Shown here: positions 1 through 64,000 of the stretch, piece after piece
Layout: each line of letters opens with the position of its first letter
How positions within the stretch are numbered: the stretch's first letter is position 1
Assembly (NCBI GenBank): GCA_964035545.1
Contig: OZ037767.1
Location: forward strand, 17,671,781 to 17,735,780
Direction of reading: 5' to 3'
Source of the DNA: Bugula neritina
Lineage: Eukaryota; Bryozoa; Gymnolaemata; Cheilostomatida; Bugulidae
Length of the DNA: 64,000 nt
Translations under genes and position numbers: made by a program
The notes under the pieces: generated by a model
What the model saw: only the letters and a program-made list of their open reading frames with translations
Told to the model about the DNA's origin: nothing
Databases searched by the model: none

Positions 1-322
1 CTTGTGAGTTGATTTCTACACCCTAGGTTATTATGTCAGTGTGTTATGTGTGACATGTGTACTCTGTGTGTGTGACATGCTACTCTGTGTGTGTGACATG
101 CTACACTGTGTGTGACATGTTACACTGTATGTGTGACATGTGTACTCTGTGTGTGTGACATGCTACACTGTGTGTGTGTGTGTGACATGCTACACTGTAA
201 GTACAGCTGTAAGTACAACTGTAAGTACAACTGTAAGTACAACTGTAAGTACAACTGTAAGTACAACTGTAAGTACAACTGTAAGTACAACTGTAAGTAC
301 AACTGTAAGTGCTGGTATTTAG
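1..322 (+). repeat. Intron of the upstream gene: TG-rich repeats, then a 12-bp array of donor-like units
   Basis: Bases 40-190 are irregular TGTGTGACATGCTACACTG-type repeats. From about 188 to 312 there are some ten perfect copies of the 12-mer GTAAGTACAACT, each containing the ideal metazoan 5' splice site GTAAGT. The stretch ends at a plausible acceptor (TTTAG at 318-322) before a protein-like exon. Open frames through this stretch are low-complexity and not credible as protein. Confidence 0.75.
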
Positions 323-1039
323 TCACGACTAACAACAAGAATCAGCTGCCAGTGCCGACCGCAGAGGCAGCAGTGAACGAGGAGGAGGACGAGGAAGTGC
401 AGTGGGCGGAGTGGAGCTCGCTGTCTGAGGAGCAGCTGTACAGACGGCTGGCAGAGAGGGCAGCCAAGAGAGCGAGTAGACCTTCTGTCACCAACAACAA
501 GCAGCAGTCTACTGGTCACTCCACAGGTCAGTTTACAGGTCACTCTACAGGTCACTCTACAGGTCACTCTACAGGTCACTCTACAGGTCACTCCACAGGT
601 CACTCCACAGGTCACTCTACAGGTCAGTTTACAGGTCACTCCACAGGTCAGTTTACAGGTCACTCTACAGGTCACTCTACAGGTCACTCCACAGGTCACT
701 CCACAGGTCACTCTACAGGTCAGTTTACAGGTCACTCTACAGGTCAGTTTACAGGTCACTCCACAGGTCAGTTTACAGGTCACTCTACAGGTCAGTTTAC
801 AGGTCACTCTACAGGTCACTCCACAGGTCAGTTTACAGGTCACTCTACAGGTCAGTTTACAGGTCACTCCACAGGTCACTCCACAGGTCACTCTACAGGT
901 CACTCTGTCTAATCTCAAGTCGGAAACCAGCAGACGTGCGAATGCAGTTGTAGACTTAGTTCTATTATATAGCAAGATATTTCCTTCAATGGAGATGCAG
1001 CGATTGTCTCATGCAATGAGTCATTACTTGCCTGATTAA
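323..1039 (+). CDS. 3'-terminal exons of an unrecognised gene (partial)
   Basis: Two protein-like stretches flank a 12-bp array. The first, from an acceptor at 321-322 to about 486-514, encodes an acidic then basic segment with NEEEDEEVQWAEWSSLSEEQ and LYRRLAERAAKRASRPS. The second, about 899-1039, encodes SETSRRANAVVDLVLLYSKI and an amphipathic tail ending LSHAMSHYLPD with TAA at 1037-1039. AATAAA signals at 1077-1082 and 1084-1089 follow, so this is a genuine 3' end. I do not recognise the family. The two stretches are in different frames. Using CAG|GT sites of the array at both ends keeps frame 1 and runs into a TAA at 910-912. A weak donor at 486/487 (TCT|GTCACC) joined to an acceptor at 898 would restore the second frame. 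The real junction is therefore unresolved. Confidence 0.5.
511..906 (+). repeat. 12-bp minisatellite with CAG|GTCAC/CAG|GTCAG in every unit
   Basis: About 32 units of CTCTACAGGTCA or TTTACAGGTCAG/TCCACAGGTCAC variants. Each unit contains a CTACAG acceptor-like end immediately followed by a GTCACT/GTCAGT donor-like start. If translated, the array reads as Ser-Thr-Gly-His repeats without a stop. It lies between the two coding stretches of the terminal gene and is most economically an intron, although translated use cannot be excluded. Confidence 0.8.
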
Positions 1040-1076
1040 CTTCCTGTTACTTCAGCCAATGAGAGTTAGTGATGCA

Positions 1077-1147
1077 AATAAATAATAAATATCACTTAGA
1101 AAGGTGGTGGTTTGGTGTGAGTGTACTTTATTCAATAGGAATTTATT
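1077..1147. promoter_or_regulatory. Convergent poly(A) signals of two tail-to-tail genes
   Basis: AATAAA lies on + at 1077-1082 and 1084-1089 after the TAA at 1039. AATAAA also lies on - at 1132-1127 and 1147-1142, downstream of the TAG at 1202 of the minus-strand prokineticin-like gene. The two 3' UTRs are under 200 bp and probably interleave. Confidence 0.6.
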
Positions 1148-1201
1148 GAGTAATAGTAGTTATTGACTGTCTAGCTGTGTATGCAGGTCGTCATTTCTAC
1201 T

Positions 1202-2496
1202 CTATTCCTTCTTCGTCTCACAGAAAGATTTCCCTGAAACATAATATGGCAATTCAATATCTAATAGTACTAATACAGCTAGTACTATTAGTACTAGTAG
1301 CACTACTAGTACAGCTAGTACTACTAGTACAGCTAGGACTACTAGTACAGCTAGTACTAGTACTAGTAGTACCACTAGTACAGCTAGTACCACTAGTACA
1401 GCTAGTACTACTAGTACTAGTAGTACTACTAGTACTAGTAGTACTACTAGTACAGCTAGTACTAATAGTACAGCTAGTACAGCTAGTACTACTAGTACTA
1501 GTAGTACTACGAGCACAGCTAGTACTACTAGTACTGCTAGTACTACTAGTACTAGTAGTACTACTAGTACAGCTAGTACTCAATCTAGCAGTGTGTTGCT
1601 ACACTGTATCCACTCACCAGGTCTGACAAAGAAATCTCTTTTTCCAACAAGTGTCTGCTCGGGCAGCTCATGTATGCGGGGCAGCTGTGGCAGGGGTTCG
1701 GGATAGTAGATACACTGTGTACCTGGCTCACAGCCACACGAGGCAAAGTCGGGGTAGTGACAGCTCGTCCCGTTCCTAATGTAGTCAACACACCTGCCTG
1801 CAAACACCAGCAGATGCTAGAATAGGGGGTTGGGGGGGGGGGTTGAATATTCACCAGGCAATGGCCGGTTACATCACATCTTCTAATGTGAATAACTGAG
1901 TATACGTGTCATACCTTTGGGTCTCTCTGCTATTTGCGGCTCCAGCACCTCTCTTCTGCTTACCACAAAGAATTTATATTCATCCACACAGCACTGTTGG
2001 GGTGTGCAATCATCATCCACTTCACAGTAGATGTATTTATCCTACAATATCACAGTATAGTATCACAGTATACTATCACAGTACTACAGTATACTATCAC
2101 AGTACTACAGTATACTATCACAGTAACACAGCATACTATCACAGTAATACAGTATACTATTGCAGTAATACGGTATACTGTCGCAGTAATACAGCATACT
2201 ATCACAGTAATACGTATACTATCGCAGTAATACGTATACTATCGCAGTAATACAGATACTATCACAGTAATACGGTATACTATCACAGTAATACAGTATA
2301 CTATCACAGTAATACGGTATGCTGTCGCAGTAATACGGTATACTGTCGCAGTAATACGGTATACTGTCGGCAGTAATACGGTATACTGTCGCAGTAATAC
2401 GGTATACTATCACAGTCATACAGTGAGTGAACAACAAACCTCTGCAGTTGCTGCAATAACTGCTGTAATAAGCGCTAGTAAGACTGTCCAGTTCAT
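1202..2496 (-). CDS. Small secreted ten-cysteine protein, prokineticin/astakine-like (colipase fold)
   Basis: Complete gene of four exons: 2496-2440, 2041-1915, 1797-1618, 1233-1202 (57+127+180+32 = 396 nt, 131 residues). Exon 1 starts at ATG 2496 and is a complete signal peptide, MNWTVLLALITAVIAATAE. The mature chain has ten cysteines: C-x5-C-x4-CC near the start (YCEVDDDCTPQQCCV), then C-x9-C, C-x-C-x5-C and a last Cys in the terminal exon (SFCETKKE). The first four-cysteine signature, the C-x9-C and the C-x-C-x5-C are those of prokineticins, astakines and Dickkopf C-terminal domains. The spacer after CC is longer (26 residues) than in prokineticins. Prokineticins signal through GPCRs, and astakines act as haematopoietic cytokines in crustaceans; the role here is inferred only. 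All introns are GT-AG with consistent phases (0,1,1), and two carry tandem arrays. Secretion is well supported; the family call is by cysteine pattern. Confidence 0.72.
1262..1580 (-). repeat. ACTAGT-type palindromic array in intron 3 of the prokineticin-like gene
   Basis: Near-continuous ACTAGTACTACTAGTACAGCT variants fill most of the intron 1234-1617. Because ACTAGT and AGTACT are palindromic, the array can fold on both strands and is open in several frames, giving spurious Val/Leu/Thr/Ser-rich ORFs. Confidence 0.85.
2042..2430 (-). repeat. ~21-bp array in intron 1 of the prokineticin-like gene
   Basis: Units of CAGTAATACGGTATACTATCA type (+ strand) with single-base variation. They run right up to the acceptor (GATATTGTAG on the minus strand) before exon 2 at 2041 and almost to the donor at 2439. 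Confidence 0.85.
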
Positions 2497-2780
2497 GCTG
2501 CTGTGTGTTGATGACTAGTAAACTGCACTGTGACAGGTGGTGACAGGTGTGCTGGGAGCTGACACCTGTCGCCCTGTCACCATGCCAGACATAGTCTTCT
2601 ATTCAATGCCCTTCATATAAACTATGTTTGCTTTGGAAGATTACAAATCACTACCTTGTCCAATATGTAGTCCAGTATGTGAAGCTACCCAATGTACATT
2701 TCTCATCATTCAGCTGTCTGTATCCATATCAATAGTTACTATAGTGAATCAGAGTCATAACCCAAGTCTGCTATGTACAG
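2497..2780. other. Divergent spacer between the prokineticin-like gene and the first HECTD1 exon seen
   Basis: This stretch holds the minus-strand promoter side of the prokineticin-like gene, with inverted GACAGGTG/CACCTGTC motifs at about 2533-2572, and the polypyrimidine/acceptor (TATGTACAG, 2772-2780) before the first recognisable HECTD1 exon. A 126-residue open frame from 2624 runs through the acceptor, but its first 50 residues are not protein-like. Confidence 0.4.
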
Positions 2781-5700
2781 GTCAGACTGGCAGCAATACA
2801 GGTCAAGGTCAAGGTGGTTCCATGAGCGTCAGCGTGCCAAATCTCACCTCCAGCCGACAGGAAACCATGAACTTACTCGAGTCTTTCGCTAATCTGGCGA
2901 GCAGAAACTTTGGGTGTAACAACAAGTCTCAGACTACAGCCTCTACACTTCTCCGGGCTCTTAGCAGTAACAGGGCTTCTACAGGTAGTGTATTCTACAG
3001 GTAGTGTATTCTACAGGTAGTGTATTCTACAGGTAGTGTATTCTACAGGTAGTGTATTCTACAGGTAGTGTATTCTACAGGTAGTGTATTCTACAGGTAG
3101 TGTATTCTACAGGTAGTGTATTCTACAGGTAGTGTATTCTACAGGTAATGTATTCTACAGGTAGTGTATTCTACAGGTAGTGTGTTCTACAGGTAGTGTA
3201 TTCTACAGGTAGTGTATCTAATGGCTGTACGTTTTAGAATCTTTGTTGAGTGCAGCACAAAGTTTCCCTAATCTGAACAACTCGGGCCGAGGTGCAGGTA
3301 ACAATCCGTCCTCCACTGGGCAGCGGCAGTCCAATGTGCTGTCTCTCTCTCAGACTATGGCCCTCTCTCTCACCAACTCCAGCGACAGCGAAGCTGACTT
3401 CTTAGAGTCGTGTCACGCTCAGGTGTGTAGTGACAGTGTGTAGTGTGTGTAGTGTATGTAGTGACAGTGTGTAGTGACAGTGTGTAGTGTATGTAGTGAC
3501 AGTGTGTAGTGTGTGTAGTGACAGTGTGTAGTGTGTGTAGTGACAGTGTGTAGTGTGTGTAGTGATAGTGTGTAGTGTATGTAGTGACAGTGTGTAGTGT
3601 ATGTAGTGACAGTGTGTAGTGTGTGTAGTGACAGTGTGTAGTGTATGTAGTGACAGTGTGTAGTGTGTGTAGTGACAGTGTGTAGTGATAGTGTGTAGTG
3701 ACAGTGTGTAGTGTATGTAGTGACAGTGTGTAGTGTATGTAGTGACAGTGTGTAGTGTATGTAGTGACAGTGTGTAGTGTGTGTAGTGACAGTGTGTAGT
3801 GTGTGTAGTGATAGTGTGTAGTGTATGTAGTGACAGTGTGTAGTGTATGTAGTGACAGTGTGTAGTGTGTGTAGTGACAGTGTGTAGTGTATGTAGTGAC
3901 AGTGTGTAGTGTGTGTAGTGACAGTGTGTAGTGACAGTGTGTAGTGACAGTGTGTAGTGTATGTAGTGACAGTGTGTAGTGATAGTGTGTAGTGTATGTA
4001 GTGACAGTGTGTAGTGTATGTAGTGACAGTGTGTAGTATGTAGTGAGAGTGTGTAGTGTATGTAGTGACAGTGTGTAGTGTGTGTAGTGACAGTGTGTAG
4101 TGTATGTAGTGATAGTGTGTAGTGTGTAGTGACAGTGTGTAGTGACAGTGTGTAGTGTATGTAGTGACAGTGTGTAGTGTGTGTAGTGACAGTGTGTAGT
4201 GTATGTAGTGACAGTGTGTAGTGTATGTAGTGACAGTGTGTAGTGTGTGTAGTGACAGTGTGTAGTGTATGTAGTGACAGTGTGTAGTGATAGTGTGTAG
4301 TGTATGTAGTGACAGTGTGTAGTGTGTGTAGTGACAGTGTGTAGTGTGTGTAGTGACAGTGTGTAGTGTATGTAGTGACAGTGTGTAGTGTATGTAGTGA
4401 CAGTGTGTAGTGTATGTAGTGACAGTGTGTAGTGTATGTTTCAGGCACTCCTAGAAGGTATCGAAGACGAACAACCGGAATGTGTTGAAGAGGAAGACGA
4501 AGAAGACGACGAAGACGACGAGGACGAGATGAACTTGGAGGATGACATGTACAATGAGCTGATGGTATATTCCCTTCTAGTATCTCCCTTCTATATGTCT
4601 CCCTTCTATATGTCTACTAGTATCTCCCTATTCCCTTCTATATGTCTACTAGTATCTCCCTATTCCCTTCTATATGTCTACTAGTATCTCTATATATCTA
4701 CTAGTATCTCTCTATTCCCTTCTACATGTCTTCTAGTATCTCTATATTCCCTTCTACATGTCTACTAGTATCTCTCTATTCCCTTCTATATGTCTACTAG
4801 TATCTCTCTATTCCCTTCTATATGTCTACTAGTATCTCTCTATTCCCTTCTATATGTCTACTAGTATCTCTCTATTCCCTTCTACATGTCTTCTAGTATC
4901 TCTATATATCTTCTATATGTCTACTAGTATCTCTATATATTCCCTTCTATATGTCTACTAGTATCTCTCTATTCCCTTCTATATGTCTACTAGTATCTCT
5001 CTATTCCCTTCTACATGTCTACTAGTATCTCTCTATTCCCTTCTACATGTCTACTAGTATCTCTATATATCTTCTATATGTCTACTAGTGTCTCTCTATT
5101 CCCTTCTATATGTCTACTAGTATCTCTCTATATGTCTACTAGTATCTCTCTATTCCCTTCTATATGTCTTCTAGTATCTCTATATGTCTTCTAGTATCTC
5201 TATATATCTTCTAGTATCTCTATATATCTACTAGTATCTCTATATATCTACTAGTATCTCTATATATCTACTAGTATCTCTATATATCTTCTAGTATCTC
5301 TATATATCTACTATATATCTCTATATATCTTCTAGTATCTCTATCTGCTGCTAGGACGAAGAGGAGGGACACAACTCCGACTGCCACCGAAGGTCCTGGG
5401 ATGATGACTTTGTCCTCAAGCGCCAGTTTTCTGCTCTGGTGCCGGCATTTGACCCCCGACCCGGCCGCACCAATGTCAATCAGACTCAGGACTTTGACGT
5501 GCCACCTCCTGGAGAACAGGAGAGTGTGAGAGACAGTCAGTCTGAGTGTGAACAGGGGGAGCCCAGGCTAAGTCTGAGTATACGGGGACCCAGCTACCCG
5601 GGGGTGAGTCAGTTGAGTGGAAGCGAGGCTACGTGCTGAACAGAGTGTGAGCTGACCTTTGAACTTTGCTCTGTGTGCCACAACTTCCATAACCGGTGTT

Positions 5701-8700
5701 CTGTTTGCAGATGTCTGACATTGAAGTGCCTCTAGACGACCCCAACTCTACCATCTTCAAGTACGTGCAGACTCTCAGTCTAATGGGACCCCTGAATGGC
5801 AGAATGGAGAGGCTGAAGCGGATCTGGGACCCGACATACACCCTGATATACCGGGACGCGGATACGCCCCCCTCACAGCCAAAGAGACAGGAGAATACTG
5901 CAGTAAGTCTATGTCTATGTATATACTCTCTATGTCTATGTGTATACTCTCTATATCTATGTATATACTCTACTCTCTATGTCTATGTGTATACTCTCTA
6001 TGTCTATGTGTATACTCTCTATGTCTATGTATATACTCTACTCTCTATGTCTATGTATATACTCTCTATGTCTATGTGTATACTCTCTATATCTATGTAT
6101 ATACTCTCTATGTCTATGTATATACTCTACTCTCTATGTCTATGTGTATACTCTCTATGTCTATGTATATACTCTCTATGTCTATGTGTATACTCTCTAT
6201 GTCTATGTATATACTCTACTCTCTATGTCTATGTGTATACTCTCTATGTCTATGTGTATACTCTCTATGTCTATGTATATACTCTCTATGTCTATGTGTA
6301 TACTCTCTATATCTATGTATATACTCTACTCTCTATGTCTATGTATATACTCTCTATGTCTATGTGTATACTCTCTATGTCTATGTGTATACTCTCTATG
6401 TCTATGTATATACTCTACTCTCTATGTCTATGTGTATACTCTCTATGTCTATGTGTATACTCTCTATGTCTATGTATATACTCTACTCTCTATGTCTATG
6501 TGTATACTCTCTATGTCTATGTGTATACTCTCTATATCTATGTATATACTCTACTCTCTATGTCTATGTGTATACTCTCTATGTCTATGTGTATACTCTC
6601 TATGTCTATGTGTATACTCTCTATGTCTATGTGTATACTCTCTATGTCTATGTATATACTCTCTATGTCTATGTATATACTCTCTATGTATATACTCTCT
6701 ATGTCTATGTGTATACTCTCTATGTCTATGTGTATACTCTACTCTCTATGTCTATGTGTATACTCTCTATGTCTATGTGTATACTCTCTATGTCTATGTG
6801 TATACTCTCTATGTCTATGTGTATACTCTCTATATCTATGTATATACTCTACTCTCTATGTCTATGTGTATACTCTCTATGTCTATGTGTATACTCTCTA
6901 TGTCTATGTGTATACTCTCTATGTCTATGTGTATACTCTCTATGTCTATGTATATACTCTCTATGTCTATGTATATACTCTCTATGTATATACTCTCTAT
7001 GTCTATGTGTATACTCTCTATGTCTATGTGTATACTCTACTCTCTATGTCTATGTGTATACTCTCTATGTCTATGTGTATACTCTCTATGTCTATGTGTA
7101 TACTCTCTATGTCTATGTGTATACTCTCTATGTCTATGTGTATACTCTCTATGTCTATGTGTATACTCTCTATGTCTATGTATATACTCTACTCTCTCTC
7201 TCTCTCTGCAGGGCCGCTGGACCATGGGCTACGTGGCTCACTACATCGGCTCCGACACCCTCCCCAAGACCGAGCTGATAGACTATCTCAAGTCCAACGC
7301 TGAGGAGGACTTCCTGGCAAGATGGCGGCTGAGCGGCACGTCTAGAAACGTGAAGAAGACGAGGAACTGCTCCCAGCTGATGGCAGCTTACAAGGTAGAC
7401 TCAGTACCTACTAATTACATGTGATACTCTGGCACGTCACCATCTCCCCCCCCCTTTGTCATATAGACTACTGTGTACTACTTTGAGTATATCGTATACA
7501 ATATCATCTATTACTTTGAGTATATCGTATACAATATCATCTACTACTTTGAGTATATCATATACAATATCATCTATTACTTTGAGTATATCGTATACAA
7601 TATCATCTATTACTTTGAGTATGTCGTATACAATATCATCTACTACTTTGAGTATATCGTATACAATATCATCTATTACTTTGAGTATATCGTATACAAT
7701 ATCATCTACTACTCTGAGTATATCGTATACAATATCATCTACTACTCTGAGTATATCGTATACAATATCATCTATTACTTTGAGTATATCGTATATAATG
7801 TCATCTACTACTTTGAGTATATCGTATACAATATCATCTACTACTTCTAATCCTCTCTCAGGATTTCCTCAAGACTTACGGCCCCCGACTGGCCGAGCAG
7901 CAGAAACTCCAAGATGAGAGTCTGAGCAGACGGAGAGTGCTTAGTGACCTTGACACCCCGTATCACTCTGACGTCTGCTCGGTGGACGACGTTCTCCGCC
8001 TCCTGCAGTTCCTCTACGTCATCTCCCTGGAGACTAACGACGAGGCAGCCTTCGCTGTACAGCCGGAGAAGTTTGTCAGCAAAAAACTGACCAATAAGAT
8101 CAGTCAGCAGCTGAACGACTGCCTGGTATTGGCTAGCATGGCGCTGCCGGACTGGTGTGAGAGGCTGACTAAGTGGTGCCCCATGCTCTTCTCTTACGAC
8201 CTCAGGAGTCTTTACTACAACTACACGGCTTACGGCACCTCCAGGTATGTCTACCTGTACTATGTCATATAATATATCTACTATATTATATAGTATATCT
8301 ACTATGTTTTATAATATATCTACTATATCATATAATATATCTACTATGTCATATAATATATCTACTATATCATATAATATATCTACTATATCATATAATA
8401 TATCTACTATGTCATATAATATATCTACTATATCATATAATATATCTACTATATCATATAATATATCTACTATGTTATATAATATATCTACTATATCATA
8501 TAATATATCTACTATATCATATAATATATCTACTATATCATATAATATATCTACTATGTTATATAGTATATCTACTATGTCATATAATATATCTACTATA
8601 TCATATAATATATCTACTATGTCATATAATATATCTACTATATCATATAATATATCTACTATGTTATATAGTATATCTACTATGTCATATAATATATCTA

Positions 8701-11700
8701 CTATATCATATAATATATCTACTATATCATATAATATATCTACTATATCATATAATATATCTACTATATTATATAATATACTATCTTGCTACAGGGCCAT
8801 CATCAGTCTACAGAACAGGCGGGAGCAGACGCAGGAGAGAGGGGGCGGTACTAGAGTGAGCAGACGAGAGGACTCTGTAGAATACCGAGTGGGCAGACTG
8901 AAACACGAGAGAGTGAAGGTACCTCGCGGAGACAAGCTGCTTCCTTGGGCTATGCAGGTCATGAAGTACCATGCTGAGAGAAAGTCCGTGTTGGAGGTAT
9001 AATAGAGTAGCCTGTGGTCTCTGTAGCTAGAGTAGCCTGTGGTCTCTGTAGATAAAGTAGCCTCTGCTCTCTGTAGATAGAGTAGCCTGTGCTCTCTGTA
9101 GATAAAGTAGCCTGTGCTCTCTGTAGATAGAGTAGCCTGTGCTCTCTGTAGATAGAGTAGCCTAGAGTAGCCTGTGGTCTCTGTAGATAGAGTAGCCTGT
9201 GGTCTCTGTAGATAGAGTAGCCTGTGTTCTCTGTAGATAGAGTAGCCTCTGCTCTCTGTAGATAGAGTAGCCTGTGGTCTCTGTAGATAGAGTAGCCTGT
9301 GGTCTCTGTAGATAGAGTAGCCTGTGGAATCTGTAGATAGAGTAGCCTGTGGTCTCTGTAGATAGTGTAGCCTCTGCTCTCTGTTTTTAGATAGAGTTTG
9401 TGGAAGAGGAGGGGACGGGGCTGGGCCCCACCCTTGAATTCTATGCTCTGGTGTCCGCTGAGTTGCAGAAGACGGCACACGCCATGTGGGTTACAGACGA
9501 CAGCGAACACACGTCTGCTGAGAGAGCTGTAGATATAGGTCACGGGGTCAAACAGCCTGGCTACTACATTCAGGTACACATGTCCTTCAGATCTACTTGC
9601 TATTCTAGATTGAGAATCTCATCTGTTGAACTGCTACTAGTTGTTCTACTTGCTCTGGCTGTTGCCTGATTTCTATGTTTCTCTATCACAGAGACAGGGT
9701 GGCCTGTTTCCTGCCCCCTACCCGCAATCTCAGGTTGGGAAAGTCACAGATCTGTTCAGGTTCCTGGGCTGTCTGCTGGCGAAGGCACTGCAAGATGGCC
9801 GCCTGGTAGATGTGCCGTTGTCTCGCCCTTTCCTACGCCTCATGTGTATGGGCGAAGTGGGCAGCAATCTCACTAGACATCACGGCATAGAGCGTAGACA
9901 TCAGGGTGCAGATGTGACCACTCCTGTCAACTCTGACAGTTGCTCCAGTGAAGACGAGGATACTACCCCTACAGAGGTGAGTCATACTGAGTTACTACCC
10001 CTACAGAGGTGAGTCATACTGAGTTACTACCCCTACAGAAGTGAGTCATACTAAGATACTACCCCTACAGAAGTGAGTCATACTAAGATACTACCCCTAC
10101 AGAGGTGAGTCATACTAAGATACTTCCCCTACAGAGGTGAGTCATACTAAGATACTACCCCTACAGAGGTGAGTCATACTAAGATACTACCCCTACAGTG
10201 GTGAGTCATACTAAGATACTACCCCTGTACTATTATTCTCAGCACAAAGCGTCGGCGCCGACATCTCCCCGGCTAAAGGAGACTGCTGACTTGGACTCCT
10301 CCGACAGTCTCGTGCCCTCCTCCTGGTTCTCCTCCATTCTCACTGACTCTGACTTCCAACTCGTCTACCCGACAAGAGCCAACTTCCTTCAACAGCTCAA
10401 GAAACTTGCAGACGATAAGGCGGCCATTTTAGCTGACGTCACACTCGACGATATGGAGAAGACGCGCAAGTTGGACGAGCTTAAAGTAGTCACAGTCAGT
10501 GGAGAGGAGTTTAGCCTACAAGATTTGTGGTGAGTCTAGTTCTCAGTCTATTCTTACACTGAAGTCCTCAGTCTATTCTTACACTGTAGTTCTCAGTCTA
10601 TTCTTACACTGTAGTCCTCGGTCTATTCTTACACTGTAGTTCTCAGTCTATTGCTATGCAGCTGTTGATCCATGAATATTATTGGTCTGTTCTTTTAGCC
10701 TGAGTTTCACGTTCAACCCCTCCTCCACCGTGTACGGGTACGAGGAGGTGGAGCTGGTGCCCGGGGGAGCTGAGACTATGGTGGACATACACAATGTGGA
10801 GGAATACATTCAACTCGTCACAGACTTCTGTATGCACTCGGGAATTCAGTCTCAGCTTGACGCCTTCACAGGTAGGTGTCTGCTCGCTGTAATGGGGGTG
10901 GATATACTTACTCTATTAGGGGGTGGATATACTTACTCTATTAGGGGGTGGATATACTTACTCTATTAGGGGGTGGGTGGATATACTTACTCTATTAGGG
11001 GGTGGATATACTTACTCTATTAGGGGGTGGATATACTTACTCTATTGGGGGTGGATATACTTACTCTAGCAGGAGTGGATATAATTACTCTAGTAGGGGG
11101 TGGATATACTTACTCTATCAGGGGGTGGATATACTTACTCTATTAGGGGGTGGATATACTTACTCTATTAGGGGATAGCCACCTCACACACAAAGAATGA
11201 AAAGGACTGAGTCTCCATAGTCACTCTGATATTTATTCTGACTACAGTTTTCCTCTGTACTTTGCAGACGGATTTAATAGTGTATTCCCAATGGAGAAGT
11301 TACATTCATTTAGCCCTAGTGAACTAGTTGTGATGTTGTGTGGGGAGCAGTGCCCCCAGTGGACAAGGGAGGACATAATGCAGTACACGGAACCTAAGCT
11401 AGGCTTCACTAAAGACAGGTCAGTTTCCTGTCTAAATAGCAGTTCTTCTATTACTAGTATATATTACTAGTATATATTACTAGTATATATTACTAGTATA
11501 TACTACTAGTATATAGTACTAGTAATATAGTAATATATACTACTAATAGTATATACTAGTAATATATACTAGTATATATTAATAGTATGTATTACTATAT
11601 TACTAGTATATATTAGTCTACTAGTATATATTACTAGTATATATTACTATATGTTTATAGCCCGGGGTTCCTCAAGCTAGTCAATGTGCTGGTGGACATG

Positions 11701-11943
11701 AATGCAGACGAGAGGAAGGCTTTCCTTCAGTTCACTACTGGTTGCTCGTCGCTGCCCCCTGGTGGGCTGGCCAACCTCCACCCTAGACTCACTATAGTCA
11801 AGAAGTCAGACAGCTCGGACTGCACCTACCCCTCCGTCAACACCTGCGTACATTACCTCAAGCTGCCGGACTACTCCAGCGAAGAGGTGCTGCGACAGCG
11901 ACTATCACACGCTACTATAGAGAAAGGATTCCACCTCAATTAA
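2781..11943 (+). CDS. HECTD1: HECTD1-type E3 ubiquitin ligase, C-terminal ~1025 residues
   Basis: Fourteen exons: 2781-2984, 3238-3422, 4445-4564, 5355-5603, 5711-5902, 7212-7394, 7862-8244, 8795-8996, 9391-9573, 9692-9976, 10243-10529, 10699-10871, 11268-11418, 11661-11943. All junctions are GT-AG and phases agree. The product transfers ubiquitin to substrates in the cytoplasm. Diagnostic stretches are the acidic block in exon 3, [20 protein letters not shown] in exon 4, [11 protein letters not shown] in exon 8, [20 protein letters not shown] opening the HECT N-lobe in exon 9, [20 protein letters not shown] in exon 13, and the C-lobe with [20 protein letters not shown]. The catalytic Cys ([11 protein letters not shown]) is codon 11845-11847. 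The chain ends EKGFHLN with TAA 11941-11943. HECTD1 is normally ~2600 residues with N-terminal ARM/ankyrin/SUN/MIB regions. These are not found upstream, where other genes lie, so the gene is 5'-incomplete or rearranged. Confidence 0.93.
2977..3216 (+). repeat. 16-bp array spanning the exon 1 donor of HECTD1
   Basis: About 15 copies of TTCTACAGGTAGTGTA. The exon ends TTCTACAG|GTAGTG at 2984/2985, so each unit repeats the last 8 exon bases and the donor. Each TTCTACAG could equally act as an acceptor. Variation is minimal (GTAATG, GTGTTC). Confidence 0.9.
3423..4441 (+). repeat. ~1-kb GTGTGTAGTGACA array starting at the exon 2 donor of HECTD1
   Basis: The intron begins GTGTGTAGTGACAGTGTG directly at the donor. 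It continues as mixed 13-, 14- and 22-bp units (GTGTGTAGTGACA, GTGTATGTAGTGACA) up to GTATGTTTCAG (4434-4444). The long minus-strand Tyr/Thr/His/Leu ORF over it is a repeat artefact. Confidence 0.9.
4565..5354 (+). repeat. TCTACTAGTATCTC array filling HECTD1 intron 3
   Basis: Units of TATCTCTCTATTCCCTTCTA plus TATGTCTACTAG, shortening toward the 3' end to TATCTCTATATATCTACTAG. The last unit merges into the acceptor CTGCTGCTAG|GAC at 5354/5355, so each CTACTAG is an acceptor look-alike. Confidence 0.88.
5903..7200 (+). repeat. ~21-bp array (CTCTATGTCTATGTGTATA) filling HECTD1 intron 5
   Basis: The array starts at the GTAAGTCTATG donor and runs 1.3 kb in mixed units (CTCTATGTCTATGTGTATA, with TACTCTACT insertions) into a CT-rich tract and TGCAG at 7207-7211. 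It is open in all three + frames, which gives spurious ORFs of over 400 residues. Confidence 0.9.
7456..7850 (+). repeat. 33-bp array in HECTD1 intron 6
   Basis: About 12 copies of a 33-bp unit composed of TACTTTGAGTATATCGTATA followed by CAATATCATCTAT. Because 33 is a multiple of three, the array reads through in two frames. Confidence 0.9.
8260..8790 (+). repeat. 21-bp array (CATATAATATATCTACTATG-T) in HECTD1 intron 7
   Basis: About 25 units differing mainly at CTATGTCAT, CTATATCAT and CTATGTTAT positions. They fill the intron 8245-8794 between CCAG|GTATGT and TTGCTACAG|GG. Confidence 0.9.
9005..9396 (+). repeat. 26-bp array duplicating the 3' splice site of HECTD1 intron 8
   Basis: About 14 units combining CTCTCTGTAG and ATAGAGTAGCCTGTGG. 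The true junction is CTCTCTGTTTTTAG|ATAGAGTTTGTG at 9390/9391, so each unit carries a close copy of the acceptor plus the first seven exon bases (ATAGAGT). Confidence 0.88.
9958..10226 (+). repeat. 32-bp array spanning the exon 10 donor of HECTD1; each unit has donor and acceptor motifs
   Basis: Eight or so units that combine GATACTACCCCTACAGAG and GTGAGTCATACTAA. The first unit is coding (Asp-Thr-Thr-Pro-Thr-Glu) up to the donor at 9976/9977. Each later unit repeats 18 exon bases, a perfect GTGAGT donor, and CCCCTACAG as an acceptor look-alike. Confidence 0.92.
10533..10650 (+). repeat. Short ~29-bp array in HECTD1 intron 11
   Basis: About four copies of CTCAGTCTATTCTTACACTG plus TAGTT or AAGTC between the GTGAGT donor at 10530 and the acceptor at 10698. 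Confidence 0.8.
10893..11176 (+). repeat. 27-bp array (GGGGGTGGATATACTTACTC-TATTA) in HECTD1 intron 12
   Basis: About ten units with small indels. On the minus strand each unit contains GTAAGTATATCC, a donor-like motif in the antisense direction. Confidence 0.85.
11452..11655 (+). repeat. TACTAGTATATATTAC array in HECTD1 intron 13
   Basis: Imperfect palindromic units fill the 3' half of intron 11419-11660 and end in ATGTTTATAG|CCC. Confidence 0.8.
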
Positions 11944-12430
11944 TTTGTGTAGAGACAACTCCTAATTACTAAGCAGAGTTTAGGTGATAAATGTGACTAT
12001 TAGTTGACTGACTGCTACCACCTCTACTACTACTACTACTAGTACTAATACTACTAGTACTAATACTACTAGTACTAATACTACTAGTAATAATACTACT
12101 AGTACTAATACTACTAGTACTGATACTAGTAGTATTGGACAGTGTAATAATCTCATCAGTTGATGGCGTGCTTCGCTCTACTTTATACTGAACTGCATGT
12201 CAAAGCCTAAATTGCTGCTAAACTAAATATTCTTCTATGTGCTGTTCACCATGTTTATGGTGGCCTAGTAAATTAGTCAGTCATTGCAGTTAGTCTTAGC
12301 TTTGTTTCTCTGTTACACTCTACTTTATATCGCTTACCCACCATAGTTTTCTTTTTATGTATATTTTATAAATAAACATATTTTCATCAATACTTTTTGT
12401 TATATTTTAGTAAAATAAAATTTTTCAGCA
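11944..12430 (+). other. HECTD1 3' UTR with ACTAGTACTAAT repeats and poly(A) signal
   Basis: After TAA 11943 there is an ACTACTAGTACTAAT array at about 12017-12135, then AT-rich sequence with AATAAA at 12371-12376. The transcript probably ends just beyond. Confidence 0.6.
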
Positions 12431-14645
12431 CCTTTCATATTTTTCCCATTCTTTACTATTGGGGGTTGTTTTTATATTAAATTGAAAGTAAAGCTTGTCT
12501 GTTATTATTGCTAATTATAAACTGAAGTGAAAGCTGTTTGTGCTACAAGGGAAAAAGTTGCCTTAAACCGGTGGCGAATGAAAATTTGTAAAATATTTCT
12601 TATGAGGAGATGAGAGTTGTGGCATCGTGCAGTATTTATTGGAAGAAGACAATTCCAAATATTTCACGTATTTATTTATGACGTTTATCACTATAAAAGT
12701 GTAGACATCTTATTCGTTGAAGAGTGATCATGTGACCATCTAGTGATAGGACTGGCATAACATTAGGTCAGGCAGAGACAAACCATTAGTTGCCAAGTGT
12801 GGAGCTTTTGGATTAAATAAACGACTAAAGAAAATTAAAAAAATTGTAAAATCATCAAAATTCAAAAAAAATTTCTATCCTTCATGTAAGGTAATTATAA
12901 TATGTTTTATTTTTCATTTCATTTCGTCCTTTATTTTGATTTTTTTTCACGGCTCTAGGAGTAGGTCCCTAGGCCTATCGCCATCGCTATGACAATCAGT
13001 ATCAGTATGACTATGACTTAGACTATGGCTAGGACTAGGAGTACCGGTATGAGTATAACTACGTATTTGACTATAACTGCATCACTATCAGTTAGTAATT
13101 GGAATGTTTCTCAATATATTTTGTTTGTCGTGTAATAAAAATGCATAACTGATAAAGACTATGTCTAGTAGTACTAGTACTCTAGCAGTACTCACTAGTA
13201 GTAGTACTAGTAGTAGCAGTAGTACTGTAGTAGTAGCAGTAATGGTAGTAGTATTACTACTAGTACTACTATTACGATTAGTAATACTACTACTAGTGGT
13301 GCTGCTAAGTGCTCATGCCTATTGCTATTGACATTGCTCATAGTCATAGTAATTGCTGATTGCATTTTCAATCTGAATCTTATTCAAAGAAAGTCTAACT
13401 GAGTAACTCCAGGTCTTAGAATTACTGTTAATGTGATAATCATAAAGAGTAAGCAATCTCACACTGTTAGCGGTATTGCCAATTAATAATATAGTGTGTG
13501 ACAAATTTATATCTAATATTTATCATTATGATTATGCCATCAGCAGGGTTTTCTATAAGATAGTTGGCTTATCAGATTGAGATAGTCATAGTAGTGCTTT
13601 CACTTTTATTCTGATGCAGCTGCACTTTCAGTTTTGTCAAAACTCAGGCTGATTAATTAACTGATTTAATTTCAAGACTATGCCAAATGCTTCTACTGTT
13701 TGTGCTAATCATAACTGAGCAACAGCAATTTGTACTGATTGGTGATGTTAATGAATGCCAGAAATGATAATGTCTGATGAGTGGAGAAGTTGCAATTGTC
13801 AGTGTTGTTCTGGTTGCCATTAGTGATGATTGTCTTACTACTATATTGTTATCAGTTGTATGACAGCTTTAGATGGTCTAGTCTACCACCTACCTAGTTC
13901 TATCAGGTTCGAATGGATACGCCTTCTCAAGATGTGAGCTCATCCTAATAAGACCATCTGTTGAATCAGTGTGTTTTTATTCTCAGCTATTTCAAATAGT
14001 GTTATTCAATCTACAGTTTAAGACTGGTATGGTACAGTGTCATATCTTGATACTTTGTCCTCTTCTCTTCCACTTGGTGGTCACAACGGCAGCAATGCCC
14101 ATCATTGTTTGTTATCAACAGTCCAGCCGTGCTGTGTTACTCTTGTGATGTTCTCTTCATTCAGTTTTGGGCCCAAAACATTTTTTATTGGTTTATGGTA
14201 CATTTTCCTGTCGTTATCTTTCAGTTCTTTCAAACCCATTTTATCTGTCTTAAGAACTTGAAGGTTATACGACTCCTCACCAAAAGTTTGTGTTACCTGT
14301 TCACCAGACAGACTAACTCCTGAGTCTTCTACTTGCCTCTCATAGCCATTCTGGCAGACATTATAGTTATATATAATTATGTCCCTCTGCTGTTGACATT
14401 ATCATACTGGAGATCAGAACTAATGTGAATAATGAGCATGTCATGTAATAGTGGTATTGATACCATAACATTTATAGACTAAAAATAGTAATAGTAGCAT
14501 TGTGATAAATTATTTTATATAGAATGCCATTGTTCTGCTAATTAAGTAATGAATAGTCGTTAGACACAGTGTGATTATAATTCTGTCTTTAAAATGGGAG
14601 TCATCTTCCTTGTGAATTAGACATTATCATCATATAATCAACATT
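12431..14645. other. Intergenic sequence with no supported gene
   Basis: AT-rich sequence with degenerate trinucleotide patches (AGTACTAGTAGTAG, about 13165-13300) and permuted (TATGAC)-type imperfect repeats at 12985-13080. Open frames at 14037 and 14105 are short, Phe/Ser/Leu-rich and lack homology that I recognise. A 9-bp inverted pair (AGATGGTCT near 13872, AGACCATCT near 13953) brackets a GGTTCGAAT motif and may be an old SINE or MITE fragment. Confidence 0.5.
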
Positions 14646-14659
14646 AGTGATCTTTACAT

Positions 14660-15040
14660 TCTATACTCTGTATTATACTACATATACTATACTCTGTATT
14701 ATACTACATATACTATACTCTGTATTATACTACATATACTGTACTCTGTATTATACTACATATACTATACTCGGTATTATACTACATATACTATACTCTG
14801 TATTATACTACATATACTATACTCTGTATTATACTACATATACTATACTCTGTATTATACTACATATACTATACTCTGTATTATACTACATATACTATAC
14901 TCTGTATTATACTACATATACTATACTCTGTATTATACTACATATACTATACTCTGTATTATACTACATATACTATACTCGGTATTATACTACATATACT
15001 ATACTCTGTATTATACTACATATACTATACTCTGTATAGA
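14660..15040 (+). repeat. 23-bp array (TATACTCTGTATTATACTAC-ATA) upstream of the ZFAND gene
   Basis: About 16 units with only GTACTC/CTCGG variants. It lies ~80 bp 5' of the ATG at 15120, in the promoter, leader or a 5' UTR intron. Confidence 0.9.
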
Positions 15041-15119
15041 GTGCTGGTTAAAGCAGGAAGACACGGTGAATGTGTACATCACATTGCCATCACACACTTG
15101 AGCTACTCCAGTCTTAGTT

Positions 15120-15851
15120 ATGGAAGACGATGGCAATCAGAACCTGGCGTCTTCCCTCTGCCAGGCGGGATGTGGCTTCTTTGGTAACGCTCAGTTTGAC
15201 GGCATGTGCAGCAAGTGTTACAAGGACTCTGTCAAACGCAAACAGGCCTCACCAAAAGATAGTTCCAGCGCTGTCTTTCCTGCTGCCTCTTCATCTGCCC
15301 CGACAGCAATACCCGACACCACCCCGAGTGTGGAGACAGCACAGCCTACAGTGGCCGTCACGTCGGTGAAGAGAGAAGGGGGTGCAGGGGTGGCTGCTGC
15401 TACGTCAGACGGCTCAATCTTAGTAGACAAAGTTGAAGCTGCGTCTAGCAATTCCTTGGCTGCTAGTGAAGAAGCCAGCAATGAGAGTCCAACCAAATGT
15501 AAGCGCAACAGGTGCTACACCTGTAAGAAGAAGGTTGGTTTGACAGGTGGGTGCAGGTGATTGACCTGTGTTGTACTTCTAACAACTACTATGTATCATC
15601 TATATTATATTTTTACTAGAATACACTGCACAACATACTTATACTGCGTTACTTATATACACCAGCACAACATACTTATACTGCGTTACTTATATACACC
15701 AGGGTTTGAGTGCAGATGCGGAGGCACGTTCTGCAGCATACATCGGTATTCAGATAAACATGGATGTCAGTTCGACTACAAGGAGCACGGTGCTGACCAC
15801 ATAAGGAAAACCAACCCACTCGTTGTCAGCTCCAAAGTACAAAAACTGTAA
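15120..15851 (+). CDS. A20/AN1 zinc-finger protein (ZFAND5/ZFAND6 type)
   Basis: Two exons, 15120-15546 and 15703-15851 (427+149 nt, 191 residues; the family is about 200). An N-terminal A20 finger (residues ~14-38) shows [20 protein letters not shown] and a following Cys. A Ser/Thr/Ala/Val-rich linker follows. The C-terminal AN1 finger has [13 protein letters not shown] before the intron and [20 protein letters not shown] after it, keeping the C-x2-C...C-x-C-x4-C-x2-H-x5-H-x-C ligands. The intron splits the AN1 finger in phase 1. ZFAND5/6 proteins bind ubiquitin through A20 and act in proteasomal delivery and signalling; I cannot separate the two paralogues. AATAAA at 15876-15881. It is tail-to-tail with the SYNJ2BP-like gene. 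Confidence 0.92.
15629..15702 (+). repeat. Two-copy 37-bp duplication of the 3' splice site in the ZFAND intron
   Basis: CACAACATACTTATACTGCG plus TTACTTATATACACCAG is repeated exactly twice. The second copy ends at the real acceptor (CACCAG|GG, 15702/15703). It is a minimal version of the splice-site-anchored arrays elsewhere in the window. Confidence 0.9.
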
Positions 15852-16467
15852 TCACCTGAAGACAACTCCAAAGTTAATAAAACTCTTGATTTGATCACCA
15901 GCCAACATGAGAGAGAATAACTCCTGTACCATAGGAAATTAAATAATTATTAGTTAAACTAAAGGGAGATAACTCCATGCTTCCAGTGACTCTAGAGAGA
16001 GAGAGAGTATGCCACTTCTATGCTGCTAGTTCTGCGTCTATTAATAAGTGAAGCAACTCATTTTCTTAGTGAATCAGTTGCTTTAACAACCAACTACCTT
16101 TCCAAGTTATATAACAAATATATTTCAGTAGCAATCTTATATATTATTTTATTTATATTACAATAAATGGCAATTGAAATCACTTGAATTGCTAAAAAGC
16201 TTGATTAATGCTTTACATCACATCTGATCCCATGTATTTATATTCATTGTGATACAACCTCAGCTTTCCTATTTATTTGTTCAATTAAACAGGGAATGTC
16301 CCTGACATGATTTAGAGCATGATTACTTTCACTACATGACGTTGAAAACCACACATATTTGAATCACTCATTTGTGTCCATATCGGCTACAAATAAAAAG
16401 ACATGCCTTCAAAATGCGGGAATATAGAGACGAAAAATGCACGAGTGTAACTCGAGTGTTGCGGTGG
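15852..16467. other. Convergent 3' UTR region of ZFAND (+) and SYNJ2BP-like (-)
   Basis: Contains AATAAA on + (15876-15881) and minus-strand AATAAA candidates at 16277-16272. The rest is AT-rich with no gene seen. Confidence 0.5.
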
Positions 16468-17633
16468 TTATCTGTAGGGACGGTAGGTGAACCCTGCGTA
16501 CTTGTCAGAGTGAGACGGGAAGACTCTGCTAATTATTGTCTTGACTGAGTTCCTACATTTGTAAAGAGCAAAGCCCACGAGGATGGTGGCCCCCAGCCCG
16601 AGTAGGAGCATTTCCACGCTGTTGGATTGAGTCTTTGGGTTAACTGTCTGGTATGTGGCTTCCTACAGTACAAAGTAGCTTTTATGAGAAAAGTGCAGAT
16701 TTTGTGTTTAAAAAATCATAGCCTATTCTAAAACATGTTTTCTTGTACTACAATCACACTATTAGTTCACAGAAAGAAACACAGCAACTGGTGATTTCCC
16801 CTGGCAACATGTCAACATGAGAGCACAGCTACTGACCACAATTTTCCTCTCGGCATCTTTCAGCACAGTTAGATTGACAACATCACCAGCTGTTTTGAAC
16901 ATTGTAACAGCCATTCTGTGTGATATATTCTCCATGGACTGCCCATTTATCTACATACATATCTACATGTAAGTACAATGATATCTACATGTAAGTACAA
17001 TGATATCTACATGTAAGTACAATGATATCTACATGTAAGTACAATGATATCTACATGTAAGTACAATGATGTCTACAAGTAAGTACAATGATATCCAAGT
17101 TGTAATACGAGATCATCCAACTCTGTCAATAGTGATCAACTTATCATTTTATTAGATAACTGCTGAGTCTCGTTATTTCCTTGGCGAATAAAAACATTTC
17201 ACAGTTATGCCCAATACTCGTTGGCAATTATTAAATTTAAACAAAATATTTACTAAGTACGTGAAATCAGATATCATCTGGCTTGCTCAGTTGGGTGAAG
17301 AATGAGTACCTTTAGTATTTTGTCCCCCTCAGATAGACGACCGTCGTTAGCAGCTGCTCCATCTTCTCTAATCTTAGTAACAAACACCCCACTGTCTTCT
17401 GGTATGTGTGGCATGTCATACCCCCCTCTTATGTTGAACCCCAGACCCTCTGCAAACATTAAATGATTACATGGCAAAAGAACACCGAACAGTTAATCAG
17501 CTGATGCTGATAGTAACTCTAAAGTACTTGCTAACTCACCTGTTTCAGTTCTGTACAAGACAATGTCAATAATTTCTCCATTGATCTTGGACCGAGTCGG
17601 CCGGCCGTTAGCATTCGTATATTTTTTCTGCAT
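16468..17633 (-). CDS. SYNJ2BP: SYNJ2BP/OMP25-like PDZ protein with C-terminal membrane anchor
   Basis: Four exons: 17633-17540, 17449-17310, 16950-16837, 16662-16468 (94+140+114+195 = 543 nt, 180 residues). One PDZ domain (about residues 25-115) carries the carboxylate-binding [10 protein letters not shown] loop, then [33 protein letters not shown] and [16 protein letters not shown], closely following the SYNJ2BP plan (GLGFNI, DSGIYV, GAAALDGRLQEGDKIL in human). A hydrophobic helix, [20 protein letters not shown], near the C-terminus is followed by a basic tail of ~30 residues, longer than in human. SYNJ2BP is tail-anchored in the outer mitochondrial membrane and recruits synaptojanin-2 and other PDZ ligands. 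The ATG at 17633 is chosen because the open frame upstream has no ATG. The first ~30 residues lack recognisable similarity. Confidence 0.88.
16953..17098 (-). repeat. 22-bp array next to the 3' splice site of SYNJ2BP-like intron 2
   Basis: About six copies of ATATCTACATGTAAGTACAA plus TG (+ strand). On the gene's strand each unit has ACATGTAG|ATA, matching the true acceptor ATGTATGTAG|ATA at 16951/16950. Each unit also carries GTAAGT on the antisense strand. Confidence 0.85.
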
Positions 17634-17895
17634 TGCCAATTTGAAGAAACTAGTATTCTGACTCTCTAAGATTAGAGTACGTTCACTCACTGTGGCTTAC
17701 TATGGCTAGTAACTCTCCAAGTTCACCTTCTTTGATTTGACTTATTTGCTAGACTCACTCTCAGAGCTAGCACTACTACAACAAGAAAGTAATGAACAGA
17801 CCGAGCCTTAGTCCTACGTTCCTTCAAGATCTAGTTAGTAGTAACTGAAACTGCTAGCAATGTATAGCTATACCATAAGTATAAGTTACTAAGCA

Positions 17896-18081
17896 GACAA
17901 GGTTTAACGGTTAGAGTGTTTGCTTAATTAACACGAAATCATGGGTTTAAACCTCGACAAAGGCCATTGGTGATGTTAGGAAGAGCATTCAGTCATAATT
18001 GGTCATGTGCCACATCTGAATAAGTCCTTAGCCCACTTTAACAAAAACCCTTTCCATCAGATGCTTCTTACAGGGATAGTT
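17896..18081 (+). mobile_element. tRNA-derived SINE with 16-bp target-site duplication
   Basis: A 186-bp insert begins GACAAGGTTTAACGGTTAGA, like a tRNA A-box region (compare TGGTTAGAG), and has GGGTTTAAACCTC about 50 bp in, like a B box (GGTTCRANNCC). An unrelated ~120-bp body follows. It is flanked by exact copies of TATAAGTTACTAAGCA at 17880-17895 and 18082-18097, the hallmark of target-primed insertion. No obvious poly(A) or simple tail was seen, and the promoter boxes are degenerate, so it is probably an older copy. Confidence 0.72.
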
Positions 18082-18657
18082 TATAAGTTACTAAGCATTA
18101 GCCTTAGGTGATTATTACTATCACTATGTAATACTAAACATAATACAAGCAGTAATAGCCAATAACTAATGAGTAATCCTAATAAATAAGTAGTAAATAT
18201 AACTTAGTAATTGATATTGAGTATCACTATTACCATAAGTATACTAATAGTAATAGTAATACAGTATAGTTATAGTAATTGCATAACTTCAACTATTACT
18301 ATAACTGTAAAAGCATAACCATAGGATAAGTCACTGTCAGTATTCAGAAGTACCAGTATGTCAACAATTTTGTAAGACCAATTGCCAATTGGTAATTGAG
18401 ACTGAGTACAAAAAATCAAATAATATATAACTTTAAGTTAATATTATAGTTGCACTCATACTGATAGTAATTATTATTACATTTAGGTTTACTACTAAAC
18501 CTAATACTAATAGTAATAGTAATATTATTAGTAGTAGTATTGAGACTTATAATAGTAATACTAATACTCTAAGTCTAATACTAATCTCATAGAGTCATAG
18601 TAATAATAATACTAATAGTAAATAAATAATACTATTAGTATTACTTCAAGTATAATT

Positions 18658-18822
18658 AAATATTAAATACTAAAACTTATAACTTCAACTTGTAAGACAA
18701 GTAATACTTCTCTTTTAATAATAATACTATTATTATTATAAGACAAGTATTACTTGTCCTATAGCCTATAGGCTATAGTTAATAGTATAAGTATAAGTTA
18801 TAAGTTTTAGTATTTAATATTT
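18658..18822. repeat. 165-bp inverted repeat with 27-bp perfect arms
   Basis: AAATATTAAATACTAAAACT plus TATAACT at 18658-18684 is the exact reverse complement of 18796-18822. The interior contains a second near-palindrome (GACAAGTATTACTTGTC). It could be a MITE-like element or a hairpin; no convincing target duplication was seen. Confidence 0.7.
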
Positions 18823-19538
18823 ATCATTCATTTTATATTAGTATTAGGAGCTTCATTATTATAAATAATAATGATGGTTGCAAAAGAGAATTGAGACGGT
18901 GTGCAAATGGCATACACAATGTAGTTATTGTAATGCATTTGGGCCAATGAAAATATAGAATCACAAAAGTAAAACTGAAATGCAAAGGAAAATGACATTA
19001 TCCCCTAAAATGTATTAAAATATTGATTGGGGCAGCTGTAGCGGATATTCATTGCATGCATGGTTTGGACTGTTGGAAAGACAACTTCATATCAAAAACT
19101 TACTGCCTAACACGGTATTGGTATATTTAATATTAGATTAGCATTTATTTACTTGTCATTTTGTATTCAATTAAAGTGATACTGTCAAATAGTATTTGTA
19201 CTCGTTAGTCAAACATTTGAACACATCTTTCAGCTGCAGAGCTTAATCGTATTAAATTTCAATGAAAAAGACCAACACTCCAAGAAACCAACAGATGATT
19301 GTTTTGTTAGTTTGGAGTTATCTTTTTAAAGTTGCAAGTTGACATTTTTACGGACATAAAAAAGTGGAGTTGAGTAAAATACGCAAAAAAATTTATTTAT
19401 AATGTCTTATAAAGTTTTAATTACATCAACAATGATACTTTATCTAAAAAACAAAATTCAAACTATTTATCAATTGTAATATGTCAATAGAGATACGCGC
19501 ACCCCTTTTTCCGGTTGAAAATAATTGAAAAAGTCAAA

Positions 19539-22500
19539 ATGGCATCCCATTCTAAACGCGACATTATACCTGAAGACCTGTTGAAAACGATTGAATTCGA
19601 GACTTCAGAAGATGTTGACGTTACTCCAACATTTGACTCGCTTAACTTGAAAGACGACCTTCTAAGAGGAATATATGCCTATGGTAACATGTACTTTTTC
19701 AATGTAGTATCGCATTCACTGTAAGTGTATCAGTATCACGGACTATCAGTATGAGTACAACAAGTTCAAGTTGTACTGACTACTACTAGTACTGTCACTC
19801 ACAGTCAGTGTCACACTGACACTGAGTTGGTCTTTCTGACAGTGACTGTCAGTATGAGTGACCGAGTGTCGTAGTGGTGGTACCATTACTACTACTAGGT
19901 CTATTAGTACTACTATTCACTACTACTAGTAGTAGTACTATTACTCACTACTGAGCTGTCTACGCCGTCTACACTCTACTGTAAAGCTAAACATAGTAGT
20001 AGTACTTAGTACTACTACTAGAGTACTACTACTAGTACTAGTAGTAGTAGCCTGAAGTTTTCAATGTTGATGTTAACATTTATTTAGTTATTCATAATCA
20101 TGATGTTAATGAATAACAATGTTACCGCTATAAATTTAATTTTATTACAGTTTACTTCTTTTATTCCCATTTATTTTTTATGTTCCCAACACTAGTCTCT
20201 ATCTCAAACTCTCACAATAATATTCAATAGCAAAATGAAATCTCTATTAGTATTAGTGATTTGGTCTATAGCTGTAACAGACTACAAGTATAAGTTACAC
20301 TTAAAGTAAAAGACTGGCGACGAGAATATAGGAGTCTCATGAAATTAGACTCATTAATATATTATTTTTAGTTGATGTTATACGGTTGGAAGCAATTAAT
20401 AAGAAAACATTAACGTGATGATGGAAGGCTACAGTTTTAGTTTAAATAATCTATCATGAAGCCGCTCTGATGGTAATGATCAGCCTTATATATTATGTAT
20501 TGACAGGGTTTGAAAAGCCTTCGGCCATTCAGCAGAGAGCAATCAAGCAGATAGTGAAGGGGAGAGATGTGATAGCACAGTAAGTCAGCTGACCTTGTTA
20601 CAACATACTTCCTAGCCACTGCTGTTGACTGGCGGTTGAATTGTGGTGGGGTTTATTTGCAGGGCTCAGTCAGGGACGGGTAAAACAGCCACCTTCTCGA
20701 TCTCCTCCCTCCAGGCTCTGGATACACAGCTAAGAGAAACTCAGGTGTTGGTGTTGTCTCCCACCAGAGAGCTGGCAGGTCAAATACAGAAGGTGAGCTA
20801 CTCGTGCTATGTATCCCGCGCTCTGTGAATATGTGTCTACTCTGTGTTACTATGCAACGCTCACTCTATCCCTTTGTACACCAGGTGATCCTGGCACTGG
20901 GGGACTACATGAGTGTGCAGTGTCACACCTGCATAGGCGGCACCAACATAGGGGAGGACATCCGCAAGCTCGACTACGGCCAGCACATAGTCTCCGGGAC
21001 TCCTGGTCGCGTCTTCGACATGATTAGAAGACGCAATCTCAGAACTCGATCTATCAAGATGTTCATCCTGGACGAGGCAGATGAGATGCTGAACAAGGGG
21101 TTCAAGGAGCAGATCTACGACGTCTACCGCTACCTGCCCCCCGCCACTCAGGTGGTGCTGCTGTCAGCCACGCTGCCTCATGAGATCCTAGAGATGACTC
21201 AGAAGTTCATGACTGATCCAGTTAGAATTCTAGTCAAACGGTCAGCACCAGTATTACATCACTCCTTCTTGTGTACTCCACGTATTACATCACTCCTTCT
21301 TGTGTACTCCACGTATTACATCACTTCTTGTGTACTCCACGTATTACATCACTCCTTTTTGTGTTCTCTACGTATTACATCACTCCTTCTTGTGTACTCC
21401 ACGTATTACATCACTCCTTCCTGTGTACTCCACGTATTACATCACTCCTTCTTGTGTACTCCACGTATTACATCACTCCTTCTTGTGTACTCCACGTATT
21501 ACATCACTCCTTCTCCTCTCTTGCAGTGATGAATTGACTCTGGAAGGAATCAAGCAGTTCTTTGTTGCTGTGGAGAGAGAAGAGTGGAAGTTTGACACGC
21601 TGTGTGACCTTTACGATACCCTCACCATCACGCAGGCCGTTATCTTCTGCAACACTAAGAGGAAAGTAGACTGGCTGACCGAGAAGATGAAGGTATATCT
21701 CTAACTGTATATTATATTCATATAGTATATCTAACTGTATATTATATTCATATAGTATATCTAACTGTATATTATATTCATATAATATCTCTAACAGTAT
21801 ATTATATTCATATAGTATATCTAACTGTATATTATATTCATATAGTATATCTCTAACTGTATATTATATTCATATAGTATATCTAACTGTATATTATATT
21901 CATATAGTATCTCTAACTGTATATTATATTCATATAGTATATCTAACTGTATATTATATTCATATAGTATATCTAACTGTATATTATATTCATATAGTAT
22001 CTCTAACTGTATATTATATTCATATAGTATATCTAACTGTATATTATATTCATATAGTATATCTAACTGTATATTATATTCATATAGTATATCTAACTGT
22101 ATATTATATTCATATAGTATCTCTAACAGTATATTATATTCATATAGTATCTCTAACTGTATATTATATTCATATAGTATCTCTAACTGTATATTATATT
22201 CATATAGTATCTCTAACTGTATATTATATTCATATAGTATATCTAACTGTATATTATATTCATATAATATCTCTAACAGTATATTATATTCATATAGTAT
22301 ATCTAACTGTATATTATATTCATATAGTATATCTAACTGTATATAATATTCATATAGTATCTCTAACTGTATATTATATTCATATAGTATATCTAACAGT
22401 ATATTATATTCATATAGTATCTCTAACTGTATATTATATTCATATAGTATATCTAACTGTATATTATATTCATATAGTATCTCTAACTGTATATTATATT

Positions 22501-25500
22501 CATATAATATCTCTAACAGTATATTATATTCATATAGTATATCTAACTGTATATTATATTCATATAGTATATCTAACTGTATATTATATTCATATAGTAT
22601 ATCTAACTGTATATTATATTCATATAGTATCTCTAACAGTATATTATATTCATATAGTATATCTAACTGTATATTATATTCATATAGTATCTCTAACTGT
22701 ATATTATATTCATATAATATCTCTAACAGTATATTATATTCCTATAGTATATCTAACAGTATATTATATTCATATAGTATCTCTAACTGTATATTATATT
22801 CATATAGTATCTCTAACTGTATATTATATTCATATAGTATATCTAACTGTATATTATATTCATATAGTATATCTAACTGTATATTATATTCATATAATAT
22901 CTCTAACAGTATATTATATTCATATAGTATATCTAACAGTATATTATATTCATATAGTATCTCTAACTGTATATTATATTCATATAGTATATCTAACTGT
23001 ATATTATATTCATATAGTATATCTAACTGTATATTATATTCATATAATATCTCTAACAGTATATTATATTCCTATAGTATATCTAACAGTATATTATATT
23101 CATATAGTATCTCTAACTGTATATTATATTCATATAGTATCTCTAACTGTATATTATATTCATATAGTATCTCTAACTGTATATTATATTCATATAATAT
23201 ATCTAACTGTATATTATATTCATATAGTATCTCTAACTGTATATTATATTCATATAGTATATCTAACTGTATATTATATTCATATAGTATATCTAACTGT
23301 ATATTATATTCATATAGTATATCTAACTGTATATTATATTCATATAGTATATCTAACTGTATATTATATTCATATAGTATATCTAACTGTATATTATATT
23401 CATATAGTATATCTCTAACTGTATATTATATTCATATAGTATATCTAACTGTATATTATATTCATATAGTATATCTAACTGTATATTATATTCATATAGT
23501 ATCTCTAACTGTATATTATATTCATATAGTATCTCTAACTGTATATTATATTCATATAGTATCTCTAACTGTATATTATATTCATATAGTATATCTAACA
23601 GTATATTATATTCATATAGTATCTCTAACTGTATATTATATTCATATAGTATATCTAACTGTATATTATATTCATATAGTATCTCTAACTGTATATTATA
23701 TTCATATAGTATATCTAACTGTATATTATATTCATATAGTATCTCTAACTGTATATTATATTCATATAGTATCTCTAACTGTATATTATATTCATATAGT
23801 ATATCTAACAGTATATTATATTCATATAGTATATCTAACTGTATATTATATTCATATAGTATATCTAACAGTATATTATATTCATATAGTATCTCTAACA
23901 GTATATTATATTCATATAGTATCTCTAGCAGTATATTATATTCATATAGTATATCTAACTGTATATTATATTCATATAGTATCTCTAACAGTATATTATA
24001 TTCATATAGTATCTCTAACTGTATATTATATTCATATAGTATATCTAACTGTATATTATATTCATATAGTATCTCTAACTGTATATTATATTCATATAGT
24101 ATATCTAACAGTATATTATATTCATATAGTATCTCTAACTGTATATTATATTCATATAGTATATCTAACTGTATATTATATTCATATAATATATCTAACT
24201 GTATATTATATTCATATAGTATCTCTAACTGTATATTATATTCATATAGTATATCTAACAGTATATTATATTCATATAGTATCTCTAACTGTATATTATA
24301 TTCATATAGTATATCTAACTGTATATTATATTCATATAATATATCTAACTGTATATTATATTCATATAATATCTCTAACTGTATATTATAATCATATAGT
24401 ATCTCTAGCAGTATATTATATTCATATAGTATATCTAACTGTATATTATATTCATATAGTATATCTCTAACTGTATATTATATTCATATAGTATCTCTAA
24501 CAGTATATTATATTCATATAGTATATCTAACTGTATATTATATTCATATAATATCTCTAACTGTATATTATATTCATATAGTATATCTAACTGTATATTA
24601 TATTCATATAGTATCTCTAACTGTATATTATATTCATATAATATCTCTAACAGTATATTATATTCATATAGTATATCTAACTGTATATTATATTCATATA
24701 GTATATCTAACTGTATATTATATTCATATAATATCTCTAACTGTATATTATATTCATATAGTATCTCTAGCAGTATATTATATTCATATAGTATATCTAA
24801 CTGTATATTATATTCATATAGTATATCTAACTGTATATTATATTCATATAGTATATCTAACAGTATATTATATTCATATAGTATATCTAACTGTATATTA
24901 TATTCATATAGTATCTCTAACTGTATATTATATTCATATAGTATATCTAACTGTATATTATATTCATATAGTATATCTAACTGTATATTATATTCATATA
25001 GTATCTCTAACAGTATATTATATTCATATAATATCTCTAACTGTATATTATATTCATATAGTATATCTCTAACTGTATATTATATTCATATAGTATCTCT
25101 AACAGTATATTATATTCATATAGTATATCTAACTGTATATTATATTCATATAATATCTCTAACTGTATATTATATTCATATAGTATATCTAACTGTATAT
25201 TATATTCATATAGTATCTCTAACTGTATATTATATTCATATAATATCTCTAACAGTATATTATATTCATATAGTATATCTAACTGTATATTATATTCATA
25301 TAGTATATCTAACTGTATATTATATTCATATAGTATATCTAACAGTATATTATATTCATATAGTATATCTAACTGTATATTATATTCATATAGTATCTCT
25401 AACTGTATATTATATTCATATAGTATATCTAACTGTATATTATATTCATATAGTATATCTAACTGTATATTATATTCATATAGTATCTCTAACAGTATAT

Positions 25501-28500
25501 TATATTCATATAATATCTCTAACTGTATATTATATTCATATACTATCTCTAACTGTATATTATATTCATATAATATCTCTAACTGTATATTATATTCATA
25601 TAGTATCTCTAACTGTATATTATATTCATATAATATCTCTAACTGTATATTATATTCATATAGTATCTCTAACAGTATATTATATTCATATAGTATATCT
25701 AACAGTATATTATATTCATATAATATCTCTAACAGTATATTATATTCATATAGTATCTCTAACTGTATATTATATTCATATAGTATATCTAACTGTATAT
25801 TATATTCATATAGTATATCTAACTGTATATTATATTCATATAGTATATCTAACAGTATATTATATTCATATAGTATATCTAACAGTATATTATATTCATA
25901 TAGTATCTCTAACAGTATATTATATTCATATAGTATATCTAACTGTATATTATATTCATATAGTATCTCTAACTGTATATTATATTCATATAGTATCTCT
26001 AACTGTATATTATATTCATATAATATCTCTAACTGTATATTATATTCATATAGTATCTCTAACTGTATATTATATTCATATAGTATATCTAACTGTATAT
26101 TATATTCATATAGTATATCTAACTGTATATTATATTCATATAGTATATCTAACAGTATATTATATTCATATAGTATATCTAACAGTATATTATATTCATA
26201 TAGTATCTCTAACTGTATATTATATTCATATAGTATATCTAACTGTATATTATATTCATATAGTATCTCTAACTGTATATTATATTCATATAGTATATCT
26301 AACTGTATATTATATTCATATAGTATCTCTAACAGTATATTATATTCATATAGTATCTCTAACTGTATATTATATTCATATAGTATATCTAACTGTATAT
26401 TATATTCATATAGTATCTCTAACTGTATATTATATTCATATAGTATATCTAACAGTATATTATATTCATATAGTATCTCTAACTGTATATTATATTCATA
26501 TAGTATATCTAACTGTATATTATATTCATATAATATATCTAACTGTATATTATATTCATATAGTATCTCTAACTGTATATTATATTCATATAGTATATCT
26601 AACAGTATATTATATTCATATAGTATCTCTAACTGTATATTATATTCATATAGTATATCTAACTGTATATTATATTCATATAATATATCTAACTGTATAT
26701 TATATTCATATAATATCTCTAACTGTATATTATATTCATATAGTATCTCTAGCAGTATATTATATTCATATAGTATATCTAACTGTATATTATATTCATA
26801 TAGTATATCTCTAACTGTATATTATATTCATATAGTATCTCTAACAGTATATTATATTCATATAGTATATCTAACTGTATATTATATTCATATAATATCT
26901 CTAACTGTATATTATATTCATATAGTATATCTAACTGTATATTATATTCATATAGTATCTCTAACTGTATATTATATTCATATAATATCTCTAACAGTAT
27001 ATTATATTCATATAGTATATCTAACTGTATATTATATTCATATAGTATATCTAACTGTATATTATATTCATATAATATCTCTAACTGTATATTATATTCA
27101 TATAGTATCTCTAGCAGTATATTATATTCATATAGTATATCTAACTGTATAATATATTCATATAGTATATCTAACGGTATATTATATTCATATAGTATAT
27201 CTAACTGTATATTATATTCATATAGTATCTCTAACAGTATATTATATTCATATAGTATATCTAACAGTATATTATATTCATATAATATCTCTAACAGTAT
27301 ATTATATTCATATAATATCTCTAACTGTATATTATATTCATATAGTATATCTAACTGTATATTATATTCATATAATATCTCTAACTGTATATTATATTCA
27401 TATAATATCTCTAGCAGTATATTATATTCATATAGTATCTCTAACTGTATATTATATTCATATAGTATATCTAACAGTATATTATATTCATATAGTATAT
27501 CTAACTGTATATTATATTCATATAGTATATCTAACTGTATATTATATTCATATAGTATCTCTAACTGTATATTATATTCATATAGTATATCTAACAGTAT
27601 ATTATATTCATATAATATCTCTAACAGTATATTATATTCATATAATATCTCTAACTGTATATTATATTCATATAGTATCTCTAACAGTATATTATATTCA
27701 TATAGTATATCTAACTGTATATTATATTCATATAATATCTCTAACTGTATATTATATTCATATAATATCTCTAGCAGTATATTATATTCATATAGTATAT
27801 CTAACTGTATATTATATTCATATAGTATCTCTAACTGTATATTATATTCATATAGTATATCTAACTGTATATTATATTCATATAGTATATCTAACTGTAT
27901 ATTATATTCATATAGTATATCTAACTGTATATTATATTCATATAGTATATCTAACTGTATATTATATTCATATAGTATCTCTAACTGTATATAATATTCA
28001 TATAATATCTCTAACAGTATATTATATTCATATAGTATATCTAACAGTATATTATATTCATATAGTATATCTAACTGTATATTATATTCATATAGTATAT
28101 CTAACTGTATATTATATTCATATAGTATATCTAACTGTATATTATATTCATATAGTATATCTAACTGTATATTATATTCATATAGTATCTCTAACTGTAT
28201 ATTATATTCATATAGTATCTCTAACTGTATATAATATTCATATAGTATATCTAACTGTATATTATATTCATATAATATCTCTAACTGTATATTATATTCA
28301 TATAGTATCTCTAACTGTATATTATATTCATATAGTATATCTCTAACTGTATATTATATTCATATAGTATATCTAACTGTATATTATATTCATATAGTAT
28401 CTCTAACTGTATATTATATTCATATAGTATATCTAACTGTATATTATATTCATATAGTATCTCTAACTGTATATTATATTCATATAGTATCTCTAACTGT

Positions 28501-31500
28501 ATATTATATTCATATAGTATATCTCTAACTGTATATTATATTCATATAGTATATCTAACTGTATATTATATTCATATAGTATATCTAACTGTATATTATA
28601 TTCATATAATATCTCTAACAGTATATTATATTCATATAGTATCTCTAACTGTATATTATATTCATATAGTATATCTAACTGTATATTATATTCATATAGT
28701 ATCTCTAACTGTATATTATATTCATATAGTATCTCTAACTGTATATTATATTCATATAGTATATCTAACTGTATATTATATTCATATAGTATATCTAACA
28801 GTATATTATATTCATATAGTATATCTAACAGTATATTATATTCATATAGTATCTCTAACTGTATATTATATTCATATAGTATATCTAACTGTATATTATA
28901 TTCATATAGTATCTCTAACAGTATATTATATTCATATAGTATCTCTAACTGTATATTATATTCATATAGTATATCTAACTGTATATTATATTCATATAGT
29001 ATATCTAACTGTATATTATATTCATATAGTATATCTAACTGTATATTATATTCATATAATATCTCTAACTGTATATTATATTCATATAGTATATCTAACT
29101 GTATATTATATTCATATAGTATCTCTAACTGTATATTATATTCATATAGTATCTCTAACAGTATATTATATTCATATAGTATATCTAACTGTATATTATA
29201 TTCATATAGTATATCTAACTGTATATTATATTCATATAGTATCTCTAACTGTATATTATATTCATATAGTATATCTAACTGTATATTATATTCATATAGT
29301 ATATCTAACAGTATATTATATTCATATAATATCTCTAACTGTATATTATATTCATATAATATCTCTAACTGTATATTATATTCATATAGTATATCTAACA
29401 GTATATTATATTCATATAGTATATCTAACTGTATATTATATTCATATAGTATCTCTAACTGTATATTATATTCATATAGTATCTCTAACTGTATATTATA
29501 TTCATATAGTATATCTAACTGTATATTATATTCATATAGTATCTCTAACTGTATATTATATTCATATAGTATCTCTAACTGTATATTATATTCATATAGT
29601 ATCTCTAACAGTATATTATATTCATATAGTATCTCTAACTGTATATTATATTCATATAATATATCTAACTGTATATTATATTCATATAATATCTCTAACT
29701 GTATATTATATTCATATAGTATATCTAACTGTATATTATATTCATATAGTATCTAACTGTATATTATATTCATATAATATCTCTAACTGTATATTATATT
29801 CATATAGTATATCTAACAGTATATTATATTCATATAATATCTCTAACAGTATATTATATTCATATAATATCTCTAACTGTATATTATATTCATATAGTAT
29901 CTCTAACAGTATATTATATTCATATAGTATATCTAACTGTATATTATATTCATATAATATCTCTAACTGTATATTATATTCATATAATATCTCTAGCAGT
30001 ATATTATATTCATATAGTATATCTAACTGTATATTATATTCATATAGTATCTCTAACTGTATATTATATTCATATAGTATATCTAACTGTATATTATATT
30101 CATATAGTATATCTAACTGTATATTATATTCATATAGTATATCTAACTGTATATTATATTCATATAGTATATCTAACTGTATATTATATTCATATAGTAT
30201 CTCTAACTGTATATAATATTCATATAATATCTCTAACAGTATATTATATTCATATAGTATATCTAACAGTATATTATATTCATATAGTATATCTAACTGT
30301 ATATTATATTCATATAGTATATCTAACTGTATATTATATTCATATAGTATATCTAACTGTATATTATATTCATATAGTATATCTAGCTGTATATTATATT
30401 CATATAGTATCTCTAACTGTATATTATATTCATATAGTATCTCTAACTGTATATAATATTCATATAGTATATCTAACTGTATATTATATTCATATAATAT
30501 CTCTAACTGTATATTATATTCATATAGTATCTCTAACTGTATATTATATTCATATAGTATATCTCTAACTGTATATTATATTCATATAGTATATCTAACT
30601 GTATATTATATTCATATAGTATCTCTAACTGTATATTATATTCATATAGTATATCTAACTGTATATTATATTCATATAGTATCTCTAACTGTATATTATA
30701 TTCATATAGTATCTCTAACTGTATATTATATTCATATAGTATATCTCTAACTGTATATTATATTCATATAGTATATCTAACTGTATATTATATTCATATA
30801 GTATATCTAACTGTATATTATATTCATATAATATCTCTAACAGTATATTATATTCATATAGTATCTCTAACTGTATATTATATTCATATAGTATATCTAA
30901 CTGTATATTATATTCATATAGTATCTCTAACTGTATATTATATTCATATAGTATCTCTAACTGTATATTATATTCATATAGTATATCTAACTGTATATTA
31001 TATTCATATAGTATATCTAACAGTATATTATATTCATATAGTATATCTAACAGTATATTATATTCATATAGTATCTCTAACTGTATATTATATTCATATA
31101 GTATATCTAACTGTATATTATATTCATATAGTATCTCTAACAGTATATTATATTCATATAGTATCTCTAACTGTATATTATATTCATATAGTATATCTAA
31201 CTGTATATTATATTCATATAGTATATCTAACTGTATATTATATTCATATAGTATATCTAACTGTATATTATATTCATATAATATCTCTAACTGTATATTA
31301 TATTCATATAGTATATCTAACTGTATATTATATTCATATAGTATCTCTAACTGTATATTATATTCATATAGTATCTCTAACAGTATATTATATTCATATA
31401 GTATATCTAACTGTATATTATATTCATATAGTATATCTAACTGTATATTATATTCATATAGTATCTCTAACTGTATATTATATTCATATAGTATATCTAA

Positions 31501-34500
31501 CTGTATATTATATTCATATAGTATATCTAACAGTATATTATATTCATATAATATCTCTAACTGTATATTATATTCATATAATATCTCTAACTGTATATTA
31601 TATTCATATAGTATATCTAACAGTATATTATATTCATATAGTATATCTAACTGTATATTATATTCATATAGTATCTCTAACTGTATATTATATTCATATA
31701 GTATCTCTAACTGTATATTATATTCATATAGTATATCTAACTGTATATTATATTCATATAGTATCTCTAACTGTATATTATATTCATATAGTATCTCTAA
31801 CTGTATATTATATTCATATAGTATCTCTAACAGTATATTATATTCATATAGTATCTCTAACTGTATATTATATTCATATAATATATCTAACTGTATATTA
31901 TATTCATATAATATCTCTAACTGTATATTATATTCATATAGTATATCTAACTGTATATTATATTCATATAGTATATCTAACTGTATATTATATTCATATA
32001 GTATCTCTAACTGTATATTATATTCATATAGTATCTCTAACAGTATATTATATTCATATAATATATCTAACTGTATATTATATTCATATAGTATCTCTAA
32101 CTGTATATTATATTCATATAGTATCTAACTGTATATTATATTCATATAATATCTCTAACTGTATATTATATTCATATAGTATCTCTAACTGTATATTATA
32201 TTCATATAGTATCTCTAACTGTATATTATATTCATATAGTATCTCTAACTGTATATTATATTCATATAGTATATCTAACTGTATATTATATTCATATAGT
32301 ATATCTAACTGTATATTATATTCATATAGTATCTCTAACTGTATATTATATTCATATAGTATCTCTAACTGTATATTATATTCATATAGTATATCTAACT
32401 GTATATTATATTCATATAGTATCTCTAACTGTATATTATATTCATATAGTATATCTCTAACAGTATATTATATTCATATAATATATCTAACTGTATATTA
32501 TATTCATATAGTATCTCTAACTGTATATTATATTCATATAGTATCTCTAACTGTATATTATATTCATATAGTATCTCTAACAGTATATTATATTCATATA
32601 GTATATCTAACTGTATATTATATTCATATAGTATCTCTAACTGTATATTATATTCATATAGTATCTAACTGTATATTATATTCATATAATATCTCTAACT
32701 GTATATTATATTCATATAGTTTCTCTAACTGTATATTATATTCATATAGTATATCTAACTGTATATTATATTCATATAGTATCTCTAACTGTATATTATA
32801 TTCATATAGTATCTCTAACTGTATATTATATTCATATAGTATATCTAACTGTATATTATATCCATATAGTATCTCTAACAGTATATTATATTCATATAGT
32901 ATATCTAACTGTATATTATATTCATATAGTATATCTAACAGTATATTATATTCATATAGTATCTCTAACAGTATATTATATTCATATAGTATATCTAACT
33001 GTATATTATATTCATATAGTATCTCTAACTGTATATTATATTCATATAGTATATCTAACTGTATATTATATTCATATAGTATATCTAACTGTATATTATA
33101 TTCATATAGTATATCTAACTGTATATTATATTCATATAGTATCTCTAACTGTATATTATATTCATATAGTATCTCTAACTGTATATTATATTCATATAGT
33201 ATCTCTAACTGTATATTATATTCATATAGTATCTCTAACTGTATATTATATTCATATAGTATCTCTAGCAGTATATTATATTCATATAGTATATCTAACT
33301 GTATATTATATTAATATAGTATATCTAACTGTATATTATATTCATATAGTATCTCTAACTGTATATTATATTCATATAGTATCTCTAACTGTATATTATA
33401 TTCATATAGTATCTCTAACTGTATATTATATTCATATAGTATCTCTAACTGTATATTATATTCATATAGTATATCTAACTGTATATTATATTCATATAGT
33501 ATCTCTAACAGTATATTATATTCATATAGTATCTCTAGCTGTATATTATATTCATATAGTATCTCTAACTGTATATTATATTCATATAATATATCTAACT
33601 GTATAATATATTCATATAGTATCTCTAACTGTATATTATATTCATATAGTATCTAACTGTATATTATATTCATATAGTATATCTAACTGTATATTATATT
33701 CATATAGTATATCTAACTGTATATTATATTCATATAGTATCTCTAACAGTATATTATATTCATATAGTATCTCTAACTGTATATTATATTCATATAGTAT
33801 CTCTAACTGTATATTATATTCATATAGTATCTCTAACTGTATATTATATTCATATAGTATATCTAACTGTATATTATATTCATATAGTATCTCTAACTGT
33901 ATATTATATTCATATAGTATCTCTAACTGTATATTATATTCATATAGTATATCTAACTGTATATTATATTCATATAGTATCTCTAACTGTATATTATATT
34001 CATATAGTATATCTAACTGTATATTATATTCATATAGTATCTCTAACTGTATATTATATTCATATAGTATCTCTAACTGTATATTATATTCATATAGTAT
34101 ATCTAACTGTATATTATATTCATATAGTATCTCTAACTGTATATTATATTCATATAGTATCTCTAACTGTATATTATATTCATATAGTATCTCTAACTGT
34201 ATATTATATTCATATAGTATCTCTAACTGTATATTATATTCATATAGTATATCTAACTGTATATTATATTCATATAATATATCTAACTGTATATTATATT
34301 CATATAGTATCTCTAACTGTATATTATATTCATATAGTATATCTAACTGTATATTATATTCATATAGTATCTCTAACTGTATATTATATTCATATAGTAT
34401 CTCTAACTGTATATTATATTCATATAGTATCTCTAACAGTATATTATATTCATATAGTATCTAACTGTATATTATATTCATATAGTATATCTAACTGTAT

Positions 34501-35330
34501 ATTATATTCATATAGTATCTCTAACTGTATATTATATTCATATAGTATCTCTAACTGTATATTATATTCATATAGTATATCTAACTGTATATTATATTCA
34601 TATAATATATCTAACAGTATATTATATTCATATAGTATCTCTAACTGTATATTATATTCATATAGTATATCTAACAGTATATTATATAATCATGTAGCAT
34701 TACTATAGCCTGACTTCCCAGCCACAACTGCTGATTGTATTTCAGGAGGCCAACTTCACCGTCTCCTCAATGCACGGAGACATGCCCCAGAAAGAGCGCG
34801 AGGCTATCATGAAGGAGTTCAGGTCTGGTGCCTCCCGAGTGCTCATCACAACCGACGTGTGGGCGCGAGGTCTGGACGTGCAGCAAGTCTCTCTCGTCAT
34901 CAACTACGACCTCCCCAACAACAGAGAGCTCTACATCCACAGGATTGGTAGATCCGGTAGATTCGGCAGGAAGGGTGTGGCTATCAACTTCGTGAAATCC
35001 GATGACATCAGAATATTGAGAGATATTGAGCAATACTACTCTACCCAGATAGACGAGATGCCAATGAACGGTTAGTACTAGTGGTAGTAGTAGTGGTAGT
35101 AGTAGTACTAGTAGTAGTTGTAGTGGTAGTAGTAGTACTAGTAGTAGTAGTAGTAGTACTAGTAGCAGTAGTAGTAGTAGTACTAGTAGTAATAGAAGTA
35201 GTAGTGGTAGTAGTACTAGTAGTAATAGAAGTAGTAGTGGTAGTAATAGTAGTAGTAGGAGTAGTAGTAGTAGTGGTAGTAGTAGTAGTAGTACTAGTAG
35301 TAGTAGTAGTAGTAGTTGTAGTTGTAATAA

Positions 35331-35369
<39 letters not shown>

Positions 35370-35534
35370 CAGTAGTAGTAGTAGTGGTGGTGGTAGCAGT
35401 AGGAGTAGTAGTACTAGTAGTAGTAGTACTAGTAGTAGTGGTAGTAGTAGTACTAGTAGTAATAGAAGTAGTAGTGGTAGTAGTATTGGAACTTTATGGT
35501 ATATTTCCTTGTTGTAGTGGCCGATCTCATTTAA
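19539..35534 (+). CDS. EIF4A3: EIF4A3, DEAD-box RNA helicase of the exon junction complex
   Basis: Seven exons: 19539-19683, 20507-20579, 20663-20792, 20885-21240, 21527-21692, 34746-35070, 35518-35534 (1212 nt, 403 residues; human 411). Motifs in order: [19 protein letters not shown] near the N-terminus; Q motif [15 protein letters not shown]; Walker [23 protein letters not shown] in [57 protein letters not shown]; and the C-terminus EMPMNVADLI split across the last intron. The [10 protein letters not shown] and VADLI ends distinguish it from EIF4A1/2. The protein clamps RNA upstream of exon junctions and acts in nonsense-mediated decay, export and splicing. The last exon encodes only the end of Val plus Ala-Asp-Leu-Ile. 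One intron (21693-34745) is 13 kb of a single tandem array. Confidence 0.97.
19684..20506 (+). other. EIF4A3 intron 1 with palindromic ACTAGT/AGTACT patches
   Basis: An 823-bp intron. 19750-20050 is rich in CTAGTAGTACT-type trinucleotide palindromes and CACTGACAGTG inverted motifs; the remainder is AT-rich and unremarkable. Confidence 0.6.
21245..21515 (+). repeat. 31-bp array in EIF4A3 intron 4
   Basis: About nine units of TATTACATCACTCCTTCTTG plus TGTACTCCACG with small deletions, between ACG|GTCAGC and CTCTTGCAG|TG. The CT-rich content resembles a polypyrimidine tract. Confidence 0.88.
21693..34690 (+). repeat. 13-kb, 30-bp tandem array occupying EIF4A3 intron 5
   Basis: About 430 units of GTATATCTAACTGTATATTA plus TATTCATATA. 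The first unit begins exactly at the donor (GATGAAG|GTATATCT, 21692/21693). Units differ by a few two-state positions: TATATC or TATCTC, AACTG or AACAG, ATAGT or ATAAT; occasional 32-bp (TATATCTCT) or 28-bp (TATCTAACT) units occur. The array ends about 55 bp before the acceptor TATTTCAG at 34745. Internal segmental copies are visible (see findings). No gene was seen inside. Confidence 0.97.
35071..35490 (+). repeat. (AGT)n-type trinucleotide tract in the last EIF4A3 intron
   Basis: Starts at the donor (AACG|GTTAGTACTAGTGG) and runs ~420 bp as AGT repeats interrupted by ACT, GGT and AGC. It gives poly-Val ORFs on + and poly-Leu on -, which are artefacts. Confidence 0.9.
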
Positions 35535-35544
35535 GCTGGACGCT

Positions 35545-35650
35545 ACAGACACTACAGTGACTACAGACACTACAGTGACTACAGACACTACAGTGACTAC
35601 AGACACTACAGTGACTACAGACACTACAGTGGCTGCAGACACTACAGTGG
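35545..35650 (+). repeat. 18-bp repeat in the EIF4A3 3' UTR
   Basis: Six copies of GACACTACAGTGACTACA immediately after the stop, each with an internal CACTACAGTG palindrome. Confidence 0.85.
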
Positions 35651-36494
35651 TGTTTCTCTGTAACACATATTTTGTTGCATCATGTTTTGTCTTTTCCAAC
35701 TTACCTGTATATTACCTGTATATAATTTCATTTAATATATGAGTATTACCTGATTACCTATATAACCTATTGACTGTTTCCTCCAACACTACTGCATTCA
35801 TCCAACACCAACTAAAAGCTACCAAGCTCTGGCTGTACACACAATAACAAGAGTAAAAGTACCACTTCTATTTACTTGATTAAGTGACTCTGTCATGTAG
35901 TAGCTTAGTTAATGGAGTATATCTTAGCTACATCATCCACACTCTACAGGATACTTTAGAGTTGTCCGCTCAAACGAGTTGGCCCTCTAATCCGTGGTAT
36001 CATAAAACTAATAGTTCTTACAGCTCACTTTCATTGCCTGCTATTCTCAGGTGTTGTTACACATAGCTTAATCACTGAGCTGGCTTAAAAGTTTAAAGCT
36101 TCAAGTTGTTGCTAGAAGCCATACTTGCAGATGCTATATAGATGCAGATACTATACAAGTAGACCTTAGATATCCTGCATTCAGCATAGGAGTAGGTATA
36201 GTCCATGCTTACACAATGGCATACTATGTTCAATAGAATGCATCCTCCCTAATCCCTGCTCTCTATAACAACTATACTCTGCTGTCTGTACTGATTAAAT
36301 ACTAATTATACTTACGCTATTCAATTTCACTCATCAGCTTAGCTGCCACTTTAAAATAACATTTCATTAACTTGAGGCAGTCATTCCATGTTCGTTGTTG
36401 CTGTTCGTGTCATATTTACTGCTGCTATCAGCTGTCGCAGCTGGCAAATAATGATCAACTGGTCATAACGAGACACCAAATCTGAAAACAGAAC
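35651..36494. other. EIF4A3 3' end to LRRC71 start; no gene seen
   Basis: AT-rich spacer with the remaining EIF4A3 3' UTR and the LRRC71 promoter. No canonical AATAAA was located with confidence. The LRRC71 start context is AACATGGCGGATG, which resembles a YY1-type initiator. Confidence 0.4.
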
Positions 36495-39400
36495 ATGGCG
36501 GATGATGAAACATTTGAGGATGGGCAGGGGTCCCACGTCTCAGTAAATATACTCTAGTAACAGTAATATACTCTAGTAACAGTAATATACTCTAGTGATA
36601 GTAATATTCTGTAGTAACAGTAATATACTCTAGTAATAGTAATATACTCTAGTAACAGTAATATACTCTAGTAACAGTAATATACTCTAGTAACAGTAAT
36701 ATACTCTAGTACCAAGTAACATACTGTAGTGATAGCAATAATATACCATAATACTTGCAGAAAGATTATCACCTCAGAAGACCCTCTATAAATGCTGGAA
36801 GAGGGAGGAGGCCTTCCAGAGGTTCCATAGCTTTGGAATTATCAGCAGAATTTCCTTCATTCAACGGGCGTGGACGTAGACCTTCTATTAGTCCGTAAGT
36901 TGAACGCACGCACGCACGCATACAGTAGACGAGTCATATGTTTTTGCCTTGAGTTGTTCTCTCTTGAAAACGTACACGCAACAGCCATTAGTTGACTCGC
37001 TGTTATTATAGCTAGGTAACAGCCTTTGGGTAACAGTCATTTTATAAAGTAAATGACTGTATACACGAACGAGAATAGTTTTTCGTATTTTACCATTTTA
37101 AAAGAATAAAATACAAATAATTAATTAAACTTTTTGAAGCAAACGTTGTTAGGCAAAATTATATTTTGCGTAGAAGTTCTATTGTTATTACTTCTATAGT
37201 CTATTTGATTGAAACCATGCTAAACCTGAGCATAATGATAATCATAATGATAATGATTATGATCGCAATCGCAATGACAATCACTGAATCAGTATGAGTA
37301 TTACCATCTTGATATTCATATTGGAGTTGTACTCAATTTTAACGAAACTAATTTATCAGTTTAAATTTGTTTTAAATTAAATATGTTGAGTATCAGTATA
37401 TGAAAAAGCCCTTGTTTTATTGAATAGTTGCATTTTCGTATGTAAACTTAAAGCTCAAGTTGAAGTTGACATGTTCAAGCCACTAGCCAGGGTCACAAGT
37501 ACCAGTACTACTACTACTGCTATTACTACTACTACTACTATTACTACTAGTAGTAGTAGAACAACACAAGAATTTTAATGTATGAAAAAAACAAACTAGG
37601 TTGTTGATTTAAATTATAATGCCCAATAACTTAGATATACTATTTAAAGAGTTATGCAATATGAAGATAAGTTTAAGGCTAACTAAGATCAATTTTTATG
37701 ATAAGTTATTAATATTTTTAGTCAGTAGTATGACCATAGCCATAAATGTGACTTTTATGCTAAGTATAATTTCTTACGCTAGTAATTTTAAGCATTAGTT
37801 ATTCTTTTAAAACAACATTGTTTTTATATTTGTTATCTAATATTTTTAAAGGTTGTCAACTTAGAACGCTTTTCGTAGTATGAAGATGGTGACTGTTTTT
37901 ACCAAAATATTTTACAGTTAATGTTATTACTACTACTTCTACTTTTAGTTGGTGTGTTTTATTGAATTAATTTCAACAACTTTTTAAACTACTCCACCAT
38001 GCACCTTCTTCTAACATAATACACATATTGAATGAAATATCAGATAACATCAGGTTTTAATTAAATGAACATATTATGTTGACTTGATGGTGATGTGACA
38101 ATGCTTTTGTGAATGTAGTACATACTTTTCTGTAGCTCATTAAATTTTTATGTACAATAAAATATATCCGGCATAATTATAATATGTATACCAACAAAGT
38201 ATGTATAATAATGATCATATAATGTTGTGTTATTTTATATGGCATTATAAGATGTTATGTTCTATGGCATTATATAATGTTATATAAGTAGGAATACAGT
38301 GTTATATAATACTTTTAGTAACAACAAGAAGTTGTTAAACAAGATGGGTAAGAAAGTGGAGAGGCAAAAGACTGAGAAGAATTCACCTAGCAGTCACCAT
38401 GACAACGTGGATGAAGGAAGCAAATCTCCTGGTATTATAGATATATATAGATATATAGCCACACTTTACTGTAGTCATAATTGTGGTCTTTCTTTGCATA
38501 ACCTCTTCTATAGCATTTATTTTATTAACATTTTAGCGAACAAGCATGGTAAGATCTAATATGCCATCACATCAATGTTTGAAACAATAAGCATATGCAT
38601 ACACACAATAAGCATATGCATACACACAATATGTTTTATGCATACAATTTTTTTGTAAGTAAAAAAGCTTGCCTTCCATTCTTTCTACGCTTTCAACCAA
38701 ATACACACAACTATTATTTTATATTGCATGCTATGCAGTAAGACACTCACGTTGTCTTTCGGCTAAGATGCTACATTATTTGGAGTTATCTTGCTTTGCA
38801 CATGTTGCACATTTTCTACTCTTCTGCGAGTCTCTGCTTGTGAAAGTTCTAGCTCTGTCTCTACGTCGTGTAAACTGGCACTTAATTGCTTGGAAATGGA
38901 ACAGGGGACAGATGGATTTTCCGATCTATTGTGGCCTAAACGTCTATATGACTCGGGCTGCTCTGGTGCTGAAGGTTGCTGTGGGTTCGGTACAATCTGG
39001 CTGGTTATCGTGACACGACGTTGTACTTGACTGTTGCAGAGCCATACGTCTGCACGGGGAAGTTTCTAGATGACTTCAGTGAGTTGTGCAGCAGAGCGAG
39101 TTTGCTCTACACGCCCAGTATTGTGAACAGAGCTAAGCGTCCAGGGACGCCTCCACCACCCCCTGAAGCCAAACCAGAGAAGGGAAGTAAGTTTACAGTC
39201 TAGAATATAGATCAAGTTGTTTTGTTAGAAGCAGTAAATCACATTACTATAAGTTTGTCAGCCATGCAGTGCTTCAGCATATCTCTTGGGAATTTGTTAA
39301 TAGGTAAAGAGAAGGCAAAGAAAGGGGCGGAGCCTGTTGTTGCTCCGCCTCCTGAACCTGAGACACTCACAGAGGAAGGGGAGCCCCCGGAGCCCCCTCC

Positions 39401-42400
39401 TAAAACTTATGTTCTCAAAGATAGATTCGACTATTTCAAGCCAAATGTTCAGGTATGTCGATAAAGCGATGAAAATGCCAAAGTTTTGAGATTATTGTTG
39501 ATCGATGTGAAGGTCGTATGAAGGTCATATATTTTAAAGGTTGAAATGGACCATCCAGATAAGCAAGACACTGTGACTGAGGTTTATATTCGAGGGTGGA
39601 AGATTGATGATACAATGATGAACATCTTCGGACAGTGCTGGGCCAATATTGAGAGACTACATACAGTAAAGTAAGTCTATTTCAACTTACATATTATATA
39701 GTAAGTCTACTTCAACTTTCATATTATATAGTAAGTCTACTTCAACTTACATATGATATAGTAAGTCTATTTCAACTTACATATGATATAATAAGTCTAT
39801 TTCAACTTACATATGATATAGTAAGTATACCTCCACTTACATATGATATAGTAAGTATGCCTCCACTTACATATGATATAGAAAGTGTAAAGTTGCATTG
39901 TGTTGCAGTTTATGGAATGCTGGTTTAACTGAGGAGAGTCTGCGACTACTCGGACACTTTCTGCCCACCTGCGCCAACTTGAAAACTCTGTTTATAGAAG
40001 GAAACGTACCAGCTATCCCAGCGGAGAATTTCCATGTGCTGATAGTGGAAGACAGCCTCCTTGTGAATCTCAACCTGCGTCACAACGGCATCACAGACGT
40101 TGGCGCTCAGAACATCAGCAAAGCCTTGGGCTCTTATAAAGGGTCCAACACTAAACTCGTATCATTAAATCTTACAGGAAACAAGATCGGTGACAATGGG
40201 GCTAAGGCTTTAGCCGGGGTAAATATGATGAGATTCTAAGTGAGTGAGACTGAGAGCTAGTGATAGGACTAGAAGTGAGTGAGACTGAGAGCTAGTGATA
40301 GGACTACAAGTGAGTGAGACTGAGAGCTAGTGATAGGACTACAAGTGAGTGAGACTGAGAGCTAGTGATAAGACTACAAGTGAGTGAGACTGAGGGATAG
40401 TGATTACAGAGTAGACACTTGTGCTTTAACCTTCAATTATATTTTTTCTCCAGGCTTTGCGAATGAATAGAACTCTACTCAGCCTCTCGCTGGCCCAAAA
40501 TCAAGTTACTGACATCGGGGCCGCAGAGCTTGCCACGGCACTCAAATGTTTTCCTTTGACCCACGAGGAGGTCGTAGAAAGAAGGAAATTGAAGTCAGAC
40601 AAAGTGGGCGGGTCAGATGGCGGCAAGTCTCCGCCCCCAAGTCGCCGAGCAGACAGCAAAGACCGACCGGGTAGTCACCGTAGCAACAGCCATCTTGGAA
40701 AAGACAAGAGAGATAAATCCTCTAAAAAGAAGGTACTGAGTACGTGAGTACTGAGTACTGAGTACGTGAGTACTGAGTACGTGAGTACTGAGTACGTGAG
40801 TACGTGAGTACTGAGTACGTGAGCACTGAGTACGTGAGCACTGAGTACTCACGTACTCAGTACGTGAGTACTGAGTACGTGAGTACTGAGTACGTGAGTA
40901 CTGAGTACTGAGTACGTGAGTACTGAGTACTGAGTACGTGAGTACTGAGTGGTTATACAGACAGACTAGTATTATTCTGTGGTAAATGTTATATTGTATG
41001 GAGTTGTCTATTTACAGGATGAAAAGGCTGATACTAAAGGACAGACAAAAGGAAAGAAAGACTCTGATAAAGCTCAAGCTGGTAAGAAGGACGGCACCAA
41101 AGGGGGCAAAGGTCAGTATTTAGTTATTATTTAGACAGTGCAATACACTATATGTATATAATACCTAGTATACAGTGTATACTATACGTAGGACACTATA
41201 CAATATATAAACACTGTCTAGCTGCATATATATTATACAGCAGCAGCTGATGGCACCAAAGCTACTACCAAAGGTGCTAAAGACAAGAAAGGCACAAAAG
41301 GGCAAGCTAAGGGGGCAGCACCAAATGATCCAGAGGTAACTAGCTAATTCGGTAGCGGTAGTAGTACTAGTAGTAGTAGTAGTAGAAGTAGTAGTGGTAG
41401 TAGTAGTGGTAGTAGTAGTGGTGGTAGTAGTAGTGGTAGTGGTAGTAGTAGCGGTAGTATTAGTAGTAGCAGTAGTGGTACTAGTAGTAGCAGTAGTAGT
41501 ATTAGTAGTGGTACTAGTAGTAGCAGTAGTAGTATTAGTAGTGGTACTAGTAGTAGCAGTAGTAGTAGTAGTAGTGGTACTAGTAGTAGTAGTAGTAGTA
41601 GTAGCAGTAGCAGCAGTAGTAGTAGTGGTAGTGGCAGTGGCAGCGGTAGCGGTAGTAGTAGTAGTAGTAGTAGCAGTAGCAGCAGTAGCAGTAGTAGTAA
41701 CTATGATGTAATCAATGTGTACTCATATAAATGTTCATTGTTGTATTTATTTCATTTTATAATGTACAACCATTTGTTTGAAGTTTTGATAATGACCAAA
41801 AATAAGTTGTCTGGTCAGTTACTATGAAATGGAACTGCATTTTCAGATTGCAAGTAGAGAATCTTTTCCTTTTTGGTTGAAATGTAATTTATTTGATGTC
41901 CTGTTCTGTTCTAGACCAGTGTTTCGGTAACAACTCTCAATATTTCACTTTCTCTATCATTTGTATTGTTTATTTTATACCTACTAACTGTTTGTGACCC
42001 CCTTGGATTAATAAGAGTGTAGACTGAGAGTATATACTGAGAGTATAGACTGAGAGCGTAGACGGAGAGCGCAGACTGAGAGTATAGACTGAGAGAGTAT
42101 AGACTGAGAGAGTGTAGACTGAGAGTATAGAGTGCCCCGCCTTCATGTTCTATGAACTTAATAAATATAATTTTCATATTCTATTGTTCTGCAACTTTAT
42201 TGTTTGGAAACTTTGTATGCTTCAGATAAAGTGACTGCCATATTATTTTGTATTGTGGAGAATAATTTCACAGTAATATTACGTGCTCTGTCATACTACA
42301 CTGTCTTAGCATGAATAATATGTTTGTCAGGTGGAAGGCAGTAAGACAAAGGTATTACTTCTATTCATTGTGATGGTTAACCACTTCAGTTGTGTTGTAC

Positions 42401-43137
42401 ACTATCTACCTATCAACACATCACAATATTACTACATTTCCTTCATCACACACTCCTCTATTTGATCAACATTCATTACAAATTTTTAGTTATTAGTTAT
42501 GGTTTTTAGTTAATAATAAATTTTAGGGTTTGCACCTTTACGATGTTGCCACTGTACTTTATTTGTTATAATCATTAAGATAGTGTAATGTGTTTTAGTA
42601 TTTCTTTCTGTCAGAAAGTTGTAATATCCAACATCCACTCTTCTTTGTGCATAATTTCCTGTGTCCCTCACCCTTTCTTCACTATTGGCCACAAAACACA
42701 AGCTGTATTTATCTGCTACATTATAACATACTGCATTTCCCAGTGTCTCATTCATTTCTAAACAGAGATCCTTCATAACAACTATTCCAATTTCTGATAT
42801 TGCCAGTATAATCTCTCAATTTTACTGCAAAATTGCAGACGTGTTAGCTTTTCTATTGCACTGAGTTGTGTTATTAGACTGTGCTCAATCCTTGCATGTG
42901 TACGGGTGGGTATCTAGTGCCACCTCATTTCTAAAAGTGTGCTGTTATTTCTATAGCCAGAAACCTCAGACCTACTCAGCCCGCTAATGGAAGCTGCAGA
43001 GAGTATCGACAATCAACTGTGGATTCCTGGCAATCGAGTTCTTATTAATTTAAATCTTCAACGTAAGTATTCTTGTAGTGATAGTAGTACTAGTAGTAGT
43101 ATTAGTATTAGTGGTAGTAGTGGTGGTGGTAGTAGTG

Positions 43138-43168
<31 letters not shown>

Positions 43169-44446
43169 CAGTGGTAGTGATGGTGGTAGTAGTAGTGGTA
43201 GTAGTAGTGGTAGTACTAGTACTAGTAGTAGTAGTAGCAGTACTGGTAGTAGTAGTAGTAGTAGTGGTGGTGGTGGTAGTAATAGTAGTAGTACTGGTAG
43301 TGATGGTGATAGTAATTGTATAATTTTCTAGCAGGAATACTAGCTTAAATAATAGTTATAGCAATAGTAACATTTATAGTGAACACCTATGCTAGCATAA
43401 TGTCTCTTATTATGGTTGCAGGAAATAGAATTGGAGTGACAGGAGTTAACGCATTTAAACTAGCCATACAATATCAGGATACTATACTAAGTGACTCTCC
43501 CAAGAGTCATGGTACTGGACTCATGAGACTCATCATTAATGTGAGTTTATTCACCAGTCAGTGTGAGTGCATCACCAGTCAGTCAATGTGAATGTATCAG
43601 TCAGTTAATGTGAGTGTATCAGTCAGTGTGAGTGCATCAGTCAATGTGAATGTATCAATCAGTCAGTGTGAGTGCATCAGTCAATGTGAATGCATCAGTC
43701 AGTTAGTGTGAGTGTATCAGTCAGTCAGTGTGAGTGTATCAGTCAGTTAGTGTGAGTGTATCAATTAGTCAGTGTGAGTGTATCAATCAGTCAGTTAGTG
43801 TGAGTGTATCAGTCAGTGTGAGTGCATCAGTCAGTCAGTGATACTCATAAATATATTTATTTGTGTTTCAACACTGTGTGCAGTCTGAGGACCTGTGTCA
43901 TGGTGCTCTGTCTTACAAGTTAGCTGAAGCTGAGGCTCAGAGGTTGGAAGCTTCCGCCACCGTCCCCTATAAACTACCTGTTGCTGCCTCTACAACTAGA
44001 CACTCAACGGCTGTTAGAGATAAACCTCTCAGTAATGATCTCACCTCTCTTCATTTCTCTTCCTTATTGTTTAATGTTGCTGTTGATTGTTCCTGTTCAC
44101 TCCACACATCCAAACTCTACTTTCTCATGCAATCACTTTGATCTTATACACTCACCTTGACCTTATACACTCACCTTGACCTTATACAATCACCTTGACC
44201 TCATGCAATCATGTCGATATAGCTTCCGCCATGTTTATTGGCAGGGCCACCTGGCGCATTCAGATTGTCCTGTGTCTCAGTTGGACATTTAACATCGACT
44301 TGTAATTGTTACAGAAAAACTTAATAGACGCCAGTTGTGAGGAGCTGAAAGGGCTGACAGAGTTGATGCTGAAGAGAGACCCGTTCTACAAGCCGTCTGC
44401 TACACCAGATCCCGACCAGGAAACTCCCCCAGAGAAGACGCGCTAG
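36495..44446 (+). CDS. LRRC71: LRRC71-like leucine-rich-repeat protein
   Basis: Exons supported: 36495-36542, 36761-36894, 38319-38431, 38537-38548 (12 nt), 39040-39186, 39304-39452, 39540-39670, 39909-40218, 40454-40732, 41018-41111, 41241-41335, 42331-42351 (21 nt, tentative), 42957-43062, 43422-43540, 43884 to about 44010, 44315-44446. Start MADDETFEDGQG; stop TAG 44444-44446. LRRC71 landmarks: EPYVCTGKFLDDFSELCSRA, then EVYIRGWKIDD, NLWNAGLTEESLRLLGHFLP, repeated LRRs (LLVNLNLRHNGITDVGAQ; LVSLNLTGNKIGDNGAKALA; LLSLSLAQNQVTDIGAAELA), LTHEEVVERRKL, a long Lys/Gly/Ser-rich region, a final LRR (NRIGVTGVNAF) and ELMLKRDPF. LRRC71 is associated with motile cilia. The donor after the 43884 exon is ambiguous (a candidate is at ACGGCT|GTTAGA). 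AATAAA 44606-44611. Confidence 0.9.
36543..36725 (+). repeat. 19-bp array at the LRRC71 intron 1 donor
   Basis: Units of CAGTAATATACTCTAGTAA. The intron opens TCTCA|GTAAATATACTCTAG, so the donor itself is a diverged unit and each unit repeats CA|GTAATAT. Confidence 0.85.
36895..38318 (+). other. LRRC71 intron 2, largely non-repetitive
   Basis: A 1.4-kb AT-rich intron with only small patches of ACTACT (about 37500-37560) and TAATGAT sequence. It is a useful internal control because it carries no long splice-anchored array. Confidence 0.6.
39664..39890 (+). repeat. 30-bp array starting at an LRRC71 donor, with donor motifs on both strands
   Basis: About seven units of GTAAGTCTATTTCAACTTAC plus ATATGATATA, starting exactly at AAA|GTAAGTC (39670/39671). 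Each unit holds GTAAGT and its reverse complement ACTTAC ~14 bp apart. Confidence 0.88.
40235..40415 (+). repeat. ~40-bp array in the LRRC71 LRR-region intron
   Basis: About four to five units of AAGTGAGTGAGACTGAGAGC plus TAGTGATAGGACTAC, each with a GTGAGT donor motif. It starts ~17 bp after the true donor GGG|GTAAAT at 40218/40219. Confidence 0.82.
40733..40950 (+). repeat. Palindromic GTGAGTACTGAGTAC array at an LRRC71 donor
   Basis: Begins at the donor AAG|GTACTGAGTACGTGAG. Units contain GTGAGT and the palindromes GAGTACTC/AGTACT. Around 40848-40860 a segment appears in inverted orientation (TACTCACGTACTCAG). Confidence 0.85.
41340..41700 (+). repeat. (AGT)n-type tract in an LRRC71 intron
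   Basis: Trinucleotide AGT with GGT and AGC interruptions, ~15 bp after the donor GAG|GTAACT (41335/41336). The rest of this intron to 42330 is unique AT-rich sequence with a short GACTGAGAGTATA array at 42018-42130. Confidence 0.88.
43069..43312 (+). repeat. (AGT)n-type tract in the LRRC71 C-terminal intron
   Basis: Begins within ten bases of the donor CAAC|GTAAGTATTC (43062/43063) and contains long AGT/GGT runs, giving spurious poly-Ser and poly-Val frames. Confidence 0.88.
43538..43850 (+). repeat. ~20-bp GTGAGTGTATCAGTCAGT array at an LRRC71 donor
   Basis: The exon ends ATTAAT|GTGAGTTTATTC (43540/43541) and the units read (A)ATGTGAGTGTATCAGTCAGT with length variants, so the array multiplies the GTGAGT donor and adjacent AAT. 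Confidence 0.85.
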
Positions 44447-45081
44447 TATCAGCATCTTCCTAGTAACTCTCACCTAACGGTCTCTCTGTCAGTGACTGGT
44501 TATATTGCTTGGGCTACTGATAATCTAATCAGGTTTTTATTTCTCAAAGTTTACATATTGTGTTACTAATAATTATTTATTTGCTTTTCAGTTTAATATT
44601 TATTGAATAAATATTAGTAAAATATATCAACAAAGTGACATAGTTATGTATATAGCATGAAACTGTAAAGTTTTAAAAAGTTTAAAGTATATCTTTTAAG
44701 AATGAACAATTATGTAAAATGAAGCTAGTGTTAATATATAGATAGACACTACATGCATATTTTTGGCATAAATGATTATTGACCACCACCATAACCACCT
44801 AGTCTAAATACTATTGTAACTACCTGTCATAAGTACCTAGAATACCAGTGTGTTGCTAGTTTGAGTTACACCACCAACTAGTATAGAGTATAAATGTTAT
44901 GTAGATGCAAGAATATTGAATATATGCAGAACTTAGCAATGTAAGGATCAAATGTCCTCAAAACACACAGTTCTAGCCTCTAGGTAATGCTTAGTAAGTA
45001 ACACAGTGGGATGAGATTTACCAAGACCTTGTGGCAAGTCATAATACTAAGCGAGTTGGTGAGTCATGAGAGAATAATTCT
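44447..45081. other. Convergent 3' region of LRRC71 (+) and the papilin-like gene (-)
   Basis: LRRC71 3' UTR with AATAAA at 44606-44611, then ~450 bp of AT-rich unique sequence up to the papilin-like stop at 45082-45084. No other gene was seen. Confidence 0.5.
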
Positions 45082-48000
45082 TTACTGCGCTGCCAGTAAA
45101 CAGGAGCGGCAGCAATAGATTCTGTAAACTGGATGGGAACAGAAGTTGTACTTAACAATGAGACGGCAATCGGCGAGATCTGTGTTGTCCTGGCAGGAGG
45201 GAGGTATGGTGGATTGTGTGACCTTGATAGTAGTGGTCACAGAGACAGCTTCATACTGATTACTAGCAATGCAAGTGTAAAACCCGCTGTCCCCTTCTCT
45301 TACGCTGCTTATACTCAGTCTATTCACTACAACATACACAGTACTTATACTCAGTCTATTCACTACAATACACACTACTTATACTCAGTCTATTCACTAC
45401 AATATACACACTACTTATACTCAGTCTATTCACTACAACATACACACTACTTATACTCAGTCTATTCACTACAACATACACACTGCTTATACTGTCTATT
45501 CACTATAATATACACTACTTATACTCAGTCTATTCACTACAACATACACACTACTTATACTCAGTCTATTCACTACAACATACACTACTTATACTCAGTC
45601 TATTCACTACAACATACACACTACTTATACTCAGTCTACTCACTACAATATACACACTACTTATACTCAGTCTATTCACTACAACATACACAGTACTTAT
45701 ACTCAGTCTATTCACTACAATACACACTACTTATACTCAGTCTATTCACTACAATATACACACTACTTATACTCAGTCTATTCACTACAATATACACTAC
45801 TTATACTCAGTCTATTCACTACAATATACACACTACTTATACTCAGTCTATTCACTACAACATACACACTACTTATACTCAGTCTATTCACTACAACATA
45901 CACACTGCTTATACTGTCTATTCACTACAACATACACAGTACTTATACTCAGTCTATTCACTACAACATACACACTGCTTATACTCAGTCTATTCACTAC
46001 AACATTCACTACTTATACTCAGTCTATTCACTACAATATACACTACTTATACTCAGTCTATTCACTACAATATACACTACTTATACTCAGTCTATTCACT
46101 ACAATATACACACTACTTATACTCAGTCTATTCACTACAACATACACACTACTTATACTGTCTATTCACTATAACATACACTACTTATACTCAGTCTATT
46201 CACTACAACATACACAGTACTTATACTCAGTCTATTCACTACAACATACACACTGCTTATACTCAGTCTATTCACTACAACATTCACTACTTATACTCAG
46301 TCTATTCACTACAACATACACACTACTTATACTCAGTCTATTCACTACAACATACACTACTTATACTCAGTCTATTCACTACAACATACACACTACTTAT
46401 ACTCAGTCTACTCACTACAATATACACACTACTTATACTCAGTCTATTCACTACAATACACACTACTTATACTCAGTCTACTCACTACAACATACACACT
46501 ACTTATACTCAGTCTATTCACTACAACATACACACTACTTATACTCAGTCTACTCACTACAATATACACACTACTTATACTCAGTCTACTCACTACAACA
46601 TACACACTACTTATACTCAGTCTATTCACTACAATATACACACTACTTATACTCAGTCTATTCACTACAACATACACACTACTTATACTCAGTCTACTCA
46701 CTACAATATACACACTACTTATACTCAGTCTATTCACTACAACATACACACTACTTATACTCAGTCTATTCACTACAACATACACACTACTTATACTCAG
46801 TCTATTCACTACAACATACACACTACTTATACTCAGTCTATTCACTACAACATACACACTACTTATACTCAGTCTATTCACTACAATATACACACTACTT
46901 ATACTCAGTCTATTCACTACAACATATACACTACTTATACTCAGTCTATTCACTACAGCATACACAAACTACTACCTATGTTGAAAGTTGATGAAATGAA
47001 CAAGCTACTTAAAGAGTCAAAGAAGAGACAAAACTCACAAGTCATGCTGACCCTGGGGTCATAAGGCAACACCTGATCATTCTTGAGCCACTCAACTTTA
47101 GCGACAGGGTAGCCGGAGGTGTGACAGGTGAGAGTGAGATTGTCAGAGACTGAGTACTTCTTACTGTGGTTAGCAAACTCAGCTGTTAGTGACTCTGTGA
47201 GTAGATATAGAACATTCTACTGGGTATACTGACTGTATATACTATAGATATAGAACATTCTACTGGGTATAGTGACTGTATATACTATAGATATAGAACA
47301 TTCTACTGGGTATAGTGACTGTATATAATATAGATATAGAACATTCTACTGGGTATAGTGACTGTATATACTATAGATATAGAACATTCTACTGGGTATA
47401 GTGACTGTATATAATATAGATATAGAACATTCTACTAGGTATAGTGACTGTATATACTATAGATATAGAACATTCTACTAGGTATAGTGACTGTATATAC
47501 TATAGATATAGAACATTCTACTGGGTATAGTGACTGTATATAATATAGATATAGAACATTCTACTGGGTATAGTGACTGTATATACTATAGATATAGAAC
47601 ATTCTACTAGGTATAGTGACTGTATATAATATAGATATAGAACATTCTACTAGGTATAGTGACTGTATATACTATAGATATAGAACATTCTACTGGGTAT
47701 AGTGACTGTATATACTATAGATATAGAACATTCTACTGGGTATAGTGACTGTATATACTATAGATATAGAACATTCTACTGGGTATAGTGACTGTATATA
47801 CTATAGATATAGAACATTCTACTGGGTATAGTGACTGTATATACTATATATATAGAACATTCTACTGGGTATAGTGACTGTATATAATATAGATATAGAA
47901 CATTCTACTAGGTATAGTGACTGTATATAATATAGATATAGAACATTCTACTAGGTATAGTTACTGTATATAATATAGATATAGAACATTCTACTGGGTA

Positions 48001-51000
48001 TAGTGACTGTATATAATATAGATATAGAACATTCTACTGGGTATAGTGACTGTATATACTATAGATATAGAACATTCTACTAGGTATAGTGACTGTATAT
48101 AATATAGATATAGAACATTCTACTAGGTATAGTGACTGTATATAATATAGATATAGAACATTCTACTAGGTATAGTTACTGTATATAATATAGATATAGA
48201 ACATTCTACTGGGTATAGTGACTGTATATAATATAGATATAGAACATTCTACTAGGTATAGTGACTGTATATACTATAGATATAGAACATTCTACTAGGT
48301 ATAGTGACTGTATATACTATAGATATAGAACATTCTACTGGGTATAGTGACTGTATATACTATAGATATAGAACATTCTACTGGGTATAGTGACTGTATA
48401 TACTATAGATATAGAACATTCTACTAGGTATACTGACTGTATATACTATAGATATAGAACATTCTACTGGGTATAGTGACTGTATATACTATAGATATAG
48501 AACATTCTACTGGGTATAGTGACTGTATAGACTTTATATATAGAACATTCTACTGGGTATAGTGACTGTATATACTATAGATATAGAACATTCTACTGGG
48601 TATAGTGACTGTATATACTATAGATATAGAACATTCTACTAGGTATAGTGACTGTATATAATATAGATATAGAACATTCTACTGGGTATAGTGACTGTAT
48701 ATACTATAGATATAGAACATTCTACTGGGTATAGTGACTGTATATACTATAGATATAGAACATTCTACTAGGTATAGTGACTGTATATAATATATATATA
48801 GAACATTCTACTAGGTATAGTGACTGTATATAATATAGATATAGAACATTCTACTGGGTATACTGACTGTATAGACTTTATATATAGAACATTCTACTGG
48901 GTATAGTGACTGTATATACTATAGATATAGAACATTCTACTGGGTATAGTGACTGTATATACTATAGATATAGAACATTCTACTGGGTATAGTGACTGTA
49001 TAGACTATAGATATAGAACATTCTACTGGGTATAGTGACTGTATATACTATAGATATAGAACATTCTACTAGGTATAGTGACTGTATATACTATAGATAT
49101 AGAACATTCTACTGGGTATAGTGACTGTATATACTATAGATATAGAACATTCTACTGGGTATAGTGACTGTATATAATATAGATATAGAACATTCTACTG
49201 GGTATAGTGACTGTATATAATATAGATATAGAACATTCTACTGGGTATACTGACTGTATATACTATAGATATAGAACATTCTACTAGGTATAGTGACTGT
49301 ATATAATATAGATATAGAACATTCTACTGGGTATAGTGACTGTATATACTATAGATATAGAACATTCTACTAGGTATACTGACTGTATATACTATAGATA
49401 TAGAACATTCTACTAGGTATAGTGACTGTATATACTATAGATATAGAACATTCTACTAGGTATAGTGACTGTATATAATATATATATAGAACATTCTACT
49501 AGGTATAGTGACTGTATATAATATATATATAGAACATTCTACTAGGTATAGTGACTGTATATAATATAGATATAGAACATTCTACTAGGTATAGTGACTG
49601 TATATAATATATATATAGAACATTCTACTAGGTATAGTGACTGTATATAATATAGATATAGAACATTCTACTGGGTATAGTGACTGTATATAATATAGAT
49701 ATAGAACATTCTACTGGGTATAGTGACTGTATATACTATAGATATAGAACATTCTACTAGGTATAGTGACTGTATATAATATAGATATAGAACATTCTAC
49801 TAGGTATAGTGACTGTATATAATATAGATATAGAACATTCTACTAGGTATAGTGACTGTATATAATATATATATAGAACATTCTACTAGGTATAGTGACT
49901 GTATATAATATAGATATAGAACATTCTACTGGGTATAGTGACTGTATATAATATAGATATAGAACATTCTACTGGGTATAGTGACTGTATATACTATAGA
50001 TATAGAACATTCTACTGGGTATAGTGACTGTGTATACTATAGATATAGAACATTCTACTAGGTATAGTGACTGTATATAATATAGATATAGAACATTCTA
50101 CTGGGTATAGTGACTGTATATACTATAGATATAGAACATTCTACTGGGTATAGTGACTGTATACCTCGAACAGTCACAGTGTAAGTCTTAGAGGCCGAGC
50201 TGATCTTATTCCGTGCTATACACACATAGTCTCCTGTGTCCAACCCGTCAACAGAAAAGATGGTCAGGATTTGCCCTCTCTCTGACATGGAGTATTTCCC
50301 AGCAGAGGGAGCTAGTAGTTCCCCCTGAAACACCCACATTATCTGAGGGGGAGGAGAGCCCTGGGCATTGCAGTGAATATGAAGAGTAGAGTTACGCTCC
50401 CCTGTGATATCTGTTGCGCCATCTTTGATATACACCCCGACTAAAACATTACATACTATATAACACAGTATACTACATACTATATTACATTTATACACTA
50501 TATGACACAGTATACTACATAATATATTACATGTATACACTATATAACATAATATATTACATGTATACACTATATAACATAATATATTACATGTATACAC
50601 TATATAACACAGTATACTACATAATATATTACATGTATACACTATATAGCATACTATATAACAGGCTGTATAATATCTCACCCAGAACTTTCACTGTCAA
50701 GTGTTCATACACAGGGTCGCCAACCCCATTAGAAGCTCTGCAGATATACTCTCCCCTGTCTCTCGGCTGCAGATCTCTTACCGTCAGACTGAAGTTGGAG
50801 TCGGAGAGGAAGTATTTGTTAGTCTCGGAGTTGACAGCCAGAGGTTTCCTGTTCTTGTACCAGACTACAGAAGGTGAAGGTCGACCTCTGGCATCACATG
50901 GCAGCGTGAGGTCATAGCCAACACTCCCTGAGAACTGAGAGCCAACGCCTTGTCCTCTTGTGATGGAGGCGGGATACTCTGTGAATACGACATATTCTGT

Positions 51001-54000
51001 GTAACACAGCACACTGTATAATACAATACACTGTGTAACACAATACACTATATAGTACAACACACTGTATAATACAATACACTGTGTAACACAATATATA
51101 ACATCTAAGAGTAAGTTATTACATAAAGTGTACCTGTTTCTGCAGAGGCGTTTCCTTTGGGTATACAAACTGTATTATACGAGTCACATAGACCTCTAAA
51201 GCAGTTGAGATGCTGTACAACACACTGATGAGTAGAGTTACAAGGTCTAGATGCACATGGGTTTCTACATTCACACGTGTTGCACCCCAACTCGTTGACT
51301 ATGTATCCATGGAGACAGCTGTTGGCGCAGACGGGCTGTGAACTGCAGACCTCTGGCTTCTCTACAGCAGCGGCAGCATATATACTATATATAGTAGTAA
51401 TATATATTATATATAGTAGTAATATATACTATATACAGTAGTAATATATATTATATATAGTAGTAATATATATTATATACAGTAGTAATATATATTATAT
51501 ATAGTAGTAATATATATGTTATATGTAGAGTAATATATATTATATATAGTAGTAGATATATATTATATATAGTAGTAATATATATTATATATAGTAGTAA
51601 TATATATTATAAATAGTAGTAATATATACTATATTTAATAGTAAGTATATTATATGTAGAGTAGATATTATACCTGAGCTCATACACCGAGACGTGCATT
51701 CTGAGAGACTAGAGAACCTGTTTTTGTTGCCTCCACAGCCAGAGAATATGAACTCTTTGCACACACCTGACTCTGTGCTGTAATAGTAGCTGAGGATTTG
51801 GTCGGCGCACGAACCTGGAGCAACAGGAAGTCGGCAGATTGTTGAGAAGGTTTCTTTATCTGTAGAACAGAGTATCATAAAAACTGTATAGTAACATATA
51901 CTGTATAGTATCATATTATACTGTATAGTAACATATTATACTGTATAGTAACATATACTGTATAGTAACATACTATACTGTATAGTAACATACTATACAG
52001 TATAGTAACATACTATACTGTATAGTAACATACTATACTGTACACTTACTGTCACTGCACCGAGCGTGACACTCAGCCTGTGAGGAATATCTGTTACTAT
52101 TACCAGCACAGCCACCGTAGAAGAAGGGGGAGCAAAGGTCAGTCTTCTTGTCGTAGTACCAGGAAGGAATTAGGGCTAAACATGGACCCGAGTCCATTTC
52201 AGCCTCACACTGATCTACAGCATACACTACAGTATGCACTACAGTATACAGCACACACTACAGTATACACTACAGTATATAGCACACACTACAGTATACA
52301 CTACAGTATACAGCACACACTACAGTATACACTACAGTATACAGCACACACTACAGTACACACTACAGTATACAGCACACACTACAGTATACACTACACA
52401 CTACAGTATACACTACAGTATAAAGTACACACTACAGTATACACTACTGTATACAGTATACACTACAGTATACAGTATACACTACAGTATACACTACAGT
52501 ATACAGCACACACTACAGTATACACTACAGTATACACTACAGCACACACTACAGTATACACTACAGTACACATACCTTGCTCAGCATGTTTGCTTGGTGC
52601 ACATTTCATCATACAGTCCTGTGGAGTAGGGAACCTGTTTTTATTACCTCCGCAGCCCGAGTATATAAACTGTTGACAAGTTCCACTCTGGCGGCTGTAG
52701 GACCACCTGGTAAAGGAACCCCTACACACCCCTGCCGTCTGCGGTTCACTGCATACGTCTGCAATATGATGTCATAGTATTACGATAATATAACTTAGTA
52801 CTATAACACAGTAATATAACGTAGTAATATAACGTAGTAATATAACATAGTAATATAATGTAGTAATAACTCACCTGGCTCCACAGAGCTGTTTGGACTA
52901 CAGAGCAGCTGACAGTCGCGCTCAGTTCTGAAGTTGTTATGGTTCCCAACACATCCGCCATATTGAAACTGTTGGCAGCGTCCTGTCTCGCTGTTAAAGT
53001 GCCATCTGGTGGTGAAGTTGCGGCAGCGACCAGGTACAGCAGATAAGAAACAAACACCTGAGAAATATATTACACACTGTGTACAATACAGTATCACATA
53101 CAGACATATTACACACTGTGTACAATACAGTATCACATACAGACATATTACACACTGTGTACAATACAGTATCACATACAGAGATATTACACACTGTGTA
53201 CAATACAGTATCACATACAGACATATTACACACTGTGTACAATACAGTATCACATACAGAGATATTACACACTGTGTACAATACAGTACTACATACAGAG
53301 ATATTACACACTGTGTACAATACAGTATCACATACAGAGATATTACACACTGTGTACAATACAGTATCACATACAGAGATATTACACACTGTGTACAATA
53401 CAGTATCACATACAGAGATACTACACACTGTGTACAATACAGTACTACATACAGAACATACCCAACCCAGAAGGCTTCACACAGACTGACTGGCAGTGCT
53501 CATTGGAAGTGTATCTGTTGGTGTTCCCTCCACAACCACCATACCAGAACCTGCGACAACTGCCACTAGTGATGTCATAGTACCAGTTGACAGTGTAGTT
53601 GGTGCAGGTGCCAGAGTCACTTGGCAGTTGACAGCTCTCTGTATGACATTACCACAGCTAGTATTGTACTGTAGACATATTACTGTAGATATATTACAGC
53701 TAGTAGATATATTACTGTAGATATATTACTGTAGGTATATTACAGCTAGTAGATATATTACTGTAGCTAGGTATATTAATAATAATACTAATACATTAGA
53801 GTACGGTTGTTAAGGCACTGTACCTGATAAAGAGTTGAAAAGTCTACTACATTCACCATCTAGCAGACTGAGTGACATCCTGGAACAGTTGTTGTAACCT
53901 TGACCTTCGAGTGACGTCAAAGTGGTCAGTTCCTACGGCAGAGCACAGAGGGGATGAGAGAGTGAGAGAGAGAGAGAGGTACATACACATGCTCACATAC

Positions 54001-54012
54001 TTATGCTCACTT

Positions 54013-54072
<60 letters not shown>

Positions 54073-57000
54073 TTCAGAGCTCACCTCTACTTTAGAGTCA
54101 CAGCCCAAGAAGTTTGGCCCAGCAGCTGAGGTCAGCCCATCAGGGCAGCACTCATGTTCAGTGATGTCACAAGGCTGAGCGTCGCCAGCACACCCTAGGA
54201 GGCCCGGACCGGCTGCTGCCGTCACGCCATCGGAGCAGCATCCCCACTGACTGACATGACACAGCTCCTGGTGAGGACAGTTCGACATCTGGGGGTCTGT
54301 AGCAGTGGTAACATCGTCTGCACAGCAACCATACCTGTGTGATGTCACAATATAGTGAGATATGAACGCTCAACAGCCTTAGGTCATGAGGGACATGTCA
54401 GTACGAATGGCTACACAAACCTTGACTTGGAGCATGGGCTTCTTGATACACACTCTGTGTCTTCACATTTTCTGCTCTTTTGTTCTGTAAGGAAGCAACA
54501 ACTGGTTGATAACCACAATGCATCAGTCACCCACAACACACTAGCGAGTTAACTCAGCTACAGAGTAAACCCAACATCATACCATTGAGATATACAGCTT
54601 CACCAACTGTGTTGTATATGTAGATATCTCACCTACACTTTGTATATGTAGATCTCTCACCTACACTTTGTATATGTAGATCTCTCACCTACACTGTTGT
54701 ATATGTAGATATCTCACCTACACTTTGTATATGTAGATCTCTCACCTACACTGTTGTATATGTAGATATCTCACCTACACTGTTGTATATGTAGATATCT
54801 AACCTACACTGTTGTATATGTAGATATCTCACCTACACTGTTGTATATGTAGATATCTAACCTACACTGTTGTATATGTAGATATCTCACCTACACTATT
54901 GTATATGTAGATATCTCACCTACACTGTTGTATATGTAAATAGGAGAAGCTTGGCTTTCCATTCCACTGGTGCTGACGGCTAGAATTTTAAAGTAGTAAG
55001 TAGTTGAAATCTTCAAAGAGAGGCTGTAAGCAGTTTGCTTCACTGAGAAGACTCTCCATAAAGCATCCGCTTCTTCTATGCTGTCGGTAAACCTGTGGAG
55101 GGGTTTGGTTACACTATTAGCACCAGATCTTAGTACGTATAGTAGTAGTAGTATATACTATCATGCAGATATTATTAGTAGAAAAGAAATAACTAACTCA
55201 CCTGATGACGTAGGAAGATACATTCTGTGCTGACAGAGACTCCCAACTGAGGTCCACCACCACCCTGTCGGTAGCTACGGCGTTTCTCTCCACCAGAAAA
55301 TTAATAGGAGCTGGAAAGAGGATCCCTTGCGATGAAAGTGCGTTGCTTGTAGCATTGGCAGAGGCATTTAGAGAGCCTAAGGTGGTTGGGGAACTAGCAG
55401 GAGTAGTTGATGCTGGCGGCGACTTAGTACCAACTCTAGGTTGACCAGTCTCACCTCTAAGCTTCACCGAGTTGTCAGTAGCAAATGAAGGCTCATGAGT
55501 TGCAGTCTCAGTCGTATATTTGTTCATTACAAGAGTGGTGCCATCTTCTACAACTGTAGGTGCATCTCTATCTACTGTAGCTGTTTCAGTATCAACTGTA
55601 GCTGTTTCTGTATCTACTGTAGTTGTCTCTGTGTCTACTGTAGTTGTCTCGGTGTCTACTGTAGCTGTCTCTGTGTCTACTGTAGCTGTTTCAGTATCTA
55701 CTGTAGCTGTCTCTGTGTCTACTGTAGCTGTTTCAGTATCAACTGTAGTTGTCTCTGTGTCTACTGTAGTTGTCTCTGTGTCTACTGTAGCTGTCTCTGT
55801 GTTTACTGTAGCTGTCTCTGTGTCTACTGCAGTTGTCTCTGTGTCTACTGTAGTTGTCTCTGTGTCTACTGCAGTTGTCTCTGTGTCTACTGCAGTTGTC
55901 TCATCAACAGCCTCACTCACTACAGCAGGCTCCACTTGGTCAATTTGTGCAGAAGGTCCAGCATTTGTTAGAGATGCAGATTCTGTTGATAGTATTAGTT
56001 AGAGAGTATATAAGTTGATAGTATTAGTTAGAGAGTATATAAGTTGATAGTATTAGTTAGAGAGTATATAAGTTGATAGTATTAGTTAGAGAGTATATAA
56101 GTTGATAGTATTAGTTAGAGAGTATATAAGTTGATAGTATTAGTTAGAGAGTATATGAGTTGATAGTATTAGTTAGAGAGTATATAAGTTGATAGTATTA
56201 GTTAGAGAGTATATAAGTTGATAGTATTAGTTAGAGAGTATATGAGTTGATAGTATTAGTTAGAGAGTATATAAGTTGATAGTATTAGTTAGAGAGTATA
56301 TGAGTTGATAGTATTAGTTAAAGAGTCCTCTAGGATAAGTCACAGCTACTAAATAAAAGAAAAGATGAAATACCTACCTCTCTGATAAAAGAACATGACG
56401 GTGGTAGATAATGGACTCTGTGAAATACTGTTGATAGCGTTGACCCTGAAGTAGGTGGGAGGATGAATCCTAACTCTTGACACAAGAGAAGACTCAGTGA
56501 CGGCAGCAGACGCCCATTCACTCGGTGCAGCCAACTTGTTGGTGGAATAATAAATCTGTAAATGAAGCGTGAAAAGCATGAATTCACAGTAGAGAATAAC
56601 TGACAGTACAGAGTGACTCACAGTAGAGAGTAACTCACAGTGGAGAGTAAATCACAGTCGAGAGTAACTGACAGTAGAGAGTAACTCACAGTACAGAGTG
56701 ACTCACAGTAGAGAGTAACTCACAGTAGAGAGTAACTCACAGTAGAGAGTAACTCACAGTAGAGAGTAACTCACAGTAGAGAGTAACTAACAGTAGAGAG
56801 TGAGAGAAACTTACAGTGTAAAGGTCCACGGGTGCCTCAGGATACGGTGGTTCCCATTTTACCAAGATCTCTACAGAATTATCATCATCAACATCACTGA
56901 GAGCAATGACTTCTAGATCTACTGGGGGAGTGTTGAGAGGCGTATCTGGTTGTCTGTCAAATACTGGAGTGGAGTCGAAGCTAATGGTACTGCTGGAAAA

Positions 57001-59886
57001 GAATGACGTATCTGTAAAAGGTAGGGTAGAAGTATCTGTATACATCTCTGGTATTTCAGAAGAGGAAAAAGGTACTTCCACTGTAGAGGTCTCTGGTGGT
57101 ATCCATGGCAACTCAGAAGTTTCAAATGATGAGAGAGTAGGCAGCCATGTGGTGGTTTCTGCTTGTTCATCTGCAGCAGTATATATGAGAGAATAGTAGG
57201 GTATATAATAGTATATATGAGAGAATAGTAGTGTATATAATAGTATATATGAGAGAATAGTAGTGTATATAATAGTATACATGAGAGAATAGTAGTGTAT
57301 ATAATAGTATATATGAGAGAATAGTAGTGTATATAATAGTATATATGAGAGAATAGTAGTGTATATAATAGTATATATGAGAGAATAGTAATGTATATAA
57401 TAGTATATATGAGAGAATAGTAGTGTATATAATAGTATATATGAGAGAATAGTAATGTATATAATAGTATATATGAGAGAATAGTAATGTATATAATAGT
57501 ATATATGAGAGAATAGTAGTGTATATAATAGTATATATGAGAGAATAGTAATGTATATAATAGTATATATGAGAGAATAGTAGTGTATATAATAGTATAT
57601 ATGAGAGAATAGTAATGTATATAATAGTATATATGAGAGAATAGTAATGTATATAATAGTATATATGAGAGAATAGTAATGTATATAATAGTATATATGA
57701 GAGAATAGTAGTGTATATAATAGTATATGTGAGAGAATAGTAGTGTATATAATAGTATATATGAGAGAATAGTAATGTATATAATAGTATATATGAGAGA
57801 ATAGTAGTGTATATAATAGTATATATGAGAGAATAGTAATGTATATAATAGTATATATGAGAGAATAGTAATGTATATAATAGTATATATGAGAGAATAG
57901 TAGTGTATATAATAGTATATGTGAGAGAATAGTAGTGTATATAATAGTATATATGAGAGAATAGTAGTGTATATAATAGTATATATGAGAGAATAGTAGT
58001 GTATATAATAGTATATATGAGAGAATAGTAGTGTATATAATAGTATATATGAGAGAATAGTAATGTATATAATAGTATATATGAGAGAATAGTAATGTAT
58101 ATAATAGTATATATGAGAGAATAGTAGTGTATATAATAGTATATATGAGAGAATAGTAGTGTATATAATAGTATATATGAGAGAATAGTAGTGTATATAA
58201 TAGTATATATGAGAGAATAGTAGTGTATATAATAGTATATATGAGAGAATAGTAATGTATATAATAGTATATATGAGAGAATAGTAATGTATATAATAGT
58301 ATATATGAGAGAATAGTAGTGTATATAATAGTATATATGAGAGAATAGTAGTGTATATAATAGTATATATGAGAGAATAGTAATGTATATAATAGTATAT
58401 ATGAGAGAATAGTAGTGTATATAATAGTATATATGAGAGAATAGTAGTGTATATAATAGTATATATGAGAGAATAGTAATGTATATAATAGTATATATGA
58501 GAGAATAGTAATGTATATAATAGTATATATGAGAGAATAGTAGTGTATATAATAGTATATATGAGAGAATAGTAATGTATATAATAGTATATATGAGAGA
58601 ATAGTAGTGTATATAATAGTATATATGAGAGAATAGTAGTGTATATAATAGTATATATGAGAGAATAGTAGTGTATATAATAGTATATATGAGAGAATAG
58701 TAGTGTATATAATAGTATATATGAGAGAATAGTAGTGTATATAATAGTATATATGAGAGAATAGTAGTGTATATAATAGTATATATGAGAGAATAGTAGT
58801 GTATATAATAGTATATATGAGAGAATAGTAATGTATATAATAGTATATATGAGAGAATAGTAGTGTATATAATAGTATATATATGAGAGAATAGTAGTGT
58901 ATATAATAGTATATATGAGAGAATAGTAGTGTATATAATAGTATATATGAGAGAATAGTAGTGTATATAATAGTATATATGAGAGAATAGTAGTGTATAT
59001 AATAGTATATATGAGAGAATAGTAATGTATATAATAGTATATATGAGAGAATAGTAGTGTATATAATAGTATATATGAGAGAATAGTAATGTATATAATA
59101 GTATATATGAGAGAATAGTAGTGTATATAATAGTATATATGAGAGAGTAGTAATGTATATAATAGCATATATGAGAGATACTATGAACTCACTGTCAGTT
59201 ACAATGATTAAGATGTCATTAGAAGTTGTCTCCCCAGTTTTAGTCGCAGTGACCTGACAGACGTAAGCTCCCGAATCTTTTTCATTGACATACTCAATAG
59301 AAAGTTGGCTCACCCCAGAAGTAGATTGGATCTATAAATAGATCAGGTAGAGACATACTGAGTGGAAAGAGTTGTGTAGAGTACTGAGTACTAGTTAGTA
59401 AGTATATAAATATAGAGCACCTTAACTCTATGGGAAGTTGTAAGCTCTCTAGACTCCACTTCGTCTAAAGGAGTGAAATACCAGATCGAGGTGTGTGGAA
59501 CATCTGGCAGACTGCAGGTCAGTTCAATATCACTTCCCACAGTAACAATTCTAGAGTCTGCATCTATAGTATTTAATATAGTATCACAGTAATAAATATA
59601 TAATACCACAGTATTAAATATATAATACCACAATAATAAACATATAATACCCCAATATTAAATATATAATACCACAATATTAAACATAATATCACAATAT
59701 TAAACATAGTATCACAATATTACATATAGTACCACAATATTATATATAGTACCACAATATTATATATAATACCACTTAGTTGTTTAAGTAGTCACTTAGT
59801 TACTCAAGTTGAGGCAAATACTTACCTATGCAGTGACTTAAATGAGCAGCCAGAAGTAAGAGAATAGATTGTACAAGAAACCCCAT
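45082..59886 (-). CDS. Papilin-like secreted matrix protein: Ig, FN3, mucin repeat, five Kunitz, antistasin-like, Ig, PLAC
   Basis: Complete 20-exon gene, in order: 59886-59826, 59563-59421, 59331-59193, 57170-56815, 56555-56378, 55982-55202, 55092-54920, 54484-54421, 54334-54085, 53932-53824, 53638-53462, 53057-52875, 52758-52576, 52214-52050, 51859-51674, 51361-51134, 50978-50682, 50440-50165, 47194-47039, 45326-45082 (4350 nt, 1449 residues). Signal peptide MGFLVQSILLLLAAHLSHC; Ig (residues ~21-114); Ser/Thr-rich then FN3 (~115-292); Thr-Glu-Thr mucin repeat (~320-430); FN3 (~500-610); papilin-type CC-x-DG-x-T repeats (~632-715); five Kunitz domains (~751-1049), one per phase 1-1 exon; antistasin-like Cys module (VCANSCLHGYIVNELGC); three Ig domains; PLAC domain (ADCRLIVKYNFCSHPVYRIY then C). 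Kunitz P1 residues in order are Thr, Arg, Arg, Leu, Ala, so domains 2 and 3 look trypsin-inhibitory. Papilin normally starts with thrombospondin repeats; these are absent. Confidence 0.9.
45304..46965 (-). repeat. ~36-bp array copying the last 3' splice site and exon start of the papilin-like gene
   Basis: About 45 units. On the gene's strand each reads TGTTGTAG|TGAATAGACTGAGTATAA plus GTAGTGTGTA, against the real junction TTGTAG|TGAATAGACTGAGTATAA at 45327/45326. Most units are 36 bp (twelve codons) and stop-free in the gene's frame over long runs; some are 30-34 bp. Confidence 0.93.
47195..50164 (-). repeat. 3-kb, 43-bp array filling the intron between two papilin-like Ig exons
   Basis: About 69 units. 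On the gene's strand the intron opens CGAG|GTATACAGTCACTATACC and units open GTATATACAGTCACTATACC followed by CAGTAGAATGTTCTATATCT. The last unit blends into CTACTCACAG|AG at 47195/47194. It is very homogeneous, with a few two-state sites (ACTAGG or ACTGGG, TATACT or TATAAT). Confidence 0.95.
50445..50660 (-). repeat. ATGTATACACTATATAACAT array in a papilin-like intron
   Basis: Six or so units, ~30 bp, between exons 50978-50682 and 50440-50165. They contain TATATAGTGTATAC palindromic stretches. Confidence 0.85.
50998..51112 (-). repeat. Short CACTGTGTAACACAATA array in a papilin-like intron
   Basis: About five imperfect units in the 155-bp intron between the antistasin-like exon and the first of the three C-terminal Ig exons. 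Confidence 0.8.
51377..51665 (-). repeat. TATATAGTAGTAATATATAT array in a papilin-like intron
   Basis: About ten imperfect 26-28-bp AT-rich units between the Kunitz 5 exon and the antistasin-like exon. Confidence 0.85.
51888..52040 (-). repeat. ACTGTATAGTAACATA array between Kunitz 4 and Kunitz 5 exons
   Basis: About eight 18-20-bp units, with a local inversion (TACTATACAGTATAGTA). It ends ~10 bp from the donor at 52049. Confidence 0.85.
52215..52575 (-). repeat. ACTGTAGTGTGTGCTGTAG array abutting the Kunitz 4 3' splice site
   Basis: On the gene's strand, units end in TATACTGTAG or TGTGCTGTAG and the true acceptor is TGTATGCTGTAG|AT at 52215/52214. The array also begins within a few bases of the donor at 52575, so the whole 361-bp intron is repeat. 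Confidence 0.88.
53062..53450 (-). repeat. ~37-bp array between Kunitz 1 and Kunitz 2 exons
   Basis: Ten copies of ATATTACACACTGTGTACAA plus TACAGTATCACATACAG (+ strand), with GACAT/GAGAT variants. It begins within ten bases of the acceptor at 53058. Confidence 0.9.
54008..54069 (-). repeat. (AG)n microsatellite in the intron between the papilin-repeat exon and the next exon
   Basis: About 50 bp of AG repeat at 54016-54069 (CT on the gene's strand), just inside the donor at 54084 of exon 54334-54085. Confidence 0.9.
54600..54938 (-). repeat. 29-bp array copying a papilin-like 5' splice site plus 19 exon bases
   Basis: On the gene's strand the exon ends TACATATACAACAGTGTAG|GTGAGATATC (54920/54919). 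Eleven or so units repeat this 29-bp string, including the GTGAGA donor and 19 coding bases. Some units have AACAAAGTGTAG or GTTAGATATC variants. Confidence 0.93.
55560..55905 (-). repeat. Coding 21-bp minisatellite (7-residue Thr-Val-Asp-Thr-Glu-Thr units)
   Basis: About 16 units of A/T-TVDTET inside the 781-bp exon 55982-55202 of the papilin-like gene, predicted to form a mucin-like, O-glycosylated acidic spacer. The period is a multiple of three and no unit is broken. Confidence 0.9.
55984..56325 (-). repeat. 29-bp array abutting a papilin-like 3' splice site
   Basis: Twelve copies of (gene strand) TATACTCTCTAACTAATACT plus ATCAACTTA. The last merges into ACTATCAACAG|AA (55983/55982). TACTAAC-like branch-point motifs (TAACTAAT) are present in every unit. 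Confidence 0.9.
56590..56805 (-). repeat. 14-bp CACAGTAGAGAGTAACT array in the FN3 intron
   Basis: About a dozen imperfect CTCACAGTAGAGAGTAA units in intron 56814-56556. Confidence 0.85.
57175..59170 (-). repeat. 2-kb, 32-bp array in papilin-like intron 3
   Basis: About 62 units of AGTATATATGAGAGAATAGT plus AGTGTATATAAT (+ strand), with AATGT/AGTGT alternation. It runs from ~4 bp inside the acceptor TACTGCTGCAG side to ~23 bp from the donor at 59192. Its 858- and 749-residue ORFs are artefacts. Confidence 0.95.
59580..59770 (-). repeat. AATATTAAACATAATACCAC imperfect repeats in papilin-like intron 1
   Basis: Imperfect ~19-bp AT-rich units with ATATAATACCACAATATTAA motifs inside the intron between the signal-peptide exon and the first Ig exon. 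Confidence 0.75.
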
Positions 59887-62502
59887 AACGTTGTGTTGTG
59901 GTAACTCAGAGACTAGCTAGTGGTAGGCATTGCTGTAGGTGTGAACTTCTAGCTGCATAGACCTGCACTCACACGTGCCTCAGTGTGCCTGCCTCAGTGT
60001 GCAGCAGTGTTGAGCACTTTGTAGTCAACTGGTCCAATCACACAGATGAATGAGTTTAGCCATGAATAGCTGAGCAGGGGGCTATTGTGTCTCAACAGCT
60101 GCAGCACACCTTATACTCAGTTTTACAATTTCTATTTCTAAAGAAATAAATTATTGTGGCTAGATTAGAGGCAGGAACAAATGTCTTTATGTTTATCTAG
60201 ATATAAACACCAACACTGTTATAATATGTGCCATTGTTATGTATAGGTCAGTAATCTGATGAAGGATTTTGTTGCAGGAATATTCGGAGTGAGGCCAATT
60301 GTATAAAACAATTCACTGGGAATGTGATTAAAATATCTACTGGGTAAACACAATACTGCTAGTCTGTAATAATTTTTAATTAAGTTCATGCAGCAACAAT
60401 CTCAATCTGTGAATGGAAAGGTGAGATGATCACAAGAGAGAGAGAGTAGGAGTAAAGAATATGGAGAGAGTTTCATAGAAAAAGTAAAGAGGGAGTTTCA
60501 TAGAAAGAGTAAAGAGAGATTATAAAGAGATAGTATGGAGAGAGCATTTTTTAAAAGATGGCAACTAGAATGGAAATGAAGAGATAAAATTATATTTCAA
60601 AGAAAAACTTAACAGCAGATCAACTCACATTTTGATGCTTTAAGTTTATTTTTAGCATTATGCAAGACAATAGCCACAGGGATGGAGTGTATTGAGCTCA
60701 AATTGTAGTCTGCATACAGCATATACCGTAGGCTATTAATTTAGACATGATCAAAGATGAGATACAGATAAACTGAAATCAAACTAGTTACTTCTCCAAG
60801 ATTAGTCACTGAAATACTTTATACATTGGAGAAAGAAAAGCAGTTAGCTAATATAGAATCAGAAAGTAGCCTTTGAGTAGTCGTCCCCTTTCTACACTGT
60901 GTCCTGTGGGAAACTTGCTCACCCGGCATGCAGAAAATCATCTGTGATAGATAATTAGACTATGACTAGATTATAGAGTTATCTTAAGGCTTAGAGAGGC
61001 AAGTTTGGGTCAGATAAATAGTTTTTTAATGCCATGGTGTAATATTAGTCCAACTTACCAGGTCCACACTAGAATCTTAAGTCTCTAGCTGGTCACACAT
61101 GTTGATGTCGTCAGTTCACAGCTACCACAAAGCTGTTCGTCTGTACCAAAAGCCATGATGTCATAACTCCGACTGCCGCAGACACATAGTCCTCCAATGG
61201 CGGCCTCCACACAAACTTTTAAAAATCGTTCAAATATCGTCAAAATTACAAAAATACTCAACGCGTTTAGGCACTCGACCCTAAACGGAAACGCATGGTT
61301 TCACTCTAAACAAAGTGAAAGTTCATATAGTTGGTTGATGTTTAATTTTCGTGCTGATCTTGTCGATGAACTTGTTGATTTTATTATTTTTTGCTAATAC
61401 TTCTAGTTATATTATATTAATTATGATTTATGTCTTGAAACCTAAAAATTATCTGTGGAAGTTATTGAAACCTTGAACTCATGAAGTTAATACATACTCA
61501 TAATGAGTATCATAATCATAATGATAATGATACTCATACTCATACTGACTCTGAGTTGCTCATACTCAATCTCATAGTGATAGTCATAGTGAATAGTCAT
61601 ACTGATACTCATACTGGTACCCATAGTCACTAGTCACTAGTGATACTTATACTGATAGCAATACTGGTAGTCATTATAATTATCGTTATCACATTAGGAT
61701 TATCGTTATGATTATGATTAATATTATCATTATGAATATCATTGTGATTAGACGAATAGTCTTAACTAGACTCTCACTCTAACTTTAAGATTAAAGTAAC
61801 GTGATTAAATTTGATCATAATCATTAGACTTACTCTTACTCTTAGTCATAATGGTAAGTCTAATGGTTAGTCATTAGACTTAGAGTTAGTAATTGCTCAT
61901 TACAGTTACTTGCAGTTGCTGATACAGTGATACTGATTACTCGTAATGATAGTGATAGTTCTTGTTCCAGTCCAGTCATACTCATACTGATACTCATGCT
62001 GATACTCAAACATCATAGTCTAAGTCATATTGGTGTTGGTTATAATATAATAGTGCTATTGGGCGCGTTTCAGTGCTAAATATTCATATGGATACTGACA
62101 CTAATAGTGTTATAGTGCAATAGTAATACTTATACTTATAGTAATAGTTAAACTTCAACTTGATTATCATTATGATAATGATTAAGTGATAATGAAATTG
62201 TTATGCTACTTCTTATTACACTGGAATTTTTTTCATATTTTACAAAGCAATAGCAAAAAGTTACTAATTTATATTATTTCAACTTTTTTTTAAAAATGCA
62301 TGCAGCTGGGCGATATTAAAGCATTTCTACTTTGCAGTTAGCCTACCAACACTAAGAACACAGTGGTAGCACATAATGTATTTAGACATAAGTTGACACA
62401 TAGCGAGCAATAGAGAAACTTGAGTCTGATGTATTTGATACAGCTAACAACAACTTCTGCATATTTATATTCTATAATTCAGTGAAGGAGAGAAGTGACA
62501 TC
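59887..62502. other. Head-to-head intergenic region between the papilin-like gene and IMP4
   Basis: Mostly AT-rich unique sequence with degenerate CATACTCATACTGATAC/GATTATCATTATGAT patches at 61490-62190. Around 61100-61210 there is a less AT-rich patch with CCAATGGCGGCC on +. On -, a GACCTG|GTAAGTTGG donor lies at 61059/61058, suggesting 5' leader exons in both directions. A 66-residue + open frame at 61197 (MAASTQTFKNRSN) is unsupported. An acceptor-like TATAATTCAG at 62473-62482 precedes the IMP4 start exon. Confidence 0.45.
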
Positions 62503-63832
62503 ATGTTGAGACGACAGGTTCGAGAAAGGAAGGAGTTTATATACAGGAAGTCCGAGCAAGCTCGAGCTCAGAAGATTGAAGCTACGAAGCGAAAAGCCAG
62601 AGAGGATGCCGGCCTACATTTGGAGGACAAATTCACTACTCAGACTTATGAGGAGCAAGAGAAGATGAAACTGCGTTAGTTGTACTAATATACTGTAGTT
62701 GTACTAGCGTACTGTAGTTGTACTAGCGTACTGTAGTTGTACTAGTATACTGTAGTTGTACTAGCGTACTGTAGTTGTACTGATATACTGTAGTTGTACT
62801 AGTGTACTGTAGTTGTACTAGTATAGTGTAGTTGTACTAGCGTACTGTAGTTGTACTAGTATACTGTAGTTGTACTAGTGTACTGTAGTTGTACTAGTAT
62901 AGTGTAGTTGTACTAGCGTACTGTAGTTGTACTAGTATACTGTAGTTGTACTAGTGTACTGTAGTTGTACTGATATACTGTAGTTGTACTAGTATACTGT
63001 AGTTGTACTGATATACTGTAGTTGTACTAGTATACTGTAGTTGTACTAGTATACTGTAGTTGTACTAGTGTACTGTAGTTGTACTGATATACTGTAGTTG
63101 TACTAGTATACTGTAGTTGTACTGATATACTGTAGTTGTACTAGTATACTGTAGTTGTACTAGTATACTGTAGTTGTACTAGTATACTGTAGTTGTACTA
63201 GTATACTGTAGTTGTACTAGTATACTGTAGTTGTACTAGTATACTGTAGTTGTTATTGTACACTCTGTGGTGTAGAACTGGCTGAAGGTGCGGACAAAGA
63301 GCTGATTGCTGGAACACGAGATGACGAGTACAGGTGGGCCGGAGTAGAAGATCCTAAAATACTCATAACTACATCCCATAGCCCTAGCTCCAAACTCAAG
63401 GAGTTCGCCAAGGTCTGTCTTCAAATAGTATTGAATATAGTGTGTAGACTGTGTTCTGTACAGCATAGACTGTGTTCTGTACAGCATAGACTGTGTTCTG
63501 TACAGCATAGACTGTGTTCTGTACAGCATAGACTGTGTTCTGTACAGCATAGACTGTGTTCTGTACAGCATAGGCTGTGTTCTGTACAGCATAGACTGTG
63601 TTCTGTACAGCATAGACTGTGTTCTGTACAGCGTAAACTGTGCTGTATTTATTGAATAGAAAGCATATAGAAGGGTGTAACATTGTAGGAACTCAAACTG
63701 CTTTTCCCAAATTCCCAGCGAATCAACAGGGGAGATTATGACATTCAGCAGCTAATGGATGCGTGTCGGGCCAACGGGGTGACTGACGTGATAGTAGTAC
63801 ACGAGAGAAGAGGTGTGCCTACTCAGTTAGTA
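62503..63832 (+). CDS. IMP4: IMP4, U3 snoRNP / small-subunit processome protein (5' part)
   Basis: Three exons in the window: 62503-62674, 63276-63412, 63689-63832 (phases 1 and 0); the remainder runs off the right end. Start [20 protein letters not shown] matches the IMP4 N-terminus (human MLRREARLRREYLYRKAREE). The second exon carries [20 protein letters not shown], and the third [20 protein letters not shown] and [20 protein letters not shown], the opening of the Brix domain (about 150 of ~290 residues present). IMP4 binds U3 snoRNA in the nucleolus for 18S rRNA processing. An acceptor-like site at 62482 directly upstream implies a 5' UTR exon or a short in-frame leader. Confidence 0.95.
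62675..63252 (+). repeat. ~19-bp TGTAGTTGTACTAGTATAC array starting at the IMP4 intron 1 donor
   Basis: About 30 units beginning CTGC|GTTAGTTGTACTAATATAC at 62674/62675 with GTAC/GTAT, AGCG/AGTG and CTGATA variants. It ends ~23 bp before the acceptor at 63275. Confidence 0.9.
63440..63645 (+). repeat. 21-bp array (CAGCATAGACTGTGTTCTGTA) in IMP4 intron 2
   Basis: Nine to ten near-identical units between the donor at 63413 and the acceptor at 63688. Confidence 0.92.
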
Positions 63833-64000
63833 GTGAGTTAGTAACTAGTAATAGTATAGTATACACACAGTTAGTAGTGAGTTAGTAACTAGTAATGGTA
63901 TAGTGTACACTCAGTTAGTAGTGAGTTAGTAACTAGTAATGGTATAGTATACACACAATTAGTAGTGAGTTAGTAACTAGTAATGGTATAGTATACACAC
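63820..64000 (+). repeat. ~43-bp array copying the IMP4 exon 3 donor with exon bases
   Basis: The exon ends ACTCAGTTAGTA|GTGAGTTAGTAACTAG at 63832/63833. At least three further copies follow to the window end, each with CAGTTAGTA|GTGAGT (or CAATTAGTA). The third copy also has the full ACTCAGTTAGTA, i.e. 12 exon bases. Confidence 0.9.

Follow-up and report, generated by a model that had tools for sequence, protein, structure and literature searches.

How do introns come to consist of little but tandem repeats, and do splice junctions template that repetition? Both questions are raised by a 64-kb stretch of Bugula neritina DNA (contig OZ037767.1, 17,671,781-17,735,780, assembly GCA_964035545.1), hereafter the window, in which we curated and frame-checked eight gene models on both strands with 62 GT-AG introns; the best protein matches come from the bryozoan Watersipora subatra. 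Among the models, the gene C model is uncertain upstream of 2781, the 12-nt exon 38537-38548 is a tentative guess, and the reading phase of the last gene G intron (44032-44314) is uncertain. Tandem arrays called with TRF, whose edges are uncertain by a few bases, make up 54.6% of the window, with array shares of 81% for introns, 12.6% for intergenic and UTR DNA and 6.6% for coding sequence (Table 1). A sequence-only reading had held that nearly every intron longer than about 150 bp contains a tandem array, and this is borne out: 45 of the 47 introns above 150 bp contain some TRF array and 41 are at least 30% array, leaving six below that share (16663-16836, 19684-20506, 36895-38318, 38549-39039, 42352-42956 and 44032-44314). 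At any length, 43 introns reach 30%, two of them being 150 bp or shorter. Most longer introns here are largely one array, with little beside it but the splice signals. Nor are arrays equally common between genes, the outcome named in that reading as telling against it: those of at least 80 bp number 47 in introns and seven in intergenic DNA, which is 6.3 versus 0.8 for each kb of non-array DNA (binomial P 2e-10). The two long arrays that lie in exons repeat at periods of 12 and 21, both multiples of 3; among intronic periods, 15 of 41 are divisible by 3.

Table 1. Tandem arrays in the window. d5 and d3, distance in bp from the array edge to the donor and acceptor junction; negative values, array reaches into the exon.
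Unit (bp)	Location	Array	Strand	d5	d3	Remarks
9/36	gene B intron 1234-1617	1268..1580	-	37	34	
21	gene B intron 2042-2439	2048..2424	-	15	6	
16	HECT gene C intron 2985-3237	2977..3217	+			donor-crossing, 8 exon nt; TRF, swap control
22/66	intron 3423-4444	3423..4439	+	0	5	fills intron
20/32/64	intron 4565-5354	4571..5344	+	6	10	
21	intron 5903-7211	5908..7190	+	5	21	59 copies
33	intron 7395-7861	7476..7846	+	81	15	
21	intron 8245-8794	8258..8780	+	13	14	
25	intron 8997-9390	9002..9384	+	5	6	possible 7-nt acceptor exon match
32	intron 9977-10242	9959..10226	+			donor-crossing, 18 exon nt; 12/12 exon bases match
25	intron 10530-10698	10537..10652	+	7	46	
25	intron 10872-11267	10894..11174	+	22	93	
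13	intron 11419-11660	11449..11649	+	30	11	
37	A20/AN1 zinc-finger gene D intron 15547-15702	15621..15702	+		0	2.2 copies, ends at acceptor
22	PDZ gene E intron 16951-17309	16959..17095	-	214	8	
31	eIF4A3 intron 21241-21526	21251..21514	+	10	12	
30	eIF4A3 intron 21693-34745	21696..34687	+	3	58	13-kb array, 433 copies
12/33	eIF4A3 intron 35071-35517	35073..35485	+	2	32	TAG-type
18	4 bp past eIF4A3 stop codon	35539..35649	+			
19	LRRC71-like gene G intron 36543-36760	36541..36730	+	-2	30	
30	intron 39671-39908	39670..39886	+	-1	22	
35	intron 40219-40453	40238..40404	+	19	49	
15/22	intron 40733-41017	40733..40950	+	0	67	
	intron 41336-42330	41358..41699	+	22	631	TAG-type
	intron 43063-43421	43082..43314	+	19	107	TAG-type
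22	intron 43541-43883	43540..43840	+	-1	43	
36	papilin-like gene H intron 45327-47038	45308..46966	-			acceptor-crossing, 19 exon nt
43	intron 47195-50164	47202..50163	-	1	7	69 copies
	intron 50441-50681	50455..50663	-	18	14	
17/34	intron 50997-51133	50997..51096	-		0	ends at acceptor
22	intron 51362-51673	51378..51668	-	5	16	
20	intron 51860-52049	51883..52042	-	7	23	
12/31	intron 52215-52575	52215..52572	-	3	0	fills intron
13/39	116-bp intron 52759-52874	52786..52868	-	6	27	
39	intron 53058-53461	53067..53455	-	6	9	
14/46	intron 53639-53823	53667..53778	-	45	28	
29	intron 54485-54919	54610..54942	-			donor-crossing, 23 exon nt; 12/12 exon bases match
29	intron 55983-56377	55985..56326	-	51	2	
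17	intron 56556-56814	56584..56801	-	13	28	
32	intron 57171-59192	57178..59178	-	14	7	62 copies
20	intron 59564-59825	59576..59775	-	50	12	
19	IMP4-like gene I intron 62675-63275	62677..63253	+	2	22	
21	gene I intron 63413-63688	63445..63642	+	32	46	
44	gene I intron from 63833	63824..64000, 532 bp beyond window	+			donor-crossing, 9 exon nt
12	exon, in coding frame	508..906	+			
21	exon, in coding frame	55537..55902	-			

The arrays had been said not to belong to one mobile family, and a whole-genome search for exact matches, covering four of the 41 units, agrees. Every match listed lay inside the source array: 34 of 34 for the 43-bp unit of 47202..50163, 17 of 17 for the 36-bp unit of 45308..46966, 11 of 11 for the 16-bp unit of 2977..3217 and, for the 13-kb eIF4A3 array unit with its 148 exact matches (0 reverse), all of the first 100 listed. 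A mobile or dispersed satellite family is not supported, as the four units occurred at no other locus among the matches listed. The 13-kb array also carries a large repeated block at an offset of 2222 bp, with 1930 overlapping 300-bp windows at least 99% identical. These private units share a lexicon in which TA, AC/GT and AG/CT abound and AA/TT is scarce: dinucleotide odds ratios in arrays versus array-free introns are 1.81 versus 1.12 for TA, 1.85 versus 1.20 for AC, 1.55 versus 1.22 for AG, 0.29 versus 0.74 for AA and 0.40 versus 1.12 for GC, and AAA/TTT is absent from 39 of 41 units (expected 18.7, 95% range 12-24.5). The median density of ACT/AGT words is 0.28 for arrays against 0.13 for array-free introns; values for window spacers, 200 kb of C1 and nine exons are 0.14, 0.11 and 0.09, respectively. 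The array lexicon is foreign to exons and unique introns. Splice motifs are unsupported as the units' common content, and the sense-strand bias of donor, acceptor and branch-point-like motifs within arrays is not significant; array and other introns likewise do not differ in TAG acceptor words (15/41 versus 7/21) or GTA donor words (24/41 versus 12/21). Single-strand folding is stronger in arrays (n=39, mean z -2.5) than in other DNA (n=62, -0.7; P 0.004), the sole hint of slip-proneness, although the lexicon itself may cause this folding.

Within the loci sampled, the filling of introns with arrays appears to be confined to certain regions: of six CCT loci examined, five contain almost no arrays, though they hold introns. 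Gene GC3 predicts arrays loosely at best (0.44-0.64 in window genes, 0.29-0.54 in CCT loci). These data bear on the idea that expansion is coupled to transcription or R-loops, such that arrays arise wherever DNA is transcribed and hence in introns rather than spacers. The preponderance of intronic over intergenic arrays is what this idea would predict, and three of the seven intergenic arrays lie close to coding sequence (81 bp past the gene C stop, 4 bp past the eIF4A3 stop and at most 100 bp upstream of the gene D start). However, the lexicon shows no bias to the transcribed strand (21/41, P 0.90), and the CCT loci are nearly array-free despite their introns; we consider coupling to transcription rather unlikely.

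The sharper claim of the sequence-only reading was that arrays are anchored on their own splice sites. All nine of its donor starts (2985, 3423, 5903, 21693, 35071, 39671, 40733, 62675 and minus 50164) have an array edge within 5 bp or an array crossing the junction, and its acceptor ends at minus 52215 (0 bp) and minus 55983 (2 bp) stand, but the array in 4565-5354 stops 10 bp short. Such proximity has to be read against the intron left outside the array, a median of 34 bp, which necessarily places array edges near junctions. A null of uniform placement within this slack weakens anchoring at face value. It was applied to 41 introns, a set that omits two array introns with 2-3-bp units (53933-54084 and 43063-43421), and gave a donor excess both within 6 bp (19/41, expected 10.4, P 0.0006) and at or past the junction (<=0 bp, 8/41, expected 1.6, P 5e-5), whereas acceptor edges within 6 bp were not in excess (8/41, expected 10.4). 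Seven introns contained in full in L055, L045 and L047 were pooled with these; truncated introns of the three loci were left out, as were L044, L046, L048, L049 and other sampled loci without confident exon pairs. The pooled set gave 21 of 48 donor edges within 6 bp (expected 12) and 10 of 48 at <=0 bp (expected 1.9). When the six exon-copying arrays described below were removed from the pooled set, donor edges numbered 16 of 42 within 6 bp (expected 10.9, nominal P 0.034), 10 of 42 within 3 bp (expected 6.8, P 0.09) and 5 of 42 at <=0 bp (expected 1.7, P 0.02), and acceptor edges within 6 bp again showed no excess. A stricter null, which reserves 25 bp at the 3' end as array-free, expects 24.4 donor-near edges where 19 of 43 were seen; with eight acceptor edges at 6 bp or less from the junction, we judged that null too strict.

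Exon bases are copied across the junction over at least 8 nt (range 8-27 nt) in six of the 48 pooled introns, five times at a donor (2985, 9977, minus 54919, 63833 and L045:1130) and once at an acceptor (minus 45327); in the other 42, copying stays below 8 nt. A swap control flagged 5 of 41 donor and 2 of 41 acceptor junctions, with 1 expected; three donors and one acceptor were common to its two versions. Five of the six crossings proposed earlier (array edges 2977, 9959, minus 54942, 63824 and minus 45308) are upheld, but the one at 9396 has weak support: 6 bp separate the end of the TRF array from the acceptor, and the 7-nt exon match, made by eye, was not flagged by the swap control. A possibly young case, 3.5 copies of a 29-bp donor-crossing unit, lies about 170 kb off in a 138-bp intron of a tyrosine-phosphatase gene (C3, 17.5 Mb). 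Judged by reading frames and domain matches, the outermost splice site is probably the one in use. Decoy splice sites by the dozen were overstated, as 9 of 41 arrays hold an interior donor that scores at least as high as the authentic one, and 10 of 41 hold such an acceptor. Junction-templated tandem duplication as a general mode of intron growth would account for the exon copying, for the donor edges at or past the junction and for the 3.5-copy array. However, the donor excess within 6 bp shrinks once the six arrays are removed, acceptors show none, the splice-motif bias is not significant and the common lexicon is foreign to exons; moreover, donor-end and middle copies do not differ in consensus identity, where growth from the junction might predict a difference. 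Duplication across the junction holds for a minority of introns, and as the general mode we think it unlikely. Overall, the original observation is partly confirmed, in its arrays, donor edges and most junction crossings but not in an excess of acceptor edges or an abundance of decoys, and its interpretation is likewise supported in part.

Intron lengths bear on whether the arrays were added to introns, replaced them or created them. Slack plus one unit has a median of 54 bp across the 41 introns, and the 15 array-free introns have a median of 107 bp, the shortest being 83 bp; collapsed to one unit, 29, 26 or 21 of the 41 fall below 83 bp, depending on whether the base, best-scoring or longest period is used. 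These lengths, taken from one genome, suggest that arrays replaced intron sequence. That so many collapsed introns are shorter than any array-free intron here would also fit the birth of new introns by AGGT-type tandem duplication within exons, a route that Rogers reportedly proposed for intron gain, and the units at 2985 and 9977 contain, by eye, both donor-like and acceptor-like words. However, exon sequence is present in a minority of arrays only, and the introns of gene H are in phase 1 in 14 of 19 cases, including all of the last ten. Ancient shuffled Kunitz and Ig modules are characterised by phase 1 introns, and the presence of such introns between these modules here suggests that the array-bearing gene H introns are probably old; we regard intron birth as highly improbable. 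Retention of arrays as splicing or regulatory elements, to which their frequency in the region and the mostly intronic, chromosome-clustered CeRep25B minisatellite of C. elegans (PMC4039745) might point, is equally improbable given units that vary in sequence and length, share no splice signal or strand bias and hardly occur at five of the six CCT loci.

We consider regional takeover of introns by locus-private minisatellites to be the best explanation, and on balance a probable one. Arrays would start on slip-prone stretches of ACT/AGT/TA words and grow through ordinary replication slippage and unequal exchange, while unique intron sequence would be lost or overwritten because selection would act only on the donor (~6 nt) and the 3' end (~15-25 nt), so that array edges would end up beside the splice signals. 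In a minority of introns the first duplication may have spanned the exon-intron junction, in which case the outermost splice-site copy would stay in use and the extra copies and exon bases would become intron; the excess of donor over acceptor crossings (5 versus 1) would follow if a surplus acceptor upstream were more harmful than a surplus donor downstream. Takeover gives no reason for the sparing of intergenic DNA in the same region, and the donor-edge excess that persists without the exon-copying arrays, within 6 bp as well as at <=0 bp, speaks against it.

Comparable arrangements are known from other eukaryotes. The 'mirages' of amphioxus (PMC3087553) are minisatellite-like tandem duplications that span the exon-intron boundary at one or the other end of an intron in single genes (units of 10-72 bp in Adh3 and 150-160 bp in the globins BflGb6 and BflGb9), many units of which retain AG/GT signals while regular splicing is reported to be undisturbed, and they are suggested there to give rise to new introns. 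Similar to mirages, units in our six exon-copying introns, and only in these, span the boundary and repeat exon bases; unlike mirages, most Bugula arrays lie within the intron; the arrays also occupy most longer introns of a region and have a lexicon in common. In Cryptococcus, introns are gained by repeat expansion, intron-containing repeats adding new ones (PMC2395259). Here too local DNA repeat expansion changes gene structure, but it is apparently introns already present that become filled with short units. The Rogers model is cited in the mirage account (PMC3087553), and the potato RdRp gene is reported as a case of intron gain by tandem duplication (PMC4974935); our crossing arrays resemble that model in duplicating across a splice site, but they appear to do so in existing introns and show no new one. 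CeRep25B, finally, is likewise a mostly intronic minisatellite, but it is one shared family (PMC4039745), whereas the Bugula units searched are private to each array.

For gene prediction, array-filled genomes of this kind call for care. At the gene H acceptor, which lies between 45326 and 45327, the array copies both the splice site and 19 nt of exon, and the junction is easily misplaced for that reason. For the biology of Bugula introns, a bolder reading, rather less likely than not, is that amplification in some regions is driven by a grammar of ACT/AGT/TA words, giving nearly every longer intron a private array and erasing the sequence it once had until little but splice signals remains; most intron length in such a region would then be locus-specific and interchangeable, with reading frames left intact. 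If introns can be rewritten almost to their splice signals by private satellites, the dozens of independent arrays would provide a natural experiment on what a minimal intron is, on why junction duplications are more frequent at donors than at acceptors and on whether a common grammar drives the birth of minisatellites.

The assembly (G000) comprises 295 contigs and 215.8 Mb. Watersipora subatra gave the top match both for the LRRC71-like protein (68% identity; best of 120 listed among 278 found) and for the PDZ protein (52% identity; best of three matches), and these protein matches show the source to be a bryozoan. In the curated genes listed in the table, GT-AG introns were fixed through reading frame and domain match (n = 62); one of these, 44032-44314, has an ambiguous phase and was left out of the edge tests. 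The last intron of gene H has its acceptor at 45326|45327, inside an array unit, and the exon that starts there is open through an Ig domain; the other acceptor choice was ruled out by a stop codon. We also noted a probable 21-nt micro-exon at 42331-42351 in the LRRC71-like gene, which keeps the frame and is flanked by introns of 995 bp and 605 bp.

Curated genes and two of the donor-crossing arrays (window positions unless marked, the two arrays given by their donor site; L045 is C3 sequence at 17.50 Mb)
Feature	Position	Strand	Description
Gene B	1190-2495	minus	Small cysteine-rich protein, signal-peptide-like start; no Pfam match
Gene C			HECT ubiquitin ligase, presumably TRIP12-like
Gene D			A20 and AN1 zinc fingers
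Gene E			PDZ protein
Gene F			DEAD-box helicase; eIF4A3 by protein matches
Gene G			LRRC71-like by protein matches
Gene H			Five Kunitz, three Ig and PLAC domains; taken to be papilin-like
Gene I			Fragment in the window; no Pfam match; assumed to be IMP4-like
Donor-crossing array, gene I	63833		9 exon nt copied; 16 copies including neighbouring sequence
Donor-crossing array, tyrosine-phosphatase gene	L045:1130		27 exon nt copied; 3.5 copies of 29 bp; 138-bp intron

TRF calls tandem arrays in 81.4% of intron sequence, a share that falls to 72.8% when the 13-kb intron is set aside; coverage is 6.6% in CDS and 12.6% elsewhere. Arrays of at least 80 bp number 47 in introns, seven between genes and two in exons. 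One array, at 35539-35649, begins 4 bp past the stop codon of eIF4A3, in what is presumably the 3' UTR. The sequence-only reading held that the arrays are not one mobile family, and this was borne out by four units searched genome-wide, which matched only their own arrays among the matches listed (100 of 148 for one unit).

Among the loci sampled, array richness is regional. In a TRF survey of twenty 2-kb samples of contig C3, which carries the window at positions 17671781-17735780, the six at 17.2-18.2 Mb contained 11 to 99.5% array (the 17.9 Mb sample with a 270-bp unit); ten of the other 14 had less than 6% and one, at 0.5 Mb, was entirely array. Direct reading of the sequence at 17.50 and 17.78 Mb showed introns with arrays. 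The samples C3:500001-502000 (26-bp unit) and C3:18200001-18202000 (20-bp unit) are each nearly all one array, so further very long arrays exist. A contiguous 200-kb piece of contig C1 had a TRF coverage of 2.5% and appears gene-poor, with 13 exons scoring above 25 under an exon model that was trained on the window and may overlook AT-rich genes in this piece. About eleven CCT-like (chaperonin-gene) loci lie on large contigs; of the six sampled, on five contigs, five contain 0 to 1.3% array and the C6 locus 13.6%. The small contigs C71, C90, C139, C186, C195 and C211 carry long Cpn60 matches interrupted by in-frame TAA/TAG; these may be decayed copies or come from contaminants whose code is reassigned, as in ciliates. 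Among the papers listed by our literature searches (titles and abstract openings, at most 20 per search, few subscription papers), none described private arrays as the general content of the introns of a region, or such arrays in a bryozoan; the Bugula draft-genome paper uses neither "tandem" nor "intron" in its main text (PMC7576161). Takeover of introns by private arrays across a region may, tentatively, be new.

We compared array edges with splice junctions in the 41 introns that are at least 30% array and whose units are 5 bp or longer, against uniform placement of each array inside its own intron. The claim that arrays are anchored on splice sites held for donors, with 19/41 edges within 6 bp (10.4 expected, P = 0.0006) and 8/41 at 0 bp or less (1.6 expected, P = 5e-5), but not for acceptors within 6 bp (8/41, 10.4 expected); at 0 bp or less, acceptors numbered 4/41 (1.6 expected, P = 0.07). 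Adding seven whole-read introns from neighbouring C3 sequence (L055, which continues gene I; L045, 17.50 Mb; L047, 17.78 Mb) gave 21/48 donors and 9/48 acceptors within 6 bp (12.2 expected for each), and 10/48 and 5/48 at 0 bp or less (1.9 expected; acceptor P = 0.03). Junction-crossing arrays, though a minority, account for a substantial share of this anchoring. When the six arrays copying at least 8 exon bases were removed (n = 42), donor edges numbered 16 within 6 bp (10.9 expected, P = 0.034), 10 within 3 bp (6.8 expected, P = 0.09) and five at 0 bp or less (1.7 expected, P = 0.02), and acceptor edges eight within 6 bp (10.9 expected) and four at 0 bp or less (1.7 expected, P = 0.09). What remains is near, slightly above, the level forced by array-full introns: because the median intron length outside the array is 34 bp, edges largely have to fall near junctions.

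Duplication across the junction fits six of the 48 pooled arrays, which copy at least 8 exon bases; the other 42 copy fewer. The six lie at donors 2985, 9977, minus 54919, 63833 and L045:1130 and at acceptor minus 45327, a donor-to-acceptor ratio of five to one; acceptor 65328 of gene I has a five-base overlap, below the length to count. A swap control, setting each intron's own array against the 40 others in two versions, flagged 5/41 donors per version (1 expected), namely 2985, 9977 and minus 54919 in both; one version added 39671 and 43541, the other 1234 and 36543. It flagged 2/41 acceptors per version (1 expected), with minus 45327 common to both and either 16951 or 54485 as the second. 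The L045:1130 array may represent an early stage. The closest described phenomenon is the amphioxus 'mirage' (PMC3087553), which matches these six arrays.

Growth by large blocks happens, since 1930 overlapping 300-bp windows of the 13-kb eIF4A3 array are at least 99% identical at a 2222-bp offset. Continuing growth from the junction found no support: identity to consensus was lower in donor-end than in middle copies in 15 and higher in 10 of 33 arrays (P = 0.18), and did not differ significantly between donor-end and acceptor-end copies (P = 0.66). Decoy splice sites, scored with generic matrices, are a feature of a minority of arrays: interior donors scored at least as high as the authentic one in 9/41 (107 sites in the first 2 kb per array) and interior acceptors in 10/41. 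Best donor scores were higher on the sense than on the antisense strand in 24 arrays and lower in 16 (P = 0.20); neither this nor the split for acceptors (19 and 21) or branch-point-like words (13 and 12) was significant.

With the array collapsed to a single unit, the 41 introns have a median of 54 bp, and 29/41 fall below 83 bp (still 21/41 with the longest TRF period as unit); the 15 array-free introns span 83-605 bp, with a median of 107. Had a duplicated unit simply been inserted into an ordinary intron, the remainder would not be so short; either unique intron sequence has been lost or overwritten, or the intron was born from the array. Phase-1 introns are the pattern of ancient shuffled Kunitz and Ig modules, and those of gene H (14/19, including all of the last ten) argue for old introns.

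Although the four units searched appear private to their arrays, the arrays have strong word preferences in common. The 41 arrays are enriched in TA, AC/GT and AG/CT and depleted in AA/TT, CC/GG, GC and CG, more so than introns lacking arrays, the spacers of the window or five CCT loci without arrays. Units without AAA or TTT number 39/41 (18.7 expected), and ACT/AGT words take a median share of positions of 0.28 in arrays and 0.13 in array-free introns. In the array-poor C1 sample, ACT/AGT density was at least 0.2 in 24 of the 30 TRF rows listed, out of 40 (rows overlap), and a (GTA)n 31-mer has 6468 exact genome matches, overlaps counted, compared with 66 for the reversed pattern. Array words showed no bias to the transcribed strand (21/41, P = 0.90). 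Taken together, these word preferences point to a DNA-level process favouring certain words. Single-stranded, arrays fold more strongly than other DNA, which is no more than a hint.
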